NCBI GenBank assembly: GCA_948144175.1 | Contig: CANXME010001992.1 | Location: forward strand, 248,001-312,000 | Direction: 5' to 3' | DNA length: 64,000 nucleotides | DNA from: Closterium sp. NIES-65 | Taxonomy: Eukaryota > Streptophyta > Zygnematophyceae > Desmidiales > Closteriaceae | Shown here: positions 1 through 64,000 of the stretch, piece by piece | How positions within the stretch are numbered: the stretch's first letter is position 1 | Layout of the letters: each line of letters opens with the position of its first letter | Notes under the pieces: generated by a model | Database searches by the model: none | What the model saw: the letters and a program-made list of their open reading frames with translations, nothing else | Told to the model about the DNA's origin: nothing | Position numbers and translations under genes: made by a program

Positions 1-150
1 AACCTTACAACAAGGAAGCTACGAAACGTCGGCTTTGTAGTGGGTCGGTGACGGCAGGGAGCAACCTCAAAACAAGTTCATTAAAAACACTTTCATAAGT
101 GTATACTTCCTAAGCATACCTCAAACCATAAACAAACACAAATCAGAAGG
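1..150 (+). other. Possible 3' tail of a second LINE-like copy
   Basis: No gene is seen. Two short blocks here recur in the 3' tail of the LINE downstream: GGAAGCTACGAA at 14-25 and 3379-3390, and a block ending CAGAAG at 131-149 and 3482-3500 (one mismatch). Their spacing is similar (117 and 103 bp). This fits the end of an upstream related copy lying head-to-tail with the one at 294-3208. The second block alone could also be read as a target duplication. Confidence 0.35.
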
Positions 151-293
151 CTGAGGCGGAGAGGCATGCACACGCTCTCGGCTCGATTCCGTCTCTGGTG
201 GAGACCAACACGCAGGAGCGATCGACGCCGCGGGAATTTGGGGAGGAGGCGTGGGCTGGGGTTACGTCATGAGAATGGGAAACATTTTTCAGC

Positions 294-3208
294 GTGGAAG
301 CGGTTGGAGGGAGGACAGTGCGCCGAATCCCACAGCGGGCCAGGTCGGGGGTTTTAGACGCGCTCTGTTGCATCCTTAAGCGCTTGAAGAGCCAGCCGGG
401 AGGTGAAGCCGCTACCCTCCTACTCTTGGCGTTTCCGCGCCTCATCCTAGCCATGCCTCCCAAGCCAGGCATAGGTCAGAAGGCGCTGATCACAGAGCGG
501 TTGGGTGCGTTCTGGGAGGGGAGGTGGCGGGAGCTGTTCGACTCTGCCATGGTGGCGGCGCGGCCAGCAGTTCGCCCACTTTCCTACACTTGCTCTGACC
601 AGGACCCGGATGCCATCCGCCTGTCACGGTGCCGATCTCGGTGCAAAGTGGGGGAGTGGAGCCGTGGATTGGCCTGCCTTACAGCAGGGGAGTTGGCTTG
701 ACCGTCTGAGGTCATGATGCAGTCGCTGCGAAAGAAGCACCAGGCTAGCGCTGGCGAGGTACCACAGTGGGTCCGCGATTTCACCATCGATACTGCTCAG
801 CGGCCTTCACTTACGACCGACATCCTGGCCAGAGCTATCCATACAGCCTCTCGAGCTTCAGCAGCAGGGCCATCGGGGTGGGTCACAGAGCATCTGCGCG
901 ACACCTTCCTCACTGAACCTTCCTGCCTTTCCCACTTGTTGGAAGTGTTCAACCAATGGGTGGCAGGACAGGTCCCCGAGCGGGCTCGGCCGTGGCTCGC
1001 CGCACCCAACCTAGTCGGGCTTTCCAAGCCTAACGGCGACGTCCGGCCGGTGGCGATCGGGGAGGTGCTTCCTCGTATCCTTGCTCGAGCTCTCTGCATC
1101 TCGCTCCGCCCTGCAATGGTTTCCTACTTCCTACCGTACAACCAGCTGGGAGTGGGCACCAGGGTCGGGGCGGAGATTCTCACTCATTCTTTCCGGTCAG
1201 CGCTGGCCACTCACCCCGACTGGTGTGCGCTACAGATAGATGTCGCAAACGCCTTCAATTCGCTTCACCGTCATGTGATGTTCGATGGGCTGCGGGAGTC
1301 GCCTTTCTCAGAGATGATCCCATTCTTGCGTGTCTTTTATGGGACACCTAGCGACCTGTACCTCAGAGCAGGCCCTTTCATACAGAGCCTCGAGTCAGCA
1401 CGGGGATCGAGGCAGGGGGACCCGCTCGGCCCTTTTCTTTTCGCGTTCACTCAGCAGCAGGTGATGGAGCCGGTTACTAAGGAGTTCAAGGACCTGCTTT
1501 TCCTCAGCTATACAGACGATACCTATATTTTGGGGCCAGCGGCTAGGATTCTGGAGGCTTTTGGGGTGCTTCAAGAGCGGTTAGAGTGGGTGGGGCTAGA
1601 GGTGCAGGCGCACAAGTGCCGGTTTTGGGAGCACGAGGGCAAGGAGGTGGAGCGGGCACTGCCATTGGGGATGCAGCGGGTGGATGAGGGTCTTACTGTG
1701 GTGGGCGTGCCTGTTGGAGAGGAGGTTTGGGAGGTGGTCCGGCTACGGGAGCGGCTTCGACAGTTGCAGGCGCCACTGCCATGGCTCCCCTTGCTCGACC
1801 ACCCCCAGATGGCTTCACACCTCCTCGCCATTGCAGTTTCAACGCGGCCGATGTATCTCGCCCGGACTATGCCGCCGCATCCGGAGGTAGTTGAGGCTTT
1901 TAGGGATTGGGGCAGCTGTTTAGAGGATTGCTTTGAGCAGCTTTTTCCACCTGGCACTTGGGAGCAGGACCCCGACCGGTCTAGGCGCGCACGCATACAG
2001 CTGCATCTCCCTGTGCGTCTCGGAGGGTTTGGGATCCGGGCAGCGGCCTCTTTGAGCCCACTGTCCTATGTTTGTGGGTGGGCGCAGGCCGCGCGTGACA
2101 TTGCACAGTTAGGGGTGGCGGGTGAGGAGGCGATGTTTGCAGGGTACCTCACCACTTCGACAAGGGCAGAGTTTCTTGACCCGTGGTTTGTCAAGGCTCT
2201 TGAGCAGCTGCCAGCGACTATCCGCCACGAGATACTGGGCTTACCTCTGTGTGTAGCGGCCCCTCCTGTTCGGCTTTTCCAGGCGCGGCAGCGGCAGTTA
2301 GCTGTAGAGGAGCTCAAGGCACTGTGCCGCTTGGCTCGTGACGATGCCACCTTGGCCCGTTTCACATCCCTTCAGGGCCCGGGGGTAGGTGCATGGGTTT
2401 CGGCGGTTCCGTCTCACCCAGATCTCACATTCACTGCGGCTGAGTGGGGCATTGCTACTGCTATACGGCTCGGCCTCCCAATCCAGCAGCTGCAGGTGGC
2501 GGGGAGGTGTGTTTGTGGCACAGCGTTTGTTGACCCAGCAGATCCGCACCATGCCTTGAGATGCAGGCATCAGCATGGTCCTTCTCGGGTGCATGATGAG
2601 GTGAAGTTTGCGGTGGCGAAAATTTCTAAGGCGTCGGGGGGGTGGTGATAATGGAGGATAGTGTGGTGCTGCAAGGGAAGCGGGTTGATGTGGCGGTGCG
2701 ACGTCCAATGGCTGGAGAGGCTCACGCCCTAGAGATCAGCGTCGCGGACCCGCTATCGCTGTCTCCATCACTGCTGGGACAGTGCGGGCGTCAAATAGGT
2801 GTGGCGGCAAGGGAGTGGGAGCGCCGCAAAACGAGTGATTACGCGCCTCTGCTTGCACGCAACCGGGGCGTGCAGTTCACCCCTTTGATAGTTGAGACGT
2901 GGGGGTGTCTCGGCGGTCGTTTTCAGCGGTGGCTTCGTCAGCAGGGGGATGCGCACGTGGGACTAGCTGTGTCGTGGGGGGCTTGTCGAGAGGACGACTC
3001 TGTGTTTTCGGCTTATCTTTTAGGGTCACTGAAGGCGCTCATCGGGGTGGCGTTACAACGGGCGCAAGCCCGTGTCATCCTGCTTCGAGCGGCGTCTTCC
3101 ATAGGGGGGATTAACGTAGATTTGGTGGATCGGGAGAGGGACGATGTCGATGTGGAAGGCGGGGCTCTCTGGGTGGAGGCCCCGTACATGGTCGATACGT
3201 CGATGTGA
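294..3208 (+). pseudogene. Non-LTR (LINE-like) reverse transcriptase, broken copy
   Basis: This encodes a LINE-type reverse transcriptase, the enzyme that copies its own RNA at a nicked target. The thumb-side N-terminal region is at 294-701 and the RT domain at 714-2648. Visible motifs are a GPSGW block near the start of the RT, a QGDPLGP block, and Y-T-D-D (about 1509-1520) in place of the usual FADD. The C-terminal part (2642-3208) has spaced D, E and K-Y residues (DVAVR, HALEIS, WERRK) that may be a PD-(D/E)XK-like nuclease. There are two breaks: an in-frame TGA at 699-701, and a one-base frameshift at a run of seven G (2636-2642). Otherwise all parts line up in order. The frame at 294 begins with GTG and no true start or 5' endonuclease was found, so the copy is probably 5'-truncated. 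Family assignment is from motifs only. Confidence 0.75.
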
Positions 3209-3634
3209 TTGAAGGGGGTGGGGGGGATGGGGTGTGAGATGGGATGTCTTGATGGGGTGTCTTGACTGGGCGTTTTGATTGGGTATCTTGAGTTGGGGTT
3301 TTATGTGTGTTGCATTTGGTTTCTTTTTGGCAGTTTCATTTTCCTTCTCCCTTTTTTTTTCCACCCTAGATTGTTGTTGGAAGCTACGAAGCGCAACTGT
3401 ATCTACTGGAGACGGGTTCGCTAGAATACGTCATGTAATTGTTGATCTAATGTATGTAATCCCTACGGAAACAAAACAAAAAACAAACACAATTCAGAAG
3501 TTGAATGTTGACAAGGACAAAATAAGCAATGATATCTCCCTTTCTTACCAGGCATGGCTACAGAAAAATCATTCTTATGAATACTGTTTAAAGTTTTTAT
3601 TTTCATTTATTTTTGCAGAACAATGCCTCCATAG
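3209..3634 (+). other. LINE 3' tail and flank of Gypsy-1
   Basis: This follows the LINE stop codon. It is T-rich, then ends in an A/C-rich stretch (about 3470-3500) that probably marks the LINE 3' terminus. The remaining bases to 3634 are AT-rich with no recognisable gene. The last five, CATAG, are the left target duplication of Gypsy-1. Confidence 0.5.
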
Positions 3635-3914
3635 TGTAAGGAAATTTCCTAATTCCTTACTGAGGCACCGCTTACGCGTACATTTCCAGCTTTCGGAGTT
3701 CAGGCTCGGTCCGACGACCTCGCCTCCCGAACGTCCTCCGCGTCGCCTTCGGGTTTTCCCAAACCCAAACCTACACCCAACCTCGCACGACTTCGCGACC
3801 TCAGGCTTAGCTAGCCTTGCTATATTATGCCTAGGCCCCGATGTTTGCTCAGTAGTTGTAATCACTTCCGCGATATTGCATTCTGCGCACTCTTCTTTCA
3901 GACAACTCATAACA
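3635..3914 (+). repeat. Gypsy-1 5' LTR
   Basis: This 280-bp repeat starts TGTAAGGAAATTTCC and ends CATAACA. It matches 8785-9064 except for two A-to-G differences. It should carry the promoter and polyadenylation signals; a TATATTAT run lies near 3830. Confidence 0.95.
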
Positions 3915-3916
3915 CC

Positions 3917-3928
3917 TGGTATCAGAGC
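3917..3928 (+). other. Gypsy-1 primer binding site
   Basis: TGGTATCAGAGC lies two bases after the 5' LTR and is complementary to the 3' end of initiator tRNA-Met, the usual primer for plant LTR retrotransposons. Confidence 0.9.
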
Positions 3929-4117
3929 TACTTTCCTAGGTTACCCTCCACTTTCCGGGGTAGTTTAGTACGGGGGAGCGATAGGTTTGGTGGGCTGCAA
4001 AGCGGTCGGCTGAGAGATAGATACGATTATCTCGCTCCGACTAATAGCGTTTGCGCCTTCATCAAAACCAGAAAAATCGTTGTTAACCCCCTGCCCGTTA
4101 GACGAAGCCTGCGACAC

Positions 4118-5284
4118 ATGGACCAGGCGGAGTAAAACGAGCTCATGCAACAGTTTCGGGCGCTGCAGGCCAACATGCAGACTATGTCTGGCGAGTTGGA
4201 GCGCCTGAGGGAGGAAAACGCCGAGCTACGCCAGACGCGAGGTGAAGCGCGTCAGGAGTCGCCCGTCGTGGATGAAGCAGGGAGCAGTTTCGTGCCTAAC
4301 GACGAGGTCCTCAGCGAGCTACAGAACTCGCTGGACGCTGAAGACGAGCGGGCAGCACGAACGCGACGAGCACAAGGGACGCAGTAACAACAGGCACAGC
4401 CGAGGCAACAGTCGCAGACGATGCCACGACAGGCAACAGCGACAATCCCGGTGATGGCTTCAATGGCGCCCCCGATGCATGCTGCAGCAACAGTCTCAAC
4501 AACTGTTAAAATTAAACCGACGAACCCGCCCCCGTTCAATCCCAGCGACAAAACCGTCACTGTGTCAGCTCGGTTGTTCGGCGTAGAGGTGTTTTTTAAT
4601 GCTGCGCAAATTGCTGACGATGCTACCCGCATTAATTTTGCAGTGTCACTATTACGAGGACCGGCGTTGGAATGGTGGAAGCGAACTCTTCAGCCAGAGG
4701 GGGCTCTGGCAGGGATATCACGTGCGAACGACGGGACCTGGACAACTGTCACGCAACAGGCAACTACAATCTTCGGAGTGGCCACGATACGCACATGGAC
4801 GGAGTGGGGTGCCGCGCTGCGAAGCAGATTCGAGCATGTATCCGCCTCGGATTCTGCTCGCATGAAGCTGCGTACCTGGAAGCAGGTGGCGTCGGTCCAA
4901 GATTACACAGTGACGTTCTGCAATTTGGCTGACCAAGTGGACGACATGAGCGACGCGGAACGACTCGACCGATACGTCGCAGGCCTCAAGTACGAAGTAC
5001 AGTACGAGGTGCGACGGGCGAGGCCACGCGTATTTATCGAAGCCGTCCAGGTGGCCGAATCAACGGATGCGCTGATGCAATGGGCGAGAATGAGTTCCCG
5101 GGAGGGCACTCAATTTCGTGGACCGCCGCGCCAGCCCACAATCAACGGGGTGGATGCACCGAGGCGGGGAAACAACAACTGCTTCATCTGCAACCAACCG
5201 GGCCACTGGAAGAAGGACTGCCCGAAGCTGAAACAGGGAAACAGGAACGACGGAGAGGGGTCGGGAAAAGAGACGAGTCAGTAG
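4118..5284 (+). CDS. gag: Gypsy-1 Gag (two in-frame TAA codons)
   Basis: Gag is the structural protein that packages element RNA. Reading from the ATG at 4118 in one frame gives an N-terminal coiled-coil-like segment (leucine/glutamate-rich, from about 4145), the retrotransposon Gag domain (about 4560-5090, with [10 protein letters not shown]), and a CCHC zinc knuckle [17 protein letters not shown] codons at 4133-4135 and 4385-4387 interrupt this frame; both sit where Gln (CAA) would fit and no frameshift accompanies them. Translation could instead start at 4145 or 4421, keeping the Gag core. The terminal TAG at 5282-5284 is preceded by a slippery heptamer and lies in a hairpin. Pol overlaps it in the -1 frame. 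Confidence 0.85.
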
Positions 5285-8200
5285 CAGTCGGGCCACCTAC
5301 TGACGAGACCCCGTCGCCCGGCAATCAACATCCACACCGAGTGGTGGTACCAATACGGGCTATCGACCGCAACCGGACGAATAAAGTGGATGAACACATG
5401 GATCACCCTGTGCTGGTCGTGGGGAGGGTTAATGGGCAAAAGGTAAAATTATTCGTCGACGGTGGGGCGAGCCACAGTCTCGTCAACCTAGCGACGGCCA
5501 AAAAAATCGGAGTCAAGCTGGACAGGTGTCTACCAGAGATTGATGCGCGATTGGTGGACGGAACACCGCTGGCGATCAAGGACGAGGTCCGACAAATTCG
5601 GATGAAGTGTGGCGACGATTTCGGGTTCTCCATGCGGATGTTGGCGACAACGCTGGACGGTTGCGATGTGCTGCTCGGAAGGGATTGGCTGCAGCGTTTC
5701 AATCCGACCATCGACTGGACGACGGGAGCGATCACGGTGCTGTGCAACAAGGGGCGCGTGACACTTCCGAAATGGGCGGAGCCGGAGCCGACGACAACAC
5801 GTGTCAACGCGATAACGATGAAGAGGGCGATAAAACGGGGAGCGCAGGGCTACGCCGTACAGCTGTACGAGGTGGTGGCTTCCGAAAAAATCGCCGACAT
5901 CGACACGCTCTGCGCTGCTGTACCCAACGACGTGGCGAGCATAATTCGGAGGTACCCCGAAATATTCGCGGATGACCTACCTGATGGGCTGCCACCTCAG
6001 CGTCCGGAAGACCACATGATCGAGCTGGAGCCAGGCGCGAAACCAACCGTTCGGTCCCAATGGCGGCTCAGCCAACCGGAGCTCGACGAATTGCAGAAAC
6101 AGCTGGATTACCTGCTTTCTAAGGGTTTTATCCGGCCGAGCACGTCGCCGTACGCCGCCCCGATACTATTCACACCGAAGAAGGACGGAGGCCTGCGCAT
6201 GTGCATCGACTATCGAGCGTTGAATCGGGTCACAATCAAGTCGCGTTACCCGATCCCACGAACAGACGACCTGCTGGATCAACTTCGCGGGGCTCGTTTC
6301 TTCTCGAAAATCGATTTGCGAGGTGGCTACCATCAAATTCGGGTGTTCGCCGACGACTGCCCGAAGACCGCATTCCGAACCCGCTACGGCAGTTATGAGT
6401 ACACCGTGATGCCGTTCGGGCTGACGAACGCACCCTCGACGTTCCAGCTCACTATGAATGGGGTGTTTCGTGACATGTTGGATAAAAAAGTTATCGTTTA
6501 CCTGGACGACATCCTGGTGTACAGCAGGACACGGGAGCAGCATTTACAGGATTTGGACGAAGTGTTCCGGCGCTTGCAGCAGAACCGGCTGATTACGAAG
6601 GGCTCTAAGTGCGAGTTCTTACGGTCGGAGTTGGAGTTTCTAGGGCACGTCGTCTCTGGGGAAGGCATTAAAATCGACCCTCGTAAAATAAAAGCGATTT
6701 CGGAGTGGATGCCGCCCACGAACATCACTGAGTTGCAGAGTTTCCTCGGCTTCGTTAACTACGTCCGCCGTTTTGTACCCAATATGGCGGGGGTAACCAG
6801 GCCGTTAACCGATCTCCTGCATGAGGGCGTGCAGTTTCTTTGGGGGGAGAGAGAACAGCTGGCTTTCAACGAGCTGAAGAAAATTTTGAGTTCACCCCCG
6901 GTGCTTCGATTCGCAGATCCATCTCGACCGTTCGAAGTCGTGACGGACGCCAGCGATTTCGCTGTCGGCGCTGTGCTACTACAGGACTTCGGCAACGGAC
7001 TGCAACCCATCGCGTACGAGTCAAGAAAAATGCAGCCGCCCGAGCGCAACTACACGGTTCACGACAAGGAAATGCTCGCCATCGTGCATGCGTTTCGAAT
7101 ATGGCGATGCTACCTCACGGGAGCGGATGTCACAATCCGAACTGACCACAAATCACTACAGTACATGCGCAGCCAACCACAGCTCAACCCACGACAAATC
7201 CGGTGGATCGACTACCTCGAATCGAATTTCCGCTACACCATCACATATAAAAAGGGCGCCAACAACATCGCCGACGCCCTGACCCGCCCATCCATGCAGA
7301 CCGCAGCAGTACTAATCGCCCATTCCAACCCTTTATTGACAGGATTATTCAAGCACGGCTACAGGATCGACAGATTTTTCAGGACCAGTCAACACCGCGG
7401 GGTCACTACACCGCATGGAAGTTACTACCTAAAAGTCGGTACTAACCGAGTTTGGGTGCCTTCCTACCGACCCTTACGCGAATTGCTGACGCAAGAAGTA
7501 CACGATTCCAACCTCTCCGGGCATTTCGGCGTCGACAAAACATTGAAGCTGCTGCAGCGGAACTACTACTGGCCCGACATGGCGTCGGACGTGCAGCGCT
7601 ATGTGTCCGCCTGCCCGACCTGCCAGGCAATGAAGTCATCACGACAACGACCAGCTGGCTTACTGCAGCCCCTCGAGCCACCCGAACGACCGTGGCAACA
7701 GGTGACTATGGATTTCGTCACGGGCCTTCCAGCTGGCGCAAGTGGCAACGACTCCGTGCTCGTCGTCGTTGATCGCTTAACGAAAATGGCGCATTTCGCG
7801 CCCTGCCGTACAACGATCACAGCCGAAGAAACAGCACGACTCTTCATCTCAACCGTCGTACGCCTCCACGGGTTACCTTCGGCGATCATCAGCGATCGAG
7901 ATCCGAAATTCACGTCGAAATTTTGGCAGGAGACATGGGCACAGTACGGCACCCGCCTGCAATTTTCGTCGTCCTACCACCCGCAAACCGACGGACAGAC
8001 AGAGAGGACAAACCAAACGATGGAGCGGCTGATTCGCACGAACTGCCGGGACATCACCAAGTGGGAAGATTCTCTTCCCATGCTCGAATTTGCGTACAAC
8101 AACGCCCCATCGGCAACGACCAAGCAATCACCATTCTACCTGAATTACGGGATAGACCCGGTGGTACCCTCATCGACCACTCCCGACAACCCGGTACCCA

Positions 8201-8772
8201 GGTCACAGCAGTTTATTTCGGAACTCCAGGACGCGCGTGCCAAGGCAGCTGACTTTATCCGAAAAGCGATTTCGACCGCCAGCCGCTACGCTGACCAACA
8301 TCGACGGAATTTACCCTTCCGCGAGGGGCAGATGGTTCTCCTGGACACAAAAAACCTCAGACTGCCCCAGCCCGCAAAACTGCGTCCTCGATACGTGGGA
8401 CCTTTTCGCATCATTCGAATGCTGACACCGGTCACTGCGAAGCTTCTCCTCCCGGACGACTGGCATATCTACGACGCTTTCCACGTCAGTTTACTTCGCC
8501 ACTACGTGGCACCCCAGTCCTCCGACGTCGCTCGACCCCACCAGGCGCCCAGTGTCCGACCGGTAGCAGATCCCACGCTCCAGCCCTGGAAGATATTGAA
8601 TCATCGCATTCGTGCGACCCCAGCCGGCCGCCACGTCGATTTTCTACTTCGTTGGGTGGATCGCACAAGTGACGACGACACATGGGTCCCGGCTGACTCA
8701 CTACAAGGGCACTCGGTACTCCGGCAGTATCTTTCTCGCCGACACGTACCTGATATTGACCACCTTTCTTGA
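5080..8772 (+). CDS. pol: Gypsy-1 Pol polyprotein (PR-RT-RNase H-IN-chromodomain)
   Basis: This open frame runs to TGA at 8770-8772. If entered by -1 slippage near 5269, the polyprotein begins there rather than at the ATG at 5080. Domains in order: aspartic protease (DGGASHS, about 5460); reverse transcriptase ([13 protein letters not shown], catalytic Y-L-D-D near 6500); RNase H ([10 protein letters not shown], then TDHKSL); integrase with HHCC zinc finger ([10 protein letters not shown]) and D-D-E core ([22 protein letters not shown] region); and a C-terminal chromodomain (LRWVDR...DDDTWVP). The chromodomain places it among chromoviruses, which target chromatin marks. No internal stop or obvious catalytic loss is seen, so pol may be functional. 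Confidence 0.93.
5263..5304 (+). promoter_or_regulatory. Gypsy-1 probable -1 ribosomal frameshift signal
   Basis: The gag codons TCG-GGA-AAA create the heptamer G-GGA-AAA at 5263-5269, the X-XXY-YYZ form used for -1 slippage. After a 7-nt spacer a perfect stem GTCAGTAG (5277-5284) pairs with CTACTGAC (5297-5304) across a 12-nt loop; the gag stop codon is inside the first arm. Pol is in exactly the -1 frame. The same arrangement occurs in Gypsy-2. Function is inferred, not shown. Confidence 0.75.
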
Positions 8773-8784
8773 AGGGGGGGGTAG
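8771..8784 (+). other. Gypsy-1 polypurine tract
   Basis: GAAGGGGGGGGTAG immediately precedes the 3' LTR and is the expected primer for plus-strand DNA synthesis. GTAG next to the LTR is shared with Gypsy-2. Confidence 0.85.
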
Positions 8785-9064
8785 TGTAAGGAAATTTCCT
8801 AATTCCTTACTGAGGCACCGCTTACGCGTACATTTCCAGCTTTCGGGGTTCAGGCTCGGTCCGACGACCTCGCCTCCCGAACGTCCTCCGCGTCGCCTTC
8901 GGGTTTTCCCAAACCCGAACCTACACCCAACCTCGCACGACTTCGCGACCTCAGGCTTAGCTAGCCTTGCTATATTATGCCTAGGCCCCGATGTTTGCTC
9001 AGTAGTTGTAATCACTTCCGCGATATTGCATTCTGCGCACTCTTCTTTCAGACAACTCATAACA
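8785..9064 (+). repeat. Gypsy-1 3' LTR
   Basis: This 280-bp repeat is 278/280 identical to 3635-3914. It is followed by the right-hand target duplication CATAG at 9065-9069. Confidence 0.95.
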
Positions 9065-9069
9065 CATAG

Positions 9070-10775
9070 AAGCTTGAGCCGCAGAAGGCACAACTCTCGA
9101 GGCAGTATTATCATATGTTTTTTTGAAAGCGGGAGAGCTGATATTAGAATTGGTAGTTGTGATTTATTGAGATTCAGGCTGTGTGGGAAAAGGTGACCAT
9201 CAGGGCTGGGAACCACGTGAGAGCTTTCCCATTGGCAGATATTAAAACCACGTGGAAATGGCAATCCTGTTTTCCCTAGTGCAATCGCGCGCATCCTTTT
9301 TGGTCGCGCAGGCCGACGTCTTGTTGTTCTGCTGACTTGCGGCCGCGCCCGCTTCCGCTCCGCCAGAATATCCTTCGTGCCTTCGTCCGCTGATCGTTCA
9401 GTGGGGTTCAGTACGAATGAACGCGGTGAATTACGATTCTAAAAGTTGAATTTGCCAATACCATTCCACCTTGAAGTTGAAGTTGCCACCATTCACCAGG
9501 CCCCCTTGAACTTGTCATCGCTTTCTTGTTCCTGCCTCCTTCAAACATACGCGTTCCAGGCATTCTCCTCAGTTTCAGCTCTTCGGGATTCGCATCATCT
9601 GATTCCGATTGGTGTGCTCCTGAAATTCGCGTGTTGTGGCTGACTCTGCTTACTGAATCCACGCCGTTACATCAGCTGCGCAGCTCATGCGTTGACTCTT
9701 ACGTGCGTTCATGCCTCTGCTCGCCGCTTTTCCGATTCCTTCTCGTCCACCGTCGCTGCAAAACCTCCAGCATTTCCCGCCTTTGCCCAGCTGGACAGCG
9801 CCATCAGTGTCCACGTGTCACTCGAATTCCACGTCACTGCCGCAGTTCACGGCTCAGAATCCAGGACATAGTCAAATTTCCTCCGGCTTTTTGCGCCTAA
9901 TTCCGTGTCACTCCCTTCCATCTAATAGTAGCTCCGCCATTCCGAGTTCCCCTCCGTCTGGTAGTCTCATTCCCTCAACTACATCCTCCACTCCTTCTCG
10001 TCGCGTCCTTTCTCTGCGACTCGGACTCACCCCATTGTCACCAATCGTCGCTACAGTCACCCTCCCTATCACCTTCACCGGTGCTCCTCCCCCCATCCTC
10101 TCTTCCTCGCCTCTCACCTCCTCCACCTCTCATCTTTCGTACTTCAGTAGGCCAACGTACGCATCTGTCCTCGCGATTCCTGCACGTAGGCGCAAGATCC
10201 TCCGCGCGCGGAACTTAAAGCGCTGTAGGCGATCAACTAATCTTGGTCAGACTAAGGCGACTGATCAATCGCGTCAGTGGCGCTTATCCCGCTCCGACCC
10301 GCGCCTCGCTACGCGCAGTACAGGCATATCGAAGAAGCGTATAGCGAGTACAAAAGCGGTTTACAGGACTGCGCTAAACGAGCTGGTCTTCCCGCAGCCT
10401 ACCGTCGCCGCTGCCAGAGCCTCAAGGAAGGTTCTTGGAACCAGCAGCCGTTCCGTCGGGAGCAGTTTCTTTTCAAAAACAGGAGGCCGGAGTTCGAACC
10501 TCGCAGTTGGCGGTTGGAACTGCCTAATCGGGTCCGGCAGCGGAGCGAGGGTAGCACTGCTTGTCGCTTCCCACTTCTGAGTGGAATCAGATCTCGAAGA
10601 GGCGGCTCAGGCGTCCCAACAGTAGCAGGTGGGTGGGAGCCTCTTCTGCACCTTCCTTGCATGCATTAGGCGCGCTTACATCCGTTCACATATGCTCCCC
10701 TTACCTCCCTCACCACCACCTCTCCCACTCTGCTCTCTTCATCCCCCCAACCCCCTCCCCCGCCCCCCCCCAGCC
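9070..10775. other. Urease upstream region, no recognised gene
   Basis: About 1.7 kb between Gypsy-1 and the urease start. An open frame at 9711-10580 (plus) would encode a Ser/Pro-rich protein of about 290 residues, but I recognise no domain and its composition looks like noncoding DNA read by chance. The stretch presumably holds the urease promoter and 5' UTR. A C/T-rich tract (about 10690-10775) runs up to the ATG. No clear TATA box was identified. Confidence 0.4.
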
Positions 10776-13700
10776 ATGAGGCTGAGCGTGCGCGAGGGGG
10801 ACAAGCTGCGCCTGCATGCAGCAGGCGCGCTGGCGCAGAAGCGCCTGGCGCGCGGATTGAAGCTCAACTACCCCGAGGCGGTGGCTTTAATCGCCACGCA
10901 GGTGCTGGAGTTTATCCGCGATGGCAAGAGCGTTGCTGAGCTCATGGACCTCGGCAAGCAGCTTCTAGGAAGGTTCGTTTTCCTCCTGGTGTTGTGGGGG
11001 GGGGGGGTGAGATGGAGGAGGGGTGGGGGGACGCAGGAGTATACGGCGGGAAAAGGGTTTTGCATCGATTTTTGCCCGTGGGGGGATGCATGAATATTCA
11101 CCGAATTATCAGCCCAACCCCCCCTGGCCCCCCCTCCTCCTCTTCTCTCCCACCAGGCGCAATGTGCTGCCAGCAGTGCTAGCGCTACTGCACGTGGTGC
11201 AGGTGGAGGGAACCTTTTGAGTCTTCAGCTCACAAGCCCCTTTCCTCCCCTGTTTCACCCCTCCCTCTATACTCCCCCTCCACCCCACCAGGCGCAACGT
11301 GCTGCCAGCGGTGCCAGTGCTGCTGCACGAGGTGCCGATGGAGGGAACCTTTTGAGTCGACTCATAAGCCCCCCTTTCTTCCCTGTTTCCACTTCCCTCC
11401 CCTGTTTCACCTCTCCCTCCCCTTTTGCTCTTCCCCATCCATCCCTGCCCCCGTCCACCAGGCGCAACGTGCTGCCAGCGGTGCCAGTGCTGCTGCACGT
11501 GGTGCAGGTGGAGGGAACCTTTTGAGTCGTCTCACAAGCCCCCTTCTCTCCCCTGCTCTCCCATTCCCTCCCCTGTCTCTCCCCTCCATTCCCCAACCAT
11601 CCCCTTCCACCCCCCCACCAGGCGCAACGTGCTGCCAGCGGTGCCAGTGCTGCTAGACGTGGTGCAGGTGGAGGGAACCTTCGCGGATGGCACCAAGCTG
11701 GTGACGGTGCATCACCCCATCAGCCGTGAGGACGGAGACCTCTCCCTTGCGCTGCACGGCTCTTTTCTGCCAGGTCAGTTGTCTTTACGACTCTTTTCTC
11801 CCAGGTTAGGATGGGTATGGGCATGGGGGGATGGCACCAAGCTGGTGACGGTGCATCACCCCATCAGCCGCGAGGATGGTGATCTCTCCCTCGCTCTGCA
11901 CGGCTCCTTCCTGCCAGGTCACCTCTCCGTCCCTCTCCGTCCTCTCTCTCCCTCGCACTGCACAGTTCTTATCTGCCAGGTCATCTCTCCCACCCTCTCC
12001 TTCCCCTCTCTTCCTCTCGCTCTCCCTCTCCTTCTCCCTCTCCCTCCTACTGCCCTCTGCCACGAGCGAATCCCATGGAGTGTGAGCCGTCTCTTGCTTA
12101 TGCCTAGTGGGGATGGGGATGGGGATGGGGATGGGGATGGGGATGGGGATGGGGATGGGGATGGGGATGGGGATGGTGTTGGGGATGGGGATGGGGATGG
12201 GGATGGGGATGGTGTTGGGGATGGGGATGGGGATGGGGATGGGGATGGTGTTGGGGATGGGGATGGGGATGGGGATGGGGATGGTGTTGGGGATGGGGAT
12301 GGGGATGGGGATGGGGATGGGGATGGGGATGGGGATGGGGATGGGGATGGTGTTGGGGATGGGGATGGGGATGACACGAAGCTGGTGACGGTGCATCACC
12401 CCATCGCCATGCCTGTCACCACCACTGCTCTCAGTGGCTCCCGGGCACTGTCAAGACACCCCGGCAGGCCTGATCAAGTCAATCAAATCAATCATAATGA
12501 CTGCAAGTCAACTCGATTCTGACGTCACAGCATCATATTCCCCCCCTCCTCGCCCCTGCCTGTCCCACCACCCGCGCAAGACCTATTCACCACGCTTATT
12601 GCCACCTCTTGAATGGCTCTGCTGCATCAGGGCAGATCATAGTGGCAGAGACAAGCCTACTGCTTCTCAATGCTGGCAGGCTGGCTGTGCATCGAATGCT
12701 CCCAGGGATAATCCCCCATCCCATCTGCCATCTCCGTCCCCCTCTCCCCTCCTCGCCCCTGCCTGTCCCGCCAGTCCCCTCGCCTGATCTCGTCGTCATG
12801 CCTGACACCACCAGTCCCTTAAGTGGCTCTTCTGCTGTTCTGTCCAGCATGCCAGGGCAGATCATAGTGGTAGAGACGGGCCCGCTGCTTCTCAATGCTG
12901 GCAGGGCTGCTGCTGACCCTTCATCCCATCTCCCCACTCCCCCGCCCCTCTCCACCAGTCCCCTCGCCTGATCTCTTCGCCACACCTATTGCCACCACTG
13001 CTCTGAGTGGCTCTGCTGCGCCAGGGCAGATCATGGTGGCAGGGACAGGCCCGCTGCTGCTCAATGCCGGCAGGGCTGCTGTGCGGCTGAGCGTCAGCAG
13101 CCGCTGTGACAGGCCCATTCAGGTGAGGGACTTGGTGGTGCATGTGCATCGTATCGTATCATATCGTATGATATCGTATTGTATCGTATTATACCAAAAC
13201 ATGATGTATCGCATCAAATCGTATCATGCCGTCTCTCCTCGATCTGATCTTCATTACCCGTGAGTTCCACCTTTCAATCCTTAACCCTCAACCCCAAACT
13301 CTCAACCCCGAAACCCGCAACCCCAAACCTTCAACCCTTAACCCTCAACCCTCATACCCCCAGGTGGGCAGCCACTGCCACTTCGTGGAGACCAATCCGC
13401 TGCTCGTTTGAAAAAATACCTGCAATTGCCTAACCATCCATTCTAAAAACTCAATTCCCCTCTCATCAACCCACCCCCCCACAGGTGGGCAGCCACTATC
13501 ACTTCGTGGAGACCAATCCGCTGCTCTTCTTTGATCGCCAGCTGGCGTACGGTTACCACCTCAACATCCTCCCTGGCACCGCTGTGCGCTTCGAGGTGAG
13601 TCACTTTGTCCCAGATGCGACCCCATTACCGCGTTACTCCACAACTGTGTTACCATGCTGCGAATTGAACGACCACCTGTGATTTCTTTCTCTCGCCCTA

Positions 13701-16700
13701 GCATTTACTCTCTTTCCTTCTGGTGCTGTTGTGAACAGGCCCTTCCCGGCGACCTCACTCTCTCCCTTTCCTTCCCTCCCGATGACAGCCTGGCGAGACA
13801 AAGCAGGCGGTGCTGGTGGCGATGGGGGCCAAGAGGGTGATTTGAGGGGGCAACGCTGCTATACTGCCATGTGGTTTGGAGGATCCTTCCCTTACTCTCC
13901 TTTCCGTTATCTCTTTCCATCCCTTTCAACTCCTTCTATCTGCAGCCTGGCGAGACAAAGCAGGTGGTGCTGGTGGCGATGGGGGGCAAGAGGGTGATTC
14001 GAGGGGGCAACGGGATAGCGAGCGGGCCAGTGGACGAGAGCAGGGCGGCCGAGGTGGCTGCTAAGGCTGTGGCCATGGGATTCGGACATGTGCCTGAACC
14101 CAGCGCACTGTGAGTCCATGAGGGGTGGTGCTGATGCTGGTGCAGGCGGCAGTGAGTCTTATGGCATGGCTGCTAAAGCCGTGGCCATGGGATCCGGACA
14201 TGTGCCAGAGCCCAGCGCACTGTGAGTCAGAGTCAGTCAGTGGGGCCGGTTGAGAAGTGGTTTTGACTGGGGTGTTCGGAATGCCATGGAAGTTGGACGT
14301 GTTTAGCCCCACGGGGGTGGGAAAGGTTGAGACTTATTTTCAAGGCGCCTCAGCAATAGCAAGAGGGGAGTCTCAACCCTCCCCACTCCTTCTCTCTCCC
14401 CTCCTTCCTCCCTTTTTTTGTCTTCCCAGCAAGGGGGTTGTGGGGACGGACGAGGCCCTGACAGTGCGAGTGGAGCGGGAGCAATATGCCGACGTGTTTG
14501 GCCCCACGGTGGGGGACAGAGTACAGCTTCTTAAAAACACTTCAATAATAGCAGGCGAGCCTTAAGTCCCCTCACTCCCTCTCCTCCCCCGCCTCTCTCC
14601 CTCCCTCTTCCTTGCAGCAAGGGGGTTGTGGGGACGGACGAGGCCCTGACAGTGCGAGTGGAGCGGGAGCAATATGCCGACGTGTTTGGCCCCACAGAAG
14701 AGGACAGACAGAGTGCGGCCTGTGAAAAAGGGTCTTGTTTTTTTACTCTCTCCTCTCCCCCGCCTCGTGCATGCAGCAAGGGAGTGGTGGGGACGGACGA
14801 GGCTCTGACAGTGCGAGTGGAGAGGGAGCGGTACGCTGACGTGTTTGGCCCCACAGTGGGGGACAGAGTGCGGCTGGGGGATACTGCGCTGGTGGTGGAG
14901 GTGGAGAGGGATTTCACTGTGCTGGGCGATGAGTGCAAGTTCGGAGGGGGGAAGGTGCTAAGAGAAGGCATGGGGCAGGTGAGACCTGGGGCAGGGTAGG
15001 AGGGGGGGTGTGCGTGGGTTTCTAGCAGGGCTTGAGACGAGCAAGAGAGCGGGTTGTGGGTGTGTTTGGTCCCATGGTAGGGGACAGCGTGAGGGTGGGG
15101 GACAGAGTGCGGGTGGGAGACACAGCACTGGTGGTGGAGGTGGAGGGGGACTTCACTGTGCTGGGCGATGAGTGCAAGTTTGGAGGGGGGAAGGTGCTAA
15201 GAGAAGGCATGGGGCAGGTGAAACCTGGGCACTGGGGGGGCAGTGGGGGCAGTGAGTGAGACCTGGGGTGGGTGAGACCTGGGGCGGGTGAGACCTGAGG
15301 CAGGTGAAACCTGGAGAAGAAGGGCTCTGGGGTAGGGGGGGACTGGGGCAGGGTAGGAACGGAGTATGGGGGGACTGGTGCTGGGGCTGATGAGGAGTGG
15401 GGCAGGAGGGGCCGGAGGGGGAGGAGCGGTTTGAGGTGTGTGAGAAGTAGGGGGCAGGGGGGGCATGAGTGCCTGAGCTCTGTACTTCCCATGTCCTTTC
15501 CCTCCTTGCTCTATTCATCAGTGAGGGCTATGCTCTTCCCTCTCGTGCCTCTCCTTTCAAGGTCCCTTCTCTCTTTATCCCTCCCCTCCCTTCCACGTTT
15601 TCTCCTTGCTTCCAGGCGACGGGAGTGAAGGCAGAGGACGCCCTGGACGTGATTATAACGAATGCGCTTATAGTAGATCACTGGGGCATAGTGAAGGCGG
15701 ACGTGGGCATCAAGGGCACGCGCATTGTGGGCATCGGCAAGGGCGGCAACCCGGACGTCATGAATGGGGTGGACGAGAATATGGTGGTGGGGGTGAGTAT
15801 TAGTGGTGTATAAGCATGTCATGCGGATTAAGGGGATTATGGGTATTGTGGGAATCAGCAAGGGTGGCGATCCGGACGTCATGAATGGCGTGGATGAGAA
15901 CATGGTGGTGGGGGTGAGTATTCTGGCGTTCTGGCACACCAGCCACATGTCAAGGCCATCGTGGGCATCAAGGGCACACGCTTTGCGGGCATCGGCAAGG
16001 GTGGCAACCTAGATGTGATGGATGGGGTGGATGAGAACATGGTGGTGGGGGTGAGTATCAAAAGGGAAAAAGATGTTGGGGTGAGGTGAGGGCTGGTTGG
16101 AGAGTTGGCATGTTGTCAACACAAAAAAAGCCCCCATCGACTTTCTCTGTCTCACTCGTGCCTGTCCCCATGCCATCCCTCGTGCCCCATGCAGGTGACG
16201 ACCGAGGTGATAGCAGGCGAGGGGCTGATTCTCACAGCAGGAGGCATCGACACGCACGTGCACTTCATCTGCCCTCAACTGGCGGACGAGGCCATCTGCA
16301 GTGGTGAGTGGTGGGTGGTGGTTGATGCGGCAGGCTACAGCCACCATCAACTACGCCTTTCTCGCCCCAACTGTGCCTCTGTTTCCAAATTCTTTGCATA
16401 CAGGTCTGACGACGCTAGTGGGAGGCGGTACAGGGCCAGCACACGGCACTCTGGCCACCACACACACACCATCACCCGATGACATGGCGCTCATGCTGCA
16501 TCCCATACTTCCCCTTCTCTCCCCACCTGGTGTGCCTTCATGCAGGTCTGACGACGCTAGTGGGAGGCGGTACAGGGCCGGCACACGGCACTCTGGCCAC
16601 CACACACACACCATCACCCGATGCCATGGCGCTCATGCTGCATCCCATACTTCCCCTTCTCTCCCCACCTGGTGTGCCTTCATGCAGGTCTGACGACGCT

Positions 16701-19700
16701 AGTGGGAGGCGGTACAGGGCCGGCACACGGCACTCTGGCCACCACACACACACCATCACCCGATGCCATGGCGCTCATGCTGCATCCCATACTTCCCCTT
16801 CTCTCCCCACCTGGTGTGCCTTCATGCAGGTCTGACGACGCTAGTGGGAGGCGGTACAGGGTTGGCACACGGCACGCTAGCCACCACATGCACGCCACCC
16901 CCCGACGCAATGGGACTCATGCTGTCACTTCCACCAGACCAGTACCACCACCACCACAGCATTATCACCTGCATCTTTCTCTTCCCTTCTCTTCCCACTG
17001 TGCATGCATGCAGGTCTGACGACGTTAGTGGGAGGAGGAACGGGGCCGGCACACGGCACGCTAGCCACCACATGCACGCCATCCCCTGACGCCATGGGAT
17101 TCATGCTGCATCCCATGCTTCCCTTTCTCTCCCCACCTGGTGTGCCTTCACACAGGTCTGACAACACTGGTGGGAGGAGGCACAGGCCCGGCACACGGCA
17201 CTCTTGCAACCACATGTACACCATCCCCCGACGCCATGACGCTCATGCTTCAGGCTACGGACAACATGCCTCTCAACTTTGGGTTCACAGGGAAGGTAAG
17301 TGAGAGTGAGTGAGTGTGTGTGTCTGTCCCCATCAGGTTCCCCCCATCAGGTTCCCCCAATCAGGTTCCCCCCATCAGGTTCCCCCCATCAGGTTCCCCC
17401 CATCAGGTTCCCCCCATCAGCTTCCCCCCATCAGCTTCCCCCCATCAGGTTCCCCCCATCAGGTTCCCCCCATCAAGTTCCCCCCATCAGGTTCCCCCCA
17501 TCAGGTTCCCCATCAGGTTCCCCATCAGGTTCCCCCCATCAGGTTCTCCCCATCAGGTTCCCCCCATCAAGTTCCCCCCATCAAGTTTCCCCCATCAGCT
17601 TCCCCCCATCAGCTTCCCCCCATCAGCTTCCCCCCATCAGCTTCCCCCCATCAGCTTCCCCCCATCAGGTTCTCCCCATCAGGTTCCCCCCATCAAGTTC
17701 CCCCCATCAAGTTCCCCCCATCAGCTTCCCCCCATCAGGTTCCCCCCATCAGGTTCCCCCCATCAGGTTCCCCCCATCAGCTTCCCCCCATCAGGTTTCC
17801 CCCATCAGGTTCCCCATCAGGTTCCCCACACCATCAGGTTCCCCATCAGGTTCCCCACACCATCAGGTTCCCCATCAAATTCCCCATCAGTTTCCCCATC
17901 AGGTTTCCCATCAGGTTCCCATCAGGTTCCCCATGAGGTTCCCCATGAGGTTCCCCACCCCAGGGCAACACATTTAGTCCCGAGGGTCTGTTGGACATCA
18001 TCAAAGCAGGAGCCATCGGGCTGAAGCTGCATGAGGACTGGGGCACCACCCCTGCTGCCATTGACACACGTGTCTGGGCGTGGCAGAGCAGCATGACGTG
18101 TGTGTGTAAAGAGACTTGGTTTTTATGCCAACCCCCGCTCCCCTCTCCCCACTCTCTCCAGGGCAACACGTCCAGCCCCGAGGGCCTGCTAGACATCATC
18201 AGAGCGGGGGCAATTGGGTTGAAGCTGCATGAGGACTGGGGCACCACGCCTGCTGCCATTGACTCGTGCCTGGGCGTGGCAGAGCAGCATGACGTGCAGG
18301 TGACAAAAAGTAGAGCTCCGGATCTGATATCAACACCTCTCCCTACCGTTTCCCCACCCCTCCAGGGTAACACATCTAGCCCCGAGGGTCTGATAGACAT
18401 CATTAAGGCGGGAGCCATCGGGTTGAAGCTGCATGAGGACTGGGGCACCACCCCCGCTGCCATTGACACGTGCCTGGGCGTGGCAGAGGAGCATGACGTG
18501 CAGGTGACGATTCACACGGACACACTCAACGAGTCCGCGTGTGTGGAGCAGACCATTGCTGCCTTCAAGAACCGCACCATCCACACCTACCACAGGTGAG
18601 GGGGGATGGGGGGAGAGAAGGGGGTGGGGGGCCGCGGGGCTGGTTTGGAGGGAGGGAGGGGTTGCCTGCGTGGAGCAGACCATCGCTGCCTTCAAGAACC
18701 GCATCATCCACACCTACCACAGGTGAGCGGGGATGGGATGGGGTGGGGGAGAGGGGGAGGGGGGAGTGGGACAGTTTGACAGTTTGGCCTTTATCTTCAA
18801 CGCTCTACCCTTCATATCTTCTCTCCCTTTGGGCTGCCTTTACCACGCAGTGAGGGAGCAAGGGGTGGGTATGTATGCACCCAACATGTTTGAAGTAGTG
18901 TTTTGAGACGTCTCAAAACACTACCTCGCAGTGAGGGAGCAAGGGGTGGGTGGGTATGCACCCAACATCATCCGCATCTGTGGGAAGAGCAACGTGTGCA
19001 CCTCAACTCCCTCCTCCTCCTCCTCCTCCTCCTCCTCCTCCTACCTTCCTTCCCTCAACCTTCCTTCCTCCCTCCCATCGCACTGTTTATGTCTGTGCTT
19101 TGCAGTGAGGAAGCAGGGGGCGGCCGTGCACCGGACAACATCAGCATCTGTGGCGAGAGCAACGTGCTGCCTCTCTCCTCTAGCCTTCAATCCAGCAATT
19201 CTCCTCCTTACTTCTCCACTTCTTCTATCCCTATCACTGTGTGTATCTTGCAGTGAGGGAGCAGGGGGCGGCCATGCGCCGGACATCATCAGCATCTGTG
19301 GGGAGAGCAACGTGCTTCCCTCCTCCACCAACCCCACTCGCCCCTTCACCACCAACACCATTGACGAGCATCTCGATATGCTGGTATGCACTTTGTTATC
19401 ATAACGGGGATGTGGGTTGTTTTATAACAAGTATATCAACAGGGGTATGCTGCCCTTCTCCACCACCCCTTCACCACCAACACCATCGACGAACACCTTG
19501 ACATGCTGGTATGCGTGCTTGCAGCGACTATAACGAGAGTCTTCTGTAGTACCTAGGTACATGCTGCCCTCCTCCACCAACCCCACTCGCCCCTTCACCA
19601 CCAACACCATCGACGAACACCTCGACATGCTGGTGGGTGCCTTGAATTCCAACGAGGACGTACTGTAACGCCTGTGCCACCAATGGTCTGCCAGATGTTG

Positions 19701-22700
19701 TGGGTGCGGTGCACACACACACATCATGCTCCCTCCCCCAGATGCTCTGTCACCACCTCGACAGCATCAACAGGGAGGACGTGGCATTCGCCAAGTCCTG
19801 CATTCCCCCTCAGTTGCCCCTCATTCCCCCGCTTCCCTTCCCCCCTGTACCCCTCCCCACTCCTTCCCCAGATGGTGTGTCACCACCTGGACAGCAACAA
19901 CAGGGAGGACGTGGCATTCGCCGAGTCCCGCATTCGAGCCGAGACCATCGCAGCAGAGGACATACTGCATGACATGGGGGCCATAAGCATGATGTCATCG
20001 GATTCCCAAGCCATGGGTCGCATAGGGGAGGTCATCACCCGCACCTGGCAAACCGCGCATAAAATGAAGGTTCAGCGCGGGCCTCTCAACGAGGATAAGG
20101 ATTCTGAGGGGTATGGGTTTGGCACCGCGCCGAATGATAACTTCCGGGTGAAGAGATTTGTGGCAAAGTATACGATCAACCCGGCGATCGCGCACGGGTT
20201 TTCGCACGTGGTGGGGTCGGTGGAGGTGGGGAAGATGGCGGATCTGGTGCTGTGGCGGCCGGCGTTCTTTGGTGCGAAGCCGGAGATTGTGGTGAAGGGG
20301 GGAGCGATTGCTTGGGCGCAGATGGGTGATGCCAATGCCAGCATTCCCACTCCAGAGCCGGTGAGTTACTTGCTGCAGATATCATCGCACTCTGTGCTGG
20401 TGCATTTTGAGTCCACTCACAACGCACCGCAAAGCCAGAGATTGTGGCGAAGGGCGGCGCGATCGCCTGGGTGCAGATGGGTGATGCCAATGCCAGCATC
20501 CCCGCCCTTTTGAGGCGCCTCAAAAGGTGATGCCAATGCCAGCATTCCCACCCTTTTGAGGCGCCTCAAAAGGTGATGCCAATGCCAGCATCCCCACCCC
20601 CGAACCGGTGAGTGTGCCTTCAAATGTCAGCTGCAGATTGTTGATGCAAGGTAGATAATGAGTCGTCTGAACAGACACCTCAATTCATGAATGCGCTCCT
20701 CCCCTCCCCACTTTTTACCCTACCTGCCCAACGTCCCACCTCCACCACATCCCACCCTTCCCCCCAACACCCACGTCCCAACTCCCCTCCCCGCAGGTCA
20801 TCATGCGACCACAGTTTGCAGCAAGTGGCAAGGCGGTGGGTGGGCGCTGCTTGGCGTTCGTCAGCCAGGTGAGTTGTGGGGAGGGAAGGGAGGAGAGATT
20901 GTAGCCGACGGCAATGTTGTGAGTGTAGGCAGGTGCACTGTTGTTGAGGGGGGAGGTGTGATTGTAGCAGATGGCAAAGGTATCAAGGAGGATATGGTTC
21001 ACAACAGAGCCTTTCACAACATTCCCCCTGCCAATCCATTCCCCCTCTTCATTCCTCCTGCCCCTCCTCATCTCCCCACCCACACCAGCTGTGCCATGAG
21101 GCAGGGTCGGCAGCCAATCTGAGCGCCATGAAGACACTCACGCCCGTGCCGTGCACAACTGTTGCAACCTCTGCAAGGAGGATATGATCCACAGCTGGAG
21201 GATATGATCCACAGCTGGTGGATATGATCCACAGCTGGAGGATATGATCCACAGCTGGAGGATATGATCCACAGCTGGAGGATATGATCCACAGCTGGAG
21301 GATATGATCCACAGCTGGAGGATATGATCCACAGCTGGAGGATATGATCCACAGCTGGAGGATATGATCCACAGCCGGAGGATATGATCCACAGCTGGAG
21401 GATATGATCCACAGCTGGAGGATATGATCCACAGCTGGAGGATATGATCCACAGCTGGAGGATATGATCCACAGCTGGAGGATATGATCCACAGCTGGAG
21501 GATATGATCCACAGCTGGAGGATATGATCCACAGCTGGAGGATATGATCCACAGCTGGAGGATATGATCCACAGCTGGAGGATATGATCCACAGCTGGAG
21601 GATATGATCCACAGCTGGAGGATATGATCCACAGCTGGAGGATATGATCCACAGCTGGTGGATGTGATCCACAGCTGGTGGATGTGATCCACAGCTGGAG
21701 GATATGATCCACAGCTGGAGGATATGATCCACAGCTGGAGGATATGATCCACAGCTGGTGGATATGATCCACAGCTGGTGGATATGATCCACAGCTGGAG
21801 GATATGATCCACAGCTGGAGGATATGATCCACAGCTGGAGGATATGATCCACAGCTGGAGGATATGATCCACAGCTGGAGGATATGATCCACAGCTGGAG
21901 GATATGATCCACAGCTGGAGGATATGATCCACAGCTGGAGGATATGATCCACAGCTGGAGGATATGATCCACAGCTGGAGGATATGATCCACAGCTGGAG
22001 GATATGATCCACAGCTGGAGGATATGATCCACAGCTGGTGGATGTGATCCACAGCTGGTGGATGTGATCCACAGCTGGAGGATATGATCCACAGCTGGAG
22101 GATATGATCCACAGCTGGAGGATATGATCCACAGCTGGTGGATATGATCCACAGCTGGTGGATATGATCCACAGCTGGAGGATATGATCCACAGCTGGAG
22201 GATATGATCCACAGCTGGAGGATATGATCCACAGCTGGAGGATATGATCCACAGCTGGAGGATATGATCCACAATGAGCCCCCCTCCCAATTCCCCTCAA
22301 CTTTTCCCCACACCAGATGTGCCACGAGGCAGGGTCAGCAGCCAGTCTGGGTCTCACCAAAACATTGACTCCCGTGCACAACTGCCGCAACCTACGCAAG
22401 GAGGACATGATCCACAACGGAGCCCTCCCTACCTCCCCGTCCCCAATCCCCCTCCTCATTCCCCCTCTCCATCTCCCATCTCCCCTCTCCCCTCTCCCCT
22501 CTCCCCACCCGGACCAGCTATGCCACGAGTCTCGGTCAGCAGCCAATCTGGGTCTCTCCAAGATGCTCACTCCCGTGCACAACTGCTGCAACCTCTGCAG
22601 GGAGGATATGATTCACAATGTGACCCCCTCTCAATACCTCCCCCCACCCCTCTCCCTCCCCGCTTCCCACACCAGCTGTGCCACGAGACGGGCTCAGCAG

Positions 22701-22897
22701 CAAATCTCGGTCTCACCAAGACCTTGACCTCGGTATACAACTGCCGCAACCTCTGCAAGGAGGACATGATCCACAACGGCGCCCTCCCAGCCATCCACGT
22801 GGACCCTGAGACCTACCAGGTCACTGCTGACGGGGCGCCGCTGACGTGTCAGCCAGCTGGCGAGCTGCCACTGGCCCAGAGCTACTTTCTGTTCTAA
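10776..22897 (+). CDS. Urease, plant-type single chain (14 exons)
   Basis: This nickel enzyme hydrolyses urea to ammonia and carbamate in the cytosol. Exons I place: 10776-10972, 11622-11773, 13025-13122, 13485-13595, 13946-14109, 14777-14978, 15616-15792, 16195-16303, 17156-17295, 18366-18595, 19254-19383, 19872-20360, 20797-20868, 22676-22897. All junctions are GT-AG and phases agree. They total 2493 nt: 830 residues plus TAA, close to the roughly 840 of plant ureases. Gamma-, beta- and alpha-like regions follow in order (about 1-100, 130-250, 265-830). Active-site residues are H388, H390, carbamylated K471, H500, H526, flap C573/H574 and D614, each exactly 19 below the jack bean number. 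Thirteen introns carry degraded copies of exon ends (listed separately); the chain uses only copies that continue into conserved sequence. UreF and UreD follow on the same strand. Confidence 0.95.
11157..11537 (+). repeat. Three relics of urease exon 2 start (intron 1)
   Basis: Copies at 11157-11216, 11292-11350 and 11462-11520 repeat the acceptor and first 59-60 bases of exon 2 (RNVLPAV...VEGTF). Each then runs into a TTTTGAGTC palindrome-like motif (11215-11234, 11350-11367, 11520-11537) that places a TGA directly after EGTF. The true exon at 11622 continues with ADGTKLVTV. The relics keep plausible acceptors, so mis-splicing to them would truncate the protein. Confidence 0.85.
11829..12915 (+). 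repeat. Relics of urease exons 2 and 3 (intron 2)
   Basis: 11829-11917 copies the 3' half of exon 2 with its donor ([15 protein letters not shown]...). A second, shorter copy lies at about 12373-12405, directly after a GGGGAT array. Copies of the exon 3 start ([16 protein letters not shown]) lie at about 12634-12700 and 12855-12915, each preceded by a CAG acceptor. The functional exon 3 is at 13025. Confidence 0.8.
12107..12372 (+). repeat. (GGGGAT)n microsatellite, urease intron 2
   Basis: About 44 hexamer units are interrupted at intervals by GGTGTT, giving a higher-order period. The array ends exactly where an exon 2 relic begins (GATGACACGAAGCTG), and the first relic upstream starts at a similar GGGGGGATGGCACC, so the array may have grown from the exon edge. 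Confidence 0.9.
13140..13410 (+). repeat. ATCGTAT and telomere-like repeats plus exon 4 relic (intron 3)
   Basis: About 13145-13225 is a degenerate (ATCGTAT)n run. About 13280-13362 is a run of CCCTCAA/CCCTTAA/CCCCAAA-like heptamers resembling degenerate plant telomere repeat. A relic of the exon 4 start ([15 protein letters not shown] then TGA) follows at 13364-13410 with its own CAG acceptor; functional exon 4 starts at 13485. Confidence 0.7.
13790..14222 (+). repeat. Relics flanking urease exon 5
   Basis: A copy of the exon 5 start ([18 protein letters not shown] then TGA) lies at about 13790-13849 upstream of the real exon at 13946-14109. A copy of its 3' end with donor ([18 protein letters not shown]) lies at about 14168-14222 downstream. 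The exon is thus bracketed on both sides by copies of its own ends. Confidence 0.8.
14325..14700 (+). repeat. Two relics of urease exon 6 start and an inverted repeat (intron 5)
   Basis: Copies of [24 protein letters not shown] lie at about 14429-14520 and 14618-14695, each with a CAG acceptor; the functional exon starts at 14777. Before the first copy, GGTTGAGACT (14325-14334) and AGTCTCAACC (14369-14378) form a 10-bp inverted repeat around a GGCGCC centre. Confidence 0.75.
15055..16053 (+). repeat. Relics of urease exon 6 and exon 7 ends (introns 6 and 7)
   Basis: 15055-15222 copies the 3' part of exon 6 with its donor-like GGGCAGGTG. In intron 7, about 15826-15912 and 15955-16053 copy the 3' part of exon 7 ([20 protein letters not shown]), each followed by a GTGAGTAT donor. 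Using these donors would need an upstream acceptor that I do not see. Confidence 0.8.
16405..17155 (+). repeat. Five relics of urease exon 9 start (intron 8)
   Basis: Tandem copies start at about 16405, 16547, 16689, 16831 and 17013; the first three intervals are exactly 142 bp. Each holds the acceptor CAG plus [20 protein letters not shown]... and then diverges at CTGCATCCCATACTTCC, whereas the functional exon (17156-17295) continues with [14 protein letters not shown]. The unit therefore spans intron end plus exon start. Confidence 0.9.
17326..17960 (+). repeat. 14-bp CCCCATCAGGTTCC minisatellite (intron 9)
   Basis: Roughly 45 units of CCCCATCAGGTTCC occur, with AGCTTCC, AAGTTCC and shortened variants. 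The array ends at the first exon 10 relic (about 17964). Each unit contains CAGGT, so it offers many weak splice-site-like sequences. Confidence 0.9.
17964..18300 (+). repeat. Two relics of urease exon 10 start (intron 9)
   Basis: Copies at about 17964-18075 and 18163-18300 repeat [25 protein letters not shown], including the nickel-ligand lysine region, each with an upstream CAG acceptor. The functional exon starts at 18366 and continues through the IHTDTLNES histidine. The second relic covers nearly the whole first half of the exon. Confidence 0.85.
18665..19170 (+). repeat. Relics of urease exon 10 end and exon 11 start (intron 10)
   Basis: About 18665-18723 copies the exon 10 end with donor ([17 protein letters not shown]). 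Copies of the exon 11 start ([26 protein letters not shown]) lie at about 18850-18887, 18931-18995 and 19107-19165, each after CGCAG or TGCAG. The first two are separated by a perfect 30-bp palindrome. Confidence 0.85.
18895..18924. repeat. Perfect 30-bp palindrome
   Basis: The core TTTTGAGACGTCTCAAAA is extended by six matching bases on each side. It lies exactly between two copies of the urease exon 11 start. Same core pattern as at 20506, 20552 and 57994, but with ACGT at the centre. Confidence 0.95.
19460..19800 (+). repeat. Relics of urease exon 11 end and exon 12 start (intron 11)
   Basis: About 19460-19509 and 19570-19633 copy the exon 11 end ([13 protein letters not shown]) with GGTATG or GGTGGG donor-like ends. 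About 19742-19800 copies the exon 12 start ([19 protein letters not shown]) with its CAG; this includes the flap Cys-His. The functional exon 12 starts at 19872. Confidence 0.85.
20405..20609 (+). repeat. Three relics of urease exon 12 end with palindromes (intron 12)
   Basis: About 20426-20505, 20528-20551 and 20574-20609 copy the exon 12 end ([12 protein letters not shown]). Between them lie two identical 22-bp perfect palindromes (20506-20527 and 20552-20573) with core TTTTGAGGCGCCTCAAAA; a decayed one (TTTTGAGTCCACTCACAA, 20405-20422) precedes the first relic. Every breakpoint here carries the motif. Confidence 0.9.
21090..22620 (+). repeat. Three relics of urease exon 14 start (intron 13)
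   Basis: Copies of LCHE.GSAANL...[17 protein letters not shown] lie at about 21090-21180, 22316-22420 and 22516-22620, each with an ACCAG acceptor. The functional exon is 22676-22897. The first relic runs straight into the 20-bp array that repeats its last bases. Confidence 0.85.
21178..22273 (+). repeat. 20-bp minisatellite derived from urease exon 14
   Basis: About 55 units of GAGGATATGATCCACAGCTG. The unit matches the exon 14 sequence encoding EDMIH (GAGGACATGATCCACAAC), so the array appears to be an amplified exon fragment. A block of variant units (GTGGATGTG, GTGGATATG) recurs about 380 bp apart, showing a later segmental duplication. The array is open on the minus strand in all frames but is not a credible protein. 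Confidence 0.95.
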
Positions 22898-23235
22898 GAG
22901 GGTAGGGGGTGGGGCCGGGGGTTGGTAGGGGGAAGACGTAGAGGATAAAGACGGGGTGCTGTAGATAGGAATTCAGGGGAATATTTAGTAATTTTCAGAG
23001 ACTGAAACACTTGGGGTAGCAAGAAAGCAGGAGGGTAGCTGCTGTTGGTGAGTACTCCTCCTTTGTCCCTCTTTGTAGAACAAGGAAGGTGAAATTGGGA
23101 GATAGATCGTCAAGAGCAACAAGCAAAAGGTCAAGAGCAGCTGGAGTCAGGAGACCCAGCAGGAGCACGGTATGCGAAGGGGGAGCATCACCCAAGCCTC
23201 GCTATTGGGTGAGGTATCCAAGGAGCACAAGAAGC
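22898..23235 (+). other. Urease-UreF intergenic gap
   Basis: 338 bp hold the urease 3' UTR and presumably the UreF promoter and 5' UTR. It is G-rich after the stop. An AATATTTAGTAAT stretch near 22980 could be a polyadenylation region. No gene is seen. Confidence 0.5.
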
Positions 23236-26200
23236 ATGGAGCGTCAAGGGCAGCAGGGGAAGCAGGAGGAGAGGCGGCAGGGGGCAGCAACAGCAACCCC
23301 GCCCCTGCCATCGGAGTGGGCGGTGTGGCAGCTGCTGGACTCGCTGCTGCCTGCTGGTAGCTTCGCGCACTCGCTGGGGCTGGAAGCAGCAGCTCGAGCA
23401 GGCTTCCTTGGTGCCGCTGGCAGAGGGGCAGGGAGAGGATTAGGTGGTGCAGGGAGAGGAGCAGGTGGGGCAGGGGGGGTTGGCAGTATGGGTGACAGGG
23501 GCGAGGGAAGGAGTGATATGGTAACGTCGCTGCGAGTGTTTGTGCTCACGGCCGTGCATGCCAACGCTGCTCTGCTGCTGCCCTTTGTTGCCACTGCGCA
23601 TTGGATCACGAGTGCTAGCATGAGTGCCTCGGCGTGTGGGAATGCTTCAGCAGCTGCCGTGGCAGCACCAGCAGCAGGAGTAGCATCAGCAGGAGCTGGC
23701 AGCAGGGACACACCAGAGGAAGGTACAGCAGCAGGATCTGCACCAGCGGGCATAGCAGTGGCAGGGTCAACAGCTGCAGGATTAGGAGACAACCATTTTT
23801 CTTTTGACGAGCCAGTTCTTCAGCCAATAGTGGAGCGACACGTGGCACGTGGCGCATTTGGTGATGCCCTGGCAGCTGCTGACAGCTGTCTCAACGCCAT
23901 GCTGGCGAATGACGTGGCACGCAAGGTATGTAGGGGGTGGGGTGCTTATGGGGGGAGGGAGGTGGTATGACTTGGGGCATGGGGGGATAATCATGGCAGG
24001 TTATGGCATCATGTGCTGTGCTGCGCATACTGTGAATGGCATGGCAGATGGCGAATGTATCATACGGCATACACCATGCCCACACGGCGGCATACCATGC
24101 CTCCCTTCCATTTCCAACTCTCATGCCCCACCGCGTGCCATCGTCCCCCCAGGTCTCGCTCTCTCAGGGCTCTGCCTTGATTGCGCCGCCACTCACTGAC
24201 TTCCCTCAACCCCTCTCCCCTGCTCCCCTACTCGCCGCCTCAACCCCTCTCCCCTGCTCCCCTACTCGCCGCCTCAACCCCTCTCCCCTGCTCCCCTACT
24301 CGCCGCCTCAACCCCTCTCCCCTGCTCCCCTACTCGCCGCCTCAACCCCTCTCCCCTGCTCCCCTACTCGCCGCCTCAACCCCTCTCCCCTGCTCCCCTA
24401 CTCGCCGCCTCAACCCCTCTCCCCTGCTCCCCTACTCGCCGCCTCAACCCCTCTCCCCTGCTCCCCTACTCGCCGCCTCAACCCCTCTCCCCTGCTCCCC
24501 TACTCGCCGCCTCAACCCCTCTCCCCTGCTCCCCTACTCGCCGCCTCAACCCCTCTCCCCTGCTCCCCTACTCGCCGCCTCAACCGCTCTCCCCTGCTCC
24601 CCTACTCGCCGCCTCAACCCTCTCCCCTGCTCCCCTACTCGCCGCCTCAACCGCTCTCCCCTGCTCCCCTACTCGCCGCCTCAACCCTCTCCCCTGCTCC
24701 CCTACTCGCCGCCTCAACCCCTCTCCCCTGCTCCCCTACTCGCCGCCTCAACCCCTCTCCCCTGCTTCCCTACTCGCCGCCTCAACCCCTCTCCCCTGCT
24801 CCCCTACTCGCCGCCTCAACCCTCTCCCCTGCTCCCCTACTCGCCGCCTCAACCGCTCTCCCCTGCTCCCCTACTCGCCGCCTCAACCCCTCTCCCCTGC
24901 TCCCCTACTCGCCGCCTCAACCCCTCTCCCCTGCTTCCCTACTCGCCGCCTCAACCCCTCTCCCCTGCTCCCCTACTCGCCGCCTCAACCCCTCTCCCCT
25001 GCTCCCCTACTCGCCGCCTCAACCCCTCTCCCCTGCTTCCCTACTCGCCGCCTCAACCCCTCTCCCCTGCTCCCCTACTCGCCACCTCAACCCCTCTCCC
25101 CTGCTCCCCTACTCGCCGCCTCAACCCCTCTCCCCTGCTCCCCTACTCGCCGCCTCAACCCCTCTCCCCTGCTCCCCTACTCGCCGCCTCAACCCCTCTC
25201 CCCTGCTCCCCTACTCGCCGCCTCAACCCCTCTCCCCTGCTTCCCTACTCGCCGCCTCAACCCCTCTCCCCTGCTCCCCTACTCGCCGCCTCAACCCTTC
25301 TCCCCTGCTCCCCTACTCGCCGCCTCAACCCCTCTCCCCTGCTCCCCTACTCGCCGCCTCAACCCCTCTCCCCTGCTCCCCTACTCGCCGCCTCAACCCC
25401 TCTCCCCTGCTTCCCTACTCGCCGCCTCAACCCCTCTCCCCTGCTCCCCTACTCGCCGCCTCAACCCCTCTCCCCTGCTCCCCTACTCGCCGCCTCAACC
25501 CCTCTCCCCTGCTCCCCTACTCGCCGCCTCAACCCCTCTCCCCTGCTTCCCTACTCGCCGCCTCAACCCCTCTCCCCTGCTCCCCTACTCGCCGCCTCAA
25601 CCCCTCTCCCCTGCTCCCCTACTCGCCGCCTCAACCCCTCTCCCCTGCTCCCCTACTCGCCGCCTCAACCCCTCTCCCCTGCTCCCCTACTCGCCGCCTC
25701 AACCCCTCTCCCCTGCTCCCCTACTCGCCGCCTCAACCCCTCTCCCCTGCTCCCCTACTCGCCGCCTCAACCCCTCTCCCCTGCTTCCCTACTCGCCGCC
25801 TCAACCCCTCTCCCCTGCTCCCCTACTCGCCGCCTCAACCCCTCTCCCCTGCTCCCCTACTCGCCGCCTCAACCCCTCTCCCCTGCTCCCCTACTCGCCG
25901 CCTCAACCCCTCTCCCCTGCTCCCCTACTCGCCGCCTCAACCCCTCTCCCCTGCTCGCACACGTGCTGCTGTGCTCCTATTCCCCACCACATCGCCTCCC
26001 AGGTCTCCCTCTCTCAGGGCTCTGCCTTGCTTCGGGTCGCCTCCACAGTCTTCCCAGAGGCCTCTCCCTTGCTCTCGACCTATCGCACGAGGACACGTCA
26101 GCAGGGTCAACCAATTCAACCCAGTCAACCAAGTCAACCGTCTATAAGCACCTCATCTCCTCGTGCGTACGGCCATCACGCGGTGATCTTCGGAGCTCTC

Positions 26201-26671
26201 TGCGGGTGCCTCTCCATCCCGCTGCCCTCCGCCCTGCGAGGCCTCGTCTACTGCGCCCTCAGGGACTGCCTGTCTGCTGCCACGCGGCTCAACCTGATTG
26301 GCCCGCTCCAGGCCGCGGGGATGCAGAGGGAGATGGTGAGGGACGCGGAGAGGATAGTGGTGGACGTGGGAGGAGGGGATGGGGGAGGTGGGGATGCGGG
26401 TCAAAGATATAGGGGCGGAGGGGGTTTTGGTGAGGATTTCGGAGGAATGCAGAGGGAGATGGTGAGGGACGCTGAGAGGATAGTGGTGGACGTGGGAGGA
26501 GGGGATAGGGGTCACATATACGGGAGCGGAGGGGGTGGTGGTGGGAATGTGGGAGGACCAAGGGATGAACTCATGCCGCTACGCATGGATGCAGCATGTC
26601 AGGTGGGGCCAATGGTGGAGATCATTCAGGCAGGGCATGCAGTGCTAACCAGCAGGCTTTTCCTTTCTTGA
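23236..26671 (+). CDS. Urease accessory protein UreF (2 exons)
   Basis: UreF works with UreD and UreG to deliver nickel and CO2 to apo-urease. Exons are 23236-23925 and 26003-26671 (phase 0, GT-AG), giving 452 residues. Exon 1 has WQLLDSLLPAGSFAHSLGLE (residues 32-51), typical of the UreF start, then NHFSFDEPVLQPIVERHVAR-like helices. Exon 2 has SLSQGSALLRVA, a GH..VIFGALCG core, LRDCLSAATRLNLIGPLQA and the C-terminal CQVGPMVEIIQAGHAVLTSRLF. Typical UreF is about half as long; the excess is Gly/Ala-rich loops (about residues 55-90 and 135-180), a Gln-rich stretch early in exon 2, and an in-frame repeat of MQREMVRDAERIVVDVGGGD (about 26320 and 26449). The start ATG at 23236 gives a short leader before the conserved block. 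The large intron holds a minisatellite. About 340 bp separates it from each neighbour. Confidence 0.9.
24153..24180 (+). repeat. Relic of UreF exon 2 start
   Basis: VSLSQGSAL is repeated here after a CCCCCCAG acceptor, 1.85 kb upstream of functional exon 2 at 26003. It directly precedes the 34-bp array. It is the same kind of acceptor-plus-exon-start copy as in the urease gene. Confidence 0.85.
24203..25955 (+). repeat. 34-bp minisatellite in UreF intron
   Basis: About 52 units of a C/T-rich 34-mer (CCTCAACCCCTCTCCCCTGC followed by TCCCCTACTCGCCG) with few variants (CTTCCC, ACCGCTC, one-base deletions). Because 34 is not a multiple of three and the unit lacks stops, two plus-strand frames stay open for about 2 kb; this is a by-product, not a protein. 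It fills nearly the entire intron between the relic and exon 2. Confidence 0.95.
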
Positions 26672-27011
26672 TTGACCAGCATTGACTTGGTTGAACACGT
26701 CGTGATCAAGTGTCCTCGGGTGTGTCTTAAAAGGTTAATCAGGTGTGGAAGAGAGGGGCGAGATGGAGGAGGCACATTCTAGGGGGAAGGGACAGGCACC
26801 AGGAACCGGGAGAGGAAATGGGAGAGGAACAGAGATAGAATCAGAGAGGCAAGCAGGGGGGCAATCAGGTGCAGTGCGTGAAAGTAGCTCTGTGCATGGT
26901 AGTGTGCAGCCAAGTCCGCATGTTGGTGGGGCAGAAGTAGTGGCTGCGACAGCCACAACAGCAGCGGCGACAGCAGCTACAACTGCAGGTGCAGGTGTGC
27001 AGCGGGGCGGC
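26672..27011 (+). other. UreF-UreD intergenic gap
   Basis: 340 bp of purine-rich DNA. An in-frame ATG at 26763 would extend UreD by 83 low-complexity residues (Gly/Ala/Thr-rich), but homologous plant proteins start close to the conserved block, so I take this as promoter and 5' UTR. Confidence 0.5.
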
Positions 27012-28759
27012 ATGGATTGGACTGGAGTGCTGGTGGTGGAGCTGGTGGGCGGCCGCAGCACAGCGACAAGGAGCTTCTGTCGCTACCCGCTCAAGATCAT
27101 GCTTCCATCCAAGGTGCGTGGTGTTTGGTGCAATTTATGTCCTGCATTTTCTCCAAAATTCCTTCCCTAACGTCTCTGCCTCTTTTCTCCCCAACCCCAG
27201 GTCGCAGCCTCAGGGGTGGATGTAGTGTGGGCATACATAATCACCTATGGGGGCGGCATAGTGGCGGGAGACAAAATGACTCTGTCCTGTGCGGTGCAGT
27301 GCGGTGCCACGGCCGTGTTCACCTCGCAGGCATCTACCAAGATCTTCCACTCCATGCCGGGTGAGTGTAATGTGCTGTGCCAAGCTGACTAAACGAATTT
27401 TGAGTCCCCCTGCCTCTCCCTGCTTCCTCTGTGCCCTTCCTTCCCCTTTTGCCATCCTTACTTTCTTCTCTCTCTTTTGCTCCCATCCTTCTGGTGCCCC
27501 TCGCTCCTGTCTTCCTCCCTCCCTCCTGCTACATATCTCCTGTCTTCCTCCCTCCCTCTCTCCTGCTACATATCTCCTTTCTTTTTACTGTACTCTCAGG
27601 CACTCCACCAGCCCGCCAGCTCATCACCGCGACCATCCAGCTTGGCGCCTTGTTGGCGGTGCTTCCCGAGCCAATCACATGCTTCCGAGAGTCGCAGTAC
27701 CAGCAGCTGCAGAGCATCCACGTGGCGCCAGGTGGCAGCCTCATATTGGTCGACTGGCTGACGAGTGGGCGGCGAGATCGAGGGGAGGTGTGGGAGATGG
27801 AGTGTTACGAGAGTTGTAACCGTGTCTATCGGGACGAAGAGGAGATCCCTCTAGTCTTCGACAAGGTTAGTTTCGTTTCATGCTTTCATTGACTGCCCTT
27901 TTTACATGATTGTCTCCTGATTTTTTCTATCTGCTGTTTCAAAGCTAACTTCACAAAGCAGTCATATTTGGCACATCGGTGTTTCTATGTATACATACAG
28001 TCTTCTTGTTCTTCTCCATGCATCCAATTGCAATGGTGCAGGTGAAGCTGTCAGCCAATGCGGTGGTGCCACCTGGACAGCAGCTGGAGGGCATCCATGT
28101 GCTCACCACCATTATTGTCCTGGGGTGAGTGCTAGATCACCCTCGATATAATGGGTTGTTACTATCTTTCACTTATTGCCGCAGATGGAGTGCGTCGGAC
28201 GGTCCTTTCATTTACTTGTCTCATCTCTCACCACCCATACCATCCTTCCCCTCCCCCCTCCCTCTCTTCCCCCAATCCAGTCCACGCACAGAGGCAATGA
28301 GGGCCCACCTAAAGGCAGCAGTGGCGCAGGCAGCAGCTGCAGCGTTCAACCCAAGGAGGAGCAGCAGGGGTTATTCCTCCTCTGCTTCCTCGCCTTCCCC
28401 TTCTGCCACCTCTGCCCCGTCTGCTGGGTTATCTGGTGGTGTGGAGAGCACAGTGTGGGGTTGTTCGTCTGATATGGGACATGTGAGTCTTCATGTTGGT
28501 GCATGTTACAGAGTGCTTACAATGTGTTGCTCTTTCCTGATCTATTGTGCTGCATATTCGTGTACGCAGTCACGTGCTCGTTTCTTTCTCCCGGAAATGT
28601 AACTGTTCTGTCTATCCTACTTCACCTTCCATTGTTATGCAGGATGATTTGCTTGTTGTGCGCCTTGCTGCTGGAGACGCAAGTGCCATGTACCATTTCC
28701 TGGCAACAAACATAAATCCTCTTGTTCCACAAATCGGTTGCAATCCATACAAAGATTGA
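27012..28759 (+). CDS. Urease accessory protein UreD (6 exons)
   Basis: UreD binds apo-urease and recruits UreF and UreG for nickel loading. Exons: 27012-27113, 27201-27360, 27600-27865, 28042-28124, 28281-28482, 28643-28759; all introns are GT-AG and phases agree, giving 309 residues plus TGA, the usual size. Conserved blocks are VGGRSTATRSFCRYPLK (residues 12-28), YIITYGGGIVAGD, VFTSQASTKIF, AVLPEPITCF..S.Y.Q.Q and LILVDWLTSGRRDRGE. The start at 27012 is chosen because LVVELVGGRST follows directly; an upstream in-frame ATG (26763) adds only low-complexity sequence. Intron 3 (27361-27599, between the second and third exons) has a short tandem duplication of a C/T-rich stretch. It is the third gene of the urease cluster. 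Confidence 0.93.
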
Positions 28760-28861
28760 GCACTTCCTGCACTAACTTGTGTTCCATTCTAATGTTGGAA
28801 ACTTCTAGGACAAGGAAGATGATAAATGTAGTCTTTCTGTTTGCTGTGTGATCATGCAACT

Positions 28862-29188
28862 TGTTATGGGTGCAATGGATCGAAGTAGCGAGAATTGCAC
28901 TAAGGTGTCAAACGAGTACAAAATGTGAGCAAAGGCATGAGCGAACATTTATACGCGAAACATGCAAACGGTAACGCGGTGCGTGCAAGCTAGCTAGTGC
29001 TACGCTGGCAGCGAGGTTCGGGCTAGTTCCGAAGCGTAGGCTGACACGGCCGGTCCAGCAGTGCGAGGTTTGGTGAAACAGTGCGCGCGGAGTCGGCGAA
29101 GCCCCGTTAGCAGTTACGGGCGAACAAGGGCTGCTGCTGTACGCGATGTTGCAGGGCGCGCTAAGGAATATCGAGAAATTTCCTTACA
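28862..29188 (-). repeat. Gypsy-2 3' LTR
   Basis: 327 bp, about 94% identical to 56578-56904. On the minus strand it starts TGTAAGGAAATTTC, close to the start of the Gypsy-1 LTR (TGTAAGGAAATTTCC), supporting a related family. Confidence 0.93.
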
Positions 29189-29190
29189 CT

Positions 29191-29223
<33 letters not shown>

Positions 29224-29230
29224 AAGAAGC
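29189..29230 (-). other. Gypsy-2 polypurine tract with 30-nt G run
   Basis: On the minus strand a run of 30 G (plus-strand C at 29192-29221) followed by GTAG abuts the 3' LTR. The matching tract in Gypsy-1 has 8 G, so the run has expanded or is uncertain in the assembly. Confidence 0.8.
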
Positions 29231-29238
29231 CCCCTCTG

Positions 29239-29321
29239 CTACACGTGTGCGTATATATCGCGGAAACCCCGGCTCCTCAGGTACACTTGCAGGGCAGGGT
29301 GGTTTTTGATGTTGTCCAGGG
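29239..29321 (-). pseudogene. Gypsy-2 Pol C-terminus (split off by Copia-C)
   Basis: The minus-strand frame that stops at Copia-C (EDSWVP, chromodomain) resumes here as DNIKNHPALQVYLRSRGF and ends at TAG 29239-29241. The tail corresponds to the [17 protein letters not shown] region of Gypsy-1, so Copia-C entered the last 30 codons of pol. Confidence 0.8.
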
Positions 29322-29431
29322 TGTCAGAATGAGGAATGGGTGTTGCATTGATGTTGGTTGGGGTACATATGACAAACCCTAACTTCTGTACCCCCTAAGA
29401 CAAACCTCACTACAGGCTACAACATTTGACA
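29322..29431 (-). repeat. Copia-C 3' LTR
   Basis: 110 bp, TGTCAG...TTTGACA, identical to 36515-36624. A polypurine stretch (minus-strand ATGGGGGTG) abuts its inner edge. Confidence 0.93.
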
Positions 29432-29641
29432 CACCCCCATAGCCTAAGTGAGGGGTGTCTAGCAAAAAACAAAAAAAAAAAGAGTACGGTCACAAGACCA
29501 GTCCAAAAGAAAACAAAGCTCAGGGTGGATCACAACGTCACCACACACTCTGAGCACAAGCAACAGTGGCCACAAGGCCAGTCCAAGAGATCACAAGTAT
29601 ATATAGTAAATGTACAGACGAAGCAGGCAATAAACTCAAGT

Positions 29642-32600
29642 CTACGCATGACTAGAACCTGTGTCAACAAGGCCTAACTGCACACAACACCTCTGGTGGT
29701 CACAAGGCGGAAGCGCCTTGGTGAAGATGTCTGCAGTGTTGGCCTCGGACTCTACAAACTCGAAGCGAGCCTGTCCACGCCTCTGCAACTCTCGCAGAAG
29801 AAAGTACCTGACGTGAATGTGCTTCACTCTGCTCTCCAGTCGCGGCTCACGACAGAGGAGGATCGACGCCTTGTTGTCAGTAAACAAGGTCGGTGCAGAG
29901 CTCGGCCGCTCACCAAGGTCGGCGAGCAAGAAGGTCAACCACCGCAACTCCTGTGCCGCCATGGCACCAGCGTAAATCTCAGCCTCGGCTGTAGAGGTCG
30001 AGACAGAAGAGGAGCGCGTGGAACGCCAGGAAACAGCTCCAGAACCCAGACTGAAACAGTACCCCTGAGTAGACCTGTGAGTCTCAGCGTCGTTAGCGTA
30101 AGAGGAGTCACAGTGACCAGTGAGTACGACAGACTGCTGCCCTCCAAGAACTAGCCCCACGCCTGATGTAGTCGCTAGGTACTTCGCCACCCTCACAGCT
30201 GCCGTCCAGTGAACAGGACGGTGTCTCCCTGGCGCAACAAAGCGCGCAAGGATGCTGAGAGGGAAGGCGAGGTCCGGGCGAGTACAAGTCATCAGGTACA
30301 TGAGGCAACCCACAAGCTCTGCGTAGGGACCACTAGGCTCAAACGGCTCGTCAGGAAAGGGACCAGTGAGTCTGTGGTCAACAGCTAGAGGTGTGCGCTG
30401 TACGGTGGAGTGCTGAAGCCCGAACCGCTGAAGGACCTGCTGCACCATGTGTGACTGTGAGAGTGTAATGGTGCGAGCGGCTCTGTCCCTGGTGATCTGC
30501 AGGCCAAGGTAGTGGCGCAGCTCACCAAGATCAGTGCACGTGTGTCTCTTCTGCAGTTCGGACTTCACGTCTGCCAAAGCAACCCTGTCCGGAGTGGCGA
30601 AAACGAGGTCGTCGACGTAAACCAGAACAAAGAACGGTGTGGAGCCACGACGAACGAACAGCGACGGGTCGGCAGAAGACGGCTGGAACCCAAGGTCAGA
30701 GAGGGTAGAACGCAGAGTGTCGTGCCACTCACGAGGGGCCTGGCGAAGACCGTAAACAGGTCGCCTCAGCCTCCACTGGGTCCCAGGAGGGAAGGTGCCA
30801 GTGAAGGCCGAGGGACGACGCAACCAGACCTCCTCGTGTAGGCTGCCCTGAAGGAAAGCAGTGGAGAAGTCAAGAGAGTGTAACTCGTAGTCTCTCTGTG
30901 CTGCTACGTGTAGTAACACCCGAAGAGTGGTCATCTTTGGGGTAGGTGCGAAGGTCTGAAAGAAGTCAACTCCCTCGCGCAGACTGAAACCTCTAGCCAC
31001 GTAGCGCGCCTTGAAGACCGGGGGAGATCCCGGTGGCCGCTTCACCCTGTAGATCCACATGCCGTCGACTACGTTCGCCCCAGGGGGGGGAACCTCATCG
31101 ACGTAGGTGCCTGTGGATCTGTAGGAGGCCATCTCTGCGTCCATGGCAGCTCTCCACTGAGAGGCCCAAGGCCCTGACACTGCCTCAGCGTAAGTGCGAG
31201 GAGTCGGAATGTCAAGGGCATCGGGGTCACCCTCAGGGGCGAGGAGCATGGCACAGAGATGAGGGGAAGCGGCCGCCAGGAACTCTAGCTCAAACTGCCT
31301 GTCCTCTAGGGCGTCACAGCCAAGGGCAGACACACCCCCGACGGCCAAAGGACTGGTAGGAGGAGCAGCCACAAGCGTGGTGGCGTAGTCAAGGCGGCGG
31401 GTAGAGGCAAAGTCAGTAACTGCGGCAGTAAGAGCGGACACAGAGGACATAGAGGCACGAGGGTGAGTAACAAGAGAGGCGAGAACACGAGAGAGAACAG
31501 GACGGTACGTGCGGTAGTAGTCACTGACAGGAGTAGGGAGCGACACAGTGAGGGCCGACTCAGGAGGAGACGGAAGCACAGACCGAGACGGACGAGGTGG
31601 ACTAGAAAGAAGGAAGGCAGTACGAAGGTCAGTGAAGGGAACAGGAGACGAGGGACGAGCACGAGGGGAGCGACGAGTAGCCCAAGAACGAGACGGAGGA
31701 GAAGAGGACAAGGGCGGAGAACTGGGGAAAACAGCGGGGGAGGAGTCAGGAGGAGGAAACGTGGGACCGTAGACAGGAGGAGAGGCGGAGGAGGGAGGAG
31801 AAGGGGAGGGGAGACCAAGGATCCGAAGACCCGAGACAGGAGGAGGAAGTGGCTGCTGCTGCTGCGGCTGCGACTGCTGCTGCTACGGACGCGGCTGCTG
31901 CTGGGACTGCTGCTCCTGCGGGTCCAGCTGCTGCTGCTGCTGCTGCTGCTGCTCCTGCGGCTCCAGCTGCTGCTGCTGCTCCTCCAGCCGCTGTAACTCC
32001 CTCTCCTCTCTCTCCAACGCCAGCTGCTCGTCACGGGCACGGCGAACACGAGCCTGGTGCCTAGTCGGGTAGGGGTGGGGGGGTGGAGTAGTGTCCGAAG
32101 CAGCGGCAGCTCCAGAGTCCACCCCAGAAGAACTAGGCGCACCACCCCCAGAGGCAGCACTAACACCAGCTCCAGACCCAGGCTCACCTGAACCCGAAGG
32201 AGGCGCACCCTCACCCCCAGACGCAGCACCCCCAGTGTCCGCGCGGCCAGCACCAGCTCCCGGACGACAAGAGTCCTCTGCACCCACCGGGTCAGCTCCA
32301 ACTCCAGAACCAGAAACTCCAGCTCCAACCCCAGCTCCAACTCCAGCACCCCCAAAACCAGAAACTCCAGTGCCAACTCCAGCTCCAACTCCAGCTCCAA
32401 CTCCAGCACCCCCAGAACCAAAAACCGGTACAGGAACAGGCGCCGTACCAACCTCTCGAGAGCTAGCACTAGCGGCACGCTGCGAGGAGGATTGTGGGGA
32501 GGGAGGCTGTACCGGAGGGGCTACCGAAGGAGGAGGGGTAGCCTGGGACACACCTGACGGGGCTGGACCAGGGGGGGGAGGCTGTACCGGGGGAGCAGGA

Positions 32601-33722
32601 GGGGGAACGGCAGTCAGGAAGAGGGGGGGGGGAGGAACCGGGAGACCTCGACTGGGGTACCTGACGTAGTACGGAGTGGACTCCTCGAAACGAACGTCAC
32701 GGGAGTCAAAGAACCGGTGAGAGGGAGGGTGGTAAAAGGTGAAGTCAGAGGAGTCCTCAGGGAAACCAAGGAAGACACAGGGGACGGCACGAGGCGAGAG
32801 CTTGTCCGCGGAGGTGTCGCGGACAAGAGCCAAGCACCCCCAGACACGAAACCGCGACGCAACACCAGGGGACCCTGTCCAAAGACTGGTCGGTGAAACC
32901 TCTGGTCGAGAGACACGTGGCTAGAGGTTCAGCTGGTGCGCGGCGTACCTGACCGCGTAGGGCCACAGAAAATGGGGGGCACAGGCGTGAGTCAGGGAGG
33001 TGCGGGCGATCTCCATGACCAGGCCTATGCGGCGCTCAGCAACCCCATTCTAGTGTGGGGACTCTGGAAGCGTCCAGGACTGACGAATGCCCTGCTCGCG
33101 ACAGAATCCAGCGAGAATGCCGGAGCGAAACTCACCCCCACGGTCGGAGTGGAGACAGCTGACACGACGACCACGAGTGTCCTCGGTGGTGAGCAACCAC
33201 CTGATCAGCGTAGAAGTCACCTCAGACTTCTTCGCCAGAGGGAACACTGTGGTGTAGCGGGAGAAGTCGTCAACGACCACCAGAAAGTAACGCTCACGCT
33301 CAGGGCCTAGACGAGGGGCTGGGCCCCAGACGTCCAAGTGAAGCGTCTCAAAAGGCTCGGTGGCCGGACGAAGGGAGGAGGAGTGAGGGGTGGCGCGCAG
33401 CCTACCCTCGACGCAGGGACGACACGGCGGCGCAGGCGAAGGCGGCAGCGACGGCAAGACACGAGGGAGGCCTAGGACAAGCCGCTGACTAGACATAGCG
33501 CGCAGACGTGGAAGGGACGGGTGCCCCATCCGGTGGTGCCACAGAACGGTGGGGTGGGCAAGCGACCGGCAGGAGCACGACGCAGCGACTGGAACAGACG
33601 TAGGAACCTGACACGACACAGACACCTGGGGGGACGTAGCGACCTGGTGAGACGCGGGGACCCGAACGGGGGGGGGAACTGGGGGCAGTGGCAGTAGGGG
33701 GGGCTGCTGGTGCTGGTGCTGC

Positions 33723-33757
<35 letters not shown>

Positions 33758-35700
33758 CTGCGGCTGCTGCTGCTGATGCGGCTGCTGCTGCGGCGCACGC
33801 GGGCCAGTGTGAAGAGTGTAGAGACCCGAGCCCGGCTCAGCAGTAAAGGTAGCAAGAGGCTGGTAAGAGTCTCCGTCAACACACACCGCAGTCTCTCCAG
33901 AAGGCTCAAACCACACACCCACGTGCTGGCTCACGAGGGGTCGCACGCCCACCAAGTTCCGGGAGAACGAGGGGACGTGAAACCCAGTGAGAGACCCGGA
34001 GGGAGCAGCAGGACACGGTAAAGTGGTAGTGTGACGTGCAGTGACTGGTCCCGTAGTGGGATCAGCCAACGCTACAGAAACAGGCGCAGGAAGTGGTGTA
34101 AGTGTCGTGCTGTCCCGAAAGAAGCAGTGGGAGGCTCCAGAGTCCAGTGTGAACGACAGCGAAGCGTCCTCTGAGGTAGTCGCTGGTCTAGAGTCTACAC
34201 AAGTACCTACACTAGCAACAGGCAACTGAGTAAGACTAGCACCTAAGCTAACAACACCAGAGTAAACAGAGTCAGAAACACTAGAGTCAACAACAGCATA
34301 CATAGCATGAGGAGCACTAATCAGATCAACTAACTGCTCAGCAGACATGCCCCACAGGGCGGAGCCGTAGCGCTGAACCAGAGGAAGCCAGTCAGGAGCA
34401 GGACCGCCAACCCCGTAGGTCAACCGGACCGTGTCAGTGAGCTGAGCAAAGCACTGACCAGGGGGGTGAAAGCGGCCACAAGGGTGGCCCCGACGAGGAC
34501 CTGTCTGAACCTGGTAGGGGCAGGGAGGGTAAGCAGCACCGCGCTGGGGCTGACGCAGCCCCGACCCCGGAGCCAGCTGCTGACGCTGCTGCTGCTGAGG
34601 CTGCTGGGAGGAAAGGGGCTGCTGCTGCTGCTGAAGGTGCTGCTGACGCTGAGCCTGGTACCACGCCGCTGCTCCACCTAGCGGGGCCGGCAGTACAGGA
34701 GGCGACTGACGAGCTCGAGGGTCGCCGCCACCAGCAGGTGCAGTGGAGTCACCAGCCGCTGCACGAGGGGTCTCTCCAGACGCTGCACTCCCACCACCGC
34801 CAGTCGCAACAGCACCCCCACTACCTCCGCTACCTCCGCCTCCACCTCCACCGGAACCACCTTTCTTGCCCCCCCTGCCGCGGGACCGCGACGCAGTCGT
34901 AACAGCAGCCGCAGTCGCGTCAGTAGCGGCAGTGGCAAGAGAGGCAGTGAAGGTGGGTAACTGCGGGACTGTGCACCCGTGGAAGAGTGGGGGGGACACA
35001 GTACCAGAGGCGGCAGCTACCGAACGAAGGTTGCTCTCGACGTCCGTGAGTGCAGACTCAATGACCTCGATAGTCAGCTCACTAGGGTGCTTCAGCAGAA
35101 GCGCGTCACGAACGGAGGCAAGGCGGTCAGGGAGGCTAGTGGCGATGAAATAGACAGTAATCGCCATGGGGGGAGGAAGCAGTGCAAGCTGTGCCTCAGT
35201 GCAAGCAGCGCGGTAACTAGCGTCGAGCGAGCGGAGGTGAGCGATCAAGTCAGCAGAGCGCTCAAACGAGGCAAGATCAGGAAACAGGAACGGGAGGAAA
35301 AGACGGCCAAGAGAGACAGTAGCGGGAGTAGAGTAGCGGGCCTTAATCGCAGTGAGGTACGCAGCAGCGGTGCGAACCTGAGTAAAGTGGACCTCCTCGG
35401 ACTCAGGGAGGAGGCTGCTGAGTGCGATGCAGGCCGCAGCGTCACGCGACGTCCAAGCCGTCCGGTCAGCGCGCTGACGGGCAAAGCGAGCCGTAGCAGC
35501 GTCGTCAGGAGCAGGGCCTAAAGCTGTAGGCTCGGGGGGCTCGGGGAGGTCACCAGTAGCATGTGACCAGAGGGTCTCGCCCCCCTAGACCTGACTCTCT
35601 AACAGACGACGAGCGCGAAGAAGCCAGACGGAAAAGTCAAGGGGTCTACCGTCGGCGTCGAAACGAAGAACTCGCGGAGTCGCCGTAGTGAGAACCAACG
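29642..35700 (-). pseudogene. Copia-C Gag-Pol polyprotein with four in-frame TAG codons
   Basis: One minus-strand frame runs from about 35700 to TAG 29642-29644, a few codons before a TGA. Order: Gag (LRFDADGRPLDF, YSTPATVSLGRLFLPFLFPD), G-rich then Q-rich linker, a C-x13-C-x3-H-x4-C knuckle, protease (LDSGASHCFF), pre-integrase (LWHHRMGHPS), integrase (HLDVWGPAP, HSDRGGEF), a Gln/Pro-rich and GAGVGAG-repeat linker, reverse transcriptase (YVDDLVFA) and RNase H (SSYANDAETHRS). TAG interrupts at 35585-35587, 33050-33052, 32921-32923 and 31883-31885; at the second and third, relatives have Gln. There is no frameshift. The RT-RNase H part (31711-29642) is intact. No ATG was found at the Gag start. 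Confidence 0.85.
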
Positions 35701-35739
35701 CGAACGAACAGGCGAGTAACAACCGGGGGGGGAAGAGGA

Positions 35740-36490
35740 CTCAGTCGCAGCGGAAGAGCGGGCTAGGACGACGGGCCAAGACGTAGGGTAGGGCAACGGG
35801 CCAGGGCCTAGGGTAGGGCGACGGGCCAGAGCCTAGGGAGGGCGACGGGCCAGGGCCTAGGGAGGGCGACGGGCCAGGGCCTAGGAAGGGCGACGGGCCA
35901 GGGCCTAGGGAGGGCGACGCGACGGGGGAAAGGGCGGGAGCGACGCGACGGGGCAGGGCGACGCGACGGGACAGGGCGACGCGACGAAGCAGGGCGGCGC
36001 GACGGAGCAGGGCGACGGGACAGGGCAGGGCGACGCGACGGGGTAGGGCGACGCGACGGGACAGGGCGACGGGACAGGGCAGGGCGACGCGACGGGACAG
36101 GGCAGGGCGACGCGACGGGACAGGGCGACGCGACGGGACAGGGCGACGGGACAGGGCGACGCGACGGGACAGGGCGACGGGACGGGGGGGGTAACAGGCG
36201 GGCGCGACGCGACGGGGGGAACGGGCGCGACGCGACGGGGGGGAACGGGCGCGACGCGACAGGGGGAACGGGCGCGACGCGACGGGGGGAACGGGCGCGA
36301 CGCGACGGGGGGAACGGGCGCGACGCGACGGGGGGAACGGGCGCGACGCGACGGGGGGGAACAGGCGTGACGCGACGGGGGAGATGGCGCTAGGCTCGGT
36401 ACTAGGCGCGGTAACTACGAAACTGGTACGAATGAGAGGTAGGATCAGGCTCGGGAGGTACGAACGGAGAACGGAGGAACGGGATCCCAC
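35740..36490 (-). repeat. Copia-C leader: GC-rich tandem repeats
   Basis: Between primer site and gag lies about 700 bp built of GGGCGACGCGACGGGACAGG-like and GAACGGGCGCGACGCGACGG-like units. The minus-strand open frame through it (Pro/Arg/Ser/Ala) looks like a by-product. Copia-A and Copia-B have different GC-rich arrays at the same place. Confidence 0.85.
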
Positions 36491-36514
36491 AGGATCCTAA
36501 CCTAGCTGATACCA

Positions 36515-36624
36515 TGTCAGAATGAGGAATGGGTGTTGCATTGATGTTGGTTGGGGTACATATGACAAACCCTAACTTCTGTACCCCCTAAGACAAACCT
36601 CACTACAGGCTACAACATTTGACA
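36515..36624 (-). repeat. Copia-C 5' LTR
   Basis: 110 bp, identical to 29322-29431. On the minus strand it is followed by the primer site TGGTATCAGCTAGG. Confidence 0.93.
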
Positions 36625-36629
36625 CAGGG

Positions 36630-39600
36630 GCACCCAGCTATCTTCAGTTGGCGTGCGATCCTTCCAGTGAACGAGGAATTCAATCCTCCTGATTCCCGTG
36701 GGGTGTCGAATCCGATGGCTCAAAATTCTTTCGGGCTCGATGGTCGGCTCCGATGCAGGGCGAGTCATGGATGGCGGGTGGTGACAAGGCAGTTGGCTTG
36801 TGGTTGGGATGTATGGGCGAAGCAGGCTGACGTGGGATGAAGGGCTGACGTACCAGTCCGTTGGCAACAGTAGGTGGGCTATCACTGGGGTAATCATGTG
36901 GCTGATTTGGAAGGGTCCACAGTAGCGTGGTTGTAATTTCGGTACGACGGGCAGTCTAAGTTCTGTGTGTCGAGCAGTACGTAGTCTCCTGACTGGTACG
37001 TGACTGGGCGGCGGTGGCGGTCAGCGTTGCGCTTAGCGATGACATAGGCTTTTTTAATTGCTTCAGCGGCTCTGGTGCGGGCAGCTTGCAGAATTTTGGC
37101 AAATTGTTGTGCACGTGGTGTTGGGTTGTCCAGACTCGGCGTCATGGGCACTGTAGGGTTTTTCCCGTAGTTCAGAAAGAAAGGGGAATGTTGCGTCATC
37201 GCTGACGTGGCGTTGCTGTACGTGAACTCGATCAGCGGCAGCTGCTGCTCCCAAGTGGTCGGGTCGTCGCACGTGGCACGAATCAACTGCTCCATCGTCT
37301 AATTCGTCCGCTCCGTTCGACCATCGGTCTCGGGGTGGTACGACGAGCTGAACTGTAGCCTTGTCCCGAACTGCTCCCAAAGGTTTTTCCAGAAGTTGCT
37401 GGTGAACTTCGTGTCGCGGTCGCTGATGATCATGGCTGGTATCCCGTGCAGTCGAACGACGGTTGCGATGAACAGGCGAGCGGTTTCTTCGGCTGAGATC
37501 GATTTATTGCACGCAGCGAAGTGTGCCATCTTTGTCAACCTGTCAACGACGACCATAACCGCGTCGTTACCCCCAGGGTTCGAAGGTAACCCCGTGACGA
37601 AATCCATGGTAACCTGCTGCCGGGCGCGCTCAGGCGGTGGAATCGGCTGCAACTGACCCGCCTTTCTTTTTCGCGAGCTCTTCATCACCTGACACGTAGG
37701 ACACGAGCCCACGCGGTGCTGTACGTCGGTCAACAGCTCCGGCCAGTAGTAATACCGCTGCAGTTGCTGTCGCGTTTTCTCTACCCAAAAATGTCCCGAG
37801 GTAATCCCGTCGTGTGCCTCCTGCAGTAATAGTTCCCTCAGTAGTGAGTACGCGGATACCCAGATGCAGTTGGTGCCTATCTTTACGTAATAGACTCCTT
37901 TGGCCTTTGCCAGTTGCTGTTAATTTCCGGTTGTGAAAAATGGGTCGGTACTGTATCCGTTGGTGAATAGGCCTGTTAACAGTGGGTTGGTTTGGGTGAG
38001 TAGGATGGCGTGGAGTTGGGCGGTGGGGCGTGTGAGTGCGTCGACGATGTTGGATGCGCCTTTTTTGTACGTGACCGTGTAATGGAAGTTTGACTCCAGA
38101 TAGTCCAACCAGCGGATCTGTCGTGGGTTGAGATTCGGTTGGGCACGAAGGTACTGTAGGGATCGGTGGTCTGTCCGTACTGTCACGTCTGCTCTCGTGA
38201 GGTAACATCGCCACACTTTGAACGCATGCACGCTCGCCAGCATCTCGCGGTCGTGTATCGGGTAGTTGCTTTCGGGCGGGTGAAGCTTGCGGGACTCGTA
38301 CGCGATTGGCTGGAGGCCGCTCCGGAAGTCCTGGAACAGTACTGCTCCGACAGCGATGTCGCTAGCGTCGGTGACGAGCTCGAACGGACGGTGCGGATCT
38401 GCGATGTGAAGTACGGGCGGTGAGCACAAAATATTTTTGAGGGCCGAGAAGGCAGCTTGCTCTTTCTCCCCCCACGTGTACTCAACCCCCTTCCTCAGCA
38501 GATCGGTCAACGGGGCAGTCAGCTTCGCCATGTCGGGGACGAACTGGCGCACGTAGTTGACGAACCCCAGAAAACTCTGCAACTTGGTCATGTTGGTCGG
38601 CGCGTGCCATGCTTGAATCGTCGAGATCTTTTTCGGGTCTATTTCCACTCCTGCAGCTGAAATAATGTGTCCCAAAAACTCCAGTCGGTCCTGTAAAAAC
38701 TCACTTGGACGCTTTTGTCAGTAGGCGGCTCTCACTTAGGATCTTAAAAACTGCTTCGATGTCCTGTAACTGTTGTGCTCTATCGGGGCTGAAAATCAGT
38801 ATGTCTTCAAGGTACACTATGACGCACTTATCTAAAAGCAGGCGGAAGGCTTCGTTCATGGTCATTTGAAAAGTGGCGGGGGCGTTGGTCAGTCCAAAAG
38901 GCATGACGGTGTATTCGAAGGATCCGTAGCGTGTTCGGAAGGCTGTCTTAGGGCAGTCGGGTGGGTTGACGCGAATCTGGTGGTACCCTCCCCGAAGGTC
39001 GATTTTCGGAAAAAACCCGGGCTGTGCGCAGTTGGTCGATTAGTTCGTCGGCTCGCGGAATGGGGTAACGGGATTTTGTGGTAACCCTGTTCAGTGCCCT
39101 GTAGTCTATGCATATGCGAAAACCCTCATCCTTTTTCGGTGTGAACAGTATCGGTGTTGCGAAGGGTGACGAACTAGGGCGAATGAATTCCTTCTCGAGC
39201 AGGTAATCCAGCTGCTTCCGTAGTTCGTCCAGTTCGAGTTGGGTCAGTCGGAACTGTCGCTGTACTGTTGGCTGTGCCCCCGGTTCTAGTTCTATCCTGT
39301 GGTCGTGCGGCCGCTGAGGTGGCAGTCCCGTCGGTAGGTCGTCCGGGAAAATGTCGCTGTACTGCTTCAACAGTGCTGCCAGATCACCCGGTACGTCGGC
39401 TAGCAGTTTCTGTAAATCCCCCACTTTGTCTGCTGCCTCGGCTTCCCGAATGTCAACCGCGTACACGTCAGCTCCTACCGCTACGGCGCGTTTCATCGTG
39501 ATCGCATTGACACACACCGACGAATAGTCAGGCGAGCCCCAGCGAGGTAAGGCGGTGTTGTTATCGTTCACTCGCACAGTGCACTCACCTGTCGTCCAGT

Positions 39601-39973
39601 CGATTCGCGGATTGTGTCATCGCAGCGAATCACGCCCAAGTAAAATGTCGGTTCCGTCGAGGTTCGTTGCGAGCATTTCCTGGCTAAACGTGAAGTTACC
39701 CCCGCATCGAAACCGAACTCGGTCCACGCGTTCCCGTATCACCAATGGCGTGCCGTCGACGAGTCTTGCGTCGATCTCAGATAAACATCTGTCCAGTGGC
39801 AGTCGCAATTTCCGTGCTCTGGCAGTGTTGATAAGGCTGTGGCTAGCCCCTCCGTCAACGAAGATTTTAACTAAGTCCGTCCCGATTTTCCCACTAAGCA
39901 GTATGGGGCTGTCTACCGTAGTACCCTCCTTATTCGGTCGGGTGTGGTCGATTGCGTAAACCGGCACAATCAC
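36630..39973 (-). pseudogene. Gypsy-2 Pol, decayed
   Basis: Minus-strand pol pieces in order: protease ([12 protein letters not shown], about 39850), reverse transcriptase (39577-38700), RNase H (about 38450-37990, TDASDIAVG, TDHRSL), integrase zinc finger and core (37733-36894) and chromodomain (ERILSHRIR...LVHWKDR...EDSWVP) up to Copia-C. Damage: TGA at about 39617, an extra C near 39020 breaking the [11 protein letters not shown] block, catalytic Y-L-D-D changed to Y-L-E-D (codon 38806-38808), stops after the palm, TAG at about 37299 where Gypsy-1 has Gln, and a frameshift near 36895. Domain order and pairwise similarity to Gypsy-1 are clear. Confidence 0.88.
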
Positions 39974-40012
39974 TCGGTGAGGGCCGGTTGGGTCAGGCGA
40001 GCGGCGTGACCT

Positions 40013-40054
40013 GTCAGTAGAGGGCTCGTCTGCTACTGACTCCCAGCGTTTCCC
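40013..40054 (-). promoter_or_regulatory. Gypsy-2 probable -1 frameshift signal
   Basis: On the minus strand, codons CAG-GGA-AAC form heptamer G-GGA-AAC (40048-40054), then a 7-nt spacer and stem GTCAGTAG (40033-40040) pairing with CTACTGAC (40013-40020) over a 12-nt loop. Stem and spacing equal those of Gypsy-1 while the loops differ (about half the positions), and pol is again -1 to gag. Confidence 0.75.
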
Positions 40055-40386
40055 TGCTGCTTGGTCTGTTTCTGCTGCTCAGCTTCCCCCTTTCCCTTAG
40101 CGTTTTCCGGGCATTCGCTCTTACGGTGTCCCGGCCGATTGCACGCAAAGCAGCGCCCTTTTAATGGTGCGGCAGCGGCATTTGCGGCGACGGCACGTAT
40201 CGTAGCGCCCTCGTTCGTACCACAAGACCAATGTCCCCAATTGCTGCTTCCGTAGGACCCCGGTCTCAGTCGGCGGAAGAAATCAAGTTTCTCTGCCATA
40301 GCGAGAATTTCTTGAAATTCAGTGACGCCGCGGAGCTGGATTTCCTGAGCGATGTCCTGCTTCAGGCCGCCGATGTAGCGGTCGAT
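40033..40386 (-). pseudogene. Gypsy-2 Gag C-terminal part
   Basis: Minus strand, resuming the Gag frame interrupted by Copia-B: RYIGGLKQDIAQEIQL, an Ala-rich linker, zinc knuckle CFACNRPGHRKSEC and TAG at 40033-40035. The reading frame joins precisely to the part at 55593-56394 once Copia-B and one GCGCT are removed. Confidence 0.88.
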
Positions 40387-40391
40387 GCGCT

Positions 40392-40516
40392 TGTGAAGAA
40401 ATGAGGAATGAATGAACTAGCACAAGGTTGGGTACAAGTAGGAAAGCCTAGGAAACTGCACCCCATAGTGTCTACCCCACTATAGCCTAGACAAGCTATA
40501 TGATATAAGTTTGACA
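40392..40516 (-). repeat. Copia-B 3' LTR
   Basis: 125 bp, 123/125 identical to 55463-55587. Minus-strand polypurine ATGGGGGTG lies at 40517-40525. Confidence 0.93.
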
Positions 40517-40713
40517 CACCCCCATAGGCAAAGTGGGGGAGAACAAGAGGTCACAAGACCAGTCAAGCAAAGCAAAGCAAGCTCAGGGTGGATCACAATG
40601 TCACCACACAATCCGAGCACAAGAGCAAGGCCACAAGGCCAGTTCACATGCAAGATCATATATAAAGGTAAACACGCAAGTGCAGGTATAGAAAGATCAC
40701 AGTACAAGCAAGG

Positions 40714-42697
40714 TCAAGAAGTGAGCAAGTGAGGCCAAGTAGGCACAAAACCTAGCATAGTACAGAAGCGCTGATGATCACCAGGCGGAAGTGCCTTGGT
40801 AAAGTTATCAGCAGTGTTGGCCTCAGAGGCCACGTAAGCAAGGCGCAGCTGACCACACTGCTGCAGCTCACGAGCAAGAAAGTAGCGGAGAGAAATGTGC
40901 TTCGTTCTGTACTCCAGTCTGTGCTCCCGACACAAGGCCAACATGGCGTTGTTGTCTACGTACAGAACTAGAGGAGAACGAGGCGGCTCTCCTAGGTCAG
41001 TCAGCAGGTAGGTGAGCCAGCGTAGCTCTTGTGCAGCCATGGCCCCCGCGTGGATCTCAGCCTCACAGCTGGAGCCGAGAACAGAAGACGAGCGGGTAGA
41101 CCGCCACGAAAAAGAGCCGGAGCGAAGGCTGAAGGTGTAACCCTGTGACGGCCGCTGCGTAGCTTTGTCGTCAGCCCAAGAAGCGTCTGCGTGACCTATG
41201 AGGACCACTTGTCGTCGCCCTCCAAGCACTAGCCCCATGCCCGACGTACTGCACAAGTAGCGCAACACCCTCTTCGCTGCAGCCATGTGCTCTGGTCAGT
41301 GTCTCCCAGGAGCAACATAGCGTGCCAAGATGCTAAGAGGGTATGCAAGGTCAGGTCGTGTGCAGGTCATCAGGTACATGAGGCAGCCAACAAGCTCTGG
41401 GTACGGGCCACTCGGCTCTACGGACTCATCTGAAGGCAGAGCTGAGAGCGAGTGGCGAGTAGACAGAGGAGTGGCCTGAGGCGAAGAGTACGTGAAGGCG
41501 AAGCGCTGAAGGACCTGCTGCACCTTGTGTGACTGAGTCAGGGTAATGGTGCGCTTTGCTCTGTCCCAGGTGATCTGCAAGCCAAGGTAGCTGCGCAGTT
41601 CACCCAGGTCTGTGCACGTGTGTCTCTTCTGCAGCTCGGACTTCACGTGGGCGAGTCCAGCAGTGTCGGCACTGGCAAAGACCAAGTCGTCGACGTACAA
41701 CAGCGGCAAAGAGGTGTCGGTGCGCAGAAAGAGCGACGGGTCGGCTGTAGAAGGAGCAAATCCAAGAGCCGCAAGTGTAGTCCTCAGTGTGTCGTGCCAC
41801 TCACGGGGCGCCTGGCGGAGACTGTAGACTGGTCGCCGGAGGCTCCACTGGGTACCAGGAGGAAACGACCCAGTGAAGCCATGTGGGCGGCGCAGCCAGA
41901 TCTCCTCGTGCAGGCTGCCCTGCAAGAAAGCTGTGCTGAAGTCAAGAGAGTGAAGCTCGTAATCGCGCTGAGCGGCTATGTGCAGCAGCACCCGAAGAGT
42001 GGTCATCTTCGGGGTGGGAGAGAAGGTCTGAAAGTAGTCAACTCCCTGCCGCTGACTGAAGCCTTGAGCCACGTAATGCGCCTTGAAGACAGGCGGAGAA
42101 CCCGGCGGCCGCTTCACCCTGAAAATCCACATGCCACTGACGATGTTCGCCCCAGGTGGGGGAACCTCGTCGACGTAGGTGCCTGTGGACTTCCAGGAAG
42201 CCATCTCTGCATCCATGGCCGATTGCCACTGAGAGGAGTAGGGACCCTCGATCGCCTCAGCGTACGATCGAGGAGTCGGGATGTCTGGTGCATCCGGGTC
42301 TCCCTCAGGGGCAATCAGCGTGGACACGAGATGAGGCAAAGCAGCAGCAAAGCACTGGAACTCCTCCTGCCTGTCCTCAAGGACGTCCGTGCTAAGAGTA
42401 CACTCACCCCCGACGGACGGAGGACAGACAGACTCAGACTCAGCAACAAGACTAGCAGCGTAGTCTAGACGACAGCGAGCAGCAAAGTCGACAAGCTTAG
42501 CAACTAGAGCCGATGCAGCAGTGGACTCAAATGAAGGGTCAGTGACAATAGTAGCCAGGAGACGTGTGACAGAAGAACTGACAGCACGAAGAGAGTCAGA
42601 CTCCGGGTCAGCAAGAACAGGAAGAGAGGACTCTGGAGGAGACGGCAACGGGACACGCAGAGGAGTAGTGGAAGGACGCAGTGCCATCCGGTGTGTG
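40714..42697 (-). pseudogene. Copia-B reverse transcriptase and RNase H
   Basis: Minus-strand continuation of the Copia-B pol after Copia-A: linker (MALRPSTTPLR), reverse transcriptase (SYAEAIEGPYSSQWQ, GMWIFRVKRPPGSPP, LLYVDDLVFAS) and RNase H (ADASWADDKATQRPSQGY) to TGA at 40714. A TGA at about 41296 replaces the Arg of Copia-A's GRHRP, and about four residues are missing just before YVDD compared with Copia-A. Similarity to 47673-49559 is very high. Confidence 0.88.
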
Positions 42698-42702
42698 CCT
42701 GG

Positions 42703-42833
42703 TGTTAGAACATATAGCTTACTTGTTTGTGTAGGCTATAGTGGGGTATCCCATAGGGGGTACAACACAGTTAGGGTTTCCTATTTGTACTCACTTTGTT
42801 CATAGTCATTTCATTCTCGTTCTTTCTTTCACA
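42703..42833 (+). repeat. Copia-A 5' LTR
   Basis: 131 bp, TGTTAGAAC...TTTCACA, 129/131 identical to 49773-49903. It shares TAGGCTATAGTGGGGTA with the Copia-B LTR. Confidence 0.93.
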
Positions 42834-42899
42834 TGGTATCAGAGCAGGTTCCCTCCTAGGGACTGCTTCTAGGGCCCACCGAAGCACGCCCCGAGGCGC

Positions 42900-43515
42900 G
42901 TTTTCCTTTTTTTTTTAGCGACCCGTTGTGTCGCCCCCAGCGGCCCGTCGCGCCGCCTTTCCCTTAGCGGCCCCGCCGCCCTTCGATCGCGGCTCCGCCG
43001 CCCTTCCTTAGCGGCCCCACCGCCCTTCGATCGCGGCCCCGCCGCCCTTCGATCGCGGCTCCGCCGCCCTTCCTTAGTGGCCCCGCCGCCCTTCGATCGC
43101 GGCCCCGCCGCCCTCTGCTAAGCAGCCCCGCCGCCCACTGCTCACGCGGCCCCGCCGCCCTCTGCCACGCGGCCCCGCCGCCCTCTGCTAAGCGGCCCCC
43201 CCGCCCTCTGCTAAGCGGCCCCGCCGCCTTGCTCACGCGGCCCCGCCGCCCTCTGCTACGCGGCCTCGCCGCCGCGTCGCCCGTGCATCGCCCGTGAGCC
43301 GCCCCAACTGCCCGTGCAGCCGCCCGCGAGCCGTCCCAGCCGCCCGTGCGGCCGCCCGTGAGTCGCCCGCGAGACGCCCGCGCCGCTCGAGCCGCTCGAG
43401 TCGCCCGCGAGACGCCCGCGCCGCCCGAGCCGCCCGAGCCGCCCGCGAGACGCCCGCGCCGCCCGAGCCGCCCGAGCCGCCCGAGCCACCCGAGACGCCC
43501 GAGGGACCGATCTTC
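42900..43515 (+). repeat. Copia-A leader: GC-rich tandem repeats
   Basis: Units such as GCGGCCCCGCCGCCCTTCGA give way to GCCGCCCGAGCCGCCCGAG-like units between primer site and Gag. The region is free of stops in some frames because of composition, and a real protein is unlikely. Confidence 0.85.
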
Positions 43516-43628
43516 CTCTCCTGTGGGGCTCCTACTGCTCCTGGGCCGGCGCAGCTGCTGTGCTGCCGTGTTGCTGTGTCGCTGTGCTACCCAACTCTTC
43601 CTGCCCGGTAAGACTGTCAGCTTCTACA

Positions 43629-46600
43629 ATGGCCACCCCCAGTGTCCTGACTTTTGACGCTGAGGGTCGCGCCATTGACTTTGCAGCCTGAATTGAGGAC
43701 TTGCAGCTGTACTTACTGTGCGATGCCATCGATGAGGTTTCTCTCTTTGACTTTGTCTCTGGCGCTGTCCCTGCCCCTCCTGCTGATGCTGACCCCTTTG
43801 TTCGCTTCAAGTGGGCGACACGCGATGCTGCTGCACGTCTTGCTGTGCGTCGCCACCTCCCTTCCTCCGAGCGTGCACACTTTAGTCAGTGCAAGACCGC
43901 TCAGGCCTTGTACGACGATGTAGTTGCGCGCTACTCCTCCCCTTCCACTGCTACACTGAGCCGCCTCATGCTACCGTACCTCTTCCCTGACCTTGCTGCC
44001 TTTCCCACAGTCACTGACCTCTTTACCCACCTTCGCGCTAGTGACACTCGCTACCGAGCTGCGCTTCCTGCTGCCTTCCTCGCTGAAAACCCCCCTCCCA
44101 TGTACATCACCCTCTACTTTCTAGTCACCCGTCTCCCTGAGTCCCTTGGTGCTGTTAGGGACCAGTTTCTCTCTGTCTGTCCCACCACCCTCACTGTCGA
44201 CCTCCTCGAGAAGTCCCTGCTAGCGGCCGAGAAGAGCATAGTCACTATAGGGGCCTCTCGTGGTGACCCGCGCACCCCCATCTTTGAGGGGTGTTCTCCT
44301 TCCCCCCTGTTACCCTCTGTCGCCTCTGCTGCTGCGGCCGACCTCATTGGTTTAGAGTCGGTCGGTGCGGCGTCTGCCCCCAGCGGTAGGCGCCGCTCTG
44401 GCACGAGCAAGGGGGGCAAGGGAGCGGGTGGAGCTAGCGGGGGCGGTGGCGGAGGAGGTGGGGGCGGCGGGGGGAGTGGGGGTGGCGGTGGGGGTGGAGG
44501 CGGGAGTGGAGGTACTTGTGGCAGCAGTGGAGGCGGAGGTGGCGGCGGAGGTGGTGGCGGAGGTGGCAGTGGGAGCGGCGGGGGCGAGGGTAGCGGTGGC
44601 GGCGGTGGCGGCGGAGGCAGAGGTGGCGGTGGTGGAGGTGGTCGGAGTGGCTCGTCCCAGCGAACCAGCACTGGGGGTGGTCAGCGCCAGCAGCAGCAGC
44701 GCTCTCGCGACGTCCCCGTTCCTCAGCAGCTTCATGAGTGGTACTCGCAGCGTCAGCGTGGTGGGGCGTTCGGTCCCTGCACCTACGTCCTTCGCACCAG
44801 CGACCGCGCGGGTGAGCAGTGTGGGGGCACCCACACCGCTCGTCGCTGCTTTGCCCGCTTGACCGACGCTTGGCCCAAGTAGTTTCCGGAGGCCTCTGAG
44901 ATCCCCCGCTGGGGAGAGCTGTCTAGGGCTGGTGTAGCTGTTTTTGATCTTGACTTTGATGCTATCCTTGCTGCCATGTATGCTGTGACTGTTAGTGACG
45001 ATGGTGACTGTTACCGGTGTTTCCCGCCCGACCCGGGCATAGGTACTGCTGCGTCAGGTGCCAGTGAGGCTGCTGCTCTAGGTGCCAGTGCGTCTGTGCT
45101 CTCAGGTACTAGTGAGTCTGCCCTCTCAGGTACTGTGTCGGCTTCTGCCTCTCACAACTTTACCCTTGACTCTGGGGCGTCTCGCTCCTTCTTTCGGGAC
45201 CGCACCACTCTCACACCGCTTAGTCGGCCTGTTGCGGTGTCCCTGGCTGACCCCTATGGGGGTCCTGTCCTGTCTCGTTTCTCCACAGTCCTCTCGTGTC
45301 CGGCGGCTCCCTTTGGCACCCTGACTGGTCTTTACCTCCCCTCGTTCTCTACGAACCTGGTGGGTGGTGCTGACCTACAGGATGTGGGTGTCCACCAGTT
45401 CACTCCTGCTCGTCAGCGGGTGACGCACTGCACAGAGGCTAGCATAGGTCGTCACCTGGCTACGTTTACACGTCAGCCAGGGTCGAGCCTGTACACACTG
45501 ACCACTGCTTCTCCTCCTCGTGCTGAGTCTGGTAGAGTCCCTTCGTCTGGTCAGGTGTTTGCTGCAGCGTCCAGGTCTGGTCCTGAGTCTGCCCCCTGTT
45601 CGTGTCGCCGTCTGTCTCACGAGACCCTCCTCTGGCACCACCGCCTTGGCCACCCCTCTCTGCTTCGGCTCAGAGGCATGGCCTCCCGTCTTCTTGTGTC
45701 TGGTCTCCCCCGGTCCCTCCCTCCCCTTCCTCAGGGCCCTGTTCCTTCCTGTGTCCCCTGTGTCGAGGGGCGCCAGCGTGCTGCCCCTCACTCCTCCCAG
45801 TTTCCTCCGACAGAGGCTCCGTTGCAGACGCTTCACATGGACGTGTGGGGCCCTGCCCGCGTCCGTGGACTCGGTCACGAGCGCTACTTCCTGTTGGTGG
45901 TTGACGACTACTCGCGCTACACCACAGTCTTCCCCTTGCGCAGCAAGGGTGATGTCACTGAGGTGCTGATCGACTGGATCCGCGCAGCTCGTCTCCAGCT
46001 CAGGCAGAGCTTTGGCTCGGACTTTCCTGTGTTACGTCTGCACTCGGACAGAGGCGGAGAGTTCTCCTCTGGCCTTCTGCGTGCCTACTGTCGTGCGCGA
46101 GGCATCCGCCAGACCTTCACGCTTCCGGACTCACCGCAGCAAAATGGGATTGCAGAGCGCCGCATTGGCATGGTCATGGACGTCGCTCGTACGTCTATGA
46201 TGCATGCGGCTGCCCCCCATTTTCTGTGGCCGTTTGTGGTCAGGTACGCGGCGCATCAGATCAACCTCCACCCCAGGGTCTCCAAGCCGGAGACCTCCCC
46301 AGCCCTGCTGTGGACGGGGAAGGTTGGCGATGCGTCGGCGTTCCGGGTCTGGGGATCTCGGGCGTTTGTCCGCGACTTGTCTGCGGACAAGCTGTCCCCT
46401 CGCGCTGCTCCCTGCGTCTTCCTGGGGTTCCCCCCCGACGCCCCTGGGTGGCAGTTCTACCACCCCACCTCTCGACGTGTTCTGTCCTCCCAGGACGTCA
46501 CGTTCGACGAGTCGGTACCCTACTACCGCCTCTTCCCCTACCGCACTCCGTCCCTCCCCCCGGCCCCGCTCTTCTTGGTACCAGGTCCCCCCCCGGTAGA

Positions 46601-49559
46601 CCCCCTCCCCCCTCAGGGTCCTGCACCTTCAGGTGTGTCCCAGGTAGACGCGGTCGAGCCTGTCGAGGTCACTGGTGACTCTGGTGCTGCTGCGAGAGCT
46701 GAGCCTGGGGGTGCTGGGACTGGAGGTGCTACGCTTGGGGGTGCTGAGCCTGGGGGTGCGGAGTCTGGGGGTGCTGAGCCTGGGGGTGCTAAGCCTGGGG
46801 GTGCTGAGCCTGGGGGTACTGAGTCTGGGGGTGCTGAGCCTGGGGGTGCTGGGCCTGGGGGTGCTGAGCCTGGGGGTGCTGAGACTGGGGGTGCTCCACC
46901 TGGAGGTGCTTTGCCTGAGGGTGCTAAGCCTGGAGGTTCTTCGCCTGGGGGTTCTCCGCCTGGAGGTGCTTCGTCTCGCCGAGAGCCACTCTCCCCACAG
47001 GAGCTGCGTGAGTGGTTTGCCCGGCGCTGGAGGCGTGCTGCAGGTGCTGGAGGTTCTTCGACTGCAGAGGGTGCTGCTGCCGAGCGTCCCGGAGGTGCTT
47101 GTGCTGTGGGTGCTGGACCTACTGAGGGTGTTGGCGCTGAGACGACAGCTCGCGGTCTGGCTGGCGGCGCTTCTGGTGCTGCTGGGGGTTCCGGAGCTAG
47201 TGGAGGTGCTGCTGGAGGTTCTGGTGCTGCTGGAGGTGCTGCTGGAGCGGGTACTCCTGCTGGGGGTACCGGTGCTGTCCCTCCTGTTTCTGGCGTCGCC
47301 ACGCGGCCCCGCCCGTACTTCGTTCCGCTCCTACAGCAGGTTCTTGGTCTTACACCTTCTCCTGGTCCTCCTCCTACTCCCTTAGAGGGTCCACAGTCTG
47401 TCCCGTCACGGTCACAGCTACAGCCTGCCTCCCCTTTGCGTGCTCCTTCTCCCTACGCTGGTCCGACTGGAGGTCTTACTGAGCGTCGTGAGCCTGCGTC
47501 TCGTCCGGCGTTGCCTGTTCGTACTGCGCGCACTAGTGGTCGCGGTTCGCGTCAGCGTCCTCCTCCTGTCCCTGGCACGCACCGGATGTCACTGCGTCCG
47601 TCCACTGCTCCTCTGCATGCCCCTTTGCCTTCTCCTCCTGCTTCCTCTCTTCCTGCTCTTGCCGACCCATAGTCGGACTCTCTTCGTGCTGCCAGTCCTA
47701 CTGTCACGCGTCTCCTTTCTACTGCTGTCACTGACCCTTCTTTCGAGTCTTCTGCTGCGTCTGCCCTTGTCACTGAGCTCGTCGACTTTGCTGCGCACTG
47801 TCGTCTAGACTACGCTGCTAGTCTTGTCGCTCAGTCTGAGTCTGCCTGTCCTCCGTCCGTCGGGGGTGAGTGTGCCCTTGGCACGGACGTCCTTGAGGAC
47901 AGGCAGGAGGAGTTCCAGTGTCTGGCCGCCGCTTCACCTCATCTCGCGTCTGTACTGCTAGCCCCTGAGGGAGACCCGGATGCACTTGACATCTTGACTC
48001 CGCGCTCGTACGCGGAGGCGATAGAGGGTCCCTACTCCTCTCAGTGGCAGGCAGCTATGGATGCAGAGATGGCTTCCTGGAAGTCCACAGGCACCTACGT
48101 TGACGCTGTTCCCCCTCCTGGGGCGAACATCGTCAGTGGCATGTGGATCTTCAGGGTGAAGCGACCGCCGGGTTCTCCGCCTGTCTTCAAGGCGCGTTAC
48201 GTGGCTCGTGGTTTCAGTCAGCGGCAGGGAGTTGACTTCTTTCAGACCTTCTCCCCGACCCCGAAGATGACCACTCTTCGGGTACTACTGCACGTTGCTG
48301 CTCACCGTGACTACGAGCTGCACTCTCTCGACTTCAGCACTGCTTTCTTGCAGGGCAGCCTGCACGAGGAGATCTGGCTGCGCCGCCCTCCTGGCTTCAC
48401 TGGGTCTTTCCCTCCTGGTACCCAGTGGAGTCTCCGGCGTCCAGTCTACGGTCTCCGCCAGGCGCCACGTGAGTGGCACGACACACTGAGGACTACGCTG
48501 GCGGCACTTGGGTTTGCTCCTTCTACTGCCGACCCGTCGCTGTTTCTGCGCACCGACACCTCTTTGCCGCCGTTCTACATCCTCGTGTACGTCGACGACT
48601 TGGTCTTTGCCACAGCTGACACTGCTGGACTCGCCTACGTGAAGTCCGAGCTGCAGAAGAGACACACGTGCACTAAACCCTAAACCCTTGGCTTGCAGAT
48701 CACCCGGGACAGAGCACGCCGCACCATCACCCTGACTCAGTCACACATGGTGCAGCAGGTCCTTCAGCGCTTCGGCTTCACGTACTCCTCGCCTCAGGCC
48801 ACTCCTCTGCCTACTCGCCACTCACTCTCAGCTCTGCCTTCGGATGAGTCCGTAGAGTCGAGTGTCCCGTATCCAGAGCTTGTCGGCTGCCTCATGTACC
48901 TCATGACCTGCACACGACCTGACCTTGCATACCCTCTTAGCATTCTTGCACGCTATGTTGCTCCTGGGAGACACAGACCAAAGCACATGGCTGCAGCGAA
49001 GAGGGTGTTGCGCTACTTGTGCAGTACGTCGGGCATGGGGCTAGTGCTTGGAGGGCGCAGTCCAGTGGTCCTCACTGGGCACGCGGACGCTTCTTGGGCT
49101 AACGACCAGGCTACGCAGCGGTCGTCACAGGGTTACACCTTCAGTCTTGGTTCCGGCTCTGTTTCGTGGCGGGCCACCCGCTCGTCTTCTGTTCTCGGCT
49201 CCAGTTGTGAGGCTGAGATCTACGCCGGGGCTATGGCTGCACAGGACCTTCGCTGGCTCACCTACCTGCTTACCGACCTGGGAGAGCCGCCTCGTTCTCC
49301 TCCAGTCCTGTACGTAGACAACAAGGCCATGCTGGCCTTGTGTCGAGAGCAGCGACTGGAGCACAGGACAAAGCACATTGCTCTCCGCTACTTTCTTGCG
49401 CGTGAGCTGCAGCAGCGTGGACAGTTGCGGCTTGCGTACGTGGCCTCTGAGGCCAACACCGCTGATGTCTTCACCAAGGCACTTGCGCCTTGTGATCATC
49501 AGCACTTCTGCACTCAGTTGGGACTTGTATTTGTCTTACCTCACTTGCTTACTTCTTGA
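43629..49559 (+). pseudogene. Copia-A Gag-Pol polyprotein, four stops in one frame
   Basis: A single frame from ATG 43629 (MATPSVLTFDAEGRAIDFAA) to TGA 49557-49559. Order: Gag; a Gly-rich tract (44400-44650); knuckle C-x13-C-x3-H-x4-C (about 44780); protease (TLDSGASRSFF, about 45170); pre-integrase (LWHHRLGHPS); integrase (HMDVWGPAR, HSDRGGEF, QNGIAERR; D-D-E intact); a (GGAEP/GGAES)n linker (46700-46980); reverse transcriptase (LVYVDDLVFA); RNase H (ADASWANDQATQRSSQGY). Stops: TGA 43689-43691 (likely Trp), TAG 44880-44882 (Gln in Copia-B), TAG 47670-47672 (Glu in Copia-B) and TAA 48681-48683, the last created by a telomere-repeat insertion. No frameshift. Confidence 0.88.
48674..48687 (+). 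repeat. Two-unit telomere repeat at a deletion scar
   Basis: TAAACCCTAAACCC, two exact plant-type telomere heptamers, replaces about 26 bp that Copia-B retains (encoding DLGELRSYL). Net loss is 12 bp, so the frame resumes with LGLQIT, but the insert adds a TAA stop. This suggests break repair with telomere-repeat addition. Confidence 0.8.
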
Positions 49560-49772
49560 CCTTGCCTGTACTGTCACATATATATACTCTTGCTCTTGCT
49601 TGTTTAGCCTCTTGTATACCTATATATGTGCTCTTGCATGTGAACTGGCCTTTTGGCCTTTGAACTTGTGCTCGGAATGTGTGGTGACTTTGTGATCCAC
49701 CCTGAGCTTTGCCTTGCTTTGCTTGACTGGTCTTGTGACCCCTTGTTCTCCCCCACTTTGCCTATGGGGGTG

Positions 49773-49903
49773 TGTTAGAACATATAGCTTACTTATTTGT
49801 GTAGGCTATAGTGGGGTATCCCATAGGGGGTACAACACAGTTAGGGTTTCCTATTTGTACTCACTTCGTTCATAGTCATTTCATTCTCGTTCTTTCTTTC
49901 ACA
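49773..49903 (+). repeat. Copia-A 3' LTR
   Basis: 131 bp, preceded by polypurine ATGGGGGTG and followed by target duplication CCTGG at 49904-49908. Confidence 0.93.
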
Positions 49904-49908
49904 CCTGG

Positions 49909-50569
49909 GACCGCAGGAGGACGCGGACGCACAGTATGACCACTAGTGCGAGCAGCACGAACAGGCAACGCAGGATAAGACGCAGGCTCACGACGCTCAG
50001 CAAGACCTCCAGTAGGACCAGTGTTGGGAGAAGGAGCAGGTAGAGGGAAGGCGGGCTGTAACTGTGACTGCGACTGGACAGGCAGTGGACACGCTAAGGG
50101 AGGGGCAGGACCAGTAGAAGGCGGAAGACCAAGAACCTGCTCAAGGAGCTGAACGAAGTACAGCCTCGGCCGTGCAGCACCTCCAAAACCAACAAGGACA
50201 GCACCAATACCTCCAGCGGCAGCACCATCTCCAGCAGCGCCATCTCTAGCACCCTCAGACGCACCAGCTCCAGCAGAAACACCAGCGCCAACACCCCCAG
50301 CAACTCCAGCTCCAGCAGCACCAAATCCCGCAGGACCGGCAGCTCCAGTACCGCCAGCAGCTCTAGCAGGACCAACTCCAGCAGCCCCAGCAGCACCCCC
50401 AATCCCAGCAGCTCCAGTACCTCCAGTACGAGCACCTCCGGGACCAGCAGCAATAGTAGTACTTCGAGCTCCAGCAGCACGGCTCCAACGCCGGGCAAAC
50501 CACTCGCGCAGCTCCTGCGGAGAGAGTGGCTCCCGCCTCGACAAAGCACCGCGAGAGGCCACATGAGCA
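49909..50569 (-). pseudogene. Copia-B integrase-RT linker segment
   Basis: Minus-strand frame between the two insertions: RREPLSPQELREWFARRW, then a long Gly/Ala tract and PRLYFVQLLEQVLGLPP, ERREPASYPALPVR. Copia-A has the same blocks at about 46980-47540. The segment connects the integrase part (51162 onward) to the RT part (42697 downward). Confidence 0.85.
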
Positions 50570-50574
50570 GACCC

Positions 50575-51156
50575 TGTCAGAATCCCAACCACTAGACCAT
50601 TGGGATAAAAGGGCTTGTTTCAGTAGCGGGTCAGTGCGCCCATAACCCCCCCAGACAAACGCGCCTGTAACCCCCCCTAGGATCGATCGGGGATCTCACA
50701 GTGTAGCTCTACTGACACCCCCCCACACTGGGAGGCCCACGACTGAGCACAGTGGCAACGGCCAACATGTGCATACACCGGGATTCGAACCCGAGACCGC
50801 TCTGATACCATGTCAGAATCCCAACCACTAGACCATTAGGATAAAAGGGCTTGTTTAAGTAGCGGGTCAGTGCGCCCATAACCCCCCAGGCAACCGTGCC
50901 TGTAACCCTTCCCTAGGATCAATCGGGGATCACCAGTGGACCTCTGAACCCCCCCTCACTGGGATGCCCGAAGTGCACACACCGGGATTCGAACCCGAGA
51001 TCGCTCTGATACCATGTCAGAATCCCAACCACTAGACCATTGGGATAAAAGGGCTTGTTTCAGTAGCGGGTCAATGCGCCCATAACCCCCCAGGCAAACG
51101 CGCCTGTAACCCCCCCTAGGATTGATCGGGGATCTCACAGTGTAGCTCTACTGACA
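50575..51156 (-). mobile_element. Miniature LTR element (TRIM-like) with three LTRs
   Basis: LTRs at 50575-50717, 50811-50947 and 51015-51156 (about 140 bp, TGTCAG...CTGACA in the outer two) separate two internal segments of only 93 and 67 bp. Each internal segment has, on the minus strand, a tRNA-Met primer site TGGTATCAGAGC beside the LTR; the first has a clear G-rich polypurine stretch at the other side. Target duplication GACCC at 50570-50574 and 51157-51161. It has no coding capacity. The minus-strand LTR end and internal segment also form pol III box A (TGGTCTAGTGG, 51029-51039) and box B (GGTTCGAATCC, 50985-50995). Confidence 0.85.
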
Positions 51157-51161
51157 GACCC

Positions 51162-54100
51162 AGCACCCCCAGGCTCCGCACCCCCAGGCTCAGCACCCCC
51201 AGACTCAGCACCCCCAGGCTCAGCACCCCCAGACTCAGCACCCCCAGGCTCAGCACCCCCAGGCTCCGCGCCCCTGGACTCAGCACCCCTAGGCTCCGCA
51301 CCCTCAGGCTCAGCACCTCCAGACCCGGCACCCGCAGGCTCAGCACCCCTAGCAGCACCAGAGTCAACAGCTACCTCGACAGGCTCGACTGCGTCTACCT
51401 GAGACACACCTGACGGGGCAGGACCCTGAGGGGGGAGGGGGTCTATCGGGGGGGGACCTGGCGCAAGGAAGAGCGGCGGCGGGGGGAGGGGCGCAGTGCG
51501 GTAAGGGAAGAGACGGTAGTAAGGAACCGACTCGTCAAAGGTGACGTCCTGGGAGGACAGAACACGGCGCGAGGTGGGGTGGTAGAACTGCCACCTAGGC
51601 GCGTCAGGGGGGAAGCCAAGGAAGACGCAGGGAACAGCACGGGTGGACAGCTTGTCCGCAAACAAGTCGCGGACAAACGCCTGAGATCCCCAGACCCGAA
51701 ACGCAGATGCATCGCCAACCTTCCCCGTCCACTGCAAGGTGGGGGAGGTCTTTGGCAAGGAGACCCGGGGCTGAAGGTTGAGCTGATGCGCTGCGTACTG
51801 AACCGCAAACGACCACAGAAAATGGGGGCAGCCGCATGGATCATGGACTTACGAGCGACGTCCATGACCATGCCAATGCGGCGCTCAGCAATCCCATTTT
51901 GCTGTGGAGAGGCCGGAAGTGTGAAGGTCTGGCGGATGCCCTGTGCTCGACAGAAGGCTCCGAGACGGGCAGAGGAAAACTCCCCGCCTCTGTGAGAGTG
52001 CAGACGCAGAACAGGAAAGTCCGAGCCGAAACTCTCTCTGAGCTGGAGACGAGCTGCGCGGATCCAGTCGATCAACACCTCAGTGACGTCACCCTTGCTG
52101 CGCAAGGGGAAGACTGTGGAGTAACGCGAGTAGTCGTCAACCACCAACAAGAAGTAACGCTCGTGCCCCTGGCCACGGACGCGGGCTGGGCCCCACACGT
52201 CCATGTGAAGATTCTGCAGCGGAGCCTCTATCGGAGGAAAGTCGGAGGAGTGAGGGGCGGCGCGCTGTCGCCCCTCGACGTAGGGGACGCAGGTAGGGGC
52301 AGGCCCTGGAGGGAGGGTAGGGAGAGACCGGGGGAGACCAGAGACAAGGACACGGGAGGCCATGCCTCGGAGACGAGGCAGGGAGGGGTGACCAAGGCGG
52401 TGGTGCCAAAGGAGAGTCTGGTGGGACAGGAGACGACACGAGCAGGGAGCAGACTCAGGACCAGACCTGGACGCTACAGCAAACACCTGACTTGACGCAG
52501 CTACCTGACCAGACTCAGCAGCCGGAGGAGACTCAGTAGTAAGTGTGTACAGGCTCGACCTTGGCCGACGGGTGAACGTGGCCAAGTGTCGGCCCGTCCG
52601 AGCACACGTGCAGTGGGTCACCCTCTGACTCGCAGGAGTGAACTGGTCAACCCCCCTATCTTGTAGATCAGCTCCACTCACCAAGTTCTTAGAGAACGAG
52701 GGGAGGTAGAGACCTGACAGGGTGCCAGAGGGGGCTGCCGGGCACGGTAAGACAGTGGAGAAGCTAGCAAGGACAGGACCCCCATAGGGGTCCGCCAGGG
52801 AGACTGCAACCAGCCGACTAAGCGGCGTAAGCGTGGTGCGGTCTCGAAAGAAGGAGCGGGAAGCACCCGAGTCAAGGGTGAAGGTGTGTAAGGCCTGGGC
52901 CGACGTAGTACCTGAGAGAGCAGACTCACCAGCACCTAGGGCAGCAGACGCACTAGCACCTAGAGCAACAGCCTCACCAGCACCTAGAGCAGCAGCCTCA
53001 ATGTCCGGGTCAGGCGGAACACACAGGTAACAGTCACCGTCAAAGCTATCAGACACAGCATACATGACAACAATAATAGCATCACTATCAAGATCATAGA
53101 TAGCAACCCCCGCCCTAGACAGCTCTCCCCAGCGAGGGATCTCAGTGGCGTCAGGGAACTGGTGACGCCACGCGTCCGTCAGGCGGCCGAAGCAGCGCTG
53201 GGTGGAGTGCGGGCCCCCGCACTGCTCACCAGCGCGGTCGCCGGTACGGAGGACGTAGGAGCAGGGACCAGTACCCCCACCGCGTTGACGCGCAGCGTAC
53301 CACTCACGAAGCTGCTGAGGGGACAGGGTCTCACGACTGCGCTGCTGCTACTGGCGCGGACCACCACCGGACCCACTCCTCTGCACAGAGCCGCGACCAG
53401 CTCCACCACTGCTGCCGCCGCCTCCGCCACCTCCGCCGCCTCCGCCACCTCCGCCGCCTCCGCTCCCTCCGCCACCGCCGCCGCCTCCTCCGCCTCCACT
53501 GCTGCCACCGACACCTCCACCCCCGCCACCATTCCCACCACCACCCCCACCCCCTCCACTGCCTCCACCACCACCTCCACCGCCCCGGCTAGCCCCTCCA
53601 GCGCCCTTGCCCCCCTTGCCCTTGCCGGTGCGGCGTCTCCCATTAGGGGTAGACGCAGCGCCCACCAACTCGAAACCAACGAGGTCGGCCGCAGCACCAG
53701 AAGCAACAGAGGGCAAGAGGGGGGAAGGGGAACACCCCTCAAAGACGGGGGTGCAAGGGTCACCACGAGAGGCTCCTACAGCGACTATGCTCTTCTCTGC
53801 TGCTAGGAGGCGCTCCTCGAGGAGGTCAACGGTGAGTGTGGTGGGGCAAACTGAGAGGAAGTGGTCCCTGAATAAGCGAAGGGAGTTAGGGAGCCGGGTG
53901 AGTGTAGTAGAGGGTGATGTACATGGGGGGGGGGGTTCTTGGCACAGAACTCAGCAGGAAGCGCAGCGCGGTAGCGAGTGTCACTAGTGCGGAGGTGCGT
54001 AATGAGGTCAGCAATTGTGGGAAAGGCAGCAAGGTCAGGGAAGAGGTACGGTAGCATGAGGCGGCTCGGCGCAGCAGTGGCAGGGGAAGAGTAGCGTGCA

Positions 54101-54396
54101 ACTACAGCGTCTTACAAGGTCTTAGCACTCTTGTTCAGGCTAAAGTGCGCACGCTCAGTGGTCGGTAAGTGGCGACGCACAGCAAGACGGAGAGCAGCAT
54201 CGCGTGTGGCCCACTGTGAGCGAACAGTGCTGCCAGCAGTAGCAGGCGGGGCAGGAGAGGCACCAGAGGTGAGATCGAACAGGGAGAGTCCGTCTGCCCT
54301 ATCGCACTGTAGGAACAGCTGGAGGTCATCGACCAAGACCTCAAAGTCAACAGCACGACCCTGAGCATCAAAGGTAAGGACACTAGGGGTAGCCAT
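51162..54396 (-). pseudogene. Copia-B Gag, protease and integrase, broken
   Basis: Minus strand from ATG 54394-54396 (MATPSVLTFDAQGRAVDFEV). Gag is interrupted by TAA at about 54112 (Tyr in Copia-A) and a frameshift in an 11-C run near 53926-53936. Then Gly-rich tract, knuckle, protease (TLDSGASRSFF, about 52860), pre-integrase and integrase. The second catalytic Asp is lost (HSHRGGEF for HSDRGGEF, near 52000), and a frameshift follows at AAAPIFCGR (about 51830). The frame resumes at TSPTLQWTGKVGDASAFRVWG and runs through a (GGAEP/GGAES)n linker to the miniature element. Confidence 0.88.
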
Positions 54397-54479
54397 GACT
54401 GCAGTGGCTTAGCAGGGAGTGATCTCACCAGTCCGAGTAAGTAGGGCTGGGGCGCGCCGGTAGGAACAGTAGCGGCTCG

Positions 54480-55390
54480 ACGGCAGGGCGGCTCGGCGGC
54501 TTGGCTGCTGGGCGGCTCGGCGGCTCGGCGGCTCCGCTACTGGGCAGCTTGGCGGCTCGGCTGTTGGGCGGCTCGGCTGTCGGGCGGCTCGGAGGCTTGG
54601 TTGCTGGGCGGCTCGGCGGCTCGGCTGCTGGGCGGCTCGGCGGCTCGGCTGTTGGGCGGCTCAGCTGCTGGGCGGCTCGGTAGAGGCGGCGATGGGGCCG
54701 CTAGGGGCGGCGATGGGGCCGCGTAGGGAGGGGAGCGACGACGGGGCCGCTAGGGGCGGCGACCGGGCCGCGTAGGGAGGGGAGCGGCGACGGGGCCGCT
54801 AGGGGCGGCGACGGGGCCGCGTAGGGAGGGGAGCGGCGACTTGGCCGCTAGGGGCGGCTACGGGGCCGCGTAGGGGCGGCGACGGGGCCGCGTAGGGGCG
54901 GCGACGAGGCCACGTAGTGGCGGCGACGGGGCCGCGTAGGGAGGGGAGCGGCGACGGGGCCGCTATGGGCGGCGGCGGGGCCGCGTAGGGGCGGCGACGG
55001 GGTCGCGTACTGGCGGCGACGGGGCCGCGTAGGAAGGGGAGCGGCGACGGGGCCGCTAGGGGCGGCGACGGGGCCGCTAGGGGCGGCAACAGGGCCGCGT
55101 AGGGGCGGCAACGGGGCCGCGTAGGTAGAGAGGCGGCGACGGGGCCGCTAGGGGCTGCGATAGGGCCGCGTAGGGGCGGCGACGGGGCCGCTAGGGGCGG
55201 CGACGGGGCCGCGTAGGGGCGGCGACGGGGCCGCGTAGGGGGGGCGACGGGGCCGCGTAGGGAGAGAGGCGGCGACGGGGCCGCTAGGGGCGGCGACGGG
55301 GCCGCGTAGGGGCGGCGACGAGGCCGCTAGGGGCCGCGAGGGGCCTGGAAGGGCGGCGAACAAGGCGCGCCTCGGGCAGGAGCGACTGAC
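54480..55390 (-). repeat. Copia-B leader: GC-rich tandem repeats
   Basis: Plus-strand reading shows two unit types: GGCGGCTCGGCTGCTGGGC (54480-54680), then GGGGCCGCGTAGGGGCGGCG (54690-55330). It lies between Gag and primer site, as in the other two copia elements, but with different units. Confidence 0.85.
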
Positions 55391-55462
55391 GCTCCGGTCA
55401 GAAAAAAAAAATCAGTGGTGGGCCAAAGGAAGCGTTCCCACTAGGGAACCTGCTCTATACCA

Positions 55463-55587
55463 TGTGAAGAAATGAGGAATGAATGAACTAGCACAAGGTT
55501 GGGTACAAGTAGGAGAGCCTAGGAAACTGTACCCCATAGTGTCTACCCCACTATAGCCTAGACAAGCTATATGATATAAGTTTGACA
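55463..55587 (-). repeat. Copia-B 5' LTR
   Basis: 125 bp; adjacent primer site TGGTATAGAGCAGG at 55449-55462 on the minus strand; right target duplication GCGCT at 55588-55592. Confidence 0.93.
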
Positions 55588-55592
55588 GCGCT

Positions 55593-56394
55593 CGCTCTCA
55601 TGCATGTATCCCACCTGCTCGCATAACGCCAGAAATCCGCTCCTGTGGTCCTGGACGGAACTGAGTTGGCGCCAAGTGCGGAGCTTCTGACGCGCCGCGA
55701 TCGAAGCCGCAATTGGCTCGAAACGAGCGCGCAGACTTGCGCACCACGCGTCCCACGTGCGATATTAGGGCACCTCCACGAAATACGACGGCGCCCAGGG
55801 TCCGTTTTGTCCTTCCCGTGTCGATAGAGTCGCGTAGTCTACCGGCTTCGTGACGATGACACGCCACTAGTCCATGGCGGGTCCTCGCAGCAATGACACG
55901 GCGTAGCGAATCGTCGCCGTATCCTCCGAGACGTAATTCGCGTCGAAGAAAACGTTCAACGTGAATAGCCACGCCTGAACGGTAGGACCACCCCGTTGAC
56001 TCGGGTCAAAACACGGCGGACGCTGCGGCTTCAGCGGCATCGGCGACGGTAGAGTCGATTCGCCGGCCGGCACGGAAATCAAAACTCGATGCTGGTTCCG
56101 GGCCGCATTCGTCGCGTCGGGGTGTGTCGTGCCGTGGTCGTCGTCTCCATCGTGGCGGACGACGCCATCACTAGCCGCGCTCGCGGGTTGCCCCACACTT
56201 CCATGTTGCGATGTCTGTGGTGTGGGCTATATCGGAGTGCCAGATGCTAGGGATTGTGTTCATGCAAGGTCATTCTGCAGGGAGGTGCGTTCCGCCGTTA
56301 ATGCCGCGATTTCTTCAGAGCTTTCGTGCAGTTGTTGCAGCAGCTCGTCCAGGCGGTCCTGCGTGAGGCTGGTGACGTCGATGCGTTCGGCCAT
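55593..56394 (-). pseudogene. Gypsy-2 Gag N-terminal part
   Basis: Minus strand from ATG 56392-56394 (MAERIDVTSLTQDRLDELLQQ). A helical N-terminus is followed by the Gag domain ([31 protein letters not shown]) also seen in Gypsy-1. In-frame stops: TGA and TAG near 56230-56270, TAG at 55867, TAA near 55765. Copia-B then interrupts at RIDRY; the frame continues at 40386. Confidence 0.85.
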
Positions 56395-56561
56395 TCCGAA
56401 GGGCGTCGGCTCGTCTTAGTCTAGGCGCTGTCGTGGCTGCACGCGTTTACGAGAGAACCGAGGACAGCGGCTCTTAGGGGCTAAGGTGCGTGAGTCCCTT
56501 CGAGTGAAAAATCAAAAGTTGATTTCCTGGGGTGCGGAGATGCGCGGTCAGAAAAGAAAGA

Positions 56562-56575
56562 GGCTCTGAATACCA
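56562..56575 (-). other. Gypsy-2 primer binding site
   Basis: Minus-strand TGGTATTCAGAGCC lies three bases from the 5' LTR. It matches the tRNA-Met site TGGTATCAGAGC apart from one extra T. Confidence 0.75.
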
Positions 56576-56577
56576 AG

Positions 56578-56904
56578 TGTAACGGGTGCAATGGATCTAA
56601 GTAGCGAGAATTCCATTAAGGTGTCAAATGAGTACAAAATGTGAGCGAAGGCATGAGCGAACATTTATACGCGAAACATGCAAACGGTAACGCAGTGCGT
56701 GCGAGCTAGCTAGTGCTACGCTGGCAGCGAGGTTCGGGCTAGTCCCGAAGCATAGGCCGACACGGCCGGCCCAGCAGTGCGAGGTTTGGTGAAACAGTGC
56801 GCGCGAAGTCGGCGAAGCCCCGTTAGCAGTAACGGGCGAACAACGGCTGCTGCTGTATGCGATGTTGCAGGGCACGCTAAGGAATATCGAGAAAATTCCT
56901 TACA
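56578..56904 (-). repeat. Gypsy-2 5' LTR
   Basis: 327 bp; about 19 differences from 28862-29188. Followed by target duplication CAACT at 56905-56909. Confidence 0.93.
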
Positions 56905-56909
56905 CAACT

Positions 56910-57645
56910 GCTTTGTTGCCAGTCCTCATCGCAAGTTGACGCGATACCGTTCTTGACCAGTTCTAGCTGTGAGCCGACAAGTTCGGGTATGAAGCAAAGA
57001 AGAGCCACCTGCCAAAAAAAAGAATCGCCGCTAAAGTATCGCCACTGACAGGGCTTCCGGCCCGTTCGGCTCGCCATGCGGCTGTGTTTGGCGCCACGAC
57101 ACTTTCGTGACCAACTAAGCGAAGTCGCCTGGTTGTGACGGCTCAATTTCCGACGCGCCAAGCGAAAACGGACACAACTGCCCGCGCGAGCGAAGGGAAT
57201 CAAGGTCTCCAGTTCTCGCCCAAACCCAACCAGACTAGCCGGTGAGCCACATCCAGACCAGGTCCGAACCGAGACGGTATTGCGACAAAAACCAGTGAGG
57301 CGACCTCGAGCCAGCCGAATCTGTCCCCCAATTACCAAACCAGAATTGTCACGGCGTCGCGTTCCGCACCAACCGGGGCGCTTGATTGTTTTCCTGCTTC
57401 AATATTATTCCCATCTTCCCGAAGCCGACTCGATTTTTGGGATCCCCCGCCCACCTGTTTGCTCCTGGCAAATCCAGGCAAGTGAGATCAAACAAAGCAC
57501 CAGGGGGACAGTGATTATTCATATTCCCATCAAACCACAGAACTGCGTCAAACCCTCGGTGTCTGTTTGATCCGAGTTAATATTCTGTTTACCTCAGTTC
57601 TTTCCCTCAAGAGACGGACACTCGTCGAGGAACATTCCATCCGCC
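56910..57645 (+). other. Upstream region of Cys-rich protein gene
   Basis: 736 bp of moderate-GC DNA without a recognised gene. It should hold the promoter and 5' UTR of the gene at 57646. No TATA box stands out. Confidence 0.4.
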
Positions 57646-59353
57646 ATGGCCGTCTCTCGCGCTGTGCTCCTGCTCCTCGTCCTCGTCCCACTGGCAGTCG
57701 CCCAACCCTACCCAAAATGTCCACTCACGGGGAAACTCCCCAAGCCCGCTAAGGTCATCCACACGCGATGCCCCGCAGCCGCGAAAATGTCGTGCTGCCA
57801 GGACTGCTTCGACCTGAACTACGCGATTCGGGCGTTAGCAACGAACGTTACCTCTGTCGTCGACGCGAACACGGGCGGCATGGGAACGCAACTGGGCGTT
57901 CCGGCGGACGTGTGCGGGTTGTTCAAGGGGTCGGAAACGTGTGAATTGCTCGTCGAGCAGCTCGTGTGCGCTGTCAGCTGCAACCCCGGTGAGTTTTGAG
58001 TCGACTCAAAAGTCACCCCTGTGAGGTGCGGTGTGAAAGACTCTCATCGCTCTCCTAGTAGGCCCCAGGATTTTCCGCCGGATTTTCTGCTTCTTGCTGA
58101 CGCTCCGACCCCGATTCCTCTTTCACTCACAGTTACGCTCTACGGTGTTTCTCCTACCACCCCTCCTCCTTCCCCTATCCCTCTTCTTTCCCCTCTTTCC
58201 TTCCCCCACTGTCCCCCACCTCTTCCCGCTCGTCCGCGTCAGACTCGGGCAACTACTTCAGCAAGGCGACCGGCGCACCCATCCTCAACATCTGCACGGC
58301 CTTCGCGCAGCAGGTGTACGACGCGTGCGGCACCCTCTCGTGTAAGCTCTCGTCCGACCCTTCCGAGTCCCATCGTTCATTCCTAACCTGACACGGGTCC
58401 CGAACCTGGTATGGCGCAGCACGTGTACGACACGTGCGGCACCCTCTCGTTTACCATCCCCAATTCATCCCGCTTTGCAATCCAGTGGATTCAACACTCA
58501 TATCGCACCCTACCCTGGGTTATCCCAGCAGCTGCGTGATTTGCGCCATATGCCGCGCTCCTAATCCCATCTGTCATAGACGAGGGGATGCTGACGATCG
58601 TGCCGTTGCGTACTATATCCCCTCCCGTTCCTTTATTTCAGTGGGCGAACTCAAAGTGGGTGATTTCCTCTTCACGCCCGCCGATCTGATTCAGTCCGTG
58701 CTCGTCCCCGTTATTAGCTCCGCCGTTCCCAACTTCAACGCCAGCATCAATGTAAGCAAACGTTGCAAAGAAACACTTGCATGCGTTTCGCCATTGTTCC
58801 CGACCGCTTCTAACCAAGCTAACATCCTCCCGCTTACTTTTGAACGTCCGTCACACCTGTCCAAAAACCAATGCTGCCCCCCCCCCTCTCCCCTCCCTTC
58901 GGCGCAAACCCTTTTCAGGACGTGGGCTGCTACGGCGGACCAGAGCAGGTTCCCTCCACCCCGCTCTGCTGCGATCCGCTCAACGTCCCCCGCCAATGCC
59001 CCAAGGGCGCGGTCAACCTCACCGGCTCCGCGGGTATCGTCGGGCGCAAACCCGCCGCCGCCATCTGCGCGGACTTCCCCTACTCCGCCACCACCGTCCC
59101 GTTCAAGCGCGCGCCCCTCCCCGCCACCGCCGCGCCGGAGCTTCCGCCCGCGACGACCGGACCTCCCCGCGGAGGACAGCCCAAGCCGAACACGCCTGCC
59201 GACGCCCCCGCTACAACCGCCAACACCGGCAAGCCCAGCGATCTCCCCGCGACCGCCATGGCTCCCCCTGGTCCCAAGGGCGCTGCGTCGAATCTGGTTT
59301 CCGCTGCTCTGGTGCTGCTCGCCACTGCCGTGGCTGCCGCTGTGGCTCTGTAA
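57646..59353 (+). CDS. Secreted Cys-rich protein, probable GPI anchor, folate-receptor-like (4 exons)
   Basis: Exons 57646-57988, 58243-58341, 58642-58751 and 58919-59353; GT-AG introns and matching phases give 328 residues plus TAA. Residues 1-19 form a signal peptide (MAVSRAVLLLLVLVPLAVA). The ectodomain has many cysteines: KCPLTGKL, SCCQDCFDL, CGLFKGSETCELL, LVCAVSCNP, ICTAFAQQVYDAC, CYGG, LCCDPLN. The SCC...C..L...LVCA.SC.P...I.IC..F...VY.AC spacing resembles the folate/riboflavin-binding receptor fold; NPC1-type N-terminal domains are an alternative. A Pro/Ala/Thr-rich stalk precedes a hydrophobic C-terminus (LVSAALVLLATAVAAAVAL) typical of GPI signals. The ligand is unknown. Intron 1 begins with a TTTTGAG palindrome and intron 2 has a relic of the exon 2 end. 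Confidence 0.8.
57994..58011. repeat. Perfect 18-bp palindrome in intron 1
   Basis: TTTTGAGTCGACTCAAAA begins five bases after the exon 1 donor of the Cys-rich protein gene. Same pattern as the urease-intron palindromes, with TCGA at the centre. Confidence 0.95.
58413..58450 (+). repeat. Relic of exon 2 end in the Cys-rich gene
   Basis: GCGCAGCACGTGTACGACAC and the following bases (AQHVYDTCGTLS) copy the end of exon 2 (AQQVYDACGTLS), 70-110 bp downstream in intron 2. The donor GT is changed to TT here. Confidence 0.85.
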
Positions 59354-60368
59354 AGAGTTACGAAGCTGCTAATAAAGAGGAAGGATAGCGTAGAAGGTCA
59401 CGGCGATGGAGCGGCAGATTCAGGGGGGCAGCTCAGCCCAGTAGCGGAAGAAAGGTACCGCTATAAATATACTGCAGTAACCCACACGTAGGTTTGATAG
59501 GCTGCTGCTGTTGATCACTAACAGCACTATTGTTTAGCAAAAGCCTTACATATATGAACAAGGTTCAGTCAACTCTGAGTTCCCGGTCAGCACATTCTGA
59601 AATGTTCCTCCATTTCAAGGACAAGGGACAGCACATTTCTTAGCTCTGCCAATTCGATTAGAACCCACGGCTGTACCAACATAGCAAATCAATAAGCAGC
59701 ATCCATGTGCTAGCACAATCTGTTAGCACAGATTTTACTTGCCATAACCATCTAGAGGGCCGCATGCTGATACAGCTGAAGAATTTATGGTAAGCACAAT
59801 ATTTGAAGGCATTAGCTTAGCATAGAGCTACAAGCACAGTGCTGGAAGAGTTTTGCAGTGAGCTGCTACTTGCTAGATACCGTGCCTGGACACCAGAAAT
59901 TTTCCCTAGATAATTGCTCAAAGCATTGAAACTCCTACTGGTAGATACCGTACAGTACCAGGACACCATAATTGATAACATGTATGATTTCTCAAGACAT
60001 TGAACAAGTGGATAGCTGACGAGTTGAAGGGGGCTGTACAGAAGAGAAGAGCGAGGGCTGGAATGGCTGCACACGACACCGCTTGGGTTGAGAGGAGAAG
60101 TGCGAATAGGGTGGACAGAGTTGAAGGACGTGTAGCCAAGGGAGGAATGTGACAGGCGACTATGTGCACATGTATCTAGCTGCTTCAGGCTGCTTTTCTG
60201 GCTGCTTCTCAAGCATCCAGTACCATCACGAAGCATCGCAGCAGCTCACGAAGCTGCTCAAGTGACACCTCTTGATGCCCAGGGCCAGGGCCAGGAAAAC
60301 CGCTGCGAATTGGGCCCAAGAGGCAAACTCCTGACGTCCGACCCCAGGGTGAATAACCCTGGCCACAC
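59354..60368. other. Convergent 3' intergenic region
   Basis: About 1 kb between the ends of a plus-strand and a minus-strand gene. It is less GC-rich, with short repeats of GTAGATACCGT (59930s) and CTAGATACCGT (59870s). It presumably holds both 3' UTRs; no gene recognised. Confidence 0.4.
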
Positions 60369-60527
60369 TCAGCGAGGGCGAATTCCCCTGGGCCCTCTCT
60401 TGCTACCCCTCTTTCCTGATGTGCCCGCGCCAGAATATCCCCCGTGGCCGGCCCTCCCTCCGCCCACATAGTGAAAATCCTCATCGAAATCTGTCCAAGA
60501 GTAGGTAGTCTGGGAAGACGATGCAGA

Positions 60528-60563
<36 letters not shown>

Positions 60564-63500
60564 AATGTTGCTGTTGCTGCTTCTGGTGGTGTTGCTTCGT
60601 GGAGGAGCAGCATTCGCCTCCATGAGAGCATCCTTGTCCGGGACATAGCCTGCAGGGGAAGGACCAATGACACGAATGTAGGATAGAGTCGTGTTTTGAG
60701 GTCGACACAGAACACGAAGCATTCGCCTCCATGAGTGCATCCCTCTCCGGGACATAACCTGCAGGGGAAGGATGAAAGCCACGGCCACACAGGCAGGTTC
60801 TGGGTCAGTGATGCTTGAGTCTAAGCCCCTGAACATTTCCTTTCCTCTTGTTTCCCTTACCGTTCCCTTCCCACGCAGCACTCACCAGAAAACACACTCA
60901 TTCATCCAGCAACCCTGGTGTGTAGGAAAGAACACAAGTATCATGACAAGCCACGATAGCAACCAAGACAACACAAGACAACACTCACCTACCATGTACA
61001 CCCACACAACCAATAAAGACACACAGCCAACATGCATGCACTCACCAAGCTTGGCAGCCCAGGAATACGTTTGCTCCACTGCCACCTCTCGCCCCACGCC
61101 CTTCCCACTCCCCCCACCGCCGTTCCTTCCATAGCTGAACTCATACCGCGTGCTAGTACCGCCCTCCATCCAGTCAAACCCCTCATCATCGCTCCCAGCC
61201 ATCCAGTACAGGTCCCTCTCCCGCTCCCTCCCCCCTAGGACCACGCCTGGACCTGCACTCCCCGCACCAAACATGCTCTCCCCCATTTTCTCCCCCATAG
61301 CGCCCATTCTGCTGCTGGAATTAGCCGGGGAGGAAGCAGAGGAGGAAGAAGAGGAAGAGGAAGAGGAGGAGGAGGTGCCGTTGCGGTCGTAAAGCCGGCG
61401 GTCAATGGTGACGTGGAAGGACTCGTCACGCGTGCGGACTTCCACCTGAGGGCGCTTGCCATGCAGCAAGGCATCCACACTCCTGTCCGTCTGTTGCGGA
61501 ACGAGAAGGGCAAAGAGCAAGGGAACAGGGATTATGGGCAAGGAGAGAGTCGATGGTGACATGGAACGAATTCTCCCGAGTGCACACTTCGACAAGGGCA
61601 CACACCGTGCAACAATGCGTCCACACTTTTTTTGAGTCGATTCAAAATCGGTCTGGAACGAGTCGGGAAGATGGGCGAGAGAGGATTATTTAGTACATCT
61701 TGATCAGCACGGGAAAGGTGGGCGGCGCTGTGAAAGTGTGTCACGGCACGGGCAGTAGCTCGTGGCTTTCCATTCGAGTCAACGCACACCTACTTTAGAG
61801 GCACCACGAGAACTACACACCTGGTGGGCGACCCAGAAGTGCCTCTCGCGCATCTCAATGAGCACAGGGAACGTGGGCGGTGCTGCATGCATGTAATTAA
61901 TATCGAGCCAACCCAAAGCACGACTCCTATAGTGGCCTTTCACAATGACACACCTGATGGGCCACCCAGAAGTGCCTCTCGCGCATCTCAATGAGCACAG
62001 GGAACGTGGGCAGTGCTGCATGCATGTAATTTATATCGAGCCAACCCAAAGCACGACTCCTATAGTGGCCTTTCACAATGACACACCTGATGGGCCACCC
62101 AGAAGTGCCTCTCGCGCATCTCAATGAGCACAGGGAATGTGGGCGGCGCTGTTCTCTCCAGCACACTTTTCTGTGTGCCTCGCGACCTCGCCTCCTCGTC
62201 TCCCAAGGTCACTGTTTGCACCCCGCCCACCTGGACAGTTGAGAAGAAGTGAGGGAGATGGGTGGAGAGGAAAGTGAGGGGAGTGGCACAAAGGAGGCGA
62301 GGGGAGGACGGAGGGGCACAGCGAGGGCAGAGAGGGGAATGTGGGCGGCGCTGTTCTCTCCAGCACACTCTTCTGTGTGCCTCGTGACCTCGCCTCCTCG
62401 TCTCCCAGCGTCACCGTCTGCACCCCGCCCACCTGGAAAGAGGGAAAGAAGGAGAGGCATAATGGACGGGAATGAGGGGAACTAAGTCCCACATCCTCAC
62501 CACCAGGTCGCAGAGCGTGGGGTTCTTGATGAGGTTCTCCAGCAGCTGCCCGTGAGCTGTGCCCACCAGCATCACCACTCGAGTCACATAGGGTTACCAG
62601 GTTACAGAATAGGATCCCAGCCTCACCAGATCACAGAGCGTGGGGTTCTTGATGAGGTTCTCCAGCAGCTGCCCGTGAGCTGTGCCCACCAGCATCACCA
62701 CTCGAGTCACATAGGGTTACCAGGTTACAGAATAGGATCCCAGCCTCACCAGATCACAGAGCGTGGGGTTCTTGATGAGATTCTCCAGCAGCTGCCCATG
62801 AGCCGTGCCCACCAGCATCACTCCCCTCTCCGCTATCGTCCTGCATGCCAGCGCCTCCGCCTCCGTCCCAATCTCGTCCACTATCACCACCTGTAGGCAG
62901 AGGCGAGCAGTCACAGACGGGAAAGAGGTGTGAGTTTGAGATGTCCCATAAGGCTATCGTGACTCGTCCTGCATGCCAGCGCCTCCGCCTCTGTCCCAAT
63001 GTCGTCCACTATCACCACCTGTGGGCAGGGGCAGACAGGCACAGGCAGGGAAGCGGTGCGAGTTTGAGGATTCTCAGAATGCCATGGTCCTGCATGCGAA
63101 GGCCTCCGCCATCACCCTGCCCGGCCAAGGTGCCACACAAGGGACACAAGCACTGGGTTTCGGCAGTCATGTGTACGCGCTCACCAGCCAAGGTGCCACA
63201 CAAGGGACACAAGCACCTCCTCACCCATCTCACCTCCTCACCCATCTCACCTCCTCACCCATCTCACCTCCTCACCCATCTCACCTCCTCACACATCTCA
63301 CCTCCTCACCCATCTCACCTCCTCACCCATCTCATCTCCTCACCCATCTCATCTCCTCACCCATCTCACCTGCGGCATGTGGTTCTCCACGGCTTCCACC
63401 ATCACGCGGTGCTGCAGCGCCGGATCCGGCACCTGCATGCGCCGCGCGCCGCCAATCGCGGGGTGAGGCACGTCCCCGTCCCCGCCGATCTCGTTGCTCG

Positions 63501-63923
63501 TGTCCACTATCACCACACGCTTCTGCATCTCGTCTGCTAGCACTCGCGCAATCTCGCGGATCACTGTTGTTTTACCCACGCCGGGCCTGGAAGGGCATGC
63601 AAAGGGGTGCAAAGGGAGGGGACAATAACAGGTTATGCACGTCCCCGTCCCCCCAATCTCGTTGCTCGTGTCCACTATGACCACGCGCTTCTGCATCTCG
63701 TCTGCTAGCACTCGCGCAGTTTCCCTGATCAATGTCGTCTTTCCTACTCCAGGTCTGGAAGAGCGTGCAAAGGGGTGCAAAGGGAGGGGGTAAGAACAGG
63801 TTATGCACGTCTCCGTCCCCGCCAATCTCGTTTGTTGTGTCCACGATCACCACCCGTTTCTGCATCTCGTCTGCTAGCACTCGCGCTATTTCGCGAATCA
63901 CCGTTGTCTTGCCCACGCCGGGC
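60369..63923 (-). CDS. Ycf45/SPD1-like P-loop ATPase, 3' part
   Basis: Minus-strand gene whose 5' part lies beyond the window. Exons I support: 63586-63370, 62890-62750, 62230-62087, 61490-61046, 60649-60369 (TGA); phases agree and encode 408 residues. Motifs: Walker [52 protein letters not shown], Walker [44 protein letters not shown], then [13 protein letters not shown] and [10 protein letters not shown], a Ser-rich insert and an acidic C-terminus. This is the SpoIIIAA/Ycf45 AAA family; plant homologues such as SPD1 act in plastid development, so plastid location is inferred. Walker A, Walker B and GGVQTV exons each have degraded extra copies nearby. The choice among copies is mine; the C-terminal exon is the least certain. 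Confidence 0.82.
60695..60770 (-). repeat. Relic of last exon start (ATPase gene)
   Basis: Minus-strand CTGCAGGTTATGTCCCGGAG encodes [15 protein letters not shown], a copy of the functional exon start [15 protein letters not shown] at 60649, with its acceptor. Confidence 0.8.
61585..62040 (-). repeat. Relics between ATPase exons 3 and 4, with palindrome
   Basis: Numbering covers exons visible here. Two copies of the third exon's end ([15 protein letters not shown] plus GTGTG) lie at about 61955-62015 and 61820-61880; they sit in copies of an approximately 132-bp unit. A copy of the fourth exon's start (VDALLHG) lies at about 61585-61625, directly preceded on the minus strand by a decayed palindrome, TTTTGAGTCGATTCAAAA at 61630-61647 (plus-strand reading). 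Confidence 0.8.
62340..63020 (-). repeat. Relics around ATPase exons 2 and 3
   Basis: About 62340-62437 is a second copy of the [19 protein letters not shown] exon start. About 62504-62575 and 62620-62695 copy the Walker B exon's 3' half ([21 protein letters not shown]) within a 121-bp tandem unit. About 62960-63014 copies the Walker B exon start ([17 protein letters not shown]). All flank the copies I take as functional (62230-62087, 62890-62750). Confidence 0.8.
63222..63369 (-). repeat. 17-bp minisatellite built from a splice donor
   Basis: About nine units of CTCCTCACCCATCTCAC (plus strand); on the minus strand the unit reads GTGAGATGGGTGAGGAG, i.e. the donor of the Walker A exon (CAG/GTGAGATGG at 63369) repeated into the intron. 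Confidence 0.9.
63640..63923 (-). repeat. Two relics of the Walker A exon start
   Basis: Minus-strand copies start at 63923 and about 63754, each with a CAG acceptor and encoding PGVGKTT(V/L)IRE(I/T)[11 protein letters not shown]...NEIGG, then diverging; the copy at 63586 continues with [10 protein letters not shown]. Walker A is thus present three times in 350 bp. Confidence 0.85.
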
Positions 63924-64000
63924 CTGCACGAATTACGAAAGGGAAGAAAGGGCAGGCGAGAAGGGAGGGGGGAATATCCAGTCTTGGGGATGGCGGGAAG

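Follow-up and report, generated by a model that had tools for sequence, protein, structure and literature searches.

The palindrome copies in the window

The window, a stretch of 64,000 nucleotides from the genome of Closterium sp. NIES-65, carries copies of a short palindrome next to retrotransposons and within introns of a urease gene that has several exons (Table 1). All nine copies listed in the original prediction are present where it had placed them. As the copies at 11215, 11350 and 11520 and those at 20508 and 20554 are amplified units, seven independent loci are represented. The copy at 11215-11234, which is recognisable mainly because it belongs to the same repeat unit as the copies at 11350 and 11520, lies at the end of a shortened duplicate of urease exon 2 (relic at approximately 11157-11214), while the complete exon 2 (approximately 11621-11774, boundaries by eye) comes after the array. 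In the 18895-18924 palindrome, the left arm sequence runs on (GTTTGAA) on one side only, and the extension of the decayed palindrome at 20400-20429 beyond 20405-20422 holds mismatches (GGTGC...GCACC). The right copy of the urease exon-end duplication starts at this latter palindrome, at position 20429, and the continuation of the duplication, including the 5' splice site, is found at 20572-20613. The palindrome at 57988-58017 lies directly 3' of a 5' splice site (by eye) between ACCCCGGTGAG and ACCCCTGTGAG, an 11-bp repeat (10/11) that falls below both repeat-test thresholds. The copies on either side of the 60690 palindrome occupy 60609-60674 and 60718-60783; at 61630-61647, no flanking duplication was found and a few exon bases appear by eye to be missing.

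The window equally contains a hairpin at 14326-14373. Neither Rfam, at the gathering threshold, nor ARAGORN with the bacterial code gave a match in the window.

Table 1. Palindromes and associated duplications in the window (positions refer to the 64,000-nucleotide stretch)
Position	Strand	Feature	Remark
11130..11774	+	Array of units of 3' splice site and 5' part of urease exon 2, followed by palindrome	By eye
11215..11234	.	Strongly decayed palindrome TTTTGAGTCTTCAGCTCACA	First unit of urease intron-1 array
11350..11367	.	Decayed palindrome, centre TCGA	Second unit of urease intron-1 array
11520..11537	.	Decayed palindrome	Third unit of urease intron-1 array
18841..18968	+	Direct duplication around 18895 palindrome, 44/47 bases	Spans 3' splice site (by eye)
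18895..18924	.	Perfect 30-bp palindrome, centre ACGT	
20274..20503	+	Urease exon-end duplication	Copies 20274-20348 and 20429-20503
20400..20429	.	Decayed 30-bp palindrome, centre TCCA	Extends 20405-20422
20506..20527	.	Perfect 22-bp palindrome, centre GCGC	Between 28-bp direct repeats
20552..20573	.	Perfect 22-bp palindrome, centre GCGC	Second unit
57988..58017	.	30-bp palindrome, one mismatched pair, centre TCGA	Extends 57994-58011
60609..60783	-	Duplication of 3' splice site and 5' part of exon around 60690 palindrome	Splice site by eye
60690..60716	.	Decayed palindrome, in minus-strand gene	Absent from earlier list
61630..61647	.	Palindrome, one mismatch	Inside exon relic

A genome-wide family with a self-complementary centre

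The palindrome constitutes a genome-wide family in Closterium that extends far beyond the window. A genome-wide search with variable centre bases retrieved 24,964 exact matches of TTTTGAG-NCGN-CTCAAAA across the 874 Mb assembly, as compared to 0 for a control with the reversed pattern. That the palindrome is commoner than the shuffled expectation was confirmed within the window, where 8 matches with at most two mismatches stand against a mean of 0.02 and a maximum of 1 in 100 dinucleotide shuffles; 4/5 window palindromes with an arm score of at least 8 are members of this family. The core of the palindrome is nearly invariant across loci with an insert length of 19-43 nt, while the centre falls into the classes TCGA, ACGT, GCGC and AATT. 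The claim that the centre varies between loci yet remains self-complementary is borne out by all four perfect window copies, by 52 of the 55 perfect-arm copies in 200 kb of fetched DNA and by all 50 genome matches listed (50 of the 24,964, overlapping with the fetched sample), as compared to 30/131 chance matches listed in unrelated DNA (pattern scans with 11 matches in viral and at least 120 in prokaryote contigs). Several sequence classes and graded decay, for example of the centre from TCGA to TTGA, are seen among the copies, some of which form tandem arrays with units of approximately 24-53 bp. The sample for the copy-level tests comprised four contigs and the window, chosen because copies are present.

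Direct duplications flanking the palindrome

The proposed enrichment of the palindrome between direct duplications was upheld, with clean direct repeats of 11-71 bp flanking 26 of the 46 isolated copies (from 94, after removal of copies less than 150 bp from another one) in comparison to 5/60 random sites. The two repeats are identical at 7 of these 26 copies; the test searched for repeats of at least 9 bp and the shortest clean case measures 11 bp. Gapped alignment revealed flanking repeats at eight more isolated copies, giving 34/46 as a union of two methods that has no null of its own. The top gapped alignment lies within 28 nt at 25/46 copies versus 152/1500 random sites and within 10 nt at 19/46 copies versus 88/1500 random sites. 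With null rates of 6-10%, the background is appreciable, since the genome is rich in tandem repeats. An earlier, looser test that included array members detected a duplication at 44/58 copies and 18/107 random sites; the result relied on here is the stricter test of isolated copies (26/46). By either method, a flanking duplication went undetected at 12/46 isolated copies, including 57994 and 61630 in the window. No strong base preference was seen by eye in the base counts at 52 duplication edges.

Paralogous sequences inform about the order of events. The paralogue (L138) of the copy at L141:8971 and the downstream exon copies for L140:9299, one of the two cases being weaker, possess a single target devoid of the palindrome, which suggests that palindrome and duplication arrived together. 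Insertion together with target duplication is directly supported. Partnerless half-elements were rejected as a further form of the insert. TTTTGAG was unpartnered in 44 among 217 occurrences, from a half-site list derived by a fuzzy search with indels whose matching mode missed known copies, and flanking repeats occur at 5/42 testable sites, all five confined to one 20-bp satellite in L143.

Exon relics and splice sites

The original prediction had placed the palindrome at duplication breakpoints. This holds for 7 of the 10 window copies, which lie at most 6 nt from a copy edge (null mean 0.42; reached by 0/5000 permutations), whereas the copies at 57994 and 61630 are not so placed in the unmasked comparison; the ten copies include array members, and the array edges are partly set by masking of the palindrome. 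In the unmasked comparison, the duplication stops at the palindrome, or approximately 3 nt from it at most, to one side or both at 11215, 18895, 20400, 20508/20554 and 60690. By eye, a splice site appears to be duplicated in five of the seven window events. A duplicated stretch that spans the splice site would account for a working copy together with an exon relic. The idea that the palindrome makes all relics is not supported, since 21/30 local duplicate pairs passing the filter in the window have no palindrome between the copies. Hidden palindromes were not recovered from the palindrome-less junctions (34 junctions listed by hand; lowest p 0.119). The fetched sequences contain 88 copies, none of which resides in a retrotransposon; this absence is a weak test, as only 9.1 kb of these sequences resembles the retrotransposons of the window.

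Arms and ends of the insert

Outside of the core, the arms tend to match within a locus and to differ between loci. The two arms match at 26/26 nt at L152:2603 and at 24/25 nt at L143:5291, and the sequences of these loci differ. Among 22 TCGA copies, agreement of the arms is higher within than between loci at each position from -1 to -7, for example 0.82 versus 0.53 at position -2 and 0.50 versus 0.27 at position -5; array members were dropped from the outer-arm comparison, which kept 39 copies. Six long-arm loci, one of them of the AATT class, show a mean agreement of 0.83 within and 0.44 between loci. Since these loci were picked for arms that match at no fewer than 10 of 14 positions, the value of 0.83 is no test, and the information lies solely in how far the loci differ from each other. 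Mirrored non-consensus outer bases occur in 10/30 TCGA, 4/10 ACGT, 4/10 GCGC and 5/6 AATT cases; in three of the four centre classes off-consensus outer bases are more often one-sided than mirrored, partly because arms stop there. In fact, the two arms of one insert stop independently, 0-7 nt and more beyond the core. At the outer junctions, at least one further base fits the arm consensus in 14/28 cases (mean 0.75 versus an expectation that we estimate at approximately 0.33), a modest excess of microhomology.

A proposed repair-coupled insertion and its alternatives

The suggestion of a mobile or self-templating hairpin, or of a relic-making fold-back repair scar, stands insofar as a palindrome family lies between direct duplications much more frequently than random sites do; the fold-back source, the classical tiny transposon and the making of all relics are not supported. 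Local fold-back as the source of the palindrome was rejected on the constancy of the core genome-wide, and a classical tiny transposon is unsupported, with insert ends and duplication lengths both variable. A looped hairpin is unlikely as the mobile form, because nothing would maintain the self-complementarity of the four centre bases in a loop.

Tentatively, and with somewhat less than even confidence, we favour a repair-coupled insertion family, a 'patch palindrome', in which staggered breaks receive the same arm at both ends and the tips anneal. A staggered double-strand break, probably from opposite-strand nicks approximately 10-150 nt apart, would expose single-stranded ends; both 3' ends would acquire an identical short arm (consisting of outer arm, TTTTGAG and NN'), copied from one kind of putative template with variable start positions; the new 3' tips would anneal mutually via the self-complementary four bases (TCGA, ACGT, GCGC or AATT); and fill-in would leave a perfect palindrome between two target copies. 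If a splice site lies inside the duplicated target, gene function would be maintained by one copy and the other would persist as an intronic exon relic; the units may subsequently grow into tandem arrays. The staggered breaks, the template, the annealing of the tips and the effect on splicing are inferred. The more specific version, a template-directed patching of breaks, in which both 3' ends receive the same short arm from a dedicated small template through a reverse transcriptase or polymerase and the self-complementary tips hold the ends together, is rather doubtful; such a process might be used by the genome or be a parasite of it.

Nearly identical products are expected if ready-made double-stranded palindromic DNA from a pool, trimmed at its ends, is ligated into staggered breaks by end joining, with the target duplication arising from fill-in of the overhangs. 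Capture of this kind, possible but open to considerable doubt, fits the variable insert ends and duplication lengths, the lack of a strong target motif and the lost bases at 61630; it leaves unexplained the perfect palindromes, the arms that match within but differ between loci and the origin of the pool, and trimmed single arms with a flanking duplication are seen only in the one satellite (5/42). If, alternatively, the palindrome came first and its hairpin provoked a tandem duplication by replication slippage, tandem arrays would be readily understood, and a destabilising effect of palindromes on DNA is known. We consider this order unlikely, with one palindrome between two target copies, palindrome-free single targets in the paralogues of two loci and no flanking repeat at four palindromes that differ in sequence (L147:5472, L150:8997, L136:808 and L136:1208).

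If a LINE-type enzyme reverse-transcribed a short hairpin RNA by target priming, target duplications of variable length would arise as observed, and an open reading frame for a reverse transcriptase (RVT_1) is present in the window at 714-2648. However, neither insert end is constant, no tail was seen, the edges show no strong motif by eye and a hairpin RNA has no reason for a self-complementary loop; this reading, already weakened, is decidedly unlikely. A minimal MITE-like DNA transposon, mobilised by a transposase and generating atypical target duplications, is compatible with a dispersed inverted-repeat family flanked by direct repeats, but duplications of 11-71 bp (26 clean cases) with no single fixed length and inserts of 19-43 nt with variable ends make it very improbable. 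The palindromic nature and very high copy number could also recall a technical artefact of sequencing (an adapter or hairpin adapter) or of assembly (misassembly), an extremely improbable explanation given several sequence classes, graded decay and locus-specific duplications and arms.

Relation to known systems

Bacterial REP/BIME elements are palindromes of 20-40 nt in many copies; they differ from the Closterium family in being bacterial and in having no known long target duplications. In twin prime editing, an engineered procedure, the 3' ends at staggered nicks gain complementary flaps that anneal, while in the patch palindrome both flaps would bear the same self-complementary tip. The fixed terminal inverted-repeat ends of cut-and-paste transposons and MITEs are absent from the Closterium inserts, which share the variable-length target duplication with LINEs and SINEs but not their constant 3' end. 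Patch-mediated repair and tandem duplications are reportedly treated by Vaughn and Bennetzen in 2014 and by Schiml in 2016.

Patch-mediated repair at staggered breaks, as presented in the available parts of the literature, gives rise to direct duplications of tens to approximately 150 bp (PMC7971508, PMC7407515, PMC8355091), and tandem duplications in rice, which the Closterium duplications resemble in size, have been attributed to nick-patch repair (PMC7971508). The expected duplication length fits 34/46 isolated Closterium copies; a fixed family-specific palindrome at the junction does not figure in the available parts of these accounts, whereas the Closterium junctions share one family. At yeast breaks, fold-back inverted insertions of mostly approximately 5-34 bp are, according to the available text, made during end joining (PMC11724301) and copy sequence from beside the break, in contrast to the nearly identical core in Closterium. 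Introners, as described in the accessible part of PMC9860276, share with the Closterium family the repeated genic insertion, target duplications and changed intron structure; however, the DNA-transposon-like families among them are flanked by repeats of 3-9 bp as opposed to 11-71 bp in Closterium, where an insert of 19-43 nt would be unusually short for a spliced intron. Short palindromic repeats with a family resemblance are found in introns and intergenic regions of Volvox carteri organelle DNA, where they are thought to be selfish; they reside mainly in mitochondria and plastids and are called inert in the nucleus (PMC2670323), and the text of this source has no occurrence of either 'target site' or 'direct repeat'. 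The organelle location does not apply to the Closterium window copies in urease introns beside retrotransposons, and Closterium differs from this portrayal by approximately 25,000 exact copies in an assembly of 874 Mb and by common flanking duplications.

Palindrome inserts with long target duplications of variable length fit none of the families considered. No description of the palindrome family was recognised by title or start of abstract among the open-licence PubMed Central papers listed, and 'palindrom' occurs 0 times in the Closterium genome paper (PMC10407611).

Implications

Closterium is a member of the Zygnematophyceae, held to be the algae closest to land plants. As the available part of the genome paper reports assemblies for several Closterium strains (PMC10407611), tests for presence and absence of individual copies are feasible. 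If true, template-directed patching would represent twin prime editing's counterpart in nature, one that has left tens of thousands of scars, and a source of exon relics and intron growth. Break ends patched from a template would add a new category to end joining, recognisable from a scar that can be read directly. Such break patching, if real, would provide a new route to the growth of introns and the accumulation of exon pieces.

Abundance and centres of the palindrome family

The palindrome family, in which the arms of the core TTTTGAG-NCGN-CTCAAAA surround a four-base centre that names the class, has 24,964 matches with the NCGN centre across the assembly of 874,075,685 bases, against none for the backwards-read pattern, and 30,327 when any four bases may form the centre, versus 4 for the backwards-read pattern. 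Among 55 perfect-arm copies, array members counted in, from 20 fetched stretches of 10 kb picked for holding copies, the centre is TCGA in 26, ACGT in 13, GCGC in 10 and AATT in 3, and each of the other three (TTGA, AATC, ACAT) is one change off one of these four. In viral and prokaryote contigs used as a control, a self-complementary centre occurs in 30 of 131 chance matches and palindromic extension is absent in 82. Furthermore, 64 of the 78 palindromes of arm score ≥9 in 264 kb (fetched stretches plus window) are family members.

All copies listed in the original prediction are present in the window at their positions, with two outlines lengthened (copy 57994 to 57988-58017, copy 20405 to 20400-20429), and a further decayed copy, absent from that list, lies at 60690-60716. 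Eight palindrome matches at ≤2 mismatches compare with a shuffle mean of 0.02; family members make up 4/5 of the window palindromes with arm score ≥8, and seven independent loci are counted.

Insertion with target duplication

Clean ungapped direct repeats of 11-71 bp border 26/46 isolated copies (core with ≤1 mismatch, nearest neighbour >150 bp away) versus 5/60 random sites; the inserts enclosed by these repeats measure 19-43 nt. At some copies the two repeats are identical, as at L140:9299 (60 bp), L140:6805 (28 bp) and L142:3337 (23 bp), where the label gives the fetched stretch and the position therein. The top gapped alignment falls within 28 nt for 25/46 copies versus 152/1500 random sites, and within 10 nt for 19/46 versus 88/1500. 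Pooling the ungapped and gapped methods gives duplication at 34/46 copies, the null belonging to each method and none to the pooled figure. Base counts at 52 duplication edges, judged by eye, display no strong preference. In the same stretches, four palindromes unrelated in sequence to the family all lack a flanking duplication, one of the four being a near-perfect palindrome of 44 bp (L147:5472-5515).

At two inserts, the palindrome apparently arrived along with the second target copy. For L141:8971, a relative in L138, 84% alike over 70 bp of right flank, shows one target copy and no palindrome, and downstream exon copies on the same contig as L140:9299 equally have one target without palindrome, the latter being the weaker case with only a few bases alike left of the target.

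Arms and a possible mechanism of insertion

Beyond the core, the outer arms tend to mirror each other and to follow the class, with approximately AGGTGAC in the TCGA class and GAGTGAC in one AATT copy. Some ACGT-class copies have long arms, mirrored over 26/26 nt at L152:2603 and 24/25 at L143:5291, which differ in sequence from each other. In 22 TCGA copies, arm agreement at positions -1 to -7 is higher within than between loci, and six loci picked for matching arms have 0.44 of 14 positions in common between loci. In some copies, such as L136:3844, one arm is long and the other short, and the two arms of a single insert stop at different, variable positions. At 14/28 TCGA and AATT junctions at least one further base matches the arm consensus, the mean further match being 0.75 versus about 0.33 by our own estimate. 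Tandem arrays built on the core at L143:6185-6448 and L143:7344-7500, with units of 24 bp (GCGC class) and 20 bp (GACTTTTGAGGCAC...), suggest that the palindrome can seed satellites. An inverted repeat at 14326-14373 of the window (GGTTGAGACT...AGTCTCAACC), which lies within the junction of an exon relic and encloses a loop of roughly 30 nt, may be a related form, older or longer.

Because duplication length and insert ends vary and bases are occasionally lost, the data point to break repair rather than a transposase. The size range in Closterium resembles that of tandem duplications in rice which PMC7971508 ascribes to adjacent-nick repair and whose share drops between 125 and 200 bp; PMC8355091 reports tandem duplications from filling-in of 3' overhangs. 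Patch repair shares the duplication, but the constant insert in Closterium does not fit; this constant palindrome is the new element relative to known duplication repair, and searches of open-licence papers turned up no recognisable account of such insertions. Transposons, LINE/SINE elements, introners and Volvox-type palindromic repeats each differ from it in at least one tested feature, judged for the Volvox type on the window copies.

Since arms vary between loci yet tend to agree inside any one of them, and since centres remain self-complementary, we propose that the same arm would be added to both break ends, which would then be joined through annealing of the tips. The main rival is capture of ready-made double-stranded palindromes at breaks. 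The repair scheme as a whole, with putative template and enzyme, is tentative, and we consider it somewhat less than evenly probable.

Host genes, exon relics and splice sites

One copia polyprotein from the window matches Closterium proteins, the best 120 of 8000 scored matches bearing Closterium names with strains NIES-53, -54, -64, -65, Yama58-4 and Naga37s-1 among them. An open frame with reverse transcriptase (RVT_1) at 714-2648 is LINE-like by our reading, and no link to the palindrome is drawn.

The gene at about 10.8-20.9 kb encodes a plant-type urease. Its exon limits were placed by eye; of 15 chosen exon stretches, 13 keep an open frame, while two extend into an intron as cut; on this model the urease palindromes are intronic. 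A urease intron holds a minisatellite (17300-17950, units resembling CATCAGGTTCCCC), and near the 3' end of the gene lies a tandem array of about 1.1 kb with 20 bp period (21177-22273), in which exact or near palindrome copies are absent. Long repetitive, proline/serine-rich open frames at 24036-26147 are minisatellite-derived, and GC skew is about -0.7 at 24-26 kb. In the gene at about 57.6 kb, a palindrome lies directly 3' of the apparent first 5' splice site, and a predicted minus-strand gene at 60-64 kb holds two.

Window events in which the duplicated stretch seems to cover a splice site
Splice site	Positions	Strand	Remark
3'	11130-11774		
3'	18841-18968		
3'	60609-60783	minus	
5'	20274-20503		site itself in continuation 20572-20613
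5'	57983-58025		11 bp repeat, one mismatch, below duplication-test thresholds

The two remaining events, 20508/20554 and 61630, lie inside relics; no flanking duplication was found for copy 61630, where a few exon bases are apparently missing. The suggestion that palindrome events make exon relics holds in part, with 5/7 events seeming to duplicate a splice site, and does not extend to all relics: among many partial exon duplications at 10600-20880 and 57600-64000, 21/30 local pairs have no palindrome between the copies, so it is not required for every relic. Where a splice site is duplicated, one copy would work and the other would persist as an intron relic.
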